Positions 1 to 64,000 of a DNA stretch of 64,000 nucleotides are shown here, one piece after another (position 1 is the first letter of the stretch; each line of letters starts with the position of its first letter). This stretch comes from Tachypleus tridentatus (taxonomy: Eukaryota; Arthropoda; Merostomata; Xiphosura; Limulidae). The translations under genes and the position numbers were made by a program. The DNA is taken from positions 67,819,558-67,883,557 of the forward strand of contig NC_134825.1 of assembly GCF_004210375.1 (NCBI RefSeq). The letters are read 5' to 3'. The notes beneath the pieces are model-generated. The model was not told where the DNA came from and ran no database searches. It worked only from the letters and a program-made list of their open reading frames with translations.

Positions 1-16
1 AATATTGACTCGGAAG

Positions 17-3000
17 ATGTACAGTTTTGGAAGACTTCCATTGTCCGACGTGTCCAACAACACTGTCTCCAGTTATAATGTCAGTGACGTGGATGATTAT
101 AACAGCTATCTGCGAGACCTTTTAAGAAAGATGTTAGAAGAGTACGAGAAACGAAGAGAATTGAACGGTTCTGAGAACGGTAGGCAGTTCATATTTTGGA
201 TTTACTGTATTCTAAATTTCATTTTATTTATACTTCGTACAGTCAATATTATTTGAACATAAACTGTAGTGTTTCTGTAAACCTCTCTTTCTATATACAT
301 ATAAATACACAATATAAAATCTCCCTCTGGGTGTGAGATAAGCTTACAAACTTCTAAAAGCAAAACCCGAGGTTACACCTCCGTCGAAATGGACACATAA
401 TCCACTGCGCAGCTTTGGGCAAGAAACATAAGAACACATATACATATAACGACAGTATTAGTTGGTTTGTATTGGAAGGGCTCGAAAGTAGTTAATTTCT
501 TTTAAATCCCATACGAAATGGAGGAACCAAACATCTATATACATTTAACAATGTTAAGCATCTAAAACGTTCAAAATGAATTAAATCGTAACTAATAAAA
601 AATAAAACCAGATTATTTTCACGTTTATAATGTTTTAACAAACTTTTAACCCTATCTGAAGACATGTAATCAAATCAACTAAAAATCTGAACAAAGTTTA
701 ATGTGAAAATAATTTCCTTTCCCTTGGGACAACTTAATATTTTGTCTTGACCATATGACAATGTTTCTTACATTGGATCTGTCTTTACTTTATTATAGCT
801 CTTTAATTTTGTTTCAATACTATTCTGTCTTGACCTTATGACCTCGATTCTTTTAGATTGACGTTCTTTGAAACATTTTAGGCACTGTGGCACTGCAATT
901 ATATATATAGATTAAAACTAATGAGGTTAATTTAACACAGGTTTACATAAAAAACACTGGGTGCACAAATCCCATATTTGGTGGTCGAAACCTTGTATAT
1001 ATATTAAAAGTAAAGTGTGCTAGAAACTTGTGGATGCCTCGCATCGGCTGTTTCCACTACAGGAATGGAACCCCAAATGTTATCGTTAAAAACCCTTTGT
1101 TTCATCACTGTATCATAGAATACATATTTTGCAATTTTTTTCCTGATGTCCACAGAAAGATAGAGGAGTGTTATTAACAAGCACGAGAACGTACAGTTTT
1201 TATTATGAAGACTTGAGAATCACAAAACGACTTGAATTAGTCCAAGCAAAGGACCCGGTAACAGTTTGTTCATATGCAATTCTCCTTGCTAATCGACTTC
1301 CGGTTTTATTCGTGGAAGTCAAATAGAGAAAAGTCGACCCTCCTTTATGGAATGACTTTAAAAGGGGAAGTTGAAAAACTTCAAGATATTTGAAAAATTA
1401 AATATATGTTAAAGAAATTGGATTTGTTATGTATACACACATATATAAATATAAGATAATACATAGAAATCCAGGTATGCATAAAGATTTTCCTTTATAA
1501 ATGGAAATTTGACGTTCGTAGATATCTTTAAGTGTTTTGAAACTCAACAAAAACGCCTCTTGAATGCAACCTGATCCACCATTTGTGCTTTAATCGTATG
1601 TTCGTCTTCCTGCCCTCTTCTCCCACCCAAACACGACAACAGTGACAAGTTAATATACTAAGTTGCTTGAAAATCCAATCAAACGAATGTTCATTATTGG
1701 ATGAATATGTTGATTTGTTTGGACGAAGAAACTGGTGATGAATATTTACCTCGTAGTTTTTATTAGATAAAAGCTGTTTTATAAACTACTTCAAATCTAC
1801 ATAAGGAGATAATGTTTATTGACTCACCCATAAAATATGCCGAGTCATACAACCTTACTTCTAAGTTACAATTTATAACACAAAATATAAAATTATGAAT
1901 TTATATTTGATCTGATATGACATCGTTGATAATGAGTAAAATATCTTTGCACCAAGTATAAAGAAGTATGATCTTTTTCTCATATACAGTTCATGAAAAT
2001 ATAAATTGTCCACATGTGAATAAGGAAGGGATGTACGAAAATGTAATACCTATCTACCAAATTATATACATATAAACATTCATGTAGCAAGAGCTCTGTT
2101 TCTCACATAAAGTAAAACAAAACCCATACAATTAGTAATTTTATCTTACTGTTATTACGAAAGTTGTGTTTAAGACATCAGATGCAGCAATTCTTATCAC
2201 TTTATTTTTGCTTTGTACAGGTGAAGATGGATCCTCGGCTCTAAAAGTAGAGAGCGTGGATTTCCTTCCACGAGATAATGCTCTAAAACACAACACCCAA
2301 ATGTACGAACTCGTAGAGGGTCCTAAGCCTGTTCTCATACTTCGGCGTGGCTTGTCGTTTACTGTTACCATTCTGTTCAATAGAGACTACGATCCAAAGA
2401 AACATACGCTTAAACTGGAAATGTCGTGTGGTGAGTCAGAATAACAGTACCTGCTACACGTTTAAAAACGTATTTATTAATCCTAACGTCTTAAAGACAT
2501 GTTGAATAAGTTTTGATTTTAAAAAGGATATAATAACCAACAAACATTTAGTTTTTATAATATTCAACTTTGATGACAGTGATTATGGGTTTGTCGATTA
2601 AGAGTTTTACGAGATCTATCTTACGATATAAAATATTCTGGAAAAATGTATTATTTTATTCTTAAGGTGTGATAAGTGCACAAAAACATACTTGTCACGT
2701 GATTACACTAATTGAAGACTTTTTTCTATACATTTTATATTTAGGTTCGAACCCTCAAATCAGTAAAGGCACCTTAGTTGTAATACCCATAACCAACAAC
2801 GATTCCTATAAAGAAGATAAAACAAAGTGGGATGTGCGACTACAAAGTCATGATGGTTCTAACATAACTCTCCAAGTACACGTGCCCTCTTCCGTGGGAG
2901 TTGGAATTTGGAAGATGAAAGTTACTTCACAATTAAAGTCAAAAGATGACGAACCAGTCTCTTCTTCAGAAACGTATGAATGCAAGGAGAATATTTACGT

Positions 3001-6000
3001 TCTCTTTAATCCATGGAACAAAGGTGAGTTTAAGAGTAAAAATATCCATAACTAAAACTTATGTTTTACGAAGAGATTTTTTTCATTAAATAAAGGTGCT
3101 AAGAGTACTAACGAGATGTAATTTTGTTTTTGGTCGACAGATGACTCTGTCTACATGCAAGATGATAAAATGAGAAAAGAATACGTTTTGAATGACGTTG
3201 GAAAGATTTATGTAGGTTCGTTTAACTACCCACAAGGAAGACAGTGGATTTTTGGGCAGGTAATAAATGTTTAATAACTTGAATAAAACTGACATTTCTC
3301 TTCACTTTAATAGCGTCTGAAAAATAAACTATTGAAAAATATTGATGTTTATGTTTCATTTCGGCTTCTAAACAGTTACACAGCACAATTCTATCAATTC
3401 TACTTGAGTCAATAAGAAGAGTATATTTTGTATTTCAGTTTAAAGACTCGGTCCTTCCGGCTTGCATGTTTTTGTTGGAACGTTCTCGTCTCGATTACAG
3501 TTCCAGGACTAACCCAGTCAAAGTAGCTCGTGCTGTGTCGGCCATGGTAAGATTTCTTTGAAAAATCGTGATACGAGTATTACCTAATATTACCTTAATT
3601 TAATACATTTACTTTTGTCTCTTATCAAAATTGTGATGCAAGTTTTATCCACTTGTTTGTGTCAGGAAATCATTAAAAGTATTGTCTAAATATAATAGTA
3701 TAATAACTAATTGTTTTCACGAGTTTCAGCGCGTTCAAAACTATATTTAATCCAAGTTAATATTTCAAGATTCACTATACACTTCACATGTACTAAGCAG
3801 TAAATGTAATAAATACATAATTAGAAATCATTAAAAACCTTTAACTTTTTCTGATTAAAGGTGAACAGCCTTAACGACAACGGTGTGATAATAGGTAGAT
3901 GGCATGAGCCTTATGATGAAGGTGTCGCCCCCTGGAAATGGACTGGAAGCGCTGCCATTCTAGAAAAGTTTATGAAAAACGGAGGAGATCCAGTGAAATA
4001 TGGACAATGCTGGGTATTTGCTGGTGTATGCAATACTGGTAGGTTTCGCTTCTTTCTGCCTATATTATGTGATAACTAACTTTTATTAGCTGGATTTAAT
4101 AAGATGTGGATTGATGATTTGTTTTAATATCATACATTTGTCATAACGAAATTAAAAAGGAAAAATCAATAATCTTAAGATATTAATATCAGTGAAAGAA
4201 ATGATGAGCAATCAAAGACATTTGCGTGACAACAAATATAACAATTTAATCTGTTAATCACAAGCAGACATAACAGGTTTTTTATTAACATGTACATACA
4301 ACAAACTAATCTAATGTTGCGTATATGCCTTTATATGTCATGTTCATAGTTTCTTAAAGCATTTATTAAACATAAAGTTGATGACAATTTTTATACAACT
4401 ATATTACAAAAGGAGTTAACCATTAAAGTTATTAAGTGTTTTAGAAGTTATTTAAAGGTAACTATTTATAAGATGATACAGTTGTTTCATTCATGTTAAC
4501 ATTCACACAAAATGATTATTAACATTTCACTATCTTAACACCTCCTGTTCATACCACTAAATTCCGAAGAATCTCTTTCCACATCATAAAAGCGATAAAC
4601 AGAAGTAATATAGTGATTTCAATAACCAAGTTATTGTTTTAATATTTACTGTACATCACGAAAATGTACTTTCGAATATTTTGTCGGTTGCTAAAACATT
4701 TTATCAAAACTTTAATTTGATGTGTTGTGGTTACAGTTTGCCGAGCCTTGGGGCTCCCCTGTCGGCCAGTTTCAAACTTCGTATCAGCTCATGATGCAGA
4801 CGCTACACTAACCATTGACAAACTTTTTAACGAAAATGGAGATCAGATGTCTGGAGGAACAAATGATTCAATATGGTATGTAAGGTTTTATGTTACTTTA
4901 ATGTGATAATATTGTTTCAAATAGTTGTATATTAACGTCCTGTTCAGATAAGATTTAATTACTAGCCGTTTTAGTACAGTTTTATAAAGAGTTTCTGTAT
5001 TTGTTTTTGTTATATATACAGGGTGCACAGTCGCTGTGCAGTTTTTTAATCATAGTTTATTCAGTCACTTTCAAGACAGCAACTGCAAGCGGTGTTTAGA
5101 AACAAAATAAGAAGGATCCAGGGCTGTATTGATGCCAACGGGGGTCACTTTCAACATTGTTTATAATTGTCATTCAAATTTACCCCCTGTATTCTATATT
5201 GAAACTTGTCTGTTAATAAATATATAAGTGCACAGTAACTTTCCAAACACACTGTATATACGATATTTGAATAACTTTTGAAAATGTTTTTAAACTGTTA
5301 AAATTAGGGGAAAATAGCTCATTATAGCTGGTTTTTTCTTTTATCTTAATGACAAGAACATTCTCTAACGATCGATCACAAAACATGTAAAGTATGTGTG
5401 ACTTGGATTTGTCATTGAGTTTTGAACTGAATGAAATCAATGTGTTAAACATTTTTAAGTATTTTATATAAAGAAATCTTTCCTCTGTGATTAGTTTAAC
5501 AACACGAAACTCGTTCACTTTATTCAGATAACCTCTGAATAAGAAACAGAGATGTATTAACTAACTCGACAACTCGTGTTTCAGGAACTTCCATGTATGG
5601 AATGAGTGTTGGATGGCGAGATCTGACCTTCCTGCAGGATACGGAGGATGGCAAATAGTTGACGCCACCCCACAGGAAACCAGCGAAGGTATTGTGCAAC
5701 TCATAAAAATTATAGTTTCTATGTAAATATTTGAGAATTTATTTACGTACGTGTGAATAATACGAAAACTGTGGTTTTGTATGATGACTTGCAGTTTGGA
5801 TCTTGCAATTTAATATTAAACTCAGTTAAAGCAAGTTTCATAGTCTTAGAATCAAGAAATTTTAAAGCAATATCAAAAATTACTCTTTACTTTAAAGTTC
5901 TGGGAATATAATTAGATATATGTTTTGATATTTTCACTCAGGTATCTATCAGTTAGGACCAGCATCTCAACTAGCTGTGAAAAGAGGAGAAGTTGGATAC

Positions 6001-9000
6001 AGATACGACGTCCCTTTCGTCTTCGCTGAAGTCAATGCAGACATCGTGTACTGGCAGAAAGACCGAAAAGCGGAAACTGGGTGGAAAAAAAATGAAAACA
6101 AACACTAGCCAGTACGTAATTTTAAGTGTTACATGTTGTTTCTGAATGTACACCGTATTCACAGATATAAACACGCTACACAAATAACAGAGGACAAGGC
6201 ACTTGTAGTGGCTGATACTCTGGTTGGCTTCTTTTATTTCGTTCCGTAGTAAAAACTCAGGAACGTGTATACCTGAATACAAGTTTCTGCGACCTCACAG
6301 TTCAGCCACCTTGTATAGATAGTGCCGTTTAGGTTGAAAATTCCCGTTCCTAAAATCTTATGCATGTTTTTGAGCACAATACATTTCAGTTAAAAATACC
6401 GCTTTGTTATATCTATATAAATCACACTTCTTATTTATAAGCTGGTCTTTGCTTGCATAATAAAAATAGGCCCGAGAAGACAAACTTTTCTTATAATAGG
6501 TTATTCCTCAAAGATAATTAATCCAATTGTTAATAAATGTAATTAAAAGCTATTTCAATTTGCTATTTCGTCTAGCTGCAAGTATTACTTGAAAGATATA
6601 TATATTTTTAGTTGACGTAAACATAAAACGTTAAGTGAATTACTAACAAGTAACTGACTGGCTTTATTTCATTTCCGTTCCATGTTAGATTTAACTCCAC
6701 AACAACAACTTGCTTAATTTGAGAATTAGCTTGTTTGAAAGGCACAATACGAGTGTGATAAACTGTTGTTTTTTTAAACTTATAGTGTGGGCCGTCTTAT
6801 ACTAACAAAGAAGGTTGGAGTTGATGATGATTATGGAAACAGAGATGCTGAGGATATCACTTACGAGTATAAAAACAAAGAAGGTAAGTAACCAGTATAT
6901 GTTTATAAAAATAAACCGACGTTTTGAACACTTGTGTATTGGAAAGTTTGTTTATTTTGTTTCTAAGTGGAAAGCTACACAATGAGTTTGAAAAATAAAA
7001 TTGCACCAGAGAATCTTGTTGCCTGATAAAACTGGTTTGTGTCCTGCAGGAACCGAGGAAGAGAGAATGTCTGTACTGAACGCCACAAACAACGATATTG
7101 TGAGACACAGATTCGACCGACCTGTTGAAAAGAAGACGTTTCATTCGAGCTATTGGAGAGTAAGAAAGTGATGATAGGACGGCCATTCGATGTAACAATA
7201 AAGATTAAAAATCTGAGCAGCAAACCCAGAACAGTGTCAGCCATATTGTCAGCCAGCAGCGTTTACTACACTGGAATTACAGCTAAAATGTTGAAACGGA
7301 AGAGTGATAAATTTATCCTTCAACCTAAGCAAGGTACACTTATGTTACCTAGTTTCACCTTTCTTGTATCCGTATGATTTGTACTGATTAGAAGATAGAC
7401 CTCATGAGCTGTTTATAGAATAATCTAATTACCATATGTAAGGTAATTGATAAACAGGACAGGTGTGGGTGTTGACGAAGTAAATAGAGTTCTGATAAAA
7501 CTGTAATTGCGTAGTTCAGTACGGTAACGTAGAAGTCTAATACAACTTTATTTAAAATGATAAGCACTGTTGTACTAGTTCAACATAACTGTTCTTAAAT
7601 TAATTAACACCATTGTTTCTGATAGAATGTTTTCTATCATAGCAACAAATTGGTTCTAATATATATATGGATATATTTAAAGTTAAATTTCATATTTCCC
7701 AGAAGTAATGTTCAGGAATTTTCTATCTTTATATAAGTAATGAAAAATGATGATGTAACTACAGATATGTATTCACAATATTTATTATTAAAAACAATGA
7801 ATTACATAGAATTAACTTGTGATCTCGTTTTGTTACATGGAAAAAGTGAAGCATAAATGTGTACAATTAATTTAACGTTCGGTATACATTGAGAAATAGG
7901 TTTAGGGAAAATTGTAATAACTGTCTGTAGGGATTATAGAGATTCGTTTTACATAGAAAGTTATATTAAATATGTGTTATTTACAGAGGCACTTCTTTCA
8001 ATTAAATTGACCTCAAGCGAATATCTCGACAAACTGGTGGATTACGCCATGATAAAAATCTACGCTTTGGCCACAGTGATGGAAACGCAGCAATCCTGGT
8101 CTGGTGAGGACGATTTTGTACTGGACAAACCGAAGTTGAGTCTTGAGGTAAGGTCAAATAAAGTTATTATTTTTAAAATTATAACGGTAGACACTACATT
8201 ATGTTCCATATCTAGAATCCATGATAAATCCTCGATAATGAAATGTACTGTTATTATTATTTAACTTAGGTCCACGGAACTCCAGAGGTTGGAAGACCAT
8301 TTGAATTAGTTATCACTTTTCAAAACCCACTGAAACGTATTCTGGAAGATTGTGTCTTCAATATTGAAGGACCGGGACTTGCAGGACCGTACCATTCAAA
8401 GTTCAGGTGTGGAAAATGTGCTTTCTCGTGTCTTAAAATAAAGTAACTCTCCGTATTTGAGTAAATTTAATTTCACACAAAATTTCTTTAAACCTATCCG
8501 TATTTACGAACAAACAAATACCATTCGTCTTTACTTTATAATAACAATTCTAAAATAAACGAATTCAGCGACAATGTGTGAGAAGTTGATAAAAAACGGT
8601 TAAAAGACTAAGAGATACTTCTGAACTTAACAGTTGTTTCTCATATAGTAATTTTAACTTTGTTTATAATATTGTTTAAGGAGAATTTCATTTAACCAAA
8701 TTTAAATGGTGAGATAATCATACACAAAAAAACTCAATTAAGATCTTCTTAAGTCGAACAACTGTAGTTCAGAGACTAGTTATGATTAAGTTTGTTGATT
8801 AACATCGAATTTGAATAATGTTACCTGTTTAACTACGTTTAAAACAATACAAAGTTTACACATCGATGGCTATATTATGTTTTTTTTCAAAACATAATTT
8901 TGTACCATTACAGGGATATCAAACCAGGTGAAACTATAACTCATAACGAAAAACTCGTTCCTCAGCAGCCTGGTTCCAAGACAATATTCGTCACTTTCAG

Positions 9001-9085
9001 CTCTCGGCAGCTCATCCAGCTCATGGGATCAAAACATATTGAGGTGATCCCAAAATCCGATCCAAGCCACAACGAGACTTTATAA
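17..9085 (+). CDS. TGM: Hemocyte-type transglutaminase, copy A (14 exons)
   Basis: Calcium-dependent protein-glutamine gamma-glutamyltransferase, which forms isopeptide cross-links; in horseshoe crabs the hemocyte enzyme cross-links clot-associated proteins. Exons read from GT-AG junctions and reading phase: 17-179, 2221-2430, 2745-3023, 3141-3259, 3439-3546, 3861-4038, 4737-4875, 5585-5688, 5942-6111, 6786-6883, 7050-7333, 7987-8147, 8270-8406, 8914-9085, about 773 codons. The ATG at 17 is chosen because copy B starts at the same codon. Residues 1-60 are a charged extension without a signal peptide, then an N-terminal beta-sandwich, the core (about 180-510) and two C-terminal barrels (about 545-773). 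The triad is visible: Cys343 in [10 protein letters not shown] (codon 4008-4010), His402 in NFHVW (5592-5594) and Asp425 in QIVDAT (5661-5663). Two frame breaks relative to copy B: eight A at 6085-6092 in exon 9 (B has seven), giving an early stop, and four A at 7128-7131 in exon 11 (B has five). The remaining exons read open. Confidence 0.93.
376..1986 (+). other. Intron 1 segment present only in copy A
   Basis: Intron 1 of copies A and B aligns from the donor to about 375 (aaaacccgaggtta) and again from about 1987 (gttcatgaaaatataaatt). The roughly 1.6 kb between has no counterpart in copy B. It is AT-rich and noncoding; I see no terminal repeats and no transposase. It may be an insertion in A or a deletion in B. 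Confidence 0.75.
4250..4572 (+). other. Intron 6 segment present only in copy A
   Basis: Intron 6 is 698 bp in A and 395 bp in B. The two align up to about 4250 (caacaaatataacaatt) and again from about 4572 (atctctttccacatcat). The roughly 320 bp between is AT-rich, with no repeat family recognised. Confidence 0.65.
5018..5255 (+). mobile_element. Tc1/mariner-type DNA transposon remnant in intron 7 of copy A
   Basis: An element of about 240 bp sits in TATA-rich flanks. The left end (acagggtgcacagtcgctgt) and the reverse complement of the right end (acagtgtgtttggaaagtta) resemble inverted ends of an invertebrate Tc1/mariner-like family. Inside, on the plus strand, is the tail of a transposase reading [17 protein letters not shown] followed by a stop near 5166. 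It is therefore a deletion derivative keeping both ends and the C-terminal codons. Copy B lacks it at the same intron position. Confidence 0.7.
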
Positions 9086-11113
9086 GTTCTGTTTAAAGTT
9101 ACTGTTTGAGATGCAGTGTTGTAAACTTTAGGTTATTGAATCGTGTTGTTTAATTAATATACTCGTATTTCTGTGTAACTTATGCCTTTCAGGGATCAAC
9201 TTTTGTTTTTTTTTTAAGCATGTTAATTTTCTGTTTTTGCTTTCTCTTTTCAATACGATATGTTATAGTATTTCTTGGAATTTTTAAATATATTTTCGAA
9301 GTCTTGAAGATTGATGCTATATTTATACCACTTGGGTTCAACGAGTGAGCAATTTTTCACTTAAAATATATTTTCCATGTCTCCAGTTTAAATCACGTAT
9401 TTGTTTCTGTTAAAATACTTAATATCTGTTGTGTATTTTTCAAATTAAGATCGTATTTATTTATTTATTTATATATTTATTTATTTATATCTCGTGCAGT
9501 AGATGACAAAATGCTCATAGTGTATTAAACTTTTTAAAAAGTATCAATGAAATATAGTATTTGTTTGAATTAATTCGTGAAGGCAGGTTTGCCATTTAGT
9601 ACACTTTCAAAGTTAGTTCCTTATTAGAACCAGAAAGAAAATCGAAAAACATTTTAATTAAAATATCCAAGTCATGGTGATGATTTCATGTCTGGAAAGT
9701 GAGTTGCGCTGGAGTAAACAAATAACGATTTCAATTTGAAGATCTAGAATTAACAAATTTCACGTTTTGAAAATCAATGACATTTTTAAAGTTTGTTTTG
9801 TCATACCAAAGTCACCTCGTATTATTTGTTGTGTCAACCAACTAGAATCGAACCTATGATTTTAGCGTTTTATTTCTGAAGATATACCACTGTTTCACTT
9901 GATATATAACCCACATGTGAATACTTAAATAATCTGTTATCAAGGTCATACCAAAAGAGTTATTATGTTACTGTTTCTATCACTGTGTATATTCTTGTTA
10001 ATTAATTTGTAAAAAATCCAACTCAATAAACAGAAACAGAAAATGTTTCATTTCTTCCAGCATACATAGTTTCACAAAGTAACACCAACTAATCCACATG
10101 TCTAACTCACAGAGAAAACTAAATATTGCTTGTTAAATTTCCTCCGTCGTATATAACACCGTCTAACAGACTGACTCCTAAGTGATTAACCAGCCCATCC
10201 ACTAATTCACTGTGGTATTTTTATGAAATACTAGTTTTCCAAAAGTCTTTCGAAAATTGGATATGTGACGTAAGATTTAACACTGTGGAATTTCTGAATA
10301 ATTACGTCATACCGAACCTTTTATCTAGAAAAAAAAAAGACTAAATTAAATCACTCAAAAAGAAAACCTATAACTCTGGGCCTTCCAAGACTTTGAAATC
10401 GTTAGAACAATTTTAACACACAAATGGAACAAAGTGTGTTAAAGTTCCATATTTATTTATGTATTCTAATGTACAATTATGAAGATGTAATATTTGTTAA
10501 TGGAATTATCAGTACTAAATCGTTAATTAAACGAAAAAAGAAACAAGATCTTTTTACTCTTCCGTGGTTTGTGGAACTTGGACGAAACGATCTCTGTCCT
10601 TTGTTTTCATTTTGTGTCTTATCACGTGGCGAGTTCTCTATGGTAAATGGTTGAACGAATCCTTTTATGTCTGTAGTTCTCTTTATAATCTGGACGTTGT
10701 CTCAACAGGTTCTCATGCATGTTTAATTAGTTTGCCGAAAGCTAAAGTTTTGCTAGAGATGTAACAACTATCTGATCTCCTGTCGACGTCTTTCGAAAGA
10801 TTGTCAGAACACTTAATATTTCTTCTGGTTTCTTGTCTGTTACATTCAAGGTCGACTCTTCTCATAACACTGTGCACCAATCTTTGTAGTTATCTGAAGT
10901 CCATTCTCTAGCGGTGTAATTGTTATATAATGTATATTTGTTTCCTTGTCGTAGGCTATAAAACAATTTGAAACTACCCTAACTTCAAAACCGCTTTTCT
11001 AAATGAGTAATTTTCAAATATGCACTCATTTTCGGTATGTATTATCCACACAGTATGAAGTGTAGAGAATATATTCTGAAGACGGCTGGAACGGGTGTAA
11101 GAATTGTTATTAT
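9086..11113 (+). other. 3' flank of transglutaminase A, no gene seen
   Basis: Noncoding DNA shared with 38049-40042. It holds a TTTA microsatellite at about 9458-9487 that is longer than its counterpart in B, and a degenerate tRNA-like SINE trace near 9834-9925. Short open frames at 10424-10764 occur in both copies but match no family I know. A possible polyadenylation signal AATAAA lies near 10024. Confidence 0.6.
9458..9487. repeat. TTTA microsatellite
   Basis: Tandem TTTA units interrupted once by TATATA. The equivalent in copy B (about 39656-39674) is shorter, so the locus has changed length since duplication. Confidence 0.85.
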
Positions 11114-11217
11114 AATAAAGTACAGAATAATGTTTCGACCTTCTTAGATCATATTCAGGTCTTTGTTTTAGCATCAATATGACCTAAGAAGGTCGAAACG
11201 TTATTCTGTACTTTATT
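11114..11217. repeat. Hairpin with 42-bp arms, hammerhead-like motif (copy A)
   Basis: Arms 11114-11155 and 11176-11217 are inverted repeats matching at 40 of 42 positions around a 20-base loop. On the minus strand the arm reads CTGAATA, a short helix (gatc / ggtc, loop taagaa), then GAAAC. This resembles the CUGANGA-helix II-GAAA core of hammerhead ribozymes with one core mismatch. Such motifs are known in Penelope-like retroelements. No matching reverse transcriptase is adjacent, so this is a remnant at best. Confidence 0.6.
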
Positions 11218-11920
11218 TTAATTAAAATACTGATACCCATACCAGCCGAATAAATTTTTATTTCGTGTGGGTTTCTCGTCATCAGGAAGCGCAGAGAAGT
11301 TATCCACAGGAACTGTAACTTTCTTCTTGTTGTAATTTTATGTCCAATTGCAGTTCGAATTAATCGATAATAATTCTTTCTCTCTAAATGAAATTTTCTC
11401 TGTTTATTACTAAATCCAATACTGAACAGTTGTCGCTGTAGAACCAGTATTGATCAACATGTTTCAAGGATTTTCATCAACGAATCCATTATCTCATGTG
11501 CTGGTTTTTATAAATAATTAACAGTTTATATATTTTAGAGTAAATGGTGTTTTGTTAGTAAGATCTCGCCCATAAGCTCAGCTAATTCCTATTGTCCGAT
11601 GTCTCAATTACTCACTCTTACCGGTTCCTTCATCTGACTGAAGTCGTCACTATGGTGATGTCTCACTCTTTAAATACCATCTGTTTATTCCTTACACTCC
11701 TATAGTGATGACTGTGTTCAAACATATATAACAGTTCTCTTTTACTGACATCCTTTGGAAGGAATTTTAAATCCCTATCAACTTACGCCAACAGTTATTG
11801 GTAATATGTCCTTTCACGATACAGTCGAAATAACTACTGTCTTGTAGTTTCCATCTTCCGTTCTAAATAATTAATTATTTAATTATTCGTTTCACTTCTT
11901 CTGGAATACCGTCAGAGGGA

Positions 11921-12157
11921 GTTCAGCTAGCACAGATAACCCTAATATTGCAGTGTAAGACTAGATGGAAAGCAGCTAGTAATCATCACCCACCGCCAAC
12001 TCTTGGGTTACTCTTTTACTAACGAATAGTGGGATTGACCATTACTTTATAGCATCTCACGGCTGAAAGGGCGAGCATGTTTGGCGTGATGGGGATTCGA
12101 ACCCGCAACCCTCGAATTACGAGTCGAGTGCCTTAACCACCTGGCCATGCCGGGGCT
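11921..12157 (-). mobile_element. tRNA-derived SINE (copy A)
   Basis: On the minus strand it starts with a tRNA-like head: A box tggccaggtgg, anticodon-loop-like ctcgtaa (CGT, Thr-like) and a perfect B box gggttcgaatccc. The SINE body follows (aaacatgctcgccctttcag, later aagagttggcggtgggtgat). The same insertion is in copies B and C, so it predates the duplications. Confidence 0.88.
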
Positions 12158-13644
12158 CACTTTGCGTGAAGTGATTATCCTGAATTTCTGTATGGTGTTT
12201 TTAGATCTTTATCGGTGATTTTAATGGATGTAAGTTCTATCGTCAACTGTCAAACTTCCTTCAAATATGATCACATGCCTTGCTTTAGTCTAATTCAGAT
12301 ATCCTAATATATTACGGTAATTTTGAACTGCTGGGTAGATTAATGAATCCACACTTCATGTGGAACATCCTTACAAGATATCTTGATAAAGTTTTTCACA
12401 AGTTCTGTGAAACTATCATCCACACTCTTTATTCTGCTTCAAAACTATTTTATAATTATTATATACAGGGATGTAGAAGAAAAATTAAAACTGGGAGAGG
12501 ACCAAAGCTGATTGTGTGATTCTGTGATTGTATTATGTAGAGAAATCATTAATATTTTTTATTGAATATCTGTCTTAAGTGTGTTAACATTGAAATTGTA
12601 CAATCTGTAGATTGGGTGAGAAATTGGAGGCTGTTGATAGAGGTGATGGAAAAGGTGAAGGTTAAACTGTGACTAGGGTTTAAAAAGGGAAATTGAGCTT
12701 TTAGTATGTAAGGGATTCAGGGGTTGGTGATGACTTTAGGGAGGTTGTAAATAGTAATAATAGGGCTAGTGATGATAGATTTAATTTTAAAGAGAAGACT
12801 GCTGAAGAACAGATATCAGCTTTTGTCTTGTATAAGCGAAGAACTTAAGGAGAGAAAGAGTAAAAAGGGCAGATAAAGATGGATATGAAAAATCTGAGGA
12901 TGTTACTGTTATAGATTTTTTTTAGTAAAGCACATGAATAAAATAGTTTGTGGGGTTAAACAGGAAGAGAGAGATTGTGCTATTCAGGGACAAAGTTGGA
13001 GGATGTAACTGACAGAGCAAGAAATGCAGTAAAGGATGCTAGTAGTGATATGGTATTTATAATGTACATAGAGGCTACAGATGCAGAGTAGGATAGATCA
13101 GAGAAGCTGATTGTTAAGTACAAGGCATTAATAAATAATGGCTATAATTCTATCAAGGATAGTGCTAAGAAATAACTGTGGAGATGAAACTATAAGTAGG
13201 TCACTAAGACTGAATAATAGGGTTGTGTTTATATGTAAGGAAGAGCAGGTTAGCTACTGGATTTGTAGGATCAATTCAATGGCAGAAGTATGTTTTTTGG
13301 AATGGATGACTTACATTTTAATATTGTGGGGGCTTTCATGTTTGTAAGAGCTATTAACACAACTGTGAGAGCAACTTTAAACTGGGATTATACAGTGGAG
13401 AGGACCAGAATAATGAATTAAAAATATAATATAGAGAGGGGGAGCAGTGTGGGAACAAGGTATAAAGGTAGTTTCTAAAGGTAGTATGTTAAAGTGGTAT
13501 TATTGTAATACCAGTAGATTGAGAAATAAATTAGCTGATTTTAGAGCATTTGTTGGAAAATGTTTCAATATGACTGGAATAACTGAAACCAGCCTAAATG
13601 TAGACATTTATGAGGAAACACATTTCTTTGAGATATAGTGTTAT

Positions 13645-14934
13645 ATAAGGTCATCTCTTAAGTAATGTTCAATTTTAGGTTCAGAAAAAGGGGAAAGGAT
13701 TTCAAATACTTAATGTTATTTAATCAATAACATATATTCCATTATTATTAATTACTTCCTGCCAACAATTCACAAGCTTCTGAATGCTACTTCTATAAAA
13801 TTCTTGGGGTTTGGAGGAAAATAATGTAGAGAGGGTAGTTTTGACATCTTCATGTGTTCCAAGCTCTTTTCCATCAAGATAGTTCTGCAAACTTTGGAAT
13901 AGATGATAATCAGATGGAGCAAGGTCTGGAGAATAAGGAAGACATGAAAGTTTTTCCCAGTCTAGCACTTCAGTCTTTACAGATGTGATCTTTGCTGTAT
14001 GGGGACTTGGATTGTCCTGGTGTAACACAACACCTTTACGATTGATCAGAGCAGGCCTCTTTTCTTTCAGTGCAACATTCAGATGCTCTAACTGTTGACA
14101 ATAGAAGTTGTATTTGTTAAATTGAGTATTAGGAACTCAAAGTGGATTGCACCAACAATATCCCACCAAATGCTTAACAAGACCTTCCCTTTCCTTGGGT
14201 GGAGGCCCATTTTGAGTTGTGCTTCAGCCAGTTTACCTGCACTGAACCATTGTCTGTGGCACTTAACATTTTTATAAGATATCCATTTTAATTTCCAGTC
14301 ACTAACCTGTCCAAAAAAAAGGTGAGTTTCACCAGAGTGCAGAGAAGTGTAAATGTTTGCTCTTGCTCCAAGGTTGGCTTCTGTCAAATTATGGGGATCC
14401 ATTTTCTAAGTTTTGACACCTTTCCAAGCTGTTGAAGATGATGGTGAACTGTTGAGGTGGGTTGAATTAAGCTTCTGTGCTACTTTTTTTCAACTGTTAC
14501 AGCACAATATTCATCAAGTGCAACCAGTAGTAAGTCGTCATTAAACTGAACAGGACGACCTGAATGTGGCACATCACTTAAGCAGTAGTCACCTGATCTG
14601 AACTTCTGAAACCACCTTTGACATTTTCTTTCATTGAGAGACTCTGCACCATAAACACCTAAAATGTTTTGTGTTGTTTCTGTTGCACTGTTGCTTTTAT
14701 AAAACTCATAAAGCATTATATGCCTAATGTGCTCCTCAGACACATCCATTTTCATAAGGGTTTATTTGATTAATGACCTGAAAAAGTGGAGTTGGGTTAA
14801 TTTCTTTTATTTGTCTGAACATTTTTATACATGCCCTACTACATATTTTAGTCATTAAAGCCTTCTACAAAGACAGAAATGATGATGTACTTTCTGTATT
14901 ACATTTTCAGACATTACTTATGGGATGATCTTAT
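13645..14934 (-). mobile_element. Mariner element nested in the LINE
   Basis: About 1.29 kb, typical mariner length. The inverted ends read taaggtcatctcttaagta at 13646 and, reverse-complemented from the right end, taagatcatcccataagtaa, each next to a TA. Removing the element rejoins the LINE endonuclease coding traces. Confidence 0.88.
13720..14755 (-). pseudogene. Mariner transposase, frame-broken
   Basis: The N-terminal helix-turn-helix region starts at 14755 (MKMDVSEEHIRHIMLYEFYK; later KCQRWFQKFRSGD and SGRP). A middle section at 14402-14088 carries LHPRKGKVLLSIWWD. The C-terminal part at 14028-13720 carries HQDNPSPHTA and YSPDLAPSDYHLFQSL, the hallmark of the mariner DDD catalytic domain. 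The three parts lie in different frames with stops between, so no functional transposase can be made. Confidence 0.88.
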
Positions 14935-15799
14935 AGATTTATTTGTAGGGGAAGAATGACTATGTAAAATGTGAGTTACAGCCTATTCAAGTTGAGGTTT
15001 TCAAAGCTAATATCAGTGATATAAATTCTGTTTGGATTTCTGTTAGTGGTTATAAGGGGAGAAGGCTTTTAGTTACAACTTGTTACAGACCACCAGATGA
15101 AATTAATGAGAAATTCTATAAGGAAATAAGTTTGATTTTCAAGCTCGTAGACTGGGAATGTTGGAGACAAAATATGGGGTTTTTAGAAACCATTCAGGAT
15201 GGTTTTTTTCAACAATTGAATAGGAAACCTACTAGAAACTGATATTTTAGAATTATTGTTAATTTCTAATGAAGAAGTGGTTATTAGGGTAGAAGTTGGG
15301 AAAAATCTGGGTGCAAGTGATCGTTGCTCATTTAGATTTTTTTGGAGATACAGAATAATGAAATTTTGGTTCCAAGTTTTTAGAAAAGCAAAGTTTGAAA
15401 AGATGAGAAAGAAATTATGTATTGTGAATTGAACAAGTGAATTAGATGGAGATACTGGCCAAGCACAAAAAGAGGGTTTTTAAATAAATTCTTAAATATT
15501 TGAAATAGACAGATTCTTTATAGAGAGAAAAGGGTGGTTGCAAGTACAAAACCAGGATAGTTCATGAAGGATATTTCAAGAAAAGCATTATGATTATTAG
15601 ATGTTTAAATTTACTACAGCAGTTGAACAATTAGGAGATTATAGAGAGCTGGTCAAGTGAAAAATTAAGAAAATAACTAGTAAGGATTTCTTCAAATGCA
15701 TTAAGGGTGAGCAGAGTGGTAGAATGTAGGTAGGACCTTTGAGGAACAATACTGGGAGGCTAATTATGGGATGACTAGCTTAGTATCTACATTTTGCTT

Positions 15800-17794
15800 A
15801 ATTTTTTTTTCTAATAAAATTTGAGCAGTGTTCCCACAACTTGAAATGTTGATAAATCAAAACAAAGTTGGATAAGATTGTCACATGAATTCTAAAGTTG
15901 TTAGAAAAATTTGGGAACTTAAATTCTGAAAGAGGGAGGAGCTCCTATGACCCCTAAATCAGCACCTACTTACGCAACATTAAGTAATGCAGTTATTAAT
16001 TATTGGAAAAAAAATGGATGGAAAGGGTTTGACTCCCACATTTACTACTCTATATCCATTTCTGCTTATTCAACATTAAATAATAATTATTAACTCTTGA
16101 AAATTAAGGGTCTTGGCCTCTCCCTCTTTGCAATCCATACCTTCCCATATAACATTAAAAATAAAGTTATGAATTTCTAGAGAGGGAGAAAAAAGGATGG
16201 ACTCTTTGGATCATTCTAGTTTTGTACTTGCTCGTACAATGTTAAATAATACAGTTACCCAATTTTAAGTTAGAAGCAAGTTACTATAAAAACAAGAAGA
16301 AGAAGAAATATTTACATCTTATTTATCATCAAAGTAGATAGAGAGCTGGCAGTTGGTGCTGTCAACCAGTTTCCTACCCTATAGTCAGAAGTTCAAATAA
16401 TATAGCTTTGTTCATAAACAACTGTAGTATTTCAATTAATTGAAATAATTGAAAACAATAATAGTCTTAATATTAATTAATTAATTACTGAAATAATCAA
16501 AAGCAATAAGTCATAAACACTAATTTTGGTCAGTTGGCTATTCTTGTGACAGTTGATTAATTTCCAAGACACTAATTAATGTAATTTTTCCTACCACAAG
16601 CTATTGCTAAATTAGCAGTGTAGGGTAATATGAATAGTTGATGGATCTGACATCAAATATGTAATATTATTGATTGACATTCTGTAACAAATAGTGGCAT
16701 GCACCCTTTGGACCCCAATTTATGCATGTAGGATTAAGATAACATATTCATTGCTTACAGAAATGTTGAAACTTTTTATGTTAAATAAAGTAGTAGAAAT
16801 AGATGGCATATCTGCATATGCATACAACTTCTTGCAATTATCATTATTTTCACTGTTCATTTAGTATTATGAGGTTGAATTTTCTGGTTATATTTTGTAC
16901 TGTTACGTATATAAACAAAATATGTCTTAAAATTTGTTTTTGTATTTTCATGAAAAAATACAGTTGATATGATTTCTACTTTAACTCATTTATACTTTAC
17001 AGCAGTTTGTTGATTTTCATAACAGTTATAAACTGTTTCATTGTTTAAATGCTCTTGTAATGGTTGTTATCACTGGATGGGTTCTCTTGATTATTTGTTA
17101 AAAATAAAGCAAAGTTCAGTCCACTTAATGATGATTAAAGCAATTTGTTTCTTGAACTGTAATGTACAAGTTCCACCAGCTACACCCTTACTAACTAATA
17201 AATATGAACAATCACTTGCTTAACAGTATTTTATTTTTTGAAACACAAATTCAAAATTTGCCTCAATAAGCTGACTTGCTGAATATTTCACTGATTAACT
17301 ACATAACTGAATAATTAATTCTCTTACTGTGATGTTTTATAACCAAAATTTTCTTCAAATCTCACAAACATTTTAAACACCACATGAAGTTTAGAGATTC
17401 AGGAAATATGTAAGTATTGTACATTGTCTCTTTATCATACCAAAAACACCTCTACCAAGCAGTACAAAACATCTAAAATAATAACATATAATTAACCATA
17501 ATCAAATGGGTACACTACTCATGAAGAATGTTGTGTATTTGATTTTATTAAGATAACTTTTCAAAAATAAAGCATTAGACATAGTGAAAGCATATATCAG
17601 TTTATGAAATTAAAGTTTAATAAATGGAGAAGACCTGTGATACCTTATGTTCGTTGTTTGAATACCAGTACCCCCTTCCCATATTGCAAACCTTTGGCAA
17701 TATCTGTGTATAATTATATGTTTGTTTCTCTAGATTCCACGTTATATGTTTCATCCTGTGCTTTGAACAGTCCTTTGTATTCAAGCATATAGTA
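15800..17794 (+). other. Region upstream of the AMPK beta gene
   Basis: AT-rich DNA without a recognisable gene. A noncoding first exon and promoter of the AMPK beta gene could be here, but I cannot place them. Short open frames at 17041-17223 and on both strands around 17604-17955 look spurious. Confidence 0.5.
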
Positions 17795-20700
17795 ATGGGG
17801 AACTCTGCATCTGGGAAGCGGGACAGGGTATTCATCAGACACTGATTGCACTCCATCTTCTCCAGGTAGAGAAGACAAAGCATTTGAATTTGGAAAGAAA
17901 AACAAGTTCTTGTATCAGCCTTCTCTGGAAGATAGTGATGATTTTCCTTTATCATTAAAGGTGAGGAACATCAAATAAAATATTTGTCATCCTGTTCTTT
18001 TGGTTTGCAAACAATATCTTGTTTACTTCACACACAAATATAGATTTTGCAGTTTATATGCTGTCTTCTACCTTTCCTGAGTGTTGTTAACATCAACAAA
18101 ATGGAAAATTTTCTCAGCTTATAGTGATGTGTGTGGAAAGCAAGTTTATTTTCCAAGGAAACTTCTTATACGGGACCTTTTTTTTTAATTAGTGATAAAC
18201 CTTTTAAATTGCATTTGCTGATAAAAGTATGATAATTGAAAAATTTAAGTCAGAGTGTATTTTAACTTGTATGTTTTATAAAATTGGCTAACACCTTAAA
18301 TAAATTTAACAATATCCTATTTGTCTTATTTTTATTGTTTTCTCATATAATAATGTCCAAGAAAGATCATGAATAGCTAACATTTATGTATATGTATTGA
18401 AATTCTAATGCCCATGTAATAAATCTCTTTTAAAATTGTTCTTGCTGAATTTTTGTCAAGGGAGGCATGGTGTTTGTTCATTATAAGTTTTATTATTGCT
18501 TGGGTAGTTGTTTTATTAAATTAATAATAATATGTAGTAGTGAGTCTGCGAAAGAAAACTTCCACAGCTGTGTGCAGCATTTAACTGGAAGAAAACACAA
18601 GTGTTCTTATCAACAGTGTAGTAAATGCAATATAATGCTCATTTAATGTTCCTGTGCATGTAGGAAGGGGAGATGCGTCCAAGAGCATCAACTATTACTT
18701 CAAGCACAAACATCAATGAAACTGCTCTACCGACTGTGTTTAAATGGGATGGTGGTGGCAAAGATGTCTATATCAGTGGCAGTTTTACACAGTGGGAGCC
18801 CTTGAAAATGGTACACAGGTAGGATGAGCAGAAGTTGAAATAGTAACTTGCAAATTATTTCATGTTGAATTATTGTAACAAATACCTTGAAATATTTGGC
18901 CCTTTTTATACCTTAAAATGGTGTAGTTGCTTTAGTCTTATTGATTAGTGTAGGAAATATTACTGCTAATCATCAGAAAGCCTAATGCTGTGAAATGGTT
19001 TGTTTATGATATTCATATATTATCTTGTTCCAGTTGACTGCATAACACTTTTAAGATGCCTACATCATGTGTTTTTTTCTTAATTGATATAGGGGGGTCA
19101 CTGTTAGGCATACATACAAGTTTAATTTTCTCTGTAATAAATCAGGATAAACAAAAATTTTAAACCTGGTGAACTTGCCTGTGAAATACCGAAAGCTTTT
19201 CCTTGTTGAGTTTGAAATCATACCGGCAAGAAAACCCATTACTATCAATTTCCAAATATCCTTTATGCATACCAGTGTATACAACACTCATCTCTAATTT
19301 TCTGCTCTTCCATGTGTGTGACATGTTACCATAAGCAACAGTGAATTTTATATAAGCTCTTTTTTTTCCACCATAATTATAAGTTTTTTTGTTGACAGCC
19401 ATACTGTTAACTTTGCTGCAACTTTCTTCCTGATACAAATATTTCTGACACTACTGGAAATTCTGTAACTTAGTTGAAGACCTTATTTGCATAATTTGCC
19501 TTTAACATACAGTGTAGAGTTGTAGTTCTGTTGTCCACTCTGGTTTTTCAGTGTCTTAGTACTGTTGTATAATTATTATCTTGGCAGGTAAGATTACCTT
19601 GTGGATGCTTAGTCAGCATAAGATGCCATTTTTGTTTGTTTTTGATGAAGGTTGGTATTTTTGCTCATTCCATATTGACCTTTAGTGTATGCAAAGTTGA
19701 CTTTGTCTGCTATGGTGGTTGCCCTAATGCTGACAGTACCCATGCTGATCTCATCTATTTTTATTTCGGGTATAGTATATATTTTTAGAATTAAACCTAT
19801 TTTTGTTACACTGGCTACTTTTGAAGCTAATGAAGGGAGTTACTGCCTCTACAGCATGTTCCTTCATAATATATGTCTGGGCTGCTCCCCTGAGAACCTT
19901 CCACTGCAGGAGTAGAATATAGTATTTACGTTATGTGATTATGAACCACCTCTGTCTGTTTGTTGACTCCATAGGTTCAATATATTATTGTCTTCATAAA
20001 ACTGACCTGTTTTTCTGAATTTAAAGGGTGTCTTATGAAATGGCACCCTTCTTCATGAGTGTTCTCTATTTAATTTTTTTCATAATGCTTATAAACTGTA
20101 CTCATTCTTTCTCACTCAGTTTTTCTTCTGTGAATTATTTTAGTTCTGGATCTTCCTAGGACTCTGCTTGTTTACATTTATTTTGTAATCTAGATTATTC
20201 ACTTCTCACCCTGTGGCTTGTAGTGATATATTTTTGTGTTTTTTTTCATAGTTAGCAGTTCCCACCTTTTTTACAGTTTGGGTTTTCTGGCTTTAAGTAT
20301 TTAAAAGGCAAATATACCTGAATTGTATTTTTTTTACATGAAAATAAATTTCAAACAGACACTTACCCCTGAAATGCCTTCTCTCCCTCCTCCTCAAAAC
20401 CTAATTTTTATCACAACTAAAACTTTCATAGCTACCCTTTTGTGACACATATTGGAAGCTATAACTAAGTACACCAATTCCACACCTTTTTCAATGCCCA
20501 GATAATAGCATAGTTGAAAAAGAAACAACCTGTTAGTAAGGTAAGATTTCCTTTTGGTGAATTAGTGCTTGGTTTTATTTATGACATTAGATTTTATAAA
20601 AGCTATTTTCACCAGACTTACTTCAATTTTTCCCACTAGTACAGAAGTAGGGCTAACTGACAGCTTCTGTATCACCCTTTTTAAAAATGGGAGTAATATT

Positions 20701-23700
20701 AACAACTCTACAATCATCAGACATTTATCTACTTTCTCTTGGCCTACTGTTATAAAAATTACAGAGGGGGGGCTTTTATTATGACGTTTAAAACCCTTAG
20801 TAAAACTTTGACCAGCCCTGTTCATTTATCTGTTTTTAATCTCTCAAGCTTTTCACTTACGTTCAAGAACCTATCATTTATATGGTTATCAAATGTAATA
20901 TTTCCCATCAAATACTCAATCAGGAATATTGATAGTAATTACTTTTATAAGAACAGATGTATTAAAAACAGAAAAGAATAAATATTTAAGATCTTGCTCA
21001 TTTCATTATCTACAACAAGCACCTTGCTGTCAGCATCTTTTAAGGCCCAATCTTTATTCTAACATTTTGCTTTCTTTTAACCCATTTAAAGTTCTTGCTG
21101 TTAGATTTAATGTTATGAGCCATCTATTTCACATAAATCCTTCAGATTTCACAGTTTTTGTTTTGTAATCAAATTCCTTGTTTTCCTTTAATTCTATAAA
21201 TCTTACAGCCTTTCTGCCAATTGTTTAAACTTATGGAATTTATCCATAATTTTCTTTTTAATGTTGTTAGTACTTCAGTTTGATTTATCTTCCCTCTTAT
21301 CCCTTTTCTCTTTTTTAGGAACATGAATATCTTGGATTTAAAACAATTTATTTTTAAAAATTTCCCAAACTTGTCTCGCATCACCTTTTAACTCCTTATT
21401 CCATTTCGCTTGTGACAAACCTACTATCTTCACCAGAAAATATTCTTTATGAAAATTAAGAACTAAAATTATTTTCAGTTTTATCACAATGTGTAGCAAA
21501 GCATCAAACCTAATTAGCAATGATCACTTGTTCCTTACATTTGTTCTCAAATGTTCCTTACTTCAACTATATTCTCGTTAGTGATTAACAACAAATCTAA
21601 ACATTTTCTCATTGGTTAGCTCTATGATCCTTTGGTATACAGTTATCCCATGCCATTCACAGGAGATAAGTTCTGAAAATTACTGCAAATGCTAAAACCA
21701 TGAATACTATTAGTAAAAGACAATATATATAGGTTTCAAACATACAGAAATATGGTATGTACAGTAACAACATTTCATAATAAAAAAATAATGTACAGTA
21801 ATACACACTAAAACAACAAGTAGAGAATTGTAGTACAGTAATGTAAAATAAATATATTTTAAACTAAAATCCTTTAACTTAACTTGCTTGTAATAATGAT
21901 GGAGAAGATAGTGATGATATTGACAGTAACGTTGAAGGTGATGAAAATGGCAAAGATGAAGTTGCTTGATGTTTTTGGTATGTTTGAGGGTCATCTGGAT
22001 AGCTTGAAGATGAGGTAGGACTGGCAGACAGGGTAGAGGTAGCAGAGGACTTGAGAGGGTCTGCACAAATACATGGTGGTTGAATAAAGACTGAGAACAC
22101 ATGGAATGCTGTGGTGTGTGGCACGAGAAGTGATTATACAACATGGTGCAAGTCTCACAATAGTTTTGGGTGTTGGTTCTTGCTAAGAACACATAGGAAG
22201 GATGCTATAGTGTGTGGCATGAGAAGTGATTATGCAGCATGGTGCAAGTCTCACAGTAGTTTTGGGTGTTGATTCTTGCTGTATCATGAATACTTGAAAT
22301 TGCAAATGATAAGGGATAACTATAGTAAAACCATTTTGTACCACTAAAAAATTTCTTTTAGTCACTACCAAACTCCATATAATATTCCATTTAGTGTGTC
22401 TAATATTAAACTCTTTGAGAAATATAAAATCATTATTGCTATGAGGACAGTCTTGATTGCAACTGTTAAATTAACTGGCTTATAACAAATGTCAGTAAAA
22501 TATTTTTTACCTTTGAAAACCATGGTTGCAACCCTTACAGATTCAACCTCTTCACTACAGTTAATGTCTTCAGACCCAACAAGCTGTAGCTCATCCCTTA
22601 TATAAAGAGCCACCCCACCCCTTTAAAAAAAGTCTGTCATGATTAAACAACTTATAAACTAGGATTTCAAAATAACTCCTATTTCAGTGTTTGCCACATC
22701 TAACCAGATTTCAGAAATTTCCTATTATTTTATTGTTTTCCATTTCGACTAGAACCTGCAATTCAAATTTTCCTTTTGAAATGTCTAATATTAGTATAAT
22801 AAGTAGTGGAATTCTTTAACATATATATATATATATATAATATTACATTATTAAGTGGAGTCTGTCTTTAAGATATAATTTACCCTTATCCAGAAATTCA
22901 TCCCACATTTTTAACCAGCCCATCCATTGCTATGATTATATCCCCAATAATCTTGCATTTAAGCCTTGGATCTTGATTAGGGGTTCATTACTACACCTAG
23001 CCTGTGGGGGAACTCTCAAAAGAACAACTTATCCATTTCTGTCCCTCTGAAAACAAATTGTTATAAATTTTTAAGTAGATCTTCTAACTTACATTTTCCA
23101 ACGTTATTTACTCCTACAAGCAAATTTTGATCCACCTCTTCCTGCTGCAAATAACTTTCATCACCATATTTAATGAGAGAATCTCCCACTACGTAAACCT
23201 GTCATCTTATTCCTCACTGTATGCAGCCATAGATTAAAGTTTGTCACCTTAATTGTTATATCATTCTTATCACCCAAGCATTCTCATTTTCACTCTTCCC
23301 CAAAACAACCTTTACCCTAACTCTGTGTGATGTAGTCCAGCTCAAAAGTTTTGTAATTCTTGAAAAAGAAAAAGAAAAATTAGAACCTACTTAACAATCA
23401 GAGTTTGCAGGTTTACTTCTTATGTATACAAAGTGAGATTAAAATAATTTATCACCCTAGGAGTTATGTGGATATGTTTTAAATTATCAGTACTGATAAG
23501 TATCACCCAAAACTCAGTTTTCTCTTAATTTTTTGTAGAGCGAAAATTACTAATATTTTGTCAATTAAATTGTGAACTGAGTTTGTATTATGACTAAATA
23601 TGTATAGTTTCTTTTAACTTGTAGTGAACTGTATAGTGCATTTATGCATTGACCTATGAATTATTTAAAATTTATTTGTAATTTTAAAACTGTTTGTCTA

Positions 23701-26700
23701 CAGTCAGGACAACTTTGTTCTTATTTTGGATGTGCCAGAAGGTGAACATGAGTATAAGTATTTGGTTGATGGACACTGGCAACATGACCCAAAAGAGGTT
23801 AGATTTTGATATTTTTATGGTATTATAACTTTTGTTACTCTTACAGCTCTTAACCCTATCAATGTGGATGAGTGGAAGCCACTCAGCTTGTAATCATGAA
23901 AGTATCCATGAGATTAATTACTTTATAATTTTTTTTTATAATGTAAACACATCTTTGCAAACTTTTGCAGATTATTAGTAAAGATTACAAGGCTTTCATA
24001 CACAAAATATCAGATTTTTTTTTAAGATTTAAGATTTCTTGCATAATGTTTTTATCATGTTTTTTTTCTTTTTAAGTTTTGACTACGTAAAATGCAAAGT
24101 AATTTTGATTTTAAGATTAAAAATGCTTTTATGCATCAGAACATTTTCAAATTTTGCATACAAAATCTTTATAACTTCCAGATAATTATCAAATATTTTA
24201 AAGAAAAATTTTATATTTTATCTTTATTTTCAATACTGTATTTTTGTATGGATTGGGTCAATTTGACTGACTTCATAACCACCACAAAAAATTAGGAAAT
24301 AAATAAAATTATGCTTTTTTCATTCTAGAATGACTACAGGTTATAACATGAAAATACAAATGTTTAATCTGAATAGCTTAGCTCTCATGACATCATATGT
24401 TTATTATTTTTATTTTATTGACCTTTCAGTTATGCCTGGCTAAAATTACATAAATTGGAATGATGCAGTACACATACAGTTTACAAGTGACCTGTCTTGG
24501 CTGTGTTTTAGTGGACTAGTATTTTGAATAACACATTCACATTTCAGTTATAATACATTGTGTATGTACATACTTTATTATTATTATTTATAAATAAGTT
24601 TTTAATCAAGTTTTCTTAAAATGAAGTATTGCAAACAGAAATTTATATTTAGGATTGTGTTTGTAACATTTACTTTTAACTTAAGAAATTAACTAATGCT
24701 TAATACTAAAAGTTGAATTATAATCTACAAATTTGATACTGAATATTATTGGCATTCATAAAATAGTAATTCAATGAAATTTTGAACTCGTGTCAATACA
24801 TGAGATGACACAAAACATTAGCTTGAGATTTTGTATGTTTCAGACCTAAATACGGTTTAATTACTAAGCTTGAAAAAATATAGTGGAATTCTGTGTTATT
24901 GAAAAAGTAATTTATGATTATTGGTTATTTCCAACTGTATATATAAAACTGAAAAAAAAGAATTGTTTCACATCCTCCATATATAAAATTTAAATAAGGT
25001 TTAGCAATCTACAGCAAGCAGCAAACAAGTACAAAGTTTGTAACTAAAAGAGATAATTATCTAGAGGTTTTAAAGATTTCCCATGGGAAATTTGAAAATT
25101 TTCTGATGCATAAAAGAATTTTAATTTTAAAATCAAACATTACTTAAGAAATCTTAGAACAGCTAATGCTTACTGATAATATACAAAATTTCTTGAAGAT
25201 ATGCTTATTGATTTAAAGGTTATACCATGAAAACCATAACAAGTACAAACTGTTAGAAGGTTCGTCACTGGGAAGAAGCACATGCTAAAAGAGTTATTAA
25301 CTTAATATATTTAATTAAAAGAGATTTCTTGAAAATTCATCATAGAAAAAATATTTCTAAGATGATAATTTTGTATATTTTTTTATGGGTCTTGATAAAA
25401 TGGTCTTAAAAGCTGAAAGTAAAATCTGGACTTAATTTTCTAATACATTACAATTTGATATTTTTGAAGATAGTTTCTTTGAGCTATCAGAAATAATAAT
25501 ATAGAATAAATACATAATGTTTTCTTAAGATTATTCTTTACATTGACTGGGAGTTAAGAGTGTGTATATAATTCTGCACATATGTAATCATTTGATGCAC
25601 ATAATGGAAACTAATGTTTTAAATGGTTACAGTGCTCTATAGGAATTTACTTGGCTTTATTTGTAAATGTATTCTGTGCATGTATATATGACTGTTTTCA
25701 CTATAAGTAAAAACATTTCCTATTATATTTATTTATTTAGGGCAAAATGACAGGCATAAATTGTAAAGGAAAATGTCCCTGATTATATGAAGCAGACATT
25801 ATTGTTATTTCTGAGGCTTGTCTCACATCATAATGAGTAAAAATGAATTTATTATTTTTCACTAGAACTTATCTGAAAAACAGGCAAGGTTTAATTGTTT
25901 TGTTTTGATCCATATAGCCTAATGTTGATGACCCTAGTGGAGCCAAGAAGAACCTGATCAATGTCCAGAAACAGGATTTTGAAGTTTTTGAAGCTCTTGC
26001 CATGGATAGTGTAAACTCGGGAAGTGGTTCTCAAAGTAAGATTTAAAAGGACGTTTAAAAAAGATGTGTGTCATATTCACAGTTAGATGAATAATTTGAT
26101 GTCTATATATTTGTATCTAGCAATAATTATTTCCTTATGAAACCTGTTTTCATTGTGTTTGAAAAGTTTTACAGGTTTGATATTCACGTAATATTTTTTC
26201 AAGTTTATTCTTTACGTTGGCTGGCAGGTTAAGTGTTTGTATTCAATTATGTAAAGAATATTGTGTAATCATTAGATGTATGTAATGAAAATTGATGTTT
26301 CACAAATATCTGAATGTGAAAGTCCATTTGAGATGTAGCCACATCAGCTGTGTGTATGAGTTTCTTCCTCTTCAGCAATTAGCTTGAAGTTGCCACTTTG
26401 TTCTTGGTCTAAATGGAAACTGTTTCAGTCATGGTTGTGCCTCATCACCACACTAGGAAGCCCCTTATCAAACTTGTACAGCAGAATATTTTCTCAATCT
26501 GCTGAGGCCACTGCATCTGCCTAATTATCCAGACTTACAGTGACTTGAACTTTAAACTTGGTCTAATAGATCTCTTGATTCTTCATTAGGTAGAATTGTC
26601 AGTGCAACTCAACCATAACTTTTTCTCAGTATTTTTGTTGTCCAAAAACAAGGCTGGACCATGTAAGCTCAAAATCAAATGTTGTACTGCCTGCTTATTA

Positions 26701-29700
26701 GTTCATTCTTCCCAAGCAGTTACGTGCCAGAAATGCTTCAAATAATAGTCCAAATATTACTTCACCTTTGAATGTCAAAAAAAAAGCTGCTTAGTTTCAT
26801 TCACAAGAACCTGTAGGATTGGTTAAAGCCTCTCCTTTGAGTTTTATTGGCCAATGCCTGGCTGAGATATCACTAATTTTCAACATGAATATAAGGCTAT
26901 AGACATATTCAGAATTGTTGGTGAATGGTTCAGAGCAACAGAGTTACAACTTGATATCAACAGCTTATTCTAAAGCTCTGCAAAACTCCACATTTCCTTG
27001 CAATGTGTGGTCACCCTGGTAGGATACCTTCTGGTTCAGAAAGTCTTACAACTACTACATGAATTGCAGTCTTTTTCCTGTTGGATCCCTCTGCCTCATC
27101 TCCCAGAGAAACAGCTTTAACTGGTGGAGAATGCACCATTGGCATATCCAGTCTTTTCAGGGATCATGGCCAATGCTGGAGTATATTACTCTGGTTGTTA
27201 ATGGCCTCGAAGTCCTTTAGAGACCACCCCACATGGTTTAGGAATCACTAGACACCATTTCATATCAACAATTTTCAATTCTCTGTGCTTCCATTGTGCC
27301 ATGATTGATCCTCAGGGACGTTTTCAATGTACCATTCATTGTATATCAGATGTTAACTCAGCTGAGTGAGTTTAAGCTAATAAATAACCAAAGTGGTCAT
27401 TATGTGTAACACAGAATGATAACAGTCTATTTATATCAATGACATAAGACACAGTGTACATACTTGCATTGGACAATAAATGGTCAACTTTCTTTGGAAT
27501 CATAAATAGATCAGTAGATTTTCTTCTCTCAAGATTTCTTTCTATAAACCAACTCACTTAAGATATTTTGTAATCTGTTTAAATCTAACATTTCTTACTT
27601 AACAGAAAACATCAGAATTACGCATGTAACTAGCTCTGCCGACATGACCAGTCATTCTCATTCAATAAAATCATAACCTTAAGACATCATCTGCTTTACC
27701 ATTGGAGCACCCAGCTCTTTACAGTCCCATGGAATTTGAATAGATTCAGAATAATTTTGTAAATTAAAGTAGCTGATTACTTCATGTCAGTTACTGGGGT
27801 TTTTAACTAGATAGTATACAGGGGGGAATAGGAATCTTGTTGATCAAAACCCTGGAAGCATCCAATAAATATTAATGGGTCAGAAAATTTTATTTGTGCA
27901 GTTAATTCTGAGGACACATTTAATTAGATTATTTCTTTTAAACCATTACTAGTTTACTAGTACATTCAAATGGTTTAGAAGTTGATCAGAAACTGTAATA
28001 AAATGTTTTCAGTGGAAGGAAGAAAGGTACATAGTTTACCATTTTTAACTGTAAAAGAAAGAGGTAAAATATAAGCAGTAGAAATATAAATATTTATTAA
28101 TTGTTTCACAATAAAATAACTTGTTTTAAATGAATTTGTAAGCTAACATTCATGTGCTTCAACACTTTTTGTGCTTGATATGTGTAATGTATTTTATAAA
28201 TATATATATATATACTCACCCTAGCTTTGAACTAGAAATCTGTCACATACTAAATGAGTGTCCTCTCATCTGAAATAAATGGTTAACCCACCAAATCCTG
28301 CTGGTAAATATCTTCATAACAACCCAAATTACTGTGTTGCTCTTTTTACAAATAATTACCATTCTTTGAGTTGTCAGTGATAGACTTCTGCTAACTGTAT
28401 ATTGAAGAGATACAAAACAAAATACAGTGATTTTAGAATGAAGTGGATAAAACAGATCTATGTTTTTTGTAACATATGGGAGGGCAGTATCAAAACAGTA
28501 TATTTCTGATCTTAAATATTCTTTTGTGTTCTGTACATATAGAAGACATGGCTGGAACTCCACCTGGCGAGTATTGTCAAGAAATTCCTCAGAGGAATCC
28601 ATATGACAAGTCAGCAGGACCTCCAATTCTTCCTCCTCATCTTCTTCAAGTGATCCTAAACAAAGATATTTCACTTTCGGTTTGTTCTCTTTTATTACTT
28701 TTTTTTAAGTGTAATTCAAGAAAACATTATCCATGTGGAAATTGCTTAATTTCATAAATTTTTACTAGTTGTATCTCTTGTACATTACTACAACTTATGC
28801 TTTCTTTATCTTGAAGTTTTCAAGGCATTAATTCTTGTACTAACTGGTGTAATAAATATTTTCTTCAAAGCTTTTCTTAAACTTTGGATTTCGTTAATTT
28901 TAACTTGATTTTTAGTGTGCAGTGGAAATTCATTGTTGAGCTAATTGATAGGCATTTTCTTGCCTACCTTCTGGATCATTGTGTATATTTGGATAGTTAA
29001 TATTTGAATGTTAACACAGGCATTAAGAACACTAAATGCTTTTTAAAGAATTATTTTGAATATATGTGCAGTTTTGTTTATTTAGGATAACTTTGGATCT
29101 TAACTCAAAGTTGCATTGAACAGTTTAGTTTACCTAAATGTGTATGTAGGTTGATATCAGATCAATTTTAACAACTCAACTGAACTTGTTAGCAGCACCT
29201 ATCAGTTGCTTAACTCAAATGTATTTTAATCATAAATATTCTTTGGATGGAATAGTAATTCCACAATAAATCCAGCATCAGTTAATTTCTAATTTGTTTC
29301 ATTTTGAATAACTGTGACTGATGTGCTTACTAGTTTAGTCATATCTATTTTGTTATCCTTTCTGTCAGTGTGAACCAACTCTGCTTCCTGAACCCAACCA
29401 TGTTATGTTAAACCATCTGTATGCTCTCTCCATCAAGGTGAAAAATCGTTATTTTTTTGTTTTTTTTATCATTATACTAACTTAAGTTGTTTAATATATT
29501 AAATCTCTCGGAGTGCATTTAGCTGGTTATATGAATGCTACAGAATGTTTTTCTTGGGTAAATGTATGTTGTTTATGAAACCACTCTTTAAATTAATTTC
29601 AAGGTGAATAGGTGATTTTATTTGAAGGCTTTAAGATATATACACTGGACAGCTTGAAACCTACCTCCTTGTTGGATTAATGATTGTCCTACTAGTCCAG

Positions 29701-30559
29701 TAATTCCTCACTCTGGGGAATGTCTCAGAATAGCCTTGTAATAAATGGTCACTAAAATTTTAAAGTGGATAAAGAGGTAATAAAATGCTGATAATACTGG
29801 AGAGGGGTGCAAGAAAAAAAATGATTATACTTGAAGAAGGGAACAACAGGTTGGGAATCACTGAACAAAACACTCATCAAAGCATATTTATTCTAAGTAG
29901 AATAAATAATTGTTCCAAAAAGTTATGGTGTGCTCATTTATTTTCTTTATTAACAACAACAAAAAATTAATGTAGAGTTAAAGAGAGGAATTTTCATTGT
30001 GACAGAGTAATGTCAGTTTAAACTTTAAGTTTCTGTTATTTCCAGTGAGTGATCAATAGTTTTTGTTTATTGTGTCAAATTTAATGGGAAAATTAGTAAT
30101 TTTTTATTAATAAATAGTGCGTAATATAAACTATCTGAACATGGACAGAAAAAATACATAATTAATCATAGATCTTTAAGTTTTCCTGTTCTTATTTCTT
30201 CCCAGTATTAAAGGTTGTAGTACATTTCCTGTTTTACTTGTGATTATTCTCTCATTAATAACACAGAAAGAAATGTCTATAGGAAATGAAAAACAAATAA
30301 AACTAAAAAAAATTCTCAAACACAATATTATAATTTAACATAAAAGTAAAATATATAAGAAACAAGAAGACAACCTTTTCTAACTTTCCCTAATATATTT
30401 AAAAGCATCAGGAAGCAAACACATCTTGATGTTCTAAAGAAAGCACTGTTCTAGTTGTTAAATATCTGTTAATTTTGACAGGATGGAGTAATGGTTCTCA
30501 GTGCTACACACAGGTATCGGAAGAAGTATGTTACCACCTTGTTGTACAAACCTATCTGA
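17795..30559 (+). CDS. PRKAB: AMP-activated protein kinase beta subunit (7 coding exons)
   Basis: Regulatory scaffold of the AMPK heterotrimer; it binds glycogen through a carbohydrate-binding module and tethers the alpha and gamma subunits. Coding exons: 17795-17960, 18664-18818, 23704-23797, 25918-26035, 28543-28679, 29369-29437, 30482-30559, about 271 codons against 270 for human beta1. Gly2 in MGNSASG fits N-myristoylation. The carbohydrate-binding module runs from about 80 to 160 (FKWDGGGKDVYISGSF, Trp99, then DGHWQHDP with Trp132). The C-terminal alpha/gamma-binding domain runs from PPILPPHLLQVILNKD to the terminal YVTTLLYKPI. Ser107 aligns with human beta1 Ser108 and is split by intron 2 (phase 2). 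In exon 1 the frame from the ATG runs into a stop, but the sequence downstream of about 17826 is open in a frame one base away and joins exon 2 in phase. One extra base, probably in the G run at 17820-17822, explains it. The donor of exon 3 is an unusual GTTAGA. Untranslated 5' exons were not found. Confidence 0.93.
18819..20489 (+). other. AMPK beta intron 2, left part
   Basis: AT-rich intron. A 92-codon minus-strand open frame at 19438-19160 (lysine- and tyrosine-rich, starting MYQEESCSKV) is the longest here; I recognise no domain in it. Confidence 0.5.
20490..22640 (-). mobile_element. Decayed antisense LINE in AMPK beta intron 2
   Basis: Minus-strand coding traces in the order of a CR1/jockey-like LINE. 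An endonuclease segment at 22613-22480 (MALYIRDELQLVGSEDINC, later FTDICYKPVN) is followed by an AKWNKELKGDARQVWEIFKN segment at 21410-21340. A reverse-transcriptase start lies near 20700-20640 (NITPIFKKGD in one frame, LSVSPTSVLVGKIE in the next). It is broken by shifts and a local tandem duplication. Antisense placement in an intron is common for old LINE copies. Confidence 0.65.
22093..22280. repeat. Two-copy tandem duplication of about 93 bp
   Basis: Two adjacent units (about 22093-22184 and 22186-22280) share gtgtgtggcaygagaagtga and ggtgcaagtctcaca with scattered differences. They lie within the antisense LINE region. Confidence 0.8.
23798..25917 (+). other. AMPK beta intron 3
   Basis: About 2.1 kb of AT-rich intron. 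Nothing beyond short homopolymer tracts is recognisable. Confidence 0.6.
26340..27350 (+). mobile_element. Possible decayed retroelement coding in AMPK beta intron 4
   Basis: This stretch is less AT-rich than the surrounding intron. One frame near 27080-27240 reads like a DIRS/Ngaro-type region just before RNase H (LISQRNSFNWWRMHHWHIQS). The match is from memory and weak; stops are frequent and no ends are visible. Confidence 0.3.
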
Positions 30560-32820
30560 AGACTGAAGTTGGTAGTAGTCATTCATGTTGTACTTGCATG
30601 TATTCATGTATGAGAAATTAACATAGGATTCATGTTTAACATTTTCATGTGGATATTATTAGTTATCAAGAGATACAGAAAAATATACAAGATCATGTGA
30701 AGTTTTGCTTGGCACAGTGTTTGGGGTTGATCTAATTAATCCACACTACAGATTTTATTAAATTTGGACTAAAGAATAATACAGTTAAATTTTCTTTGGC
30801 TGTCATATAAATTTTAGTTTCTTGATTCAACTTATCCTTTGTGTATGTATTTTTACTGGTAATTCATAATTTGTTATTTCTACATATTTTGTTTTCACTT
30901 TGATAACAAAGTTCATAGTATTACTTTGTCAGAACTTTTTTTTCAGTGATATATAAATGAACAGCTTGCTGTTTAGAAATTACAGTTTTTTCTATTACAA
31001 GTAACTTGACATTCCTCTTGGGTATAAGATTTTGTTTCTGAAGATTGAGTTTAACTTTTTAAATATAACATTCAGTGTTGAATAACGAAATAAATTTGTA
31101 AGTCAAATGAAAGTTTTATTACTACACAAATATCTACTGATAAAAGTATATATGAAACACTTATTTAACTTGTTTAATTTTCATATAAATGTTAAAATAA
31201 TTTAGTATCATTTATTCTAGCTTTTGAGTCATTATTTTAGTATATAAACAACCCTTTTAAACTTCTGCTTAAAACCAACTTGCTGAAGCCTTGTTTATCA
31301 TGTTGCCTCTTTCTGTAGTTTCCTTGTCAACTATGTTTACTTGGCTTTTATCTAATTTGACTTAATATAATATATACATTTCATTTGTAAACTCCATTTT
31401 GGATTCCAAGTGGTTTTTCTTCAACAGATGATTCTCACATTTGGACAATTTTTTAATAGGCTCATATTTATAACAGTGTGCTAGAATGTCATAATACACT
31501 AAATGGGTGTATTTATTTACAGTTACTGAACTTCAAGTTCCATCATATGTTTAGACTCAGGTGTAAACATTTTTAATGATCTAGGACTACGAATATTTAG
31601 ACATTATTCCTTATTGTTCTTCTTGCTCCTCTTGTCTATCCCTTTATACTTTAATATTGTCAAGTGACCTTTGTGCATTTGTTAATGAATGTCCATATAG
31701 GTTAGATGATTTTAAACCTGATACTGAAAAGCTGAGCCAAGCTGACCTTATGAATTACAACAGAACCAGAGAAATTGAAAGTGATGATTGTTTTTGTGTT
31801 CATACTCCAGATTTCTGGATTTCATGATTTTTTAGATTATTATGTATTCAAAATGCAGTCATTTTAGTTTTGAAGACTTTTTTTGTATAAAGACAAATAC
31901 ATATTTTCAATATATAGTAATTGAGTAATTTTATAGATTGTTTTGTATTCAGAATTGTAGAATGTGTGATTTCATACATTGGTAAAATCAGTATTCTATT
32001 CATATGGTTTCATACATTAATACTATATGTAATCAAGTTGAGGTAATCATGCAGTTCTTTAACCATTGTCCATAACAATTTTATCAATATTTTATATTCC
32101 CATCAAAATATGAAAATCAAGACGTTCATAGTAATTACTTCTTTTATCCTATACAATATAACAAATGAGGCTACACAGATATTTTAAAAACTAGGGAAGG
32201 TTTAGCAAAAATGATAAATGATGGTATAAAGGAGTTTTAAACTTATAAAACCTCTTCTTCCATGAAATAATTTGTTGCACAGAGCAAGAGTGTCTAGTAA
32301 ATATATGTAACATTTAATTGTATTTGGATATTTAACATTGTTAATAAATATAACATACAACAACTGTCACACTTTAGACAAAGTGTATGTTCTTCTATAC
32401 AGAAGCTTGTGAATCTTGTAATAGATACCTTTTATTAAATATTGAGCTGGAAACATTCATAACTGGCATTTGCATCATTTCAAAAAAAGTAAAAGTAATG
32501 ACAAAAACTTCTGTTAGGTTTAAAATATATAGAACATTTAGTTGTCTAATAGGTTGTGTGTATTCAAATTTTATCAGGTCTCTTATTATAAATAATTGTA
32601 GTATTATGAACTGAATGTATTAAGATGTGATCATAAATTTAAATAGACTATATTAACAACTGTTAATAGTTTTACCAGTGGTGTCTCACTCTGAAAACCA
32701 GTTTAGCATGGTGGAGAAAATATTTTAGTACAATAAGACTTCTAATTCACCAAATAATGGTATTTTACTGACTTGCAGTTCAAATTAATTTGAAAGTAGT
32801 GATGGTTTCATGTATCAATA
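30560..32820 (+). other. AMPK beta 3' region
   Basis: AT-rich sequence after the stop codon. A candidate AATAAA lies near 31090. No other gene is seen. Confidence 0.5.
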
Positions 32821-32994
32821 CAGTGGAACCCCTCTGAAACAGCCACCTTTGGGACTGAGACTAACTGGCCTCATTAGAGGGGTTCTACTGTACATAATTA
32901 GGGATTATGTAAACAAAAAAAGGGACTGTGATTGAATGACCGCTTTCAAGGGGTGACTGAATCTGAGGGGTGGCTGCTTAGAGGGGTTCCACTG
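32821..32994. mobile_element. MITE with cagtggaacccctct ends
   Basis: A 174-bp nonautonomous element. The left end cagtggaacccctct is mirrored at the right end (agaggggttccactg), with TA on both sides (32819-32820 and 32995-32996). Ends and TA target fit a pogo/Tigger-type element. Confidence 0.82.
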
Positions 32995-32996
32995 TA

Positions 32997-34913
32997 GTTT
33001 CACAACTGGGGAGATAACCCAAGTTCAGTTAATCAACAGTTCAAGATATTAGGTTTAAATTATAGATGTATAATAAGAGAATATAGTAGAAATTATTTTA
33101 TCTTCTTCCTGATGTTTACTAGGTTAACTTACTGTTACCCACTTGCCTGTCTTCATTAGGTTTATTCTGAGCTATTTATCTTCATTGTTATCTATGCTGT
33201 TTGAAACTATTCAACTAATTTGATTGGCTTATTCAGTTACTTGTGTGCCTGCATCATGTCTCTTCTTTTGTATGCATTTAGAATTATAACTCCTTTACAG
33301 TTTGGGAAATATATATAAAATATGGAAAGTAAATAATTTTCTCTTAATTTTTTGGGGCTAATAATTAACTACATATAATTTATATTCTAGTTATTTGTAA
33401 ATATTCATCATTAAAACAGTTTCAGTAAGCTTGACTAGAGTTTTGATATATAATCTGTTTAGATTATATAAAAAAATGCATTAATAATAATGTTAATTGT
33501 GTCAGGTGACCATTAAGTACAAGTTTCATCTCAAAAGATAATTGTTAATAATTGAAATTTTCTGAACACATTATACAAGTAGTAATGTTATAGGAAATAT
33601 AACAGTGGTGACTTTTATTAAGGTTAACAGTTATATTTTTAATCTGTTTGTATCAAACCTTTGATATGTAAATTGATGGAAATATGCAAGAAAATGACAA
33701 TGTAGCATTTATTAAAAATTGAGTGCTAGTAGATACAAGAATTTCTGCCTTGCTTTGTTACAGAATAACTACTATACTTAAGTGTTTTGTTTTTTTTAAG
33801 TTAGCTACAAAATTTCATGTAAAATTGTGTCGGTGCTCAGGTTGAAATAGGACATTCTATAACCTATTGATTAGAATGTTTTCTTTTGTTCTTCAGTTAA
33901 TAATGAAAATGTTTAGAAATACTGATAGTCATGTAGCTTAACTTAATAGCTACCTCCTTATCAGATCCTCTCTTTAAATTTATATGCATAAGCATTACTT
34001 TATCAGTAAATAAAAAAAAATAAGTTACCGAGATCATTTGTAATTTTCTCAGTGTAACAAATTTTTACATTATTTTAAATGTTCTCTATAGGAGATGCAT
34101 ATCTAATGTTCCACTAAATAATGCATAATAAAGAGAAAAATATCTCATCAGTGTTATAAATTTTTACATTCTTCCCTTACATGTACAAACAAACCTTATG
34201 GAAAAGAAATTTTCTTTATTAATCAAATTTTAAAAAAGATTAAAAGTGAAGGATTGGATTCATTTTTTAAGGGAAAAACTAAATATTGAATATTTTATTT
34301 GTAAATATACTACAACAAAAATGTATTTAAGTATTTTTTTTTTTAGACTTATCAGTAATCTTTTAAAACATACTGATATTTATAAACAGAAACGTTATTA
34401 CAAAGAGAAAAAATTAACACTAGATTTACCAAAACTTGGAGTACAATATTACAAGATATATTTATGACCATGTTTCATCTATTAGAGTTGATTTATAATG
34501 TCATCTGCCAGGGAACATGTCAGTCCAGTACCATCAGGTTCTACATTCAGATGTTTGACAATACCATTTTCAATGACCATAGAATATCTTTTTAAGAAAA
34601 AAAAGTTATATTTGTATTGAAAATAATTTTTTTTGTGTCACTTTGATCTAGGAGTACATTAATAAAGCTTTATTAGAAGTTAACATTAAAGAATTGATAT
34701 GGCATATTTTCAGTAGAACAACTTACATGCCATTCGTTTCTACATTAATTTGTAAAGTAATAAACTCTTAAATAAATTTAATGACAAAAGTGTTGTTAAA
34801 ACTGTAGTGTATAATGTGATTAGAAATTAGTTATGTTACATTTTTCTGAATGTGTAGAGTATAGTGGAAGGATGAAGTAGCAATTTGTTCATAACTTTAC
34901 TGCCAAAGTCCTT
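32997..34913 (+). other. AT-rich DNA before the gap
   Basis: No gene, repeat family or RNA gene is recognisable. Open frames here are short and composition-driven. Confidence 0.5.
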
Positions 34914-35413
34914 NNNNNNNNNNNNNNNNNNNNNNNNNNNNNNNNNNNNNNNNNNNNNNNNNNNNNNNNNNNNNNNNNNNNNNNNNNNNNNNNNNNNNNN
35001 NNNNNNNNNNNNNNNNNNNNNNNNNNNNNNNNNNNNNNNNNNNNNNNNNNNNNNNNNNNNNNNNNNNNNNNNNNNNNNNNNNNNNNNNNNNNNNNNNNNN
35101 NNNNNNNNNNNNNNNNNNNNNNNNNNNNNNNNNNNNNNNNNNNNNNNNNNNNNNNNNNNNNNNNNNNNNNNNNNNNNNNNNNNNNNNNNNNNNNNNNNNN
35201 NNNNNNNNNNNNNNNNNNNNNNNNNNNNNNNNNNNNNNNNNNNNNNNNNNNNNNNNNNNNNNNNNNNNNNNNNNNNNNNNNNNNNNNNNNNNNNNNNNNN
35301 NNNNNNNNNNNNNNNNNNNNNNNNNNNNNNNNNNNNNNNNNNNNNNNNNNNNNNNNNNNNNNNNNNNNNNNNNNNNNNNNNNNNNNNNNNNNNNNNNNNN
35401 NNNNNNNNNNNNN
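34914..35413. other. Scaffold gap, exactly 500 N
   Basis: A run of 500 N, a round number typical of a fixed-size scaffold join. Distance and orientation of everything to its right relative to the left depend on scaffolding. Confidence 0.98.
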
Positions 35414-35864
35414 TTTGATTTATAAACCTAGTCTTTGTATCTTAAGTAACTGTTTTAATCGGTATTATCTGAGAACTAACCACCACCTATGACAGAACAC
35501 ATCCTACACCCTCCTACTTCACCAACTCAATTCGTGTTATACAAATTTGTGTCCACGAAGAAGAAACAAACTCTTTAGAATCTACAGAAATTATTAAGGC
35601 AAATGATTTTCATTAAACCATGATAATGGCCCTAGCAACATTAACCATATTTAGCAAGGTTTATTCACCTTTCACTGACTTAACCAGAATCCACCCTTTT
35701 CTGTAGTCTGTTATCTGCTGATATAATTTCTACCACATTGAATGTTTGAGTCTTTTATCTTTATAACTTATAAGCTTTGTATTGGTATAGTTCTTTGGGA
35801 GAGGGTATTAAGCAGTTGAATTTTCTCGACTTGCAACTCGGTCAATTTTTTTTTTTTTTTAGCT

Positions 35865-36655
35865 ATGTCCCGATATAAGCTGCGCAATCTCATCCGTTAC
35901 GTTTGACGGGATCTCCATAATTTTAGACAGATAAACCTGATCATTGTTCAGCTTTCATCCGAATTGATTCACCATAACTCTTGATGAAATCTAACAATCC
36001 CTCGAACAATCAACAACATTAAACTGCATGGTGTTCAATGAATCCGCTCCCGATTAACTGCCAATTAATTCATGAAAATCATCACACAATCCAAACCGAC
36101 AGAAGAACTTATTATCAGCCATGTCTTCTTTAACTACTTCTTTCATTTCAAAACCGAAAAACATTACAGAGGAAATCGTAAACACGCTTCACCAACTTTG
36201 GCAATCTAATAATCAAAATTACTTCAAGCTATAAACCCAACTGCCACCAGGCGCCACTCCACCCTCTATCGTCCAATTCGTCCGAACAAGCAGAAGTACT
36301 TTTACAACTGTTCAAGTTTCCCAAATCAACATCTTGGAAACCAAAGATTCAGCCATATAAACAGACATACCATTTATGCCACCAAGTTCACGTTGACTAC
36401 GCCTCACATCAGTAGAAAAAAGAAGCAAACATTTACCACCACTGTTGACCACCTTCGACAAATAATCTTCCAGAAATATTCTATAACTCCGATTTCACAC
36501 GCCTATATATTCCGACCCTACAATTTTTGACGGATTCTCCCCTTTCGACCCAACTAACTACTATGATTACAACAGCGACTACGAATGTAACCGTTCCTTT
36601 AAAAGCCTGCAACGTTCTGATGGTAACTATCTTCTGAGAAACTAATGTAATGTTT
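35865..36655 (+). pseudogene. Decayed ORF-like repeat R, copy 1 (family unknown)
   Basis: One plus-strand frame stays protein-like for about 260 codons with roughly a dozen in-frame stops. Legible segments are CAISSVTFDGISIILD near 35885 and SSLTTSFISKPKNITEEIV near 36125. Further on are FHTPIYSDPTIFDGFSPFDP near 36495 and FKSLQRSDGNYLL near 36600. A second copy lies at 57186-57682. The segment abuts the edge of duplicated block B. I do not recognise the protein. A dead retroelement or other integrated element is possible. Confidence 0.5.
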
Positions 36656-37018
36656 CACACAATCAGCTTTGGTCCTCTCCCAGTTTTAATTTTCCTTCTA
36701 CATCCCTGTATATAATAATTATAAAACAGTTTTGAAGCAGAATAAAGAGTGTGGATGATAGTTTAACAGAACTTGTGAAAACCTTTATCAAGATATCTTG
36801 TAAGGATGTTCCACATGAAGTGTGGATTCATTAATCCACTCAGCAGTTCAAAATTACCGTAATATATTAGGATATCTGAATTAGACTAAAGCAAGGCATA
36901 TGATCATCTTTGAAGGAAGTTTGACAGTTGACGATAGAACTTACATCCATTAAAATCACCGATAAAGATCTAAAAAACACCATACAGAAATTCAGGATAA
37001 TCACTTCACGCAAAGTGA

Positions 37019-37256
37019 GCCCCGGCATGGCCAGGTGGTTAAGGCACTCGACTCGTAATTCGAGGGTTGCGGGTTCGAATCCCCATCACGCCAAACATGC
37101 TCGCCCTTTCAGCCGTGAGATGTTATAAAGTAATGGTGAATCCCACTATTTGTTGGTAAAAGAGTAACCCAAGAGTTGGCGGTGGGTGATGATTACTAGC
37201 TGCTTTCCATCTAGTCTTACACTGCAATATTAGGGTTATCTGTGCTAGCTGAACTC
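37019..37256 (+). mobile_element. tRNA-derived SINE (copy B)
   Basis: Starts gccccggcatggccaggtgg, with the B box gggttcgaatcccc near 37070, then the SINE body. Same insertion as in copies A and C. Confidence 0.88.
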
Positions 37257-37944
37257 CCTCTGACGGTATTCCAGAAGAAGTGAAACGAATAATTAAATAA
37301 TTAATTATTTAGAACGGAAGATGGAAACTACAAGACAGTAGTTATTTCGACTGTATCGTGAAAGGACATATTACCAATAACTGTTGGAATAAGTTGATAG
37401 GGATTTAAAATTCCTTCCAAAGGATGTCAGTAAAAGAGAACTGTTATATATGTTTGAACACAGTCATCACTATAGGAGTGTAAGGTATTTAAAGAGTGAG
37501 ACATCGCCATAGTGACGACTTTAGTCAGATGAAGGAACCGGTAAGAGTGAGTAATTCAGACATCGGACAATAGGAATTAGCTGAGCTTATGGGCGAGATT
37601 TTACTAACAAAACTCCATTTACTCTAAAATATATAAACTGTTAATTATTTATAAAAACCAGCACACGAGATAATGGATTCGTTGATGAAAATCCTTGAAA
37701 CATGTTGATCAATACTGGTTCTACAGCGACAACTGTTCAGTATTGGATTTAGTAATAAACAGCGAAAATTTCATTTAGAGAGAAAGAATTATTATCGAAT
37801 AATTCGAACTGCAAGTGGACATAAAATTACAACAAGAAGAATGTTACAGTTCCTGTGGATAACTTCTCTGCGCTTCCTGATAACGAGAAACCCACACGAA
37901 ATAAAAATTTATTCGGCTGGTATGGGTATCAGTATTTTAATTAA

Positions 37945-38048
37945 AATAAAGTACAGAATAACCTTTCGACCTTCTTAGGTCATATTGAAACTAAAACAAA
38001 GACCTGAATATGATCTAAGAAGGTCGAAACATTATTCTGTACTTTATT
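37945..38048. repeat. Hairpin with 42-bp arms, hammerhead-like motif (copy B)
   Basis: Counterpart of the hairpin in copy A. Arms are 37945-37986 and 38007-38048. The plus strand reads CTGAATA at 38004-38010, then a short helix and GAAAC ending at 38030. Confidence 0.6.
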
Positions 38049-40042
38049 ATAACACCCGTACCAGCCGTCTTCAGAATATATTCTCTACACTTCATACTGT
38101 GTGGATAATACATACCGAGAATGAGTGCATATTTGAAAATTACTTATTTAGAAAAGCGGTTTTGAAGTTAGGGTAGTTTCAAATTGTTTTATAGCCTACG
38201 ACAAGGAAACAAATATACATTATATAACAATTACACCGCTAGAGAATGGACTTCAGATAACTACAAAGATTGGTGCACAGTGTTATGAGAAGAGTCGACC
38301 TTGAATGTAACAGACAAGAAACCAGAAGAAATATTAAGTGTTCTGACAATCTTTCGAAAGACGTCGACAGGAGACCAGATAATTGTTACATCTCTAGCAA
38401 AACTTTAGCTTTCGGCAAACTAATTAAACATGCATGAGAACCTGTTGAGACAACGTCCAGATTATAAAGAGAACTACAGACATAAAAGGATTCGTTCAAC
38501 CATTTACCATAGAGAACTCGCCACGTGATAAGACACAAAATGAAAACAAAGGACAGAGATCGTTTCGTCCAAGTTCCACAAACCACGGAAGAGTAAAAAG
38601 ATCTTGTTTCTTTTTTCGTTTAATTAACGATTTAGTACTGATAATTCCATTAACAAATATTACATCTTCATAATTGTACATTAGAATACATAAATAAATA
38701 TGGAACTTTAACACACTTTGTTCCATTTGTGTGTTAAAATTGTTCTAACGATTTCAAAGTCTTGGAAGGCCCAGAGTTATAGGTTTTCTTTTTGAGTGAT
38801 TTAATTTTTTTTTTTCTAGATAAAAGGTTCGGTATGACGTAATTATTCAGAAATTCCACAGTGTTTAAATCTTACGTCACATATCCAATTTTCGAAAGAC
38901 TTTTGGAAAACTAGTATTTCATAAAAATACCACAGTGAATTAGTGGATGGGCTGGATAATCACTTAGGAGTCAGTCTGTTAGACGGTGTTATATACGACG
39001 GAGGAAATTTAACAAGCAATATTTAGTTTTCTCTGTGAGTTAGACATGTGGATTAGTTGGTGTTACTTTGTGAAACTATGTATGCTGGAAGAAATGAAAT
39101 ATTTTCTGTTTCTTGGATTTTTTACAAATTAATTAACAAGAATATACACAGTGATAGAAACAGTAACATAATAACTCTTTTGGTATGACCTTGATAACAG
39201 TTTCTTTAAGTATTCACATGTGGGTTAACACCTAATATATCAAGTGAAACAGTGGTATATCTTCAGAAATAAAACGCTAAAATCATAGGTTCGATTCTCG
39301 TTGGTTGACACAACAGATAATACGAGGTGCCTTTGGTATGACAAAACACACTTTAAAAATGTCATTGATTTTGAAATTGACGTGAAATTTGTTAATTCTA
39401 GATCTTCAAATTGAAATCGTTATTTGTTTACTCCAGCGCAACTCACTTTCCAGACATGAAATCATCACCATGACTTGGATATTTTAATTAAAATGTTTTA
39501 CGATTTTCTTTGTGGTTCTAATAAGGAACTAACTTTGAAAGTGTACTAAATGGCAAACCTGCCTTCACGAATTAATTCAAACAAATACTATATTTCATTG
39601 ATATTTTTAAAAAGTTTAATACACTATGAGCATTTTGTCATTTACTGCACGAGATATAAATAAATAAATAAATACGATCTTAATTTGAAAAATACACAAC
39701 AGATACTAAGTATTTTAACAGAAACAAATACGTGATTTAAACTGGAGACATGGAAAATATATTTTAAGTGAAAAATTGCTCACTCGTTGAACCCAAGTGG
39801 TATAAATATAGCATCAATCTTCAAGACTTCGAAAATATATTTAAAACTTCCCAAGAAATACTATAACATATCGTATTGAAATGAGAAAGCAAAAACAGAA
39901 AATTAACATGCTTAAAAAAAAACAAAAGTTGATCCCTGAAAGGCATAAGTTACACAGAAATACGAGTATATTAATTAAACAACACGATTCAATAACCTAA
40001 AGTTTACAACACTGCATCTCAAACAGTAACTTTAAACAGAAC
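38049..40042 (-). other. 3' flank of transglutaminase B, no gene seen
   Basis: Collinear with 9086-11113 in reverse complement. The same short open frames (38386-38726) are preserved simply because the duplication is young. A degenerate tRNA-like SINE trace lies near 39225-39315. Confidence 0.6.
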
Positions 40043-43000
40043 TTATAAAGTCTCGTTGTAAGTTGGATCGGATTTTGGGATCACCTCAATATGTTTTGAT
40101 CCCATGAGCTGGATGAGCTGCCGAGAGCTGAAAGTGACGAATATTGTCTTGGAACCAGGCTGCTGAGGAACGAGTTTTTCGTTATGAGTTATAGTTTCAC
40201 CTGGTTTGATATCCCTGTAATGGTACAAAATTATGTTATGAAAAAAAACCATAATATAGCCATCGATGTGTAAACTTTGTATTGTTTTAAACGTAGTTAA
40301 ACAGGTAACATTATTCAGATTCGATATTAATCTACAAACTTAATTATAACTAGTATCTGAACAACAGTTGTTCGACTTAAGAAGATCTTAATTGAGTTTT
40401 TTTGTGTATGATTATCTCACCATTTAAATGTTGGTTAAATGAAATTCTCCTTAAACAATATTATAAACAAAGTTAAAATTACTATATGAGAAACAACTGT
40501 TAAGTTCAGAAGTATCTCTTAGTCTTTCAACCGTTTTTTTATCAACTTCTCACACATTGTCGCTGAATTCGTTTATTTTAGAATTGTTATTATAAAGTAA
40601 AGACGCATGGTATTTGTTTGTTCGTAAATACGGATAGGTTTAAAGAAATTTTTGTGTGAAATTAAATTTACTCAAATACGGAGAGTTACTTTGTTTTAAG
40701 ACACGAGAAAGCACATTTTCCACACCTGAACTTTGAATGGTACGGTCCTGCAAGTCCCGGTCCTTCAATATTGAAGACACAATCTTCCAGAATACGTTTC
40801 AATGGGTTTTGAAAAGTGATAACTAATTCAAATGGTCTTCCAACCTCTGGAGTTCCGTGGACCTAAGTTAAATAATAATAACAGTACATTTCATTATCGA
40901 GGATTTATCATGGATTCTAGATATTGAAAATAATGTAGTGTCTACCTTTAGAATTACAACAATATGATCTTTATTTGACCTTACCTTAAGACTCAACTTC
41001 GGTTTGTCCAGTACAAAATCGTCCTCACCAGACCAGGATTGCTGCGTTTCCATCACTGTGGCCAAAGCGTAGATTTTTATCATGGCGTAATCCACCAGTT
41101 TGTCGAGATATTCGCTTGAGGTCAATTTAATTGAAAGAAGTTCCTCTGTAAATAACATATATTTAATATAACTTTCTATGTAAAACGAATCTCTATAATC
41201 CCTACAGACAGTTATTACAATTTTCCCTAAACCTATTTTTCAATGCGTACCGAACGTTAAATTCATTTGTACACGTTTATGCTACACTTTTTTCTTGTAA
41301 CAACATTAGATCACAAGTTAATTCTATGTAATTCATTGTTTTTAATAATAAATATTGTGAATACATATCTGTAGTTACATCATCATTTTTCATTACTTAT
41401 ATAAAGATAGAAAATTCCTGAACATTACTCTGGGAAATATCAAATTTAACTTTAAATATATCCATATATATATTAGAACCAATTTGTTGCTATGATAGAA
41501 AACATTCTATTAGAAACAATGGTGTTAATTAATTTAAGAACAGTTATGTTGAACTAGTACAACAGTGTTTATCATTTTAAATAAAGTTGTATTAGACTTC
41601 TACGTTACCGTACTGAACTAAGTAATTACAGTATTATCAGAACTCTATTTACTTCGTCAACACCCACACCTGTCCTGTTTATCAATTACCTTACATATGG
41701 TAATTAGATTATTCCATAAACAGCTCATGAGGTCTATCTTCTAATCAGTACAAATCATACGGATACAAGAAAGGTGAAACTAGGTAACATAAGTGTACCT
41801 TGCTTAGGTTGAAGGATAAATTTATCACTCTTCCGTTTCAACATTTTAGCTGTAATTCCAGTGTAGTAAACGCTGCTGGCTGACAATATGACTGACACTG
41901 TTCTGGGTTTGCTGCTCAGATTTTTAATCTTTATTGTTACATCGAATGGCCGTCCTATCATCACTTTCTTACTCTCCAATAGCTTGAATGAAACGTCTTC
42001 TTTTTCAACAGGTCGGTCGAATCTGTGTCTCACAATATCGTTGTTTGTGGCGTTCAGTACAGACATTCTCTCTTCCTCGGTTCCTGCAGGACACAAACCA
42101 GTTTTATCAGGTAACAAGATTCTCTGGTGCAATTTTATTTTCAAACTCATTGTGTAGCTTTCCACTTAGAAACAAAATAAACAAACTCTCCAATACACAA
42201 GTGTTCAAAACGTCGGTTTATTTTTATAAACATATACTGGTTACTTACCTTCTTTGTTTTTTATACTCGTAAGTGATATCCTCAGCATCCCTGTTTCCAT
42301 AATCATCATCAACTCCAACCTTCTTTGTTAGTATAAGACGGCCCACACTATAAGTTTAAAAAAACAACAGTTTATCACACTCGTATTGCGACTTTGAAAG
42401 AAGCTAATTCTCAAATTAAGCAAGTTGTTGTTGTGGAGTTAAACCTAACATGGAACGGAAATGAAGTAAAGCCAGTCAGTTACTTGTTAGTAATTCACTT
42501 AACATTGAATATTTACGTCTACTAAAAAATATTTATCTTTTAACCAATATTTGCAGCCAGACGTAATATCAAAATGATAGCTTTTGATTGCATCCATTAA
42601 TAATTGGATTAATTATTTTTGAGAAATAATGTATTATAAGAAAAGTTTATTTTCTAGGGCCTATTTTTATTATGTACGCTTTGATGAAGGACAAGCTTCG
42701 GAGAAAGAAGTGTGATTTATATAGATATAACAAAGCGGTATTTTTAACTCAAATATATTGTGCTCAAAAACATGCACAAGATTTCAGGAACTGGAATTTT
42801 CAACCTAAACGGCACTTTGTATAAAAGGTGGCTGAACTGTGAGGTCGCAGACACTTGTATTCAGGTATACCCCTCCCTGAGTTTTTACTTCGAAATAAAG
42901 GAAAAGAAGCCAACCAGAATATCAGTCACTACAAATGGCGAATACGGTGTACATTCAGAAACAACATGTAACACTTAAAATTACGTACTGGCTAGTGTTT

Positions 43001-46000
43001 GTTTTCATTTTTTTCCACCCAGTTTCCTCTTTTCGGTCTTTCTGCCAGTAAACGATGTCTGCATTGACTTCAGCGAAGACAAAAGGGACGTCGTATCTGT
43101 ATCCAACTTCTCCTCTTTTCACAGCTAGTTGAGATGCTGGTCCTAACTGATAGATACCTGAGAGAAAATATCAAAACATATCTCTAATTATATTCCCAGA
43201 ACTTTAAAGTAAAGAGTAATTTTTAATATCCTTTAAAATTCTTTGAATTCTAAGACCATGAAACTTGCTTTAACTGAGTTTAATATTAAATTGCAAGATC
43301 CAAACTGCAAGTCATCATACAAAACCACAGTTTTTCTCAGGTTCATACTTTGTAAATAAGTAAATATTTTTTTGAAATGAATGTGTGATGATTATTATGG
43401 TTTACTTAATACAGCCATAAATGCATTAATAAATGATTGTAAAACTTTTGTATTTGCGTGTTTTGATAATTCAAATTATTCACACGTACGTAAATACATT
43501 CTCAAATATTTACATAGAAACTATAATTTTTGGAGTTAGACAATACCTTCGCTGGTTTCCTGTGGGGTGGCGTCAACTATTTGCCATCCCCCGTATCCTG
43601 CAGGAAGGTCAGATCTCGCCATCCAACACTCATTCCATACATGGAAGTTCCTGAAACACGAGTTGTCGAGTTAGTTAATAAATCTCTGTTTCTTATTCAG
43701 AGGTTATCTGAATAAAGTGAACGAGTTTCGTGTTGTAAAACTAATCACAGAGGAAAGATTTCTTTATATAAAATACTTAAAAATGTTTAACACATTGATT
43801 TCATTCCGTTCAAAACTCAGTGACAAAGTCACACATACTTTACACGTTTTGTGATCGATCGTTAGAGGATGTTCTTGTCATAAAGATAAAAAAAAAACCT
43901 TCTGTTATAATGAGCTACTTTCCCTTAACTTTTCACAGTTTAGAATCGTATTTTCAAAAGTTATATATCATATACTACATATATATAAGAAAAACAAATA
44001 CAGAAACTCTTTATAAAACTGTATTAAAACGGCTAGTAATTAAATCTTATCTGAACATGCCGTTAATATGCAATAATTTGGAACAATATTATCACATTAA
44101 AGTAACATAAAACCTTAAGTACCATATTGAATCGTTTGTTCCTCCAGACATCTGATCTCCGTTTTCGTTAAATAGTTTGTCAATGGTTAGTGTGGCGTCT
44201 GCATCATGAGCTGACACGAAGTTTGAAACTGGCCGACAGGGGAGCCCCAAGGCTCGGCAAACTATAAACATAAAACATCAAATTAAAGTTTTAATAAAAT
44301 GTTTTAGCAACCGACAAAATATTCATAAGTACATTTTCGTGATATACCGTAAATATTAAAACAATATATTGTGTTATTAAAATCACTATATTACTTCTGT
44401 TTATCGCTTTTATGATGTGGAAAGAGATTTTTAAAATGTTAACAGAATGAATTGTTATATTTGTTGTCACACAAATGACTTTGATTGCTCATCATTTCTT
44501 TCACTAATATAAATATCTTAAGATTATTGATTTTTCGTTTTTATTTCGTTATGACAAATGTATGATATTAAAACAAATCATCAATCCACATCTTATTAAA
44601 TCCAGCTAATAAAAGTTAGTTATCACATAATATAGGCAGAAAGAAGCGAAACCTACCAGTATTGCATACACCAGCAAATACCCAGCATTGTCCATATTTC
44701 ACTGGATCTCCTCCGTTTTTCATAAACTTTTCTAGAATGGCAGCACTTCCAGTCCATTTCCAGGGGGGCGACACCTTCATCATAAGGCTCATGCCATCTA
44801 CCTATTATCACACCGTTGTCGTTAAGGCTGTTCACCTTTAATCAGAAAAAGTTAAATGTTTTTAATGATTTCTGATTTTGCATTTATTACATTTACTGCT
44901 AAGTACATGTAAAGTGTATAGTGAATCTTGAAATATTATTATACTATTATATTTAGACAATACTTTTAATGATTTCCTGACACAAACAAGTGGATAAAAC
45001 TTGCATCACAATTTTGATAAGAGACAAAAGTAAATGTATTAAATTAAGGTAATATTAGGTAATACTCGTATCACGATTTTTCAAAGAAATCTTACCATGG
45101 CCGACACAGCGCGAGCTACTTTGACTGGGTTAGTCCTGGAACTGTAATCGAGACGAGAACGTTCCAACAAAAACATGCAAGCCGGAAGGACCGAGTCTTT
45201 AAACTGAAATACAAAATATACTCTTCTTATTGACTCAAGTAGAATTGATAGAATTGTGCTGTGTAACTGTTTAAAAAGCCGAAATGAAACATAAACATCA
45301 ATATTTTTCAAAAGTTTATTTTTCAGACGCTATTAAAGTGAAGAGAAATGTCAGTTTTATTTAAGTTATTAAACATTTATTACCTGCCCAAAAATCCACT
45401 GTCTTCCTTGTGGGTAGTTAAACGAACCTACATAAATCTTTCCAACGTCATTCAAAACGTATTCTTTTCTCATTTTGTCATCTTGCATGTAGACAGAGTC
45501 ATCTGTCGACCAAAAACAAAATTACATCTCGTTAGTACTCTTAGCACCTTTATTTAATGAAAAAATCTCTTCGTAAAACATAAGTTTTAGTGATGGATAT
45601 TTTTACTCTTAAACTCACCTTTGCTCCATGGATTAAAGAGAACGTAAATATTCTCCTTGCATTCATACGTTTCTGAAGAAGAGACTGGTTCGTCATCTTT
45701 TGACTTTAATTGTGAAGTAACTTTCATCTTCCAAATTCCAACTCCCACGGAAGAGGGCACGTGTACTTGGAGAGTTATGTTAGAACCATCGTGACTTTGT
45801 AGCCGCAAATCCCACTTTGTTTTATCTTCTTTATAGGAATCGTTGTTGGTTATGGGTATTACAACTAAGGTGCCTTTACTGACTTGAGGGTTCGAACCTA
45901 AATATAAAATGTATAGAAAAAAAGTCTTCAATTAGTGTAATCACGTGACAAGTATGTTTTTGTGCACTTATCATACCTTAAGAATAAAATAATACATTTT

Positions 46001-46985
46001 TCCAGAATATTTTATATCGTAAGATAGATCTCGTAAAACTCTTAATCGACAAACCCATAATCACTGTCATCAAAGTTGAATATTATAAAAACTAAATGTT
46101 TGTTGGTTATTATATCCTTTTTAAAATCAAAACTTATTAAACATGTCTTTAAGACGTTAGGGTTAATAAATACGTTTGTAAACGTGTCGCAGGTTTCAGT
46201 TATTCTAACTCACCACACGACATTTCCAGTTTAAGCGTATGTTTCTTTGGATCGTAGTCTCTATTGAACAGAATGGTAACAGTAAACGACAAGCCACGCC
46301 GAAGTATGAGAACAGGCTTAGGACCCTCTACGAGTTCGTACATTTGGGTGTTGTGTTTTAGAGCATTATCTCGTGGAAGGAAATCCACGCTCTCTACTTT
46401 TAGAGCCGAGGATCCATCTTCACCTGTACAAAGCAAAAATAAAGTGATAAGAATTGCTGCATCTGATGTCTTAAACACAATTTTCGTAATAACACTAAGA
46501 TAAAATTACTAATTGTATGGGTTTTGTTTTACTTTATGTGAGAAACAGAGCTCTTGCTACATAAATATTTATATTTATATAATTTCATAGACTCGTATTT
46601 ATATGAGACAATTTATATTTTCATGAACGGTAGCCCCAGGTTTTATTATTAGATATTTTTAAGATTACCACACACCCAGAGGGAGACTTTATATTGTTTA
46701 CTTATACTGAGAGAGAGAGGTTTACAGAAACACTACAGTTTATGTTCAGGTAATATTAAATGTCCGAAGTAGAAATAAAATGAAATTTAGAATACAATAA
46801 ATCCAAAATATGAACTGCCTACCGTTCTCAGAACCGTTCAATTCTCTTCTTTTCTCGTACTCTTCTAACATCTTTCTTAAAAGGTCTCGCAGATAGCTGT
46901 TATAATCATCCACGTCACTGACATTATAACTGGAGACAGTGTTGTTGGACACGTCGGACAATGGAAGTCTTCCAAAACTGTACAT
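40043..46985 (-). CDS. TGM: Hemocyte-type transglutaminase, copy B (14 exons)
   Basis: Near-identical paralog of the gene at 17-9085, in inverted orientation. Exons in transcription order: 46985-46823, 46423-46214, 45897-45619, 45502-45384, 45203-45096, 44835-44657, 44261-44123, 43650-43547, 43157-42989, 42347-42249, 42083-41799, 41145-40985, 40862-40726, 40214-40043. Exon lengths equal those of copy A except for single-base differences in exons 6, 9, 10 and 11. Only about ten amino-acid differences were noticed, for example WDLRL for WDVRL in exon 3, FKLLE for FELLE in exon 11 and SDPTYNETL for SDPSHNETL at the C terminus. Its own frame breaks are six G on the plus strand at 44763-44768 (copy A has five C) in exon 6, upstream of the catalytic Cys, and six T at 42257-42262 (copy A has five A) in exon 10. 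Exons 9 and 11 are in frame here. Intron 1 is 399 bp against about 2.04 kb in A. It is either an active gene with consensus errors or a very young pseudogene; I favour the first. Confidence 0.92.
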
Positions 46986-46998
46986 CTTCCGAGTTAAG

Positions 46999-47745
46999 AT
47001 TTCTCAACACAAGCCAAATAGTTTTCTCACTACGATATACTTTAGTAATTAATGTCAACTTCGTATATAACAAAAAGTAGCTGTTGGTATTAGTTTGAAA
47101 ACTCCTTAAATCAAACGTTGAAGCAAAGATAAATTATAACTTCTGAAGAACGTTATAATCAGAGTATAATAACTTTCGTGATATCTTAGATCAAGTAAGC
47201 TAGTGATCTTCTTTATATAGATGAATGAGTGAACAGTTTTGGAAATACCAGTTTCTTAATATATCATGTGATGGTAAGAATCAATTACGAGAGAAATATG
47301 TTAGCCTATTAATTGGAAATTGGGTTCTTGGTAAGAGGGAGTCTCTGCTGGCCTATTGGTGCCTTTATCTGATTTAATTACGTGTACACATGTTACAAGG
47401 TACATGTTTATATGTTTCTTAAACTGGACATTCCCTTCCGGTTGGAAAACAACAATATGACGTTCAGTGCCAGGGTTTCTAAATGGGCAACGTCATAGAA
47501 GACGTCACATTCCAGCCCATCTGTTTTCTGTGAATTTGTTACTTTTATTTCACACGTTATCATAATCTACATATTTTGAGAAGCAGGGTCTTACGAAGCA
47601 AACAACATTTTCAGCTACAAGAATAGTGGTTATACAAGCGTAAAATAATCAGAGTAATTTTCATTATGAATTGATACTCACATAACTTGTTTTCATAGCT
47701 TTTTACATGTAAGTGATTTGAATAATTTTTGCAATTATCACGAGT
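46999..47745. other. Upstream region of transglutaminase B
   Basis: No coding sequence is recognisable. The promoter and 5' leader of copy B should be here. Confidence 0.5.
47212..47219 (-). promoter_or_regulatory. Candidate TATA box of transglutaminase B
   Basis: The minus strand reads TATATAAA, followed by AG, about 230 bases upstream of the ATG at 46985. This would give an unspliced leader of about 200 nt. The genome is AT-rich, so chance occurrence is possible. The matching region of copy A lies outside the window. Confidence 0.35.
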
Positions 47746-48017
47746 GGCCTGCCATGGCCAAGCGGGTAAGGTGTGCGACTCGTAATTCGATGGTCGCGAG
47801 TTCGTCCCCGCGTCGCGCTAAACATGCTCGTCCTCCCAGCCGTGGGAGCGTTATAATGTGACGGTCAATCCCACTATTCGTTGGTAAAAGCGTAGCCCAA
47901 GAGTTGGGGGTGGGTGGTGATGACTAGCTGCCTTCCCTCTAGTCTTACACTGCTAAATTAGGGACGGCTAGCACAGATGGCCCTCGAGTAGCTTTGTGGG
48001 AAATTCCAAAAAACAAA
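47746..48017 (+). mobile_element. Full-length tRNA-derived SINE with target duplication
   Basis: tRNA-like head (catggccaagcgggtaag, B-box-like gcgagttcgtcccc), body and tail ending gggaaattccaaaaaac. A 13-bp target duplication flanks it: caattatcacgag at 47732-47744 and caattgtcacgag at 48018-48030, with one difference. Confidence 0.92.
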
Positions 48018-48509
48018 CAATTGTCACGAGTATAAATAGCTTTTTGTTTCAGTCCGTTCTTTATAACCAATTTGTTGTATGCACGTATAGACACAAGATT
48101 ATTTTCGTCTTTCTATATGATACAGAGCAATAAAAGTTTGAGTAACCATTCTTCGTTTTCTGACAGAAAAGTGTGAGTTAATAGTGACGTCACCTAGATT
48201 GATGACGTCTTGATTGTCAAAGTCAAACGTGTGCAAGCTTTGTTTAGGCATAACATATGTAGCGAATTAATTGAAATCTAGCAGATATGTAGTTTGGTAT
48301 TTTTAAACCATAGTGTTTTTATTAATGGTATTTTCATACGATAACGGTTTATTAGAATAGTGTGACGTGTTACTAAATAATGTCATATCAATGAAAACTT
48401 TGAAAATTAAACGCTACAACTCTGAGTAATAATTCTGTACAAACGTTGTTTGCTGTAATTCCTGTTGTGTAGTTGAACTATGATTGTCTAATATGTTTGC
48501 TATTTAATG
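48018..48509. other. Spacer, nothing recognised
   Basis: AT-rich spacer between two SINEs; no open frame of note. Confidence 0.5.
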
Positions 48510-48625
48510 GTCCACTAGTAGCTCAGCAACAATTTGGTGGTCTTATAACACTAAAGCTATTGTTTCGATACCAGCAAAGCAAACATAGCTCATTGTGTAG
48601 CTTTGTGTTCCAAATCAAACAGATA
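48510..48625 (+). mobile_element. Second-family tRNA-like SINE
   Basis: Head ctagtagctcagcaacaa, B-box-like gtttcgatacc, then agctcattgtgtagctttgt. This differs from the main SINE family. Confidence 0.65.
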
Positions 48626-49021
48626 ATTAACTGATCCATCCAGGCGAATGCGGCTCTACGATTTTTTTAAAATTTCGATTGTAACATTTTATGTAAAACA
48701 ATAAATGAAAACACATTTAATTTTTAAGTACATCTTTAATATACGTTTGTTTTCAGAATGTTCTTCTTAATTACTTTCCAAGACTACACTATATTGAGGC
48801 AAAAGTGTAACTAAAAGTGAAGTATCGATAACTGTTATAATTGTATTAATTATGTTTTTATTTGTTTGCGTGAAGGCCAATTTAATGTAACTCCCGGAGT
48901 ATTCACCTACTAAGGGGGAAAAAAGAGCGCATGCGCGTTTAAATTTCTTGGGAAAAGAGTGTTTTTAGTTGTTCAAGCTCGTGCATAAATTGCTGTAGAA
49001 ATCTGCAACAAATTATGAGCT
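48626..49021. other. Spacer, nothing recognised
   Basis: AT-rich sequence without a feature I can support. Confidence 0.5.
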
Positions 49022-49275
49022 TTTTTTGTTAAATTTCGGGCAAAATTATTCCAGGGTTATCTGCACCAGTCGTCACAAATTTTGAAGTGATCAGAGAGCT
49101 CGTCAACATTTTCCATCGTCAATATTTTGGTTACTTGTGTTTACCCACGACTGGTGGATTTGACTGTCATATTTTATGGCCCAGTGACTGTCAGTGCGAG
49201 AATGTTTGGTGAAGGAATTCGATCTCCTCACTCGCAAGTTTCGAGTCGAGCGCCCTAACCGTCAGGTTATGACTG
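49022..49275 (-). mobile_element. Diverged tRNA-derived SINE
   Basis: In minus orientation the tRNA-like head (gagtcgagcgccctaaccgt on the plus strand near 49233) and the tail (aaatttcgggcaaaattatt near 49030) are legible; the body is strongly diverged. Confidence 0.6.
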
Positions 49276-49814
49276 CTATTATATTGAAGTTATCGTTTGT
49301 GAATTTCGTATAAAGATCTGTTTTAAAACTTTGAGTCTGAGACTCAAGCTAGTAATTATATAAGTGTTGAAAATGTAGTTCAAGTTACATTTGTACATTG
49401 TTCTGTCTTTTTAACAGCAAGCTTTTCGTAAGACGTAATTTCTTTCTCTTGTTGCTGTGTATTACAATACAACAAGACATCCTGGTTGGTGCAAGCTTCT
49501 CTTGGCCATTTTTATAAACGTTTCCATCATTATATTTTATATGTAATTGTATATCTCTTTGTAATTATTGAGTTTGGTTTGGTAACTTGTTTTGTTCCAC
49601 ACTGGTATGGAAAACACTTTTTTTTAGTATCGTAGTACCGTAGTCTAACCGTTGAGCCACTGAGCTGCAAAAGCTGCTAGAGATAACCGTCAACTGATCA
49701 GTTGTTAAAATAGCGAACTCCTTTAAGAAACCAGCACTGTCTCGCTGGTGTTGATGGAAACATTTTATTTTATTCTATCTACAAAGTAATGTGGTTACCT
49801 CGCACTCGCAAAGC

Positions 49815-49975
49815 TACACGTGGGCCAGCCCTCTCCGGTTTAACAGTGCAAGACTGGAGTGAATGCAGCTAGTCATCCCCCCACCGCCAACTCTTGGGTT
49901 ACTCTTTTACCAATGATTGACCGTAACATTATAACACCCCTGTGGTAGAAAGGGTGAGCATGTTTGTCTTTTAAT
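49815..49975 (-). mobile_element. SINE body fragment
   Basis: Contains accgccaactcttgggttac and gggtgagcatgtttgt in minus orientation. The tRNA head and tail are missing. Confidence 0.75.
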
Positions 49976-51507
49976 TAAGAGTACGCACATAGAAGCTACA
50001 CGATAATTTTAGTTCTTATAATTAGAGTTTTTGTCCTCGTAGCTGTGAGAAAAGCTTTGAATTCGAATACAAGTCGAGAAAAAGTTTAAAATTGGTGCAA
50101 TAAATGTGTGAAGTTTTGCTTATAATAAGGAAAAGATGCGGCAGTTTGGGTTATTTGTTAAAAAGGTTTTTAATAACAATTATTTGGAAATGATCTTGAA
50201 TTTAATACGCACATTTATTCTTACTTTGTTAAACATTGTTATATTCTCAAAAACATCATAGTTAACTAATATTGTCGGGTCTGGTAGTTGGGTCATTCCT
50301 TTGGTAATCTTGACACATTTTTGTTAAATATACAACATGGTTAACGTCTCTCTATGCATTAATATATGTATGTTTTGGAGAGTATTTAATTTTATAAACA
50401 ATACACTGGTTTAATCTTCATGTAAGTGTTAGTTCGTAAAACAAGTATAGATGAAGACAGCATAGGCAGATTCTGATAACGTATTCCAAAGTACACTTGA
50501 GCAACAGAGAAGCTGTTTGAGACCACAATAATAGGAGGTTTCTAATTTACTGAGATGAATGTAAACACAAAACAATTTAGAATTCGCATTTTCAACCAAA
50601 GTGACACTTATGAAAACGTGGGCTAAACAGCCAGGCTGGCAACCCCTAGAGATCATGTTATGTATCCTTAATTTTGAGCTGTTGACCAGAGGGAGGGAGG
50701 GAAGGCAGATTACAGTACCCACCGCCACGAAGACTTTGTCTGGCTTTATGAACCAAACAACATGATTGACTGTAACTTTTTATCATGGATCAACAACTGA
50801 ACGTGTGCAGTGCATTCAACAGCATCACGCCTCGAACAATGGATCTTAATAAACTGCTGATTAAAAACCAATGAAACCAGTCAACAGCATCCTTTCATAA
50901 CATGCCTACAGCTAAGAGTTTAGCACGCGTTAAGAACCATTTTTTAAGAGTTAAAACCAAACAGTTTAAAAGTGTACGAATAGATTAGACATTATATAAA
51001 GCACAAGTTGATTCTCTTGTTCTCATCTTTTACTAGTGAAATGTATAATCGCACCAACTTCTCACCTATCATCAAACATGTCTTTTAGCTTTGTACACGA
51101 TTTACCACTTGGGGTTTTATCACCCAAAACGTTATCATCAGCATAAATGTTAACCCTTTAAAGAAGCTGTTTTCACTACTGTTATTAATTTCTAAATGTG
51201 TACTTGATATCTCTTTCTGCTACTGATAAAGATCCCACATCAATGACTAACTTATCTTACTATTTTTATCCAATACAATGATTCACAAGTACATTTGAAT
51301 AGACTACATTACCTCACGGATATTGTATCACGTTTGTATTTTCTAAATACAATATCACTCTCATTGATTCGGACGAAGAGAGGGCGTAATTATTTTCAGT
51401 ATTTGATGAGAGAGCAAATTCGGTGCGATCGGGTGTGCAGCACGTGAAATCGCAGAGAACGGGATCGACCAAAATGAATGTCAAAAAAATTGGTTTCTGG
51501 TCACTAG
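49976..51507. other. Gene-poor spacer
   Basis: No gene recognised. A 99-codon minus-strand open frame at 50728-50429 lacks any domain I know and is probably spurious. Confidence 0.5.
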
Positions 51508-51755
51508 TTGGTTTGGTTTTGGTTTCTTTTGAATTTCGCGCAAAGCTACACGAGAGCTATCTGCTCTAGCATTCTCTAATTTAGCAGTGCAAGACTAGAG
51601 GGAAGACAGCTAGTCATCTTGGGCTACTCTCTTACCAATGAACAGTGGAATTGACCGTCACATTATAGTCCCCTACGACTGAAAGGGCGAGCATGTTTGG
51701 TGTGACGGATATTCGAGCCCGTGACCCTCGGTTTACGAGTCGTCACTAACTGCTC
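51508..51755 (-). mobile_element. tRNA-derived SINE, minus strand
   Basis: Tail (gaatttcgcgcaaagctaca), body and a degraded tRNA head (cgagcccgtgaccctcggtt) are legible in order. A short deletion removes part of the ccaactcttgggctac motif. Confidence 0.85.
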
Positions 51756-52409
51756 CTTGCAGGTATAACCTGTATTCGTCGATAAAACGTACAGCTAAAA
51801 CATAACAAATGATTCACGGAAGGTTCGTGGAAAGTGAGCAGCACAGCCAACAATAACGCTGACTAAAGCCAGGATTTTCTATATAATTTCGTAAAAAATG
51901 AGAGATTCCATCAGTTGTCTGGTCAGTTCCTTAAACTGTGTTGTAACGGGAAAAATAAAATTACTCAGTGTGGTGTAACATGATAATCCCACAGACAGTG
52001 AATGATATGTAACTAACTCAGTAATTTGAGGGTTAAATTACTATTGCTGTGGTCCTTAGATTTATTTTTCAACACATATAGAGATGGCTCTAAGAAGGGG
52101 AATAATTTATTTGCTCTACTTGTAAAAAACTAAAAAGACACTTCCTTTATCCTCCAATGAAATATCGAATGGAAGATTTTTTATTCTTTTTAGTGAACAA
52201 ATATTTGATGGAAACTCATTTTTTTTGCTCTGGTGAAACATCAGATGAACACTTGGATTGTTCCTCTAGTTAAAAACTCATATGAACAAACTGCTTGTTC
52301 TTGTGGTGAAAAAATGAATAAATATTCCTATCATCAGATGGAGACGTTTCTTGGTCTTCCGCTAAAAAAAATCAGATGAACATTTTATTTGTACCTTTGG
52401 CGAATATAC
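51756..52409. other. Spacer, nothing recognised
   Basis: AT-rich DNA with no open frame or repeat I can name. Confidence 0.5.
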
Positions 52410-52505
52410 CTCAGTGGGATAGACGACAAACCTTTGGAGTTACAACATTAAAATCAGGGAATTCGATTCTTCTTGGTGGACACATAAGAATAACATAGCC
52501 TTTGG
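52410..52505 (+). mobile_element. Degenerate tRNA-like SINE fragment
   Basis: Traces of the second SINE family: ttggagttacaacattaaaa, a B-box-like gaattcgattctt, and ataacatagcc. Weakly preserved. Confidence 0.4.
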
Positions 52506-54092
52506 CGAGAAACACCAAATCAGTAAAGAGAACGCAAGAACTAAAAACATGTAAACACATATTCTTCCTCTTGTTACCTCCCCCTACATTTTGGTAACAA
52601 AATTTTCTAGGTCAGCAATTACCCTAAAATGTGTCAAATTTCATCATATTTTACGAAGCCTAATTTGACATGTTATGAATATGGAAAACACCCTTTCAGT
52701 ATTTCGATTTTATTTTTACCTTTTTCTGTGTACAGACACGCTTTTATTCCTAATATTATTATTTACAATAAACCCTAAACGTACTAATAATAGTTTCACT
52801 GGATTGCAGTTGGTGTCTTAGAAACAATGGTTGCTTAGATAGCCTAAAATCAGGTTCATTGTTTCGCCAAGGTCTTATTTTTATTTCAGAATTTTAAACC
52901 TTTTGTATTGCTTCATGCCATTTCTGCAGTTACTTGATGTAGGAGAGTAACTCAGAAAGATGTTTACTATTTTTATTTAGAATACTTTAAGGTTGATATT
53001 TGTTGAATTGTGGGTACATGCTACCAATGGGATGTTGTACACGTGTTTTGATTCAAGTTCATTAATTTCCTGTTTAAGTCTGAGTTCTAAGTAGATGAGA
53101 TATTTGTACGAGATATTTTTGTAGCATTTACAATTAGGTGAATTAGCACTTGCCATTTCTATTAAATGAGGTGAAAACCAGAATAAAACTACATATATCC
53201 TGATTCCTCCTTCATGTTAAACCTCGGGTTTTAATGACACCTTCTTCTTATCAACCTCTTGTAAAAAAACAAAGCTTATCTACTAGTAGTTAGTGATGTC
53301 TTCAACATCAGTGAGTGTAAATATTCTGAATAAATATTGTGTTATGTCTCGTTTCATGTTATGTATGAAGTACATCTAAGAAGATTCTCTCATTAGCTTT
53401 TTCATAGTTTAAACATAATTCAAATACCGTCTCATCTCGTAGTCTGTAATAAATTGCATTAGTCTGTGACAGTCTGTATCCATTGTGAAGTAGAATTCCA
53501 TGTCAGCCGAGATCCCTAAATCCTTGAAAGTATTTAATTCAATATGAATTAAATTGATGAGCTTTCGTTATTTGGACTAATTTGAAAGAAACCTTTATTC
53601 ACTGTTAGGGCATTTATGAGACACCAAACTCTATTCTAATAACGTGACATGAGAAGAATTATTAGAAGTGTGTTACCCAACACATGTAGCAGGTCATATA
53701 TCAGTTCAAGAAGAAAACCCTTGTCATACACAGTAAGAATAGCTTTCTGTAAATAGACTAGTCTGTATCAACTGCTACATCTTCATGTCCTAGTTGATTA
53801 ACAATCAGAAAGGAACATTTGAATGCTGTATGTACTGTCTAAACGTCAGTGGGCTGGCATCAATATTTAGATAATATCCTACTGCAGTTGGCGGAGGTAC
53901 ATTCTTGTTACGTAACTAGGTGTTGAATGGACTCCAATCCACTCTAAATATAAAGAATGTGTAATATAAAAGTAGAATATGTACAAGTGAGTTTAAGTGC
54001 TGTCAGACATATTCTTTAAAACTCCTAGTAATGTGTAAATGTATTGATTGTTTGTAATTAAACAAAACTTTATACAATAAATTATTTGTGCT
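52506..54092. other. Gene-poor spacer
   Basis: AT-rich, no gene or clear repeat seen. Confidence 0.5.
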
Positions 54093-54170
54093 CTTCCTAC
54101 CACGGGTTTTGAAACCCGGTTTCTAGCGTTGTAAGTCCGTAAGCATGCCACTGTGTCACTAGGAGACGTA
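54093..54170 (-). mobile_element. Second-family tRNA-like SINE head
   Basis: Plus strand reads accacgggttttgaaacccg, then gttgtaagtccgtaagcatg. The reverse complement gives a B-box-like region and a tRNA-like head. Confidence 0.6.
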
Positions 54171-54299
54171 AGTATATTGAATGAGTTTCTACCCTTTAAT
54201 ATAATACAGTTTTACATAGAGTGTTTGAATAATTTTCATAAAGAAATCTCCAACATCACATTCCTTAGGCAGCGGCAACAGAAACAGCTAAGAGTATGG

Positions 54300-54691
54300 C
54301 TTGTTCAGTGTTAACAGAAGATGGTCTTTAGTTATGTGGCTTGTTCAATGTTAACAGCAGCTGGACTTTAGTTATACGTCTTGTTCAATGTTAAGAGCAG
54401 ATGGTCTTTAGCTATGTGTCTTGTTCAATGTTAACACCAGATGGTCTTCAGTTATAGGTGTTGTTCAATATTAACAGCAGATGGTCTTTAGTTATGCGTC
54501 TTGTTCAATGTTAACAGCAGCTGGACTTTAGTTATATGTCTTGTTCAATGTTAACAGCAGCTGGACTTTAGTTATATGTCTTGTTCAATGTCAACAGTAG
54601 ATGGTTTTTAGTTATATGTCTTGTTCAATTTAAGAGCAAGTTTTCTTCAGTTATGTGTTTTGTTCAAAGCAACAGCAGATGGTATTTCGTT
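54300..54691 (+). repeat. Minisatellite, about 10 units of 40 bp
   Basis: Units begin cttgttcaatgttaacagca and continue with gatggtctttagttatgtgt or gctggactttagttatatgt. Two neighbouring central units are identical, while the last two are strongly decayed. I see no coding frame through it. Confidence 0.93.
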
Positions 54692-55735
54692 AGTCGGATT
54701 CATAACAGAATTTAAGATTATTAGTCCACTTCCTATAGGATTGAATGGAATCATCTTCTCTAGAAAAGTTAGAATCATGGTTTAATGACTGGTGGCACTA
54801 ACATCAGGTGATCCTGGTGATGTTGATGTTTGAGAATATGATGCTGAATGATGTTGTATTGATACAATGAGTCTACTATGTCAGGCTACTGCTATCCCAA
54901 AAGAAGGAATTAAGAATGTGTGGCCGAGTGTTTACAAATAATGTGATGTATTGTTCCTTTATGACCTATTTGGATGATATAGAGAATTTGATTTTGAGCA
55001 ACTTTTTGCATGGTATATCGTAAGTATAAGATATACTAATGAATATGAAAATTATCTGTGAGCTCTTAATGAAATTCTTCACGTTAATCAAAAGGAAAAT
55101 AGTTTAGGTGTTTGGAGATTTGGATACATTATGGAGTAAGTCCTGTCCAACGGTGGATACTCTTTGATCAAGTTCACCTTTCGTAGGTATTTGCTCCAAT
55201 GTGCTATAGTCATCTCTGATCTCAGAGATCATCCATTGCCTGCACTTGGTAGTTGTAAAGATCATATCACCTGAAGGTGGCTAAGGCATTTAGTTTATTA
55301 TTTCATTCAGTTCTTTGTGAAAATAGCTGACAACACTGTAAATTTCTCAAATGTTAACAAGATCATCAGCTGTGAGGAACTTCTAAAAGTGATCATCATA
55401 TGTGGCTAATATCTTAGGTGTTTGTTAAGTACCAGATTCAATAACTTGTCCTTTAGGAGCTCAGAACAAGACATTATATCTGCTTCACTTCTTACCCCGG
55501 GATGCTAGGAAACAAATCTCGAAATATTTCTTAGAGAAGTGAGACATGATATTGTCGCAGATCATTCATTTTCAAGGTTTTATGATCAATGATGACACAT
55601 CTGTGTATTTCGCATAAATGCCTTCAAATGTATATGAAATGGAACAGTTATAATGACAATGTACTTCTGTTGCAATAGAGTCTTTGTAAGAAGAGGGACT
55701 TGCGCAATACACGGTCAAGAATATACGTCAGAAGC
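54692..55735. other. Gene-poor spacer
   Basis: No gene or repeat recognised. Confidence 0.5.
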
Positions 55736-55814
55736 TTTGTTTGTTTGTTTTGGAATTTCGCACAAAGCTACTCGAGGGCTATCTGTGCTAGCCGTCCCTA
55801 ATTTAGCAGTGTAA
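55736..55814 (-). mobile_element. SINE 3' tail fragment
   Basis: gaatttcgcacaaagctact through tccctaatttagcagtgtaa, preceded by TTTG repeats: the 3' end of the main SINE family, 5' truncated. Confidence 0.85.
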
Positions 55815-57185
55815 TCGTCAGAAGCAAACATGAAAACTATACTGAAACAAACGTAGGTATTAAAATAAACGTATGACGGCAAATCCGTTACAATCAACAA
55901 TTCAACAATATTGAACCACGAGGTTCCAGGTAATAACGTTTCTCAAGCTCTCGTCTACTTTCAGTAACTTCGAAACAAATATCTCTGAAAAGAATTGAAG
56001 GACAAAATGGAAACCCGAGGTAAGCCCAGCTAAGAACGCCTTCATTCTGGAAGCTCTATTTTAACTAATTTGCTGCTATCATGTTTCAGATATAGTAAAT
56101 ACGAGACGGTATTGCATGTTGTACATGATTTTATTACGAATTTAAGCAAACTGTTGCAAGAGTGATGCACAATGAGAAACTAATAATACGGAAGTGAGAT
56201 ATGCAATTTCTAATATGATAGTGTGATACAAAATGTATAAGCACTGATAGAACTTTTCCAGGTTGTTGGAGAGTGAGATTAGGGTAGATATTGAAATGAT
56301 AAACTTTGACCTATTTCTAGAAACATGCAGAATTATGAAGTAGTCATATATTTCAATGTTTTGATATGAAAAATGTGAGCTCGCCAGAGGTAACACCAAA
56401 ATAAAAATGAAGCCATTTTTCAGAATCAATGTGGTAACGTATTTTCTGACTTTCGTTACTTGTTTGTATGTTTAGTTTCGTAATTGTTAATTATGATTTA
56501 AAAAAACAAAAGCATATAGTAACATCTTATAAGTGTTAACACTGTATATGCTGTGTTCATTCATTATATTCTATCTTGTATTGCTAGATACAATTATTAG
56601 ATACTTTTCACGTTCTATAATAGTTATTAACATTGCTTCTTCTTTGGAAATTGAGATAAATTCCTATCATTACGCTATGTGTCTAAACGTAACCTGTAAC
56701 TATATCTTTCAGGAATGTTTTTCCAAATAGCGTTTCAGCTGGTTTATGGTTTGTTTGGCATATCTTAGGGTTGAACTGAGAGTATCTGCAAAGTGCAGTT
56801 ATCGAATCACCGACACCAATAACAATAAATGTTTCAAAACAATATGCGTGAACGTGAATAACTGATAATTTCTAAAGTCATCGATAGATGGCAGAAGTTA
56901 AGTAAATAACTATTCACAAGAATTTTCCTATTATTTTATTTTAGTGATCAGCCTGTATTAATTGAAATATTGTATTATTAGTTTAAGCGAGACTTGTGCA
57001 CAGAGCTTTTGACTCAATCAGTCTACTTCCCAATTAACCTTCGGTTACAAACATTTGATAAATACAACTTAGGTTTTAGATAGTTGTGGTAATTGTACTG
57101 GTAAACAAATAGATTAGTTCAGTTTATGCTAAAATCTTTATAAAGTTATACAACTTATAAAAGTTATATACTTGTTTGTATATAA
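55815..57185. other. Gene-poor spacer
   Basis: AT-rich; open frames at 56142-56730 are low-complexity and match nothing I know. Confidence 0.5.
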
Positions 57186-57682
57186 GACTGCTTTTACTAC
57201 TTCTTTCATTTCAAAACCGAAAAACACGATAAAGGAAATCGTAAAAAGGCTTCACCAACTTTGGCAATTACTTCAAGCCACCAACCCAACTGCCGCCACG
57301 TACCACTCTGCTATCTATTGACCAATTCATGCAAACAAGTAGAAATACTTCTACAACTGATCAAGCCACCCAGATCGACATCTTTGAAACTAACGATTCA
57401 TCCATGTAAGCAGACACCGTCATTTATGCCACCAAGTTCACATAGGCTAAACCTTACACGAGTAAAGACCACCGTTGACCACTTTCGGCGAACAACCTTC
57501 ATGAAATCTTCTAAAACTTCGATTCCACACGCCTATACATTCCGACCCTATAGCTTTTGACGGCTTCTTCCCTTTCAACCAAATCTATTACCATGATTAC
57601 AACAGCGATTACGAATATAGCCGTTCCTTGAAAAGCCTGCAACGTTCTGATGGTAAATATCTTCTGAGAAAATAATGTAATG
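57186..57682 (+). pseudogene. Decayed ORF-like repeat R, copy 2
   Basis: Matches 36128-36651 with many substitutions and some short indels. The frame LQRSDGKYLLRK near 57640 and FHTPIHSDP near 57520 correspond to the first copy, and several in-frame stops are present. Both copies lose similarity right after aatgtaatgttt, suggesting a common end. Family unknown. Confidence 0.55.
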
Positions 57683-58047
57683 TTTCTCACTCTCATCTTT
57701 CCCTCCATAAATGTCTTATTCAGTCCTTTTCTTCCCGATAGTGACCCAGGCATGTTTTTTGGCATTCCTGTTTCTTCCAAGATTTGGTTTTATGGATCCT
57801 TGTCACTTTAAAAGATTCTATGCCTCACAAGGGTCATTTGGTTTATGAATTCTGGGTTCAAGACTCTCTGGATTCCTCCTGACTGCTTGAAGCGTCTTCA
57901 AACATGTCTTGAAAACACAGTCTGCTTTAAGTTAAAACCACAAAACCTCAAGTACAGCCCACATCAAAATCACGACAAAGGCGAAGAGAAATTAAAGTTT
58001 CATTCCGAAATTCGTGTTACGTATTGAATTGAAATAACTGATAATAG
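57683..58047 (+). other. Sequence 3' of repeat R copy 2
   Basis: A less AT-rich stretch with a 60-codon open frame at 57845-58027. No family recognised; it may belong to the same element as repeat R. Confidence 0.35.
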
Positions 58048-58081
58048 CTGAAAAAGGACAGGCCAGTGTTCTCTCGAAACA
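58048..58081 (+). ncRNA. Degenerate hammerhead-like motif
   Basis: CTGAAAA, then a 6-bp hairpin (aggaca / tgttct around ggccag), then ctc and GAAAC. It resembles CUGANGA-helix II-GAAA with a core mismatch and an uneven helix, so activity is unlikely. No cleavage site was identified. Confidence 0.3.
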
Positions 58082-58899
58082 CGTAATATGTTCCATCATC
58101 AGTAAAGGTATTCCTTGCGCTCATAAATCGATGTTTGCTTACCTATTATTATATTGGAATAATAATGCTCCTTTACTCAAGTAAGCACCATCTGCTGACC
58201 ACAACGAGAACCAAAACTAAAAATCTACTCTGTTGTGAGTTCTGCTAAATAAATAGTATGTATAAAGATCAGAACGAATTCTTCTATCAGCAAAGTACTT
58301 AGCTGCTAGCGATATTTTCGATTGCAGACATAATGATATTTGTTTGATTGAAGTTAGCCATTAAACCATATACTAAACTAATAAAACAAAATAATATATA
58401 TAATAAAATACAATGATGTTAACGATAATGGCATGAAAGAAAGAACAAATTACATCTTACTTACAAAACACACAATTATTACTTATTACTTCCATATACT
58501 GTCGTCGGTAACAAGTATTTGAAATGTTATTTTTAATTCTACTTTTTAACGAAATAAATTTAGAAAAAAGTAACCTTTGCTAACTATTTCAGTTGATTCC
58601 AATTCAAGTACTTTTGTGTTTTGTATGTACAGTAATTTGTAACTTATTTTCTAATACATTAGACTATTTGATTCATTAACACCTTTGGAATAAAGATGTT
58701 TTATTACATATTCACGTTTGTTTGTTTTTCAAATTCATGCTCTTTCTGCATGTTGTTAATCTAGCCCGTGTTGACCAGATATCTCAATGTCGTAATCACG
58801 TGATTATATTTTACACAGGTAATGGTTACGTACTGTAATTTGTAGAGCTTCTACGAATTTATGCTATTCAAACAAGTAATAAAGAAACACGTTTGTGTC
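58082..58899. other. Spacer, nothing recognised
   Basis: AT-rich DNA without supportable features. Confidence 0.5.
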
Positions 58900-59007
58900 T
58901 TTTAGAGCAAAGCTACATTAAACCATCTACTGTATCCATCGCTAGAAATCGAACCACAGATTTTTATTGTTGTAAGCTTGTAAACGTGTCGCTGTCCCAC
59001 CAGAAGA
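58900..59007 (-). mobile_element. Second-family tRNA-like SINE fragment
   Basis: Plus strand reads gagcaaagctacattaaacc, cgctagaaatcgaaccacag and gttgtaagcttgtaaacgtg, in the order expected for the reverse complement of the second SINE family. Confidence 0.55.
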
Positions 59008-60569
59008 CATGTACAAGCTGGTTTGAAATGGCATAGAACAATATATAAACTACTGGTTGAAGTATGTTATCTGAGAACTTACAAGGTACGCCACAAAGAT
59101 CTTTGCCTAGCTATAAAAGTAGGTGTCCACATAGATCTCGTTCTTGGAAGGATTCATTTTTCACTCCAGCAACCAGTTAAATTCTATGAACTTATAAGAG
59201 GAAATAAATTAAAAAATATAGATCAACTATCCTAGCTCTGCAATATTCAGTACCGATGAGAACCTTTGATCAATACCAGAACTCATCAGGTCAGCTGGGA
59301 TACGCCAGCCATATTAACGGTCTAGACAATATTTATGTCATTAACCTTTATGATTATCGACTATTATGATGTAAACTAGATTAGGTTCATGTAGATAAAT
59401 CACAAAAAGTGCGTAATGATGAAACTTTTTTTTTACTTTACTTATATTATCCTTGAAGTTATAGAGAAAGCATCTAAAATAAACAATGTTATTAAATTCC
59501 ACTCAGTTTATTAAAAAAAAAACCCTGATTATCAAGTGTGAATTATGGCATACAAAACAAAACAGTCATTAAATGAATATAAACTACATGTCAAATTGTA
59601 CTTTAATTTCTCACAATTTGTATGTGTGTCTGAAACAATTATGTGTAATAACAGACTTTATCCTTGGAGAAAGAACTGTTTGAATCAGACTTGTCGTTTC
59701 CAAACATGCAAAAAATTCACAGTATCTTAAAAACAAAACAGAGTACAAACTATTCGTGATTCATTTCATTATTTTCGTCATGGGAAGTAACACCCTTATA
59801 TTCTTTTCTCCCCACCTTCGTTTGTATTATTCACTAAAATACGTCATGAGAATATAAAACAAAAAACAAAAGCGAAATATGAACAATGTTAAGTATAAAT
59901 CATAAAGTTTAGGTATAATAATATAAATTTTATATTGTTTGCTGAAAACTTACTTTTGCCACAGGCAATTTACAATTTACAAAGGAACCATTAAAATAGT
60001 ATAGACTAAACACTAAAACTAAATTTTGCATCAGAAATGAAAAAAAAAAGATCTAATATATGTTGGCTTAATACGATTGCTGTCATATAAGGAAACAAAA
60101 ACTTAATAATCCGTTTGCCTAATATAAACACAAAACTGGCATAATTCTATTGTAATATTTTCAGACTAAAATATGTTATTTCTGAATTTATAAATCTTTA
60201 ATTGGGAGGGAGTCAGACAGAACAAATATAGCCCATTGTGCAGCTTCACTACAATCAAACATATATTTTCTTCTGTCTGAAAGATCTGTTCTAGTCTGAG
60301 AAAATGTATCCTTCGGGATCTAGCGTTACAATAGAGAATAAGAGAGGTTGTTACCTCGAAATATCCCCTGACATACGAATGAAGAAAAGTGTTGTCTGCT
60401 TTCGTAGAATAGGTAAAACCTTACCGTTATCTTCACTACAAACAAAAAATAAGTTCCTTTGAATTAATTATTTTTACTTATCATTCAGAACAGGCAAACC
60501 AGTGAGAAGGGAGCTTCACAACCTTCTTGACCGATGTATTATGTGGAAACCACACATACACTAGAACAA
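59008..60569. other. Gene-poor spacer
   Basis: AT-rich; short open frames at 59023-59235 and 59545-59730 match nothing I know. A SINE-like scrap (agcccattgtgcagcttcac) lies near 60230. Confidence 0.5.
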
Positions 60570-60836
60570 TTGGTTTGATTTCTTTTGAACTTCGCGCAAA
60601 GCTAAACGAGGGTTATTTGTAGTAGCCATCCATAATTTAGCAGTGATAGAGAAGAGGGAAAGCAGCTAATCAGTACCACCCATCTCCAACTCTTGGGATA
60701 ATATTTTACCAATGAATAATTGGTTTGACCATTACATTATAATGCTCTCACGCCTGACAAGGTGAGCATATTCAAAGATTCGAACTAGCGACCCTCGTAT
60801 TGCGAGTCGAGCGTTCTAACCGTCAGTCCATGCTAC
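60570..60836 (-). mobile_element. tRNA-derived SINE, minus strand
   Basis: Tail gaacttcgcgcaaagctaaa, body with tctccaactcttgggataat, and a head with agattcgaactagcgaccct and gcgagtcgagcgttctaacc. Substitutions throughout show an old copy. Confidence 0.82.
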
Positions 60837-61781
60837 ACTCACTAAAACAAATGACAAATCTTAAAAAGCTCAATACTAATATAAACGAGTAGCAGTATAT
60901 GATATATCAAACTATAAGTCATCACAGCATCATATATTGTCGCATAAGACGTAAATACTAGGTTACAATAAGATAGAGGTAGTTAGCACTAAACGTTATC
61001 TATTCACCTCTTTACTGATTATTCATTAATGCGTAGTTGGCCCTACAATGGAGCTTTGTTCTTAAAACTTCCGACCCAAGCTCGAATCCTTACGATGCCA
61101 CAAAATATTCCCCAACTTTAAAATGTGTATGCGTTATAACAGTGAAAATTAATAATCTATATTGGATGGTAAGATCCTGTTGACTGGTTGCCTAGTCAGT
61201 AGTTCAAAATTAGGGACGTGAGTAGATAACTTTAATTATTTTACTATAAACATAAAATACAAATAATAGGTCATTCAACAATATCTAAATTTCTACATAT
61301 AAATACAATACACCATTAAGTTAATATAAGACATATAATATTTTGTTTATTATTTTCACTTTAAAATTTTACTTATGTTTGTGTGTTACCTACAAATATA
61401 TTTCCATTTAATTTTCTCTAATATCAGGCAACTTAACTGTTTTTGTTGGGGTATTTTTTTTCTACCAATTCCGTCCGAGATTTACAAACTAATTTAAGAT
61501 ACATCAGAAAACATTTTAAGTTTTTTTTATCTGACACTAATAGCATTTGAAATAAAACTTTCTATCATTACTGAATCATTTCACGCGTTTCATTTTTAAT
61601 TACTAGGATTCGCAAAATTTAGAGAACATTTTATAATTGTAGGTAATTCAACACATTTATAAAAAGGGAAATCCCCTAACTACTTGATTGCTTCCTTCAT
61701 GCGAAAATGTCGTACCAAAGATCTCAGATAGTCGCAGTCCCAATAAATTGGTGACGAATTTCATTCGGCACTTTAATTGGT
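60837..61781. other. Spacer, nothing recognised
   Basis: AT-rich; no gene seen. Confidence 0.5.
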
Positions 61782-61792
61782 TGAGTTGTTGT

Positions 61793-62071
61793 TTGTTCGT
61801 TTTTTTCTAATTTCGCGCAAAGCTACTCGAGGGCTATCTGCGCTAGCCGTCCTTAATTTAGCAGTGTAAGACTAGAGGGAAGACAGCTAGTCATCACCAC
61901 CCACCACCAACTTTTGGGCTACTCTTTTACTAACGAATAGTGGAATTGACCATCACATTATAATGCCCCCCCGGCTGAGAAGGAGATCATGTTTGGTGCG
62001 AGAGGGATTCGAAACTGCGACCTTTAGATTACGAGTCGCACGTCATAACTCACCTGGCCACGCCCGGCCTG
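61793..62071 (-). mobile_element. Full-length tRNA-derived SINE with target duplication
   Basis: Tail, body and tRNA head are complete in minus orientation. An exact 11-bp target duplication, tgagttgttgt, flanks it at 61782-61792 and 62072-62082, so this is a relatively recent insertion. Confidence 0.92.
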
Positions 62072-62307
62072 TGAGTTGTTGTAATGGAAGTTTCTACAAA
62101 GAATGCAGCCAGCACAAATTAGTTTCTGTTCTTCAATATTTTGTTTCAAAATATGGAAACTAAACATATTAAAAGTCCTCATTTTTGGTAATATCTATTT
62201 ATCCATCTACACCTACCTATCTATTATCGGTCTATCAAGGTAAAAGATAAGCTTTTCATAATTCACTACTGATTTACTAATTTCATTTGTTGTGCATGTA
62301 CACACAC

Positions 62308-62465
62308 CTTGGCCTACTCTTTAACCATCGAACATTTGGATTGATCGAAACAATATAACGGCCCCTCGGCTGAAAGAACGAGCCTGTTTGGTGGACGGAG
62401 ATTCGAACCTGCGACCCTCAGATTATGAGTAAAGCGTTCCTAATCATCTGGCCATGCCAGACCAC
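62308..62465 (-). mobile_element. tRNA-derived SINE head fragment
   Basis: Head (gattcgaacctgcgaccctc, then catctggccatgccagacca) and the adjoining body are present in minus orientation; the SINE 3' part is missing. Confidence 0.8.
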
Positions 62466-62727
62466 ACAAAACAATTAAGGACGTTTTAACCTCCTTGGAA
62501 TAACCTAATGATGACCAAAGGAAGTTAAAATGTTGTTACTTGTTTTGTGTTTTCTACGTACCACACATATTTACTTAAAGTAAATTCCTCGTCATCACGA
62601 ATTAATATGCAATAGTTATGGTGATTAGCTACAAGAAAAATATATTTTTATAATCCACCCAACGAGAGTTAATTCACAAGCATTTCTAAGTAGAAAACCA
62701 GTCAGACGCTTTGTACGCAAAGAGAGC

Positions 62728-64000
62728 ATCAACAGCCTCCAATTTCTCACCCAATCTACAGACTGTACAATTTCAATGTTAACACACTTAAGACAGATAT
62801 TCAATAAAAAGATATTAATGATTTCTCTACATAATACAATCACAGAATCACACAATCAGCTTTGGTCCTCTCCCAGTTTTAATTTTTCTTCTACATCCCT
62901 GTATATAATAATTATAAAATAGTTTTGAAGCAGAATAAAGAGTGTGGATGATAGTTTAACAGAACTTGTGAAAACCTTTATCAAGATATCTTGTAAGGAT
63001 GTTCCACATGAAGTGTGGATTCATTAATCTACCCAGCAGTTCAAAATTACCGTAATATATTAGGATATCTGAATTAGACTAAAGCAAGGCATGTGATCAT
63101 ATTTGAAGGAAGTTTGACAGTTGACGATAGAACTTACATCCATTAAAATCACCGATAAAGATCTAAAAACACCATACAGAAATTCAGGATAATCACTTCA
63201 CGCAAAGTGAGCCCCGGCATGGCCAGGTGGTTAAGGCACTCGACTCGTAATTCGAGGGTTGCGGGTTCGAATCCCCATCACGCCAAACATGCTCGCCCTT
63301 TCAGCCGTGAGATGCTATAAAGTAATGGTCAATCCCACTATTCGTTAGTAAAAGAGTAACCCAAGAGTTGGCGGTGGGTGATGATTACTAGCTGCTTTCC
63401 ATCTAGTCTTACACTGCAATATTAGGGTTATCTGTGCTAGCTGAACTCCCTCTGACGGTATTCCAGAAGAAGTGAAACGAATAATTAAATAATTAATTAT
63501 TTAGAACGGAAGATGGAAACTACAAGACAGTAGTTATTTCGACTGTATCGTGAAAGGACATATTACCAATAACTGTTGGCGTAAGTTGATAGGGATTTAA
63601 AATTCCTTCCAAAGGATGTCAGTAAAAGAGAACTGTTATATATGTTTGAACACAGTCATCACTATAGGAGTGTAAGGAATAAACAGATGGTATTTAAAGA
63701 GTGAGACATCACCATAGTGACGACTTCAGTCAGATGAAGGAACCGGTAAGAGTGAGTAATTGAGACATCGGACAATAGGAATTAGCTGAGCTTATGGGCG
63801 AGATCTTACTAACAAAACTCCATTTACTCTAAAATATATAAACTGTTAATTATTTATAAAAACCAGCACACGAGATAATGGATTCGTTGATGAAAATCCT
63901 TGAAACATGTTGATCAATACTGGTTCTACAGCGACAACTGTTCAGTATTGGATTTAGTAATAAACAGAGAAAATTTCATTTAGAGAGAAAGAATTATTAT
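62728..64000 (-). repeat. Third copy (C) of the transglutaminase 3' flank
   Basis: Reverse complement of about 12638-11370 of arm A and collinear with 36656-37795 of arm B. It runs off the right edge of the window inside the duplicated block, before the hairpin. By analogy with B, the transglutaminase stop codon would lie roughly 2.2 kb beyond the edge on the minus strand. Confidence 0.9.
63211..63448 (+). mobile_element. tRNA-derived SINE (copy C)
   Basis: Same SINE insertion as in copies A and B, starting gccccggcatggccaggtgg, with B box gggttcgaatcccc. Confidence 0.88.

Follow-up and report, generated by a model that had tools for sequence, protein, structure and literature searches.

Clusters of near-identical copies of one gene, extending over tens to hundreds of kb, are described in the horseshoe-crab genome report PMC7210998. 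In the available part of this report, 4,855 of the 34,966 predicted proteins of the Tachypleus tridentatus assembly are given as duplicated, suggesting redundancy and mis-assembly. The same part gives a heterozygosity of 0.8% for C. rotundicauda, and the available part of PMC6390705 gives 0.65% for T. tridentatus. The word "transglutaminase" has 0 occurrences in the main text of PMC7210998, and among the papers listed, none deals with transglutaminase duplication in horseshoe crabs, as judged by title.

Here we analyzed a window of 64,000 nucleotides (C1:67819558-67883557, where C1 is the sequence NC_134825.1) from the T. tridentatus assembly, which comprises 2.17 Gb in 205 sequences. The sequence examined included C1 67719001-67960000, 10 kb at 68.55 Mb, and 5-6 kb at each of eight further matches; positions without a prefix are those of the window, in which 0 tRNA genes were found. 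According to the original prediction, the window holds a large inverted duplication of a transglutaminase gene, with one copy (arm A) and another (arm B) facing each other across the AMPK beta gene, PRKAB. In our analysis, the locus is, with a probability of about 85%, a direct tandem array, and the apparent inversion is a product of scaffolding, one contig having been reversed across a gap.

The window is interrupted by a scaffold gap of exactly 500 N (34914-35413), with transglutaminase copy A and PRKAB on one side (contig 1) and two further transglutaminase copies, B and C, on the other (contig 2). Across C1 67719001-67960000, there are two N runs, at 67854471-67854970 and 67927215-67927714, of 500 N each. 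Contig 1 is without any N across 67719001-67854470, and contig 2, which holds arm B and copy C, has 72,244 bp and is bounded on both sides by these 500-N gaps. The two arms had been taken to lie on one continuous sequence, which the 500 N between them contradict; this gap had been overlooked. In two other genome papers, in the parts available, 500 Ns were used to join contigs ordered with 3D-DNA (PMC10320752) and to join unplaced contigs (PMC9178229), and by analogy, the 500-N gaps at this locus are probably scaffolding joins of like kind.

The gene in the arms is predicted from its sequence to be an animal transglutaminase of the factor XIII type. Its open frame is 2,322 nt (773 aa) when three homopolymer-run columns are omitted. 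In the frame-held protein of copy B, the Transglut_N, Transglut_core, and Transglut_C domains all exceed the Pfam cut-offs, and residues 74-761 of 773 match the coagulation factor XIII A chain (PDB 4kty; E = 3e-151). For the Cys-His-Asp catalytic triad, two segments, of 17 and 12 residues, align with FXIII A. Within these segments lie what we take to be the triad residues. Clotting-type transglutaminases presumably belong to the same kind of system as the clustered near-identical genes of the horseshoe-crab report.

Self-comparison of the window revealed inverted matches, in several pieces, between 1-12519 and 47001-36655. Arm A proper (1-12519, + strand) contains the gene and the 3' flank that it has in common with B. 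Copy A, the last of the three direct copies detected on contig 1, spans 17-9085 on the + strand in 14 exons (exons 1-7: 17-179, 2221-2430, 2745-3023, 3141-3259, 3439-3546, 3861-4038, and 4737-4875; exons 8-14: 5585-5688, 5942-6111, 6786-6883, 7050-7333, 7987-8147, 8270-8406, and 8914-9085). Arm B (36655-47001, - strand, on contig 2) likewise contains a transglutaminase gene, with exons from 46985 down to 40043, and its 3' flank. The 14 exons correspond between copies A and B, and all 13 introns have a GT donor and an AG acceptor. The matches and exons thus agree with the original description of one 14-exon gene in two opposite-facing arms, but not with the edge assigned to arm A, as 12520-12638 belongs to the PRKAB block. 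Also as described, exon lengths are equal save for single-base differences in runs: 10 of the 14 are identical, and each of the other four (exons 6, 9, 10, and 11) is off by a single base within a homopolymer run. The large intron indels noted between A and B were found as well (at least 10 bp in 6 of 13 introns, the largest being 1.6 kb).

A 3-kb gene probe detected at least eight full or nearly full transglutaminase places and one partial place in the assembly, these match counts being lower bounds. Five places lie at 67.79-67.89 Mb (strands +, +, +, -, and -), three lie at 68.51-68.54 Mb (all +), and the partial place at 68.56 Mb has its main pieces on the + strand and one 52-bp piece on the - strand. 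On contig 1, TG1 (C1 67782723), TG2 (C1 67802917), copy A (starting at C1 67819574), and two PRKAB copies are all on the + strand, that is, three transglutaminase copies form a direct tandem array on one gap-free sequence. On contig 2, B, C, and the PRKAB 3' part are all on the - strand. The 3' flank of copy C lies at 62728-64000 (- strand), where 62848-64000 is transglutaminase flank and 62728-62847 corresponds to the initial 120 bp of the PRKAB block; this third copy, with its flank, had been overlooked. The A 3' flank (11367-12638) matches the copy C flank (64000-62728, reverse strand) at 99.5% over 1,273 columns. Copy C is A-like and 5'-truncated, with exons 7-14 alone found, outside the window on contig 2; it was rejected as an intact third gene given that exons 1-6 are absent at its place on contig 2.

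Distances among the copies were computed over the exon 7-14 region for eight copies, or 28 pairs, of which the closest is TG2 and the middle 68.53 Mb copy (0.62%). Copy A differs from the third copy of the 68.5 Mb cluster by 1.36%, from C by 1.68%, and from B by 3.94%, and TG1 differs from B by 2.36% and from the first copy of the 68.5 Mb cluster by 2.24%. The nearest copy to B among the eight, over this region, is TG1. The copies in the 68.5 Mb cluster are spaced by 20.5 and 18.1 kb, close to the 20.5 and 18.2 kb between TG1, TG2, and A, so that the cluster could be the other haplotype or another block. In the 68.47-68.56 Mb stretch, which was sampled in pieces only, the third copy is followed downstream by TG1-type spacer rather than PRKAB, which counts against a plain haplotype.

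Over 772 comparable codons, 17 synonymous and 10 non-synonymous changes separate A from B, in agreement with the roughly ten protein differences reported originally, and dS is 0.035, dN 0.0055, and dN/dS 0.16 (bootstrap 0.06-0.34). This Ka/Ks comparison of the two copies had been proposed as a check on the original prediction. The 3' flanks of A and B diverge by 1.4% (48/3,374). By local alignment, introns 2-5, 10, 11, and 13 diverge by 0.9-2.9%, whereas introns 1, 6-9, and 12 diverge by 4.4-9.7% (for intron 1, over only 378 of 2,041 bases), a division into low (seven) and high (six) introns made post hoc. Local-alignment values were used because global alignment misplaced large indels, inflating introns 1 and 6-8. 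The contrast originally drawn between conserved exons and diverged introns is therefore less marked than described, with dS at 3.5%, the 3' flank at 1.4%, and the introns a patchwork. The nearest neighbor shifts along the gene, both among TG1, TG2, A, and B and among the eight copies, and this, like the patchwork of introns, suggests that the copies may have exchanged sequence. The view of A and B as real paralogs under protein constraint is supported by the dN/dS value, by their distance of 3.9% over the exon 7-14 region (0.62% in the nearest pair of copies), and by the presence of TG1, TG2, and A on one gap-free contig. Their sequences place A and B in separate types of the gene, and at that 3.9% they were rejected as simple alleles.

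The PRKAB block occupies 12520-34913 (+ strand). Conserved exon stretches were located by tblastn, with a human PRKAB1 sequence as the query, at 18724-18813, 23693-23797, 28485-28670, 29369-29437, and 30479-30556 (all +), and the open reading frame at 28476-28757 matches AMPK beta-1 and beta-2 in PDB (best E = 2.7e-10). On one PRKAB exon reading frame, the Pfam AMPKBI model scores 17.5 bits, under the cut-off of 24.3. The exon stretches and PDB matches confirm that the gene between the arms is AMPK beta. The roughly 24 kb between the arms had also been regarded as single-copy, and this is incorrect: gap-free contig 1 holds a second, direct copy of the block 112,231 bp further left, at C1:67719846-67742243, and full-length matches to the 3' part of the block (27560-34913) occur at four places in the assembly, its own position included. 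The two copies of the block differ by 90 substitutions in 22,320 aligned bases (0.40%, MAFFT) or by 74 substitutions in 22,319 columns (0.33%, BLAST, from window position 12674 onward), together with 74 short indels, 52 of which are in runs of at least 4. As the PRKAB 3' part occurs at four places, two haplotypes of a single-copy locus are insufficient, and at least one real duplication is required. At base level, the duplication junction is 12519|12520. The flank of A is common to TG1 and B until 12519 and to TG2 until 12513, and from 12520, copy A enters the PRKAB block at its left edge. This junction is present again in copy C, on contig 2, where 120 bp of the block are followed by a jump to spacer. 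That two contigs carry one junction argues for a real 112-kb duplication over a chimeric contig; it is a recent direct duplication that includes PRKAB.

Contig 2 is a reversed near-copy of contig 1. Matches to contig 1 of at least 500 bp and at least 90% identity, 34 of them reverse and 0 forward, cover 71,844 of the 72,244 bp of contig 2 (99.4%), the containment expected of a haplotig. Turned round, contig 2 is collinear with contig 1 67734884-67794593 and reads, in order, PRKAB 3' part, first spacer part, further spacer, C, spacer again, and B; the repeated spacer around C is 8.5 kb long and 99.2% identical. By BLAST, mismatches to contig 1 amount to 0.3-0.6% in the first 21.5 kb of the reversed contig (0.56% over the 10.3 kb of the PRKAB 3' part and 0.31% over the 11.3 kb of the first spacer part), mostly 0.6-1.4% in the remaining spacer (with one piece at 3.0%), 1.4% in the B/TG1 3' part, and 2.4% in the exon 7-14 region. 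The last 8 kb of B match TG1 at 97.5%, reaching the last base of contig 2. At the gap, the final 7.35 kb of contig 1 align end to end with the far end of contig 2 (98.2%). Between the other end of contig 2 and the 32 kb of contig 3 examined, no match (500 bp, 90%) was seen. Within 124 kb of contig 1, no inverted match of at least 500 bp at >88% identity was seen. The inversion around AMPK beta thus exists only across the scaffold gap, as an almost wholly reversed match of contig 2 to contig 1, and the proposed ability of the arms to invert the AMPK segment lacks support. A plain inverted duplication was rejected on the 500-N gap and the whole-contig reversal.

In the direct-array reading that we favor, factor-XIII-type transglutaminase genes would form a head-to-tail array adjoining PRKAB, with a recent direct duplication of a 112-kb unit giving the order PRKAB, spacers, TG1, TG2, A, and PRKAB again. 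Arm B would then lie on a 72-kb contig of its own, which duplicates the array's left part and was set in reverse between 500-N gaps, this reversal probably being an assembly error. Consistent with a direct array, the PRKAB 3' part and the main matches of the four transglutaminase places at 68.47-68.56 Mb are all on the + strand; the 52-bp piece of the partial 68.56 Mb copy on the - strand and the lack of a match (500 bp, 90%) between the other end of contig 2 and the examined 32 kb of contig 3 count against it. This best explanation takes two forms, in which contig 2 would be either the other haplotype, which is somewhat favored, or a second block of the array.

There is about an even chance that contig 2 is a haplotig, carrying the PRKAB-spacer-TG1 part of the other chromosome placed in reverse, in which case B would be TG1 in an alternative or exchanged form. 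The near-complete containment of contig 2 in contig 1 agrees with this, as does the 0.3-0.6% of BLAST mismatches in PRKAB and the first spacer part, which is near the heterozygosity of horseshoe crabs (0.65% and 0.8%). Over the 7.3-kb PRKAB part, the corresponding divergence is 0.9% (three-way MAFFT), or 0.7% minus the terminal 490 bases of contig 2. Redundancy in the T. tridentatus assembly is, moreover, considerable according to the available part of PMC7210998. However, B and TG1 are 2.2-2.4% apart, and contig 2 has an additional truncated copy, C, flanked by two 8.5-kb repeats, both of which argue against a plain allele; furthermore, the 68.5 Mb array is another candidate for the second haplotype.

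It is possible, if on the doubtful side, that contig 2 is a genuine second block of the array that directly follows contig 1 and was wrongly turned, so that A, PRKAB, the overlap, spacer, C, and B would follow on one strand. The end-to-end overlap of the terminal 7.35 kb of contig 1 with the far end of the turned contig 2 fits such an arrangement, and the duplication junction places a second PRKAB block after A. In the three-way MAFFT alignment (7,307 columns), the two PRKAB copies of contig 1 differ by 0.38%, and contig 2 differs from the end of contig 1 by 0.81%. Of the 47 changes in the overlap that are private to contig 2, 18 fall in its terminal 490 bases, as for a poor contig end. Minus these bases, the divergence of 0.59% still exceeds the 0.38% between the PRKAB copies of contig 1, where about 0 would be expected for the same stretch, which argues somewhat against the ends of the two contigs being one stretch. 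The assembler, in addition, left these ends unmerged. A real inverted arrangement, in which large inverted repeats arose when a duplicated block entered downstream of PRKAB in reverse orientation, follows the order given in the assembly and may have been supported by Hi-C scaffolding, but is improbable because it rests on a 500-N join, requires an entire 72-kb near-copy in reverse, and has no counterpart among inverted matches within contig 1.

As assembled, copy A has two single-base frame breaks, in A-runs of exons 9 and 11, and copy B also has two (a C-run in exon 6 and an A-run in exon 10). The break states in exon 9 of A and exon 10 of B are private, and those in exons 11 and 6 are common to A and C and to B and TG2, respectively. 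TG1 has other frame breaks, in exons 4, 8, and 9. For the 68.5 Mb copies, frame breaks were assessed in exons 7-14: the first, at 68.51 Mb, has several, some of them outside runs (exons 13 and 14), and the third, at 68.54 Mb, has no frame break in exons 7-14. Long-read consensus error, to which a particular homopolymer run can also be systematically prone, is the likeliest source of the breaks. That A and B are decaying pseudogenes is a view suggested by the broken frames themselves, by the two of four break states common to another copy (random consensus error would not favor sharing), by the lack of exons 1-6 in copy C, and by the non-run indels in exons 13 and 14 of the first 68.51 Mb copy. 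We consider it unlikely, as all four breaks in A and B are of one base in a homopolymer run and two are private, dN/dS is 0.16, and the 52 of 74 short indels in runs of at least 4 between the PRKAB copies likewise resemble long-read consensus error.

Tentatively, and with somewhat less than even confidence, we propose that the 112-kb direct duplication is very recent and possibly polymorphic, supplying an extra AMPK beta gene and extra clotting-type transglutaminases, and that haplotypes may differ in copy number while unequal crossing-over and conversion mix the copies. If so, copy C of contig 2, between its duplicated repeats, would be one crossover product. A compact transglutaminase array beside a duplicated AMPK subunit gene would be useful for following copy-number turnover of clotting-type genes. 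The inverted reading, by contrast, would prompt a hunt for an inversion hotspot where there is probably a scaffolding error, and genes could be double-counted; tandem arrays in this assembly are a case for re-checking ahead of gene-family counts.

Compared with factor XIII A (PDB 4kty), the predicted B-copy protein has the same Transglut_N, core, and two C-terminal stretches and appears to differ in its N-terminal ~73 residues, which lie outside the match. Haplotigs, or false duplications, in long-read assemblies resemble contig 2 in that it is small, gap-bounded, almost wholly contained, reversed, and in part diverged to the degree of alleles. Unlike these, contig 2 has a transglutaminase part diverged by ~2%, beyond alleles, and carries an extra truncated copy. 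With the gene clusters of PMC7210998, as described in the available part, the locus shares the presence of nearly identical copies of a single gene, spread over tens to hundreds of kb; it differs in that a housekeeping neighbor, PRKAB, is carried within the 112-kb duplication.

The two transglutaminase gene copies, A (forward strand, window positions 1-12519) and B (reverse strand, 36655-47001), differ at the donor site of intron 7, which reads GTATGT in A (4876-4881) and GTACTT in B (44122-44117); the donor of B looks weaker than that of A. The transglutaminase 3' flank of each copy contains a self-complementary, hairpin-like repeat (11083-11248 in A and 37941-38052 in B), with ~80% identity in the window self-comparison.

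The block containing PRKAB (12520-34913) harbors a fragmented mariner-like transposase on the reverse strand (13720-14755). One of its ORFs (14480-14755) encodes an HTH_48 (Mos1 transposase) domain (Pfam, E = 7e-22); another (13720-14028) had no Pfam match and appears to be the C-terminal part of the transposase. Self-comparison of the window also revealed a ~200-bp interspersed repeat family (11940-12149, 37024-37235, 47753-47963, 61851-62064, and 63216-63427), with 79-83% similarity across unrelated places. These repeats have a tRNA-like start and yielded no tRNA gene calls with ARAGORN; they are possibly tRNA-derived SINEs. A tandem repeat (54295-54692) consists of 10 copies of a 40-bp unit (83% matches).

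Contig 2, the piece carrying B, is followed on its right by a contig that begins with direct repeats (C1:67927715-67939923 and 67944364-67960000; period ~6.5-6.8 kb, identity 91-99%), which had no match to contig 2 or to contig 1, the piece carrying A, at 500 bp and 90%. These repeats are another tandem array, immediately adjoining the second gap (500 N, C1:67927215-67927714).

Two chromosomes other than C1 carry sequences that are more distantly related to the transglutaminase exons, at 67-81% identity: C10 (75775156-75776366) and C3, where, among the matches listed, they lie at four places within 181 kb (63842331-64022998).

Follow-up and report, generated by a model that had tools for sequence, protein, structure and literature searches.

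False duplications in genome assemblies are marked by gaps between the duplicated pairs, half read depth, discordant reads and one-copy k-mers, according to the passages on this subject in Ko et al. (2022; PMC9516828), and the corresponding passages of the purge_dups paper (PMC7203741) describe retained heterozygous overlaps, which Hi-C-based scaffolders such as SALSA leave unhandled. Tandem gene clusters are a known feature of horseshoe crabs; the carcinolectin-3/CEBP-PI cluster, for example, has two genes interspersed in it (PMC7210998). The word "transglutaminase" had zero occurrences in the main text of two horseshoe crab genome papers, including PMC7210998, and the portions of the literature consulted held nothing relevant on a transglutaminase cluster in horseshoe crabs.

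The locus described here lies in a stretch of 64,000 nucleotides from Tachypleus tridentatus, referred to as the window (C1:67819558-67883557, where C1 is the chromosome sequence carrying it), and genome searches were run over the 2.17-Gb assembly of 205 sequences. It resembled the false duplications and heterozygous overlaps of those passages (PMC9516828, PMC7203741) in having near-identical copies, N gaps between them on one scaffold, end-to-end contig overlap and divergence that may lie at the level of heterozygosity; in particular, a gap separated the duplicated pair on one scaffold, which is one of the marks given there (PMC9516828). Unlike the false duplications so described, the copy number here is likely real in part, with three genes in tandem in a gap-free stretch and the tandem junction in two contigs. 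The locus was also similar to the carcinolectin-3/CEBP-PI cluster (PMC7210998) in that a gene of immune or clotting type stands in tandem and is interleaved with a second gene, but here the two are a transglutaminase and AMPK beta.

In the assembled letters, two transglutaminase arms face each other across the AMPK beta gene. Comparison of the copies across the assembly suggested that this inverted duplication is probably an assembly artefact from a misoriented contig, here called Y, and that the genes would likely form a same-direction tandem array. Taken at face value, the inverted copies flanking AMPK beta would point to a recurrent inversion, and this reading would record a scaffolding error and miscount both the AMPK beta and the transglutaminase genes. 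The region shows that contigs of an unpurged haplotype may become tangled with genuine tandem paralogs within one scaffold. A direct tandem array, which is of a known kind, is probably real in part; if true, the array would represent a clotting-enzyme cluster of variable copy number that carries along a metabolic kinase subunit. The features are collected in Table 1.

Table 1. Features of the locus (plain numbers, window positions; C1 numbers, chromosome positions)
Feature	Position	Strand	Basis
Arm A, transglutaminase unit including its 3' flank, forming the right end of the 112-kb unit on the left contig	1-12519	+	self-BLAST, spliced model
A gene, 13 coding exons	2241-9082	+	spliced alignment
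Tandem-duplication junction, A-type 3' flank joined blunt to start of second AMPK beta segment	12519/12520	.	alignment of A, C, A', g1, S1
S2, second copy of AMPK beta segment, cut by scaffold gap	12520-34913	+	genome-wide matches, junction alignment
AMPK beta gene, coding exons at about 18664, 25918, 28473, 29387 and 30500 onwards; exons in 18.8-25.9 kb outside model	18664-30559	+	exon search, Pfam
Left contig's end, matching the far end of Y inverted	27560-34913 vs C1:67927214-67919836	+	self-comparison
Scaffold gap between arms, 500 N	34914-35413 = C1:67854471-67854970	.	self-comparison, gap reading
Contig Y, 72,244 bp, probably reversed in placement	C1:67854971-67927214, in window 35414-64000	-	gaps, orientation markers
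B's own 3' flank, common to g1 and the 68.51/68.55 Mb copies, absent from A	35414-36654	-	sequence comparison
Arm B, g1-type transglutaminase unit	36655-47001	-	self-BLAST, 3' flank comparison, spliced model
B gene, 13 coding exons	46403-40046	-	spliced alignment
R1, 8.5-kb block	54216-62728	.	self-comparison
Copy C, 5'-truncated A-type transglutaminase without coding exons 1-5	C1:67882285-67890588 (gene 67886-67890 kb), starts at 62728 in window	-	self-BLAST, spliced model
R2, repeat of R1 on far side of copy C	C1:67890587-67899089	.	self-comparison
Second 500-N gap, closes contig Y	C1:67927215-67927714	.	gap reading
Gap bounding left contig on its left	C1:67713723-67714222	.	gap reading
S1, first copy of AMPK beta segment	starts C1:67719846, 112,231 bp upstream of S2	+	genome-wide matches
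g1, transglutaminase copy, left contig, upstream of A, 13 coding exons	C1:67783 kb	+	spliced alignment
g2, transglutaminase copy, left contig, 13 coding exons	C1:67804 kb	+	spliced alignment

Transglutaminase copies in the window and on C1

In a self-BLAST of the window, positions 1-376 and 2045-12519 matched the inverted stretch 47001-36655 piecewise, at 91.5-95.5% identity, so that two copies in opposite orientation were present in the assembled letters only. A sequence-only reading of the window had placed the same 14-exon gene in both arms. The gene was the same in both, but 13 coding exons were modelled, the first upstream exon lying outside the model. Its further observations agreed with ours: the exon lengths of A and B were equal in spliced alignment save for single-base run differences, the proteins, said to differ at about ten sites, differed at 10, and comparison of the introns revealed large indels. 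Frameshifts were needed in all five models (9 in total), and all 9 fell in homopolymer runs, indicating that they are likely consensus errors. Two of them recurred, each in two copies (A and C; g2 and B), and for these shared real indels are possible. Classification of the copies as pseudogenes by frameshift was not favoured, given the position of every frameshift in a homopolymer run.

The Transglut_N, core and C domains were all present (Pfam), the nearest solved structure was factor XIII A, and the active-site Cys, His and Asp were in place at the positions of the factor XIII triad. The three domains and the triad assigned the gene to the transglutaminase family of the factor XIII A or hemocyte type. 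Among named relatives, a partial Limulus hemocyte transglutaminase-like protein showed 87-89% identity, so that the gene is like the arthropod hemocyte transglutaminase and coagulation factor XIII A family in both its domains and this relative, and a T. tridentatus hemocyte transglutaminase-like protein and a Limulus hemocyte transglutaminase showed 76 and 64%, respectively. It differed from the hemocyte transglutaminase entry of T. tridentatus itself, with which it was only 62% identical, indicating that the array gene is a separate paralog. Two other Limulus-T. tridentatus pairs that were compared gave 83 and 87%.

Three similar genes, g1, g2 and A, formed a tandem cluster at C1:67783-67829 kb, all on the plus strand and inside an 84-kb gap-free stretch. 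Further close copies on C1 were g1' (68.51 Mb), g2', A' (68.55 Mb) and a truncated fourth at 68.56 Mb. Copy C reached 1.27 kb into the window, where 62728-64000 was 99.5% identical to 12638-11367 of A and in the orientation of B. More distant transglutaminases were found on C3 and C10, on either strand, among the 69 of 165 candidates scored; the genome-wide search scored this number, and the list of copies is a lower bound.

Divergence between paralogs and between probable haplotypes

The 3' flanks fell into two groups, one of B, g1 and g1' with 0.64-0.88% divergence and the other of A, C and A' with 0.49-0.74%, and divergence between the groups was 1.27-1.55%. Among 33 two-state informative sites in this flank, 14 split exactly both groups, 2 joined A' with g1' against them, and 17 lay within the groups' arrangement and were partly conflicting. 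These separate groups bore out the proposal that A and B are real paralogs, not alleles of one gene. The alternative that they are two alleles of one gene, at a locus without a true duplication, could draw on the gaps that separate the copies and on the copies at 68.5 Mb, which look allelic to those of the left contig. However, g1, which is of the type of B, stands in tandem with g2 and A within the 84-kb gap-free stretch; A and B diverge by 3.5% at introns and synonymous sites, well above 0.7-0.9%; and the tandem junction was found in two contigs. With two sequence families both inside one gap-free stretch, we consider this alternative highly improbable and rejected it.

With 454 poorly aligned positions masked, A and B differed by substitutions at 1.22% of exon, 3.47% of intron and 1.43% of 3' flank positions. 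In an alignment from which every column with a gap in at least two of the four full copies had been removed, there were 16 synonymous and 10 non-synonymous changes between A and B, with Ks 0.0355, Ka 0.0060 and a Ka/Ks ratio of 0.17. This ratio supported the protein constraint that had been supposed from the contrast between exons and introns. The other explanation offered for that contrast, exon-level conversion, was not upheld, since Ks (3.55%) equalled the intron divergence (3.47%); protein selection explains the contrast, and exon conversion is unneeded. The value for the 3' flank of A and B (1.43%) was below that for the introns (3.47%), without explanation so far.

Comparison of the left contig with the copies at 68.5 Mb gave 0.93, 0.76 and 0.74% divergence at the flanks of g1, g2 and A, respectively, and 1.13% for the g1-g2 interval against 68.552 Mb. 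The yardstick was the heterozygosity of a related species, the mangrove horseshoe crab, reported as 0.8% (PMC7210998). The first base of the left contig was the start of a match to C1:68449197, which BLAST gave as two pieces, about 5.6 kb together, with 38 mismatches and 50 gap openings; in global alignment the same match came to 1.68%, including three gaps of at least 20 bp. No second full-length copy of the DNA to the left of C1:68449197 (68.448 Mb) was found among the 40 of 183 candidates scored, in which the other 39 matches were short and 67-89% identical. Judged from these alignments, an unpurged alternate haplotype would fit the pair formed by the left contig and the 68.5-Mb copy, and several copies probably belong to the other haplotype and were left unpurged. 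The earlier statement that the duplication is not a collapsed haplotype thus stood for A and B, which are separate paralogs, but not for parts of the region, to which haplotigs probably apply in view of the 0.74-0.93% flanks and the DNA at 68.448 Mb.

A different interpretation is that the left contig and the copy at 68.45-68.56 Mb, which lie 0.7 Mb from each other, are genuine segmental paralogs instead of haplotypes, which would be compatible with a flipped Y. The interval from AMPK beta to a g1-type flank existed in three versions, unequal in length and in the genes they contain, which exceeds the two that alleles of a single locus can provide, and there was one AMPK beta tail in the 68.5-Mb array against two on the left contig. 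On the other hand, the flank divergence is close to the heterozygosity reported for the related species, and homology begins at the first base of the left contig, with no second full-length copy of the DNA beyond it among the 40 of 183 candidates scored. We regard segmental paralogs as the less likely interpretation, though one of some weight, and retain the unpurged haplotype. The three versions of the interval also made it likely that one duplication or more is real.

The AMPK beta segment and the tandem junction

The joined pieces of the AMPK beta gene contained AMPK1_CBM and AMPKBI domains (Pfam), identifying it as AMPK beta; the match to the CBM profile covered 29 of its 85 positions, since the later exons of the CBM were absent from the model. 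The middle of the window had been read as single-copy DNA, and this was contradicted by the genome-wide matches. The AMPK beta tail (window 29300-30700) was found at four places on C1, namely 67736627, 67848857 (the window) and 68471809 on the plus strand and 67924056, in Y, on the minus strand; the remaining two of the six candidates, all scored, were fragments of less than 80 bp elsewhere. The upstream region matched near or at full query length at three, C1:67722514, 67834757 and 68457690, all on the plus strand, and the other 39 matches were short and 67-81% identical. The copy at 67.72-67.74 Mb was offset from that of the window by 112.2 kb.

The match between A and A' (68.55 Mb) stopped at C1:67832076, which is window position 12519, where A and B also part. 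From C1:67832077 the sequence was that found from C1:67719846 onward, the start of S1 (155 bp read on the S1 side, with two further points at the 112.2-kb offset). The junction was identical to the base in A and C, which are on separate contigs; C carries the join, runs on into the AMPK beta segment for about 119 bp and then jumps to R1. The same base-precise junction in two contigs argues that the 112-kb tandem duplication is real. The array probably grew by this blunt tandem duplication of an AMPK beta-transglutaminase unit.

Copy C sat between the direct repeats R1 and R2, which differed by 0.64% substitutions, and in our reading of the junction alignment very short stretches of letters were shared at its joins. 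Replication template switching would fit such an 8.3-kb A-derived insert between two R repeats. The copy g1' had no early exons among the listed matches, which are a lower bound, and its 3' part grouped with B; this structure would be accounted for if a C-type copy had crossed over unequally with a B-type one. Tentatively, and with somewhat less than even confidence, we propose that AMPK beta and the clotting-type transglutaminases share one unstable array with a copy number that varies from haplotype to haplotype, formed by the blunt 112-kb duplication, which took the kinase subunit with it, followed by template switching (copy C) and by trimming through unequal crossing-over that fused a C-type 5' part to a B-type 3' part at 68.51 Mb.

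Orientation of the contig carrying arm B

Arm A and AMPK beta lay to the left of the gap between the arms, and arm B and copy C lay on contig Y, which the 500-N gaps on both its sides make a 72,244-bp island. Gap inspection covered 200 kb around the window. The left contig had no N in C1:67770001-67854470; C1:67720001-67770000 and much of 68.455-68.55 Mb were outside this reading and may hold further gaps. The two arms had been described as converging on about 24 kb of single-copy AMPK beta DNA, and they do face opposite ways in the assembled letters, but the middle was neither continuous nor single-copy, with 500 N in it and the AMPK beta tail in four places. No continuous sequence joined arms A and B.

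Three markers on Y were reversed together. The AMPK beta tail was on the plus strand at all three places outside Y and on the minus strand in Y alone. The Y DNA at C1:67905000-67906500 was reversed relative to both other full-length matches, at 68490781 (99%) and 67755648 (93%), and its remaining matches were short repeats. Outside Y, the close transglutaminase copies found on C1 were on the plus strand in seven of seven cases (g1, g2, A, g1', g2', A' and the truncated fourth at 68.56 Mb), with the minus strand at B and C only, both on Y (69 of 165 candidates scored). Thus no independent copy or marker backed the assembled orientation, the close copies found elsewhere on C1 being direct. Moreover, ten kb of Y corresponded to 68.487-68.497 Mb reversed, with 0.32% substitutions. 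When Y was flipped, its markers took the order of two other copies, with one of two marker spacings kept: the distance from the AMPK beta tail to the Y-unique marker was 18,975 bp, against 19,021 and 18,972 bp in the other copies, whereas that from the tail to the g1-type flank was 67.9 kb in Y against 55.4 and 38.8 kb elsewhere, which disagrees.

Hi-C scaffolding, if it was used for this assembly, easily misorients short contigs. We infer from the markers that Y was probably scaffolded backwards in error, and same-direction transglutaminase copies would thereby seem to face each other across AMPK beta. The claim of a real inverted arrangement able to flip the AMPK segment was accordingly not sustained: the opposite orientation depends wholly on this one 72-kb contig, which has a gap on either side and which three markers indicate to be backwards. 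If the inversion were real, the 72-kb block with B, C and the AMPK beta tail would be inverted in the animal, with both breakpoints inside the two gaps. Inverted repeats hinder assembly, the gaps could mark true inversion edges, and nothing in the assembled stretches inspected spans either gap; the distant transglutaminase cluster on C3 likewise has members on both strands (69 of 165 candidates scored), so opposite-facing members are not unique to Y. Such an inversion would nevertheless need each of its two breakpoints to fall at a scaffold gap, and it runs against the uniformly direct AMPK beta tails and close transglutaminase copies found outside Y and against the fit of flipped Y to the marker order of two copies. 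We therefore judge it improbable. Under a misoriented Y, hemocyte-type transglutaminase genes interspersed with AMPK beta likely make up a real direct tandem array.

Flipped Y may directly follow the left contig. Its first 7.4 kb overlapped the last 7.4 kb of that contig, with the last two AMPK beta exons. Over 7.3 kb, the overlap differed by 64 substitutions and 43 gaps, 26 of the latter in homopolymers, and was allelic-like at best, not identical. As proof of adjacency, an end-to-end overlap was downgraded, since any pair of homologous contigs that break off will align in this way; the overlap is consistent with the placement and non-decisive. Between the other end of flipped Y and the next contig, no overlap was present among the matches listed (>600 bp, or >300 bp at 92%). 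The end of the left neighbour contig was a 65-bp satellite, which is a natural break, so that little weight was put on this end; the same satellite was also present at C1:75.96 Mb.

Transglutaminase copies and the 3' flank of arms A and B

Between the two transglutaminase units, arm A and arm B, the 3' flank showed a divergence of 1.43%, as compared with 3.47% in the introns. This low flank divergence may reflect either a history unlike that of the introns or a tract of recombination. A fourth transglutaminase copy, 5'-truncated, was located after A', the counterpart of A at C1:68.55 Mb, and showed about 88–95% identity with the other copies at the DNA level. Among the matches listed, a more distant transglutaminase cluster on C3 showed 51–72% identity with the query, and its listed exons fell on both strands. 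Because two of these exons scored equally on opposite strands, the C3 cluster suggests another inverted pair.

Locations of the features (C1 and C3, sequences of the assembly)
Feature	Location	Basis
A/B 3' flank	window 9083-12519 (A) vs 40045-36655 (B)	
Fourth transglutaminase copy (L029)	C1:68559369-68561054	
C3 cluster	C3:63.84-64.02 Mb	
C3 listed exons, - strand	63.84-63.89 Mb	
C3 listed exons, + strand	63.96-64.02 Mb	
65-bp satellite (L031)	C1:67713001-67713722	
65-bp satellite, second site	C1:75.959-75.967 Mb	
5.7-kb direct repeat	C1:67927715-67933375 and 67934253-67939923	
~6.8-kb-period repeats	C1:67944364-67963208	
~1.3-kb dispersed repeat	window about 13641-14948	
~210-bp dispersed repeat	window 11940-12157, 37018-37235, 47746-48020, 61851-62070, and others	self-comparison
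Short tandem repeats in R1	window 54295-54692	self-comparison

Repeats in the neighbouring contigs

The contig to the left of the piece carrying A and the AMPK beta gene closed with 11 copies of a 65-bp satellite (98% matches), which also occurred at a second site. The contig following contig Y, which carries B and the truncated copy C, opened with a 5.7-kb direct repeat, the two units of which differed by 0.48% substitutions and 38 gaps, 25 of them in homopolymers; this pair is possibly another false duplication. Further direct repeats with a period of approximately 6.8 kb were about 97–99% identical.

Dispersed and tandem repeats in the window

The ~1.3-kb repeat was found at 83–87% identity in at least about 37 places on many chromosomes (the best 37 of 7417 candidates scored), and the ~210-bp repeat, present in several copies within the window, in 32 places across chromosomes at 88–90% among the matches listed (the best 40 of 6059 candidates scored). 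Near the low end of R1, the 8.5-kb block adjoining copy C, the short tandem repeats were 82–86% identical.
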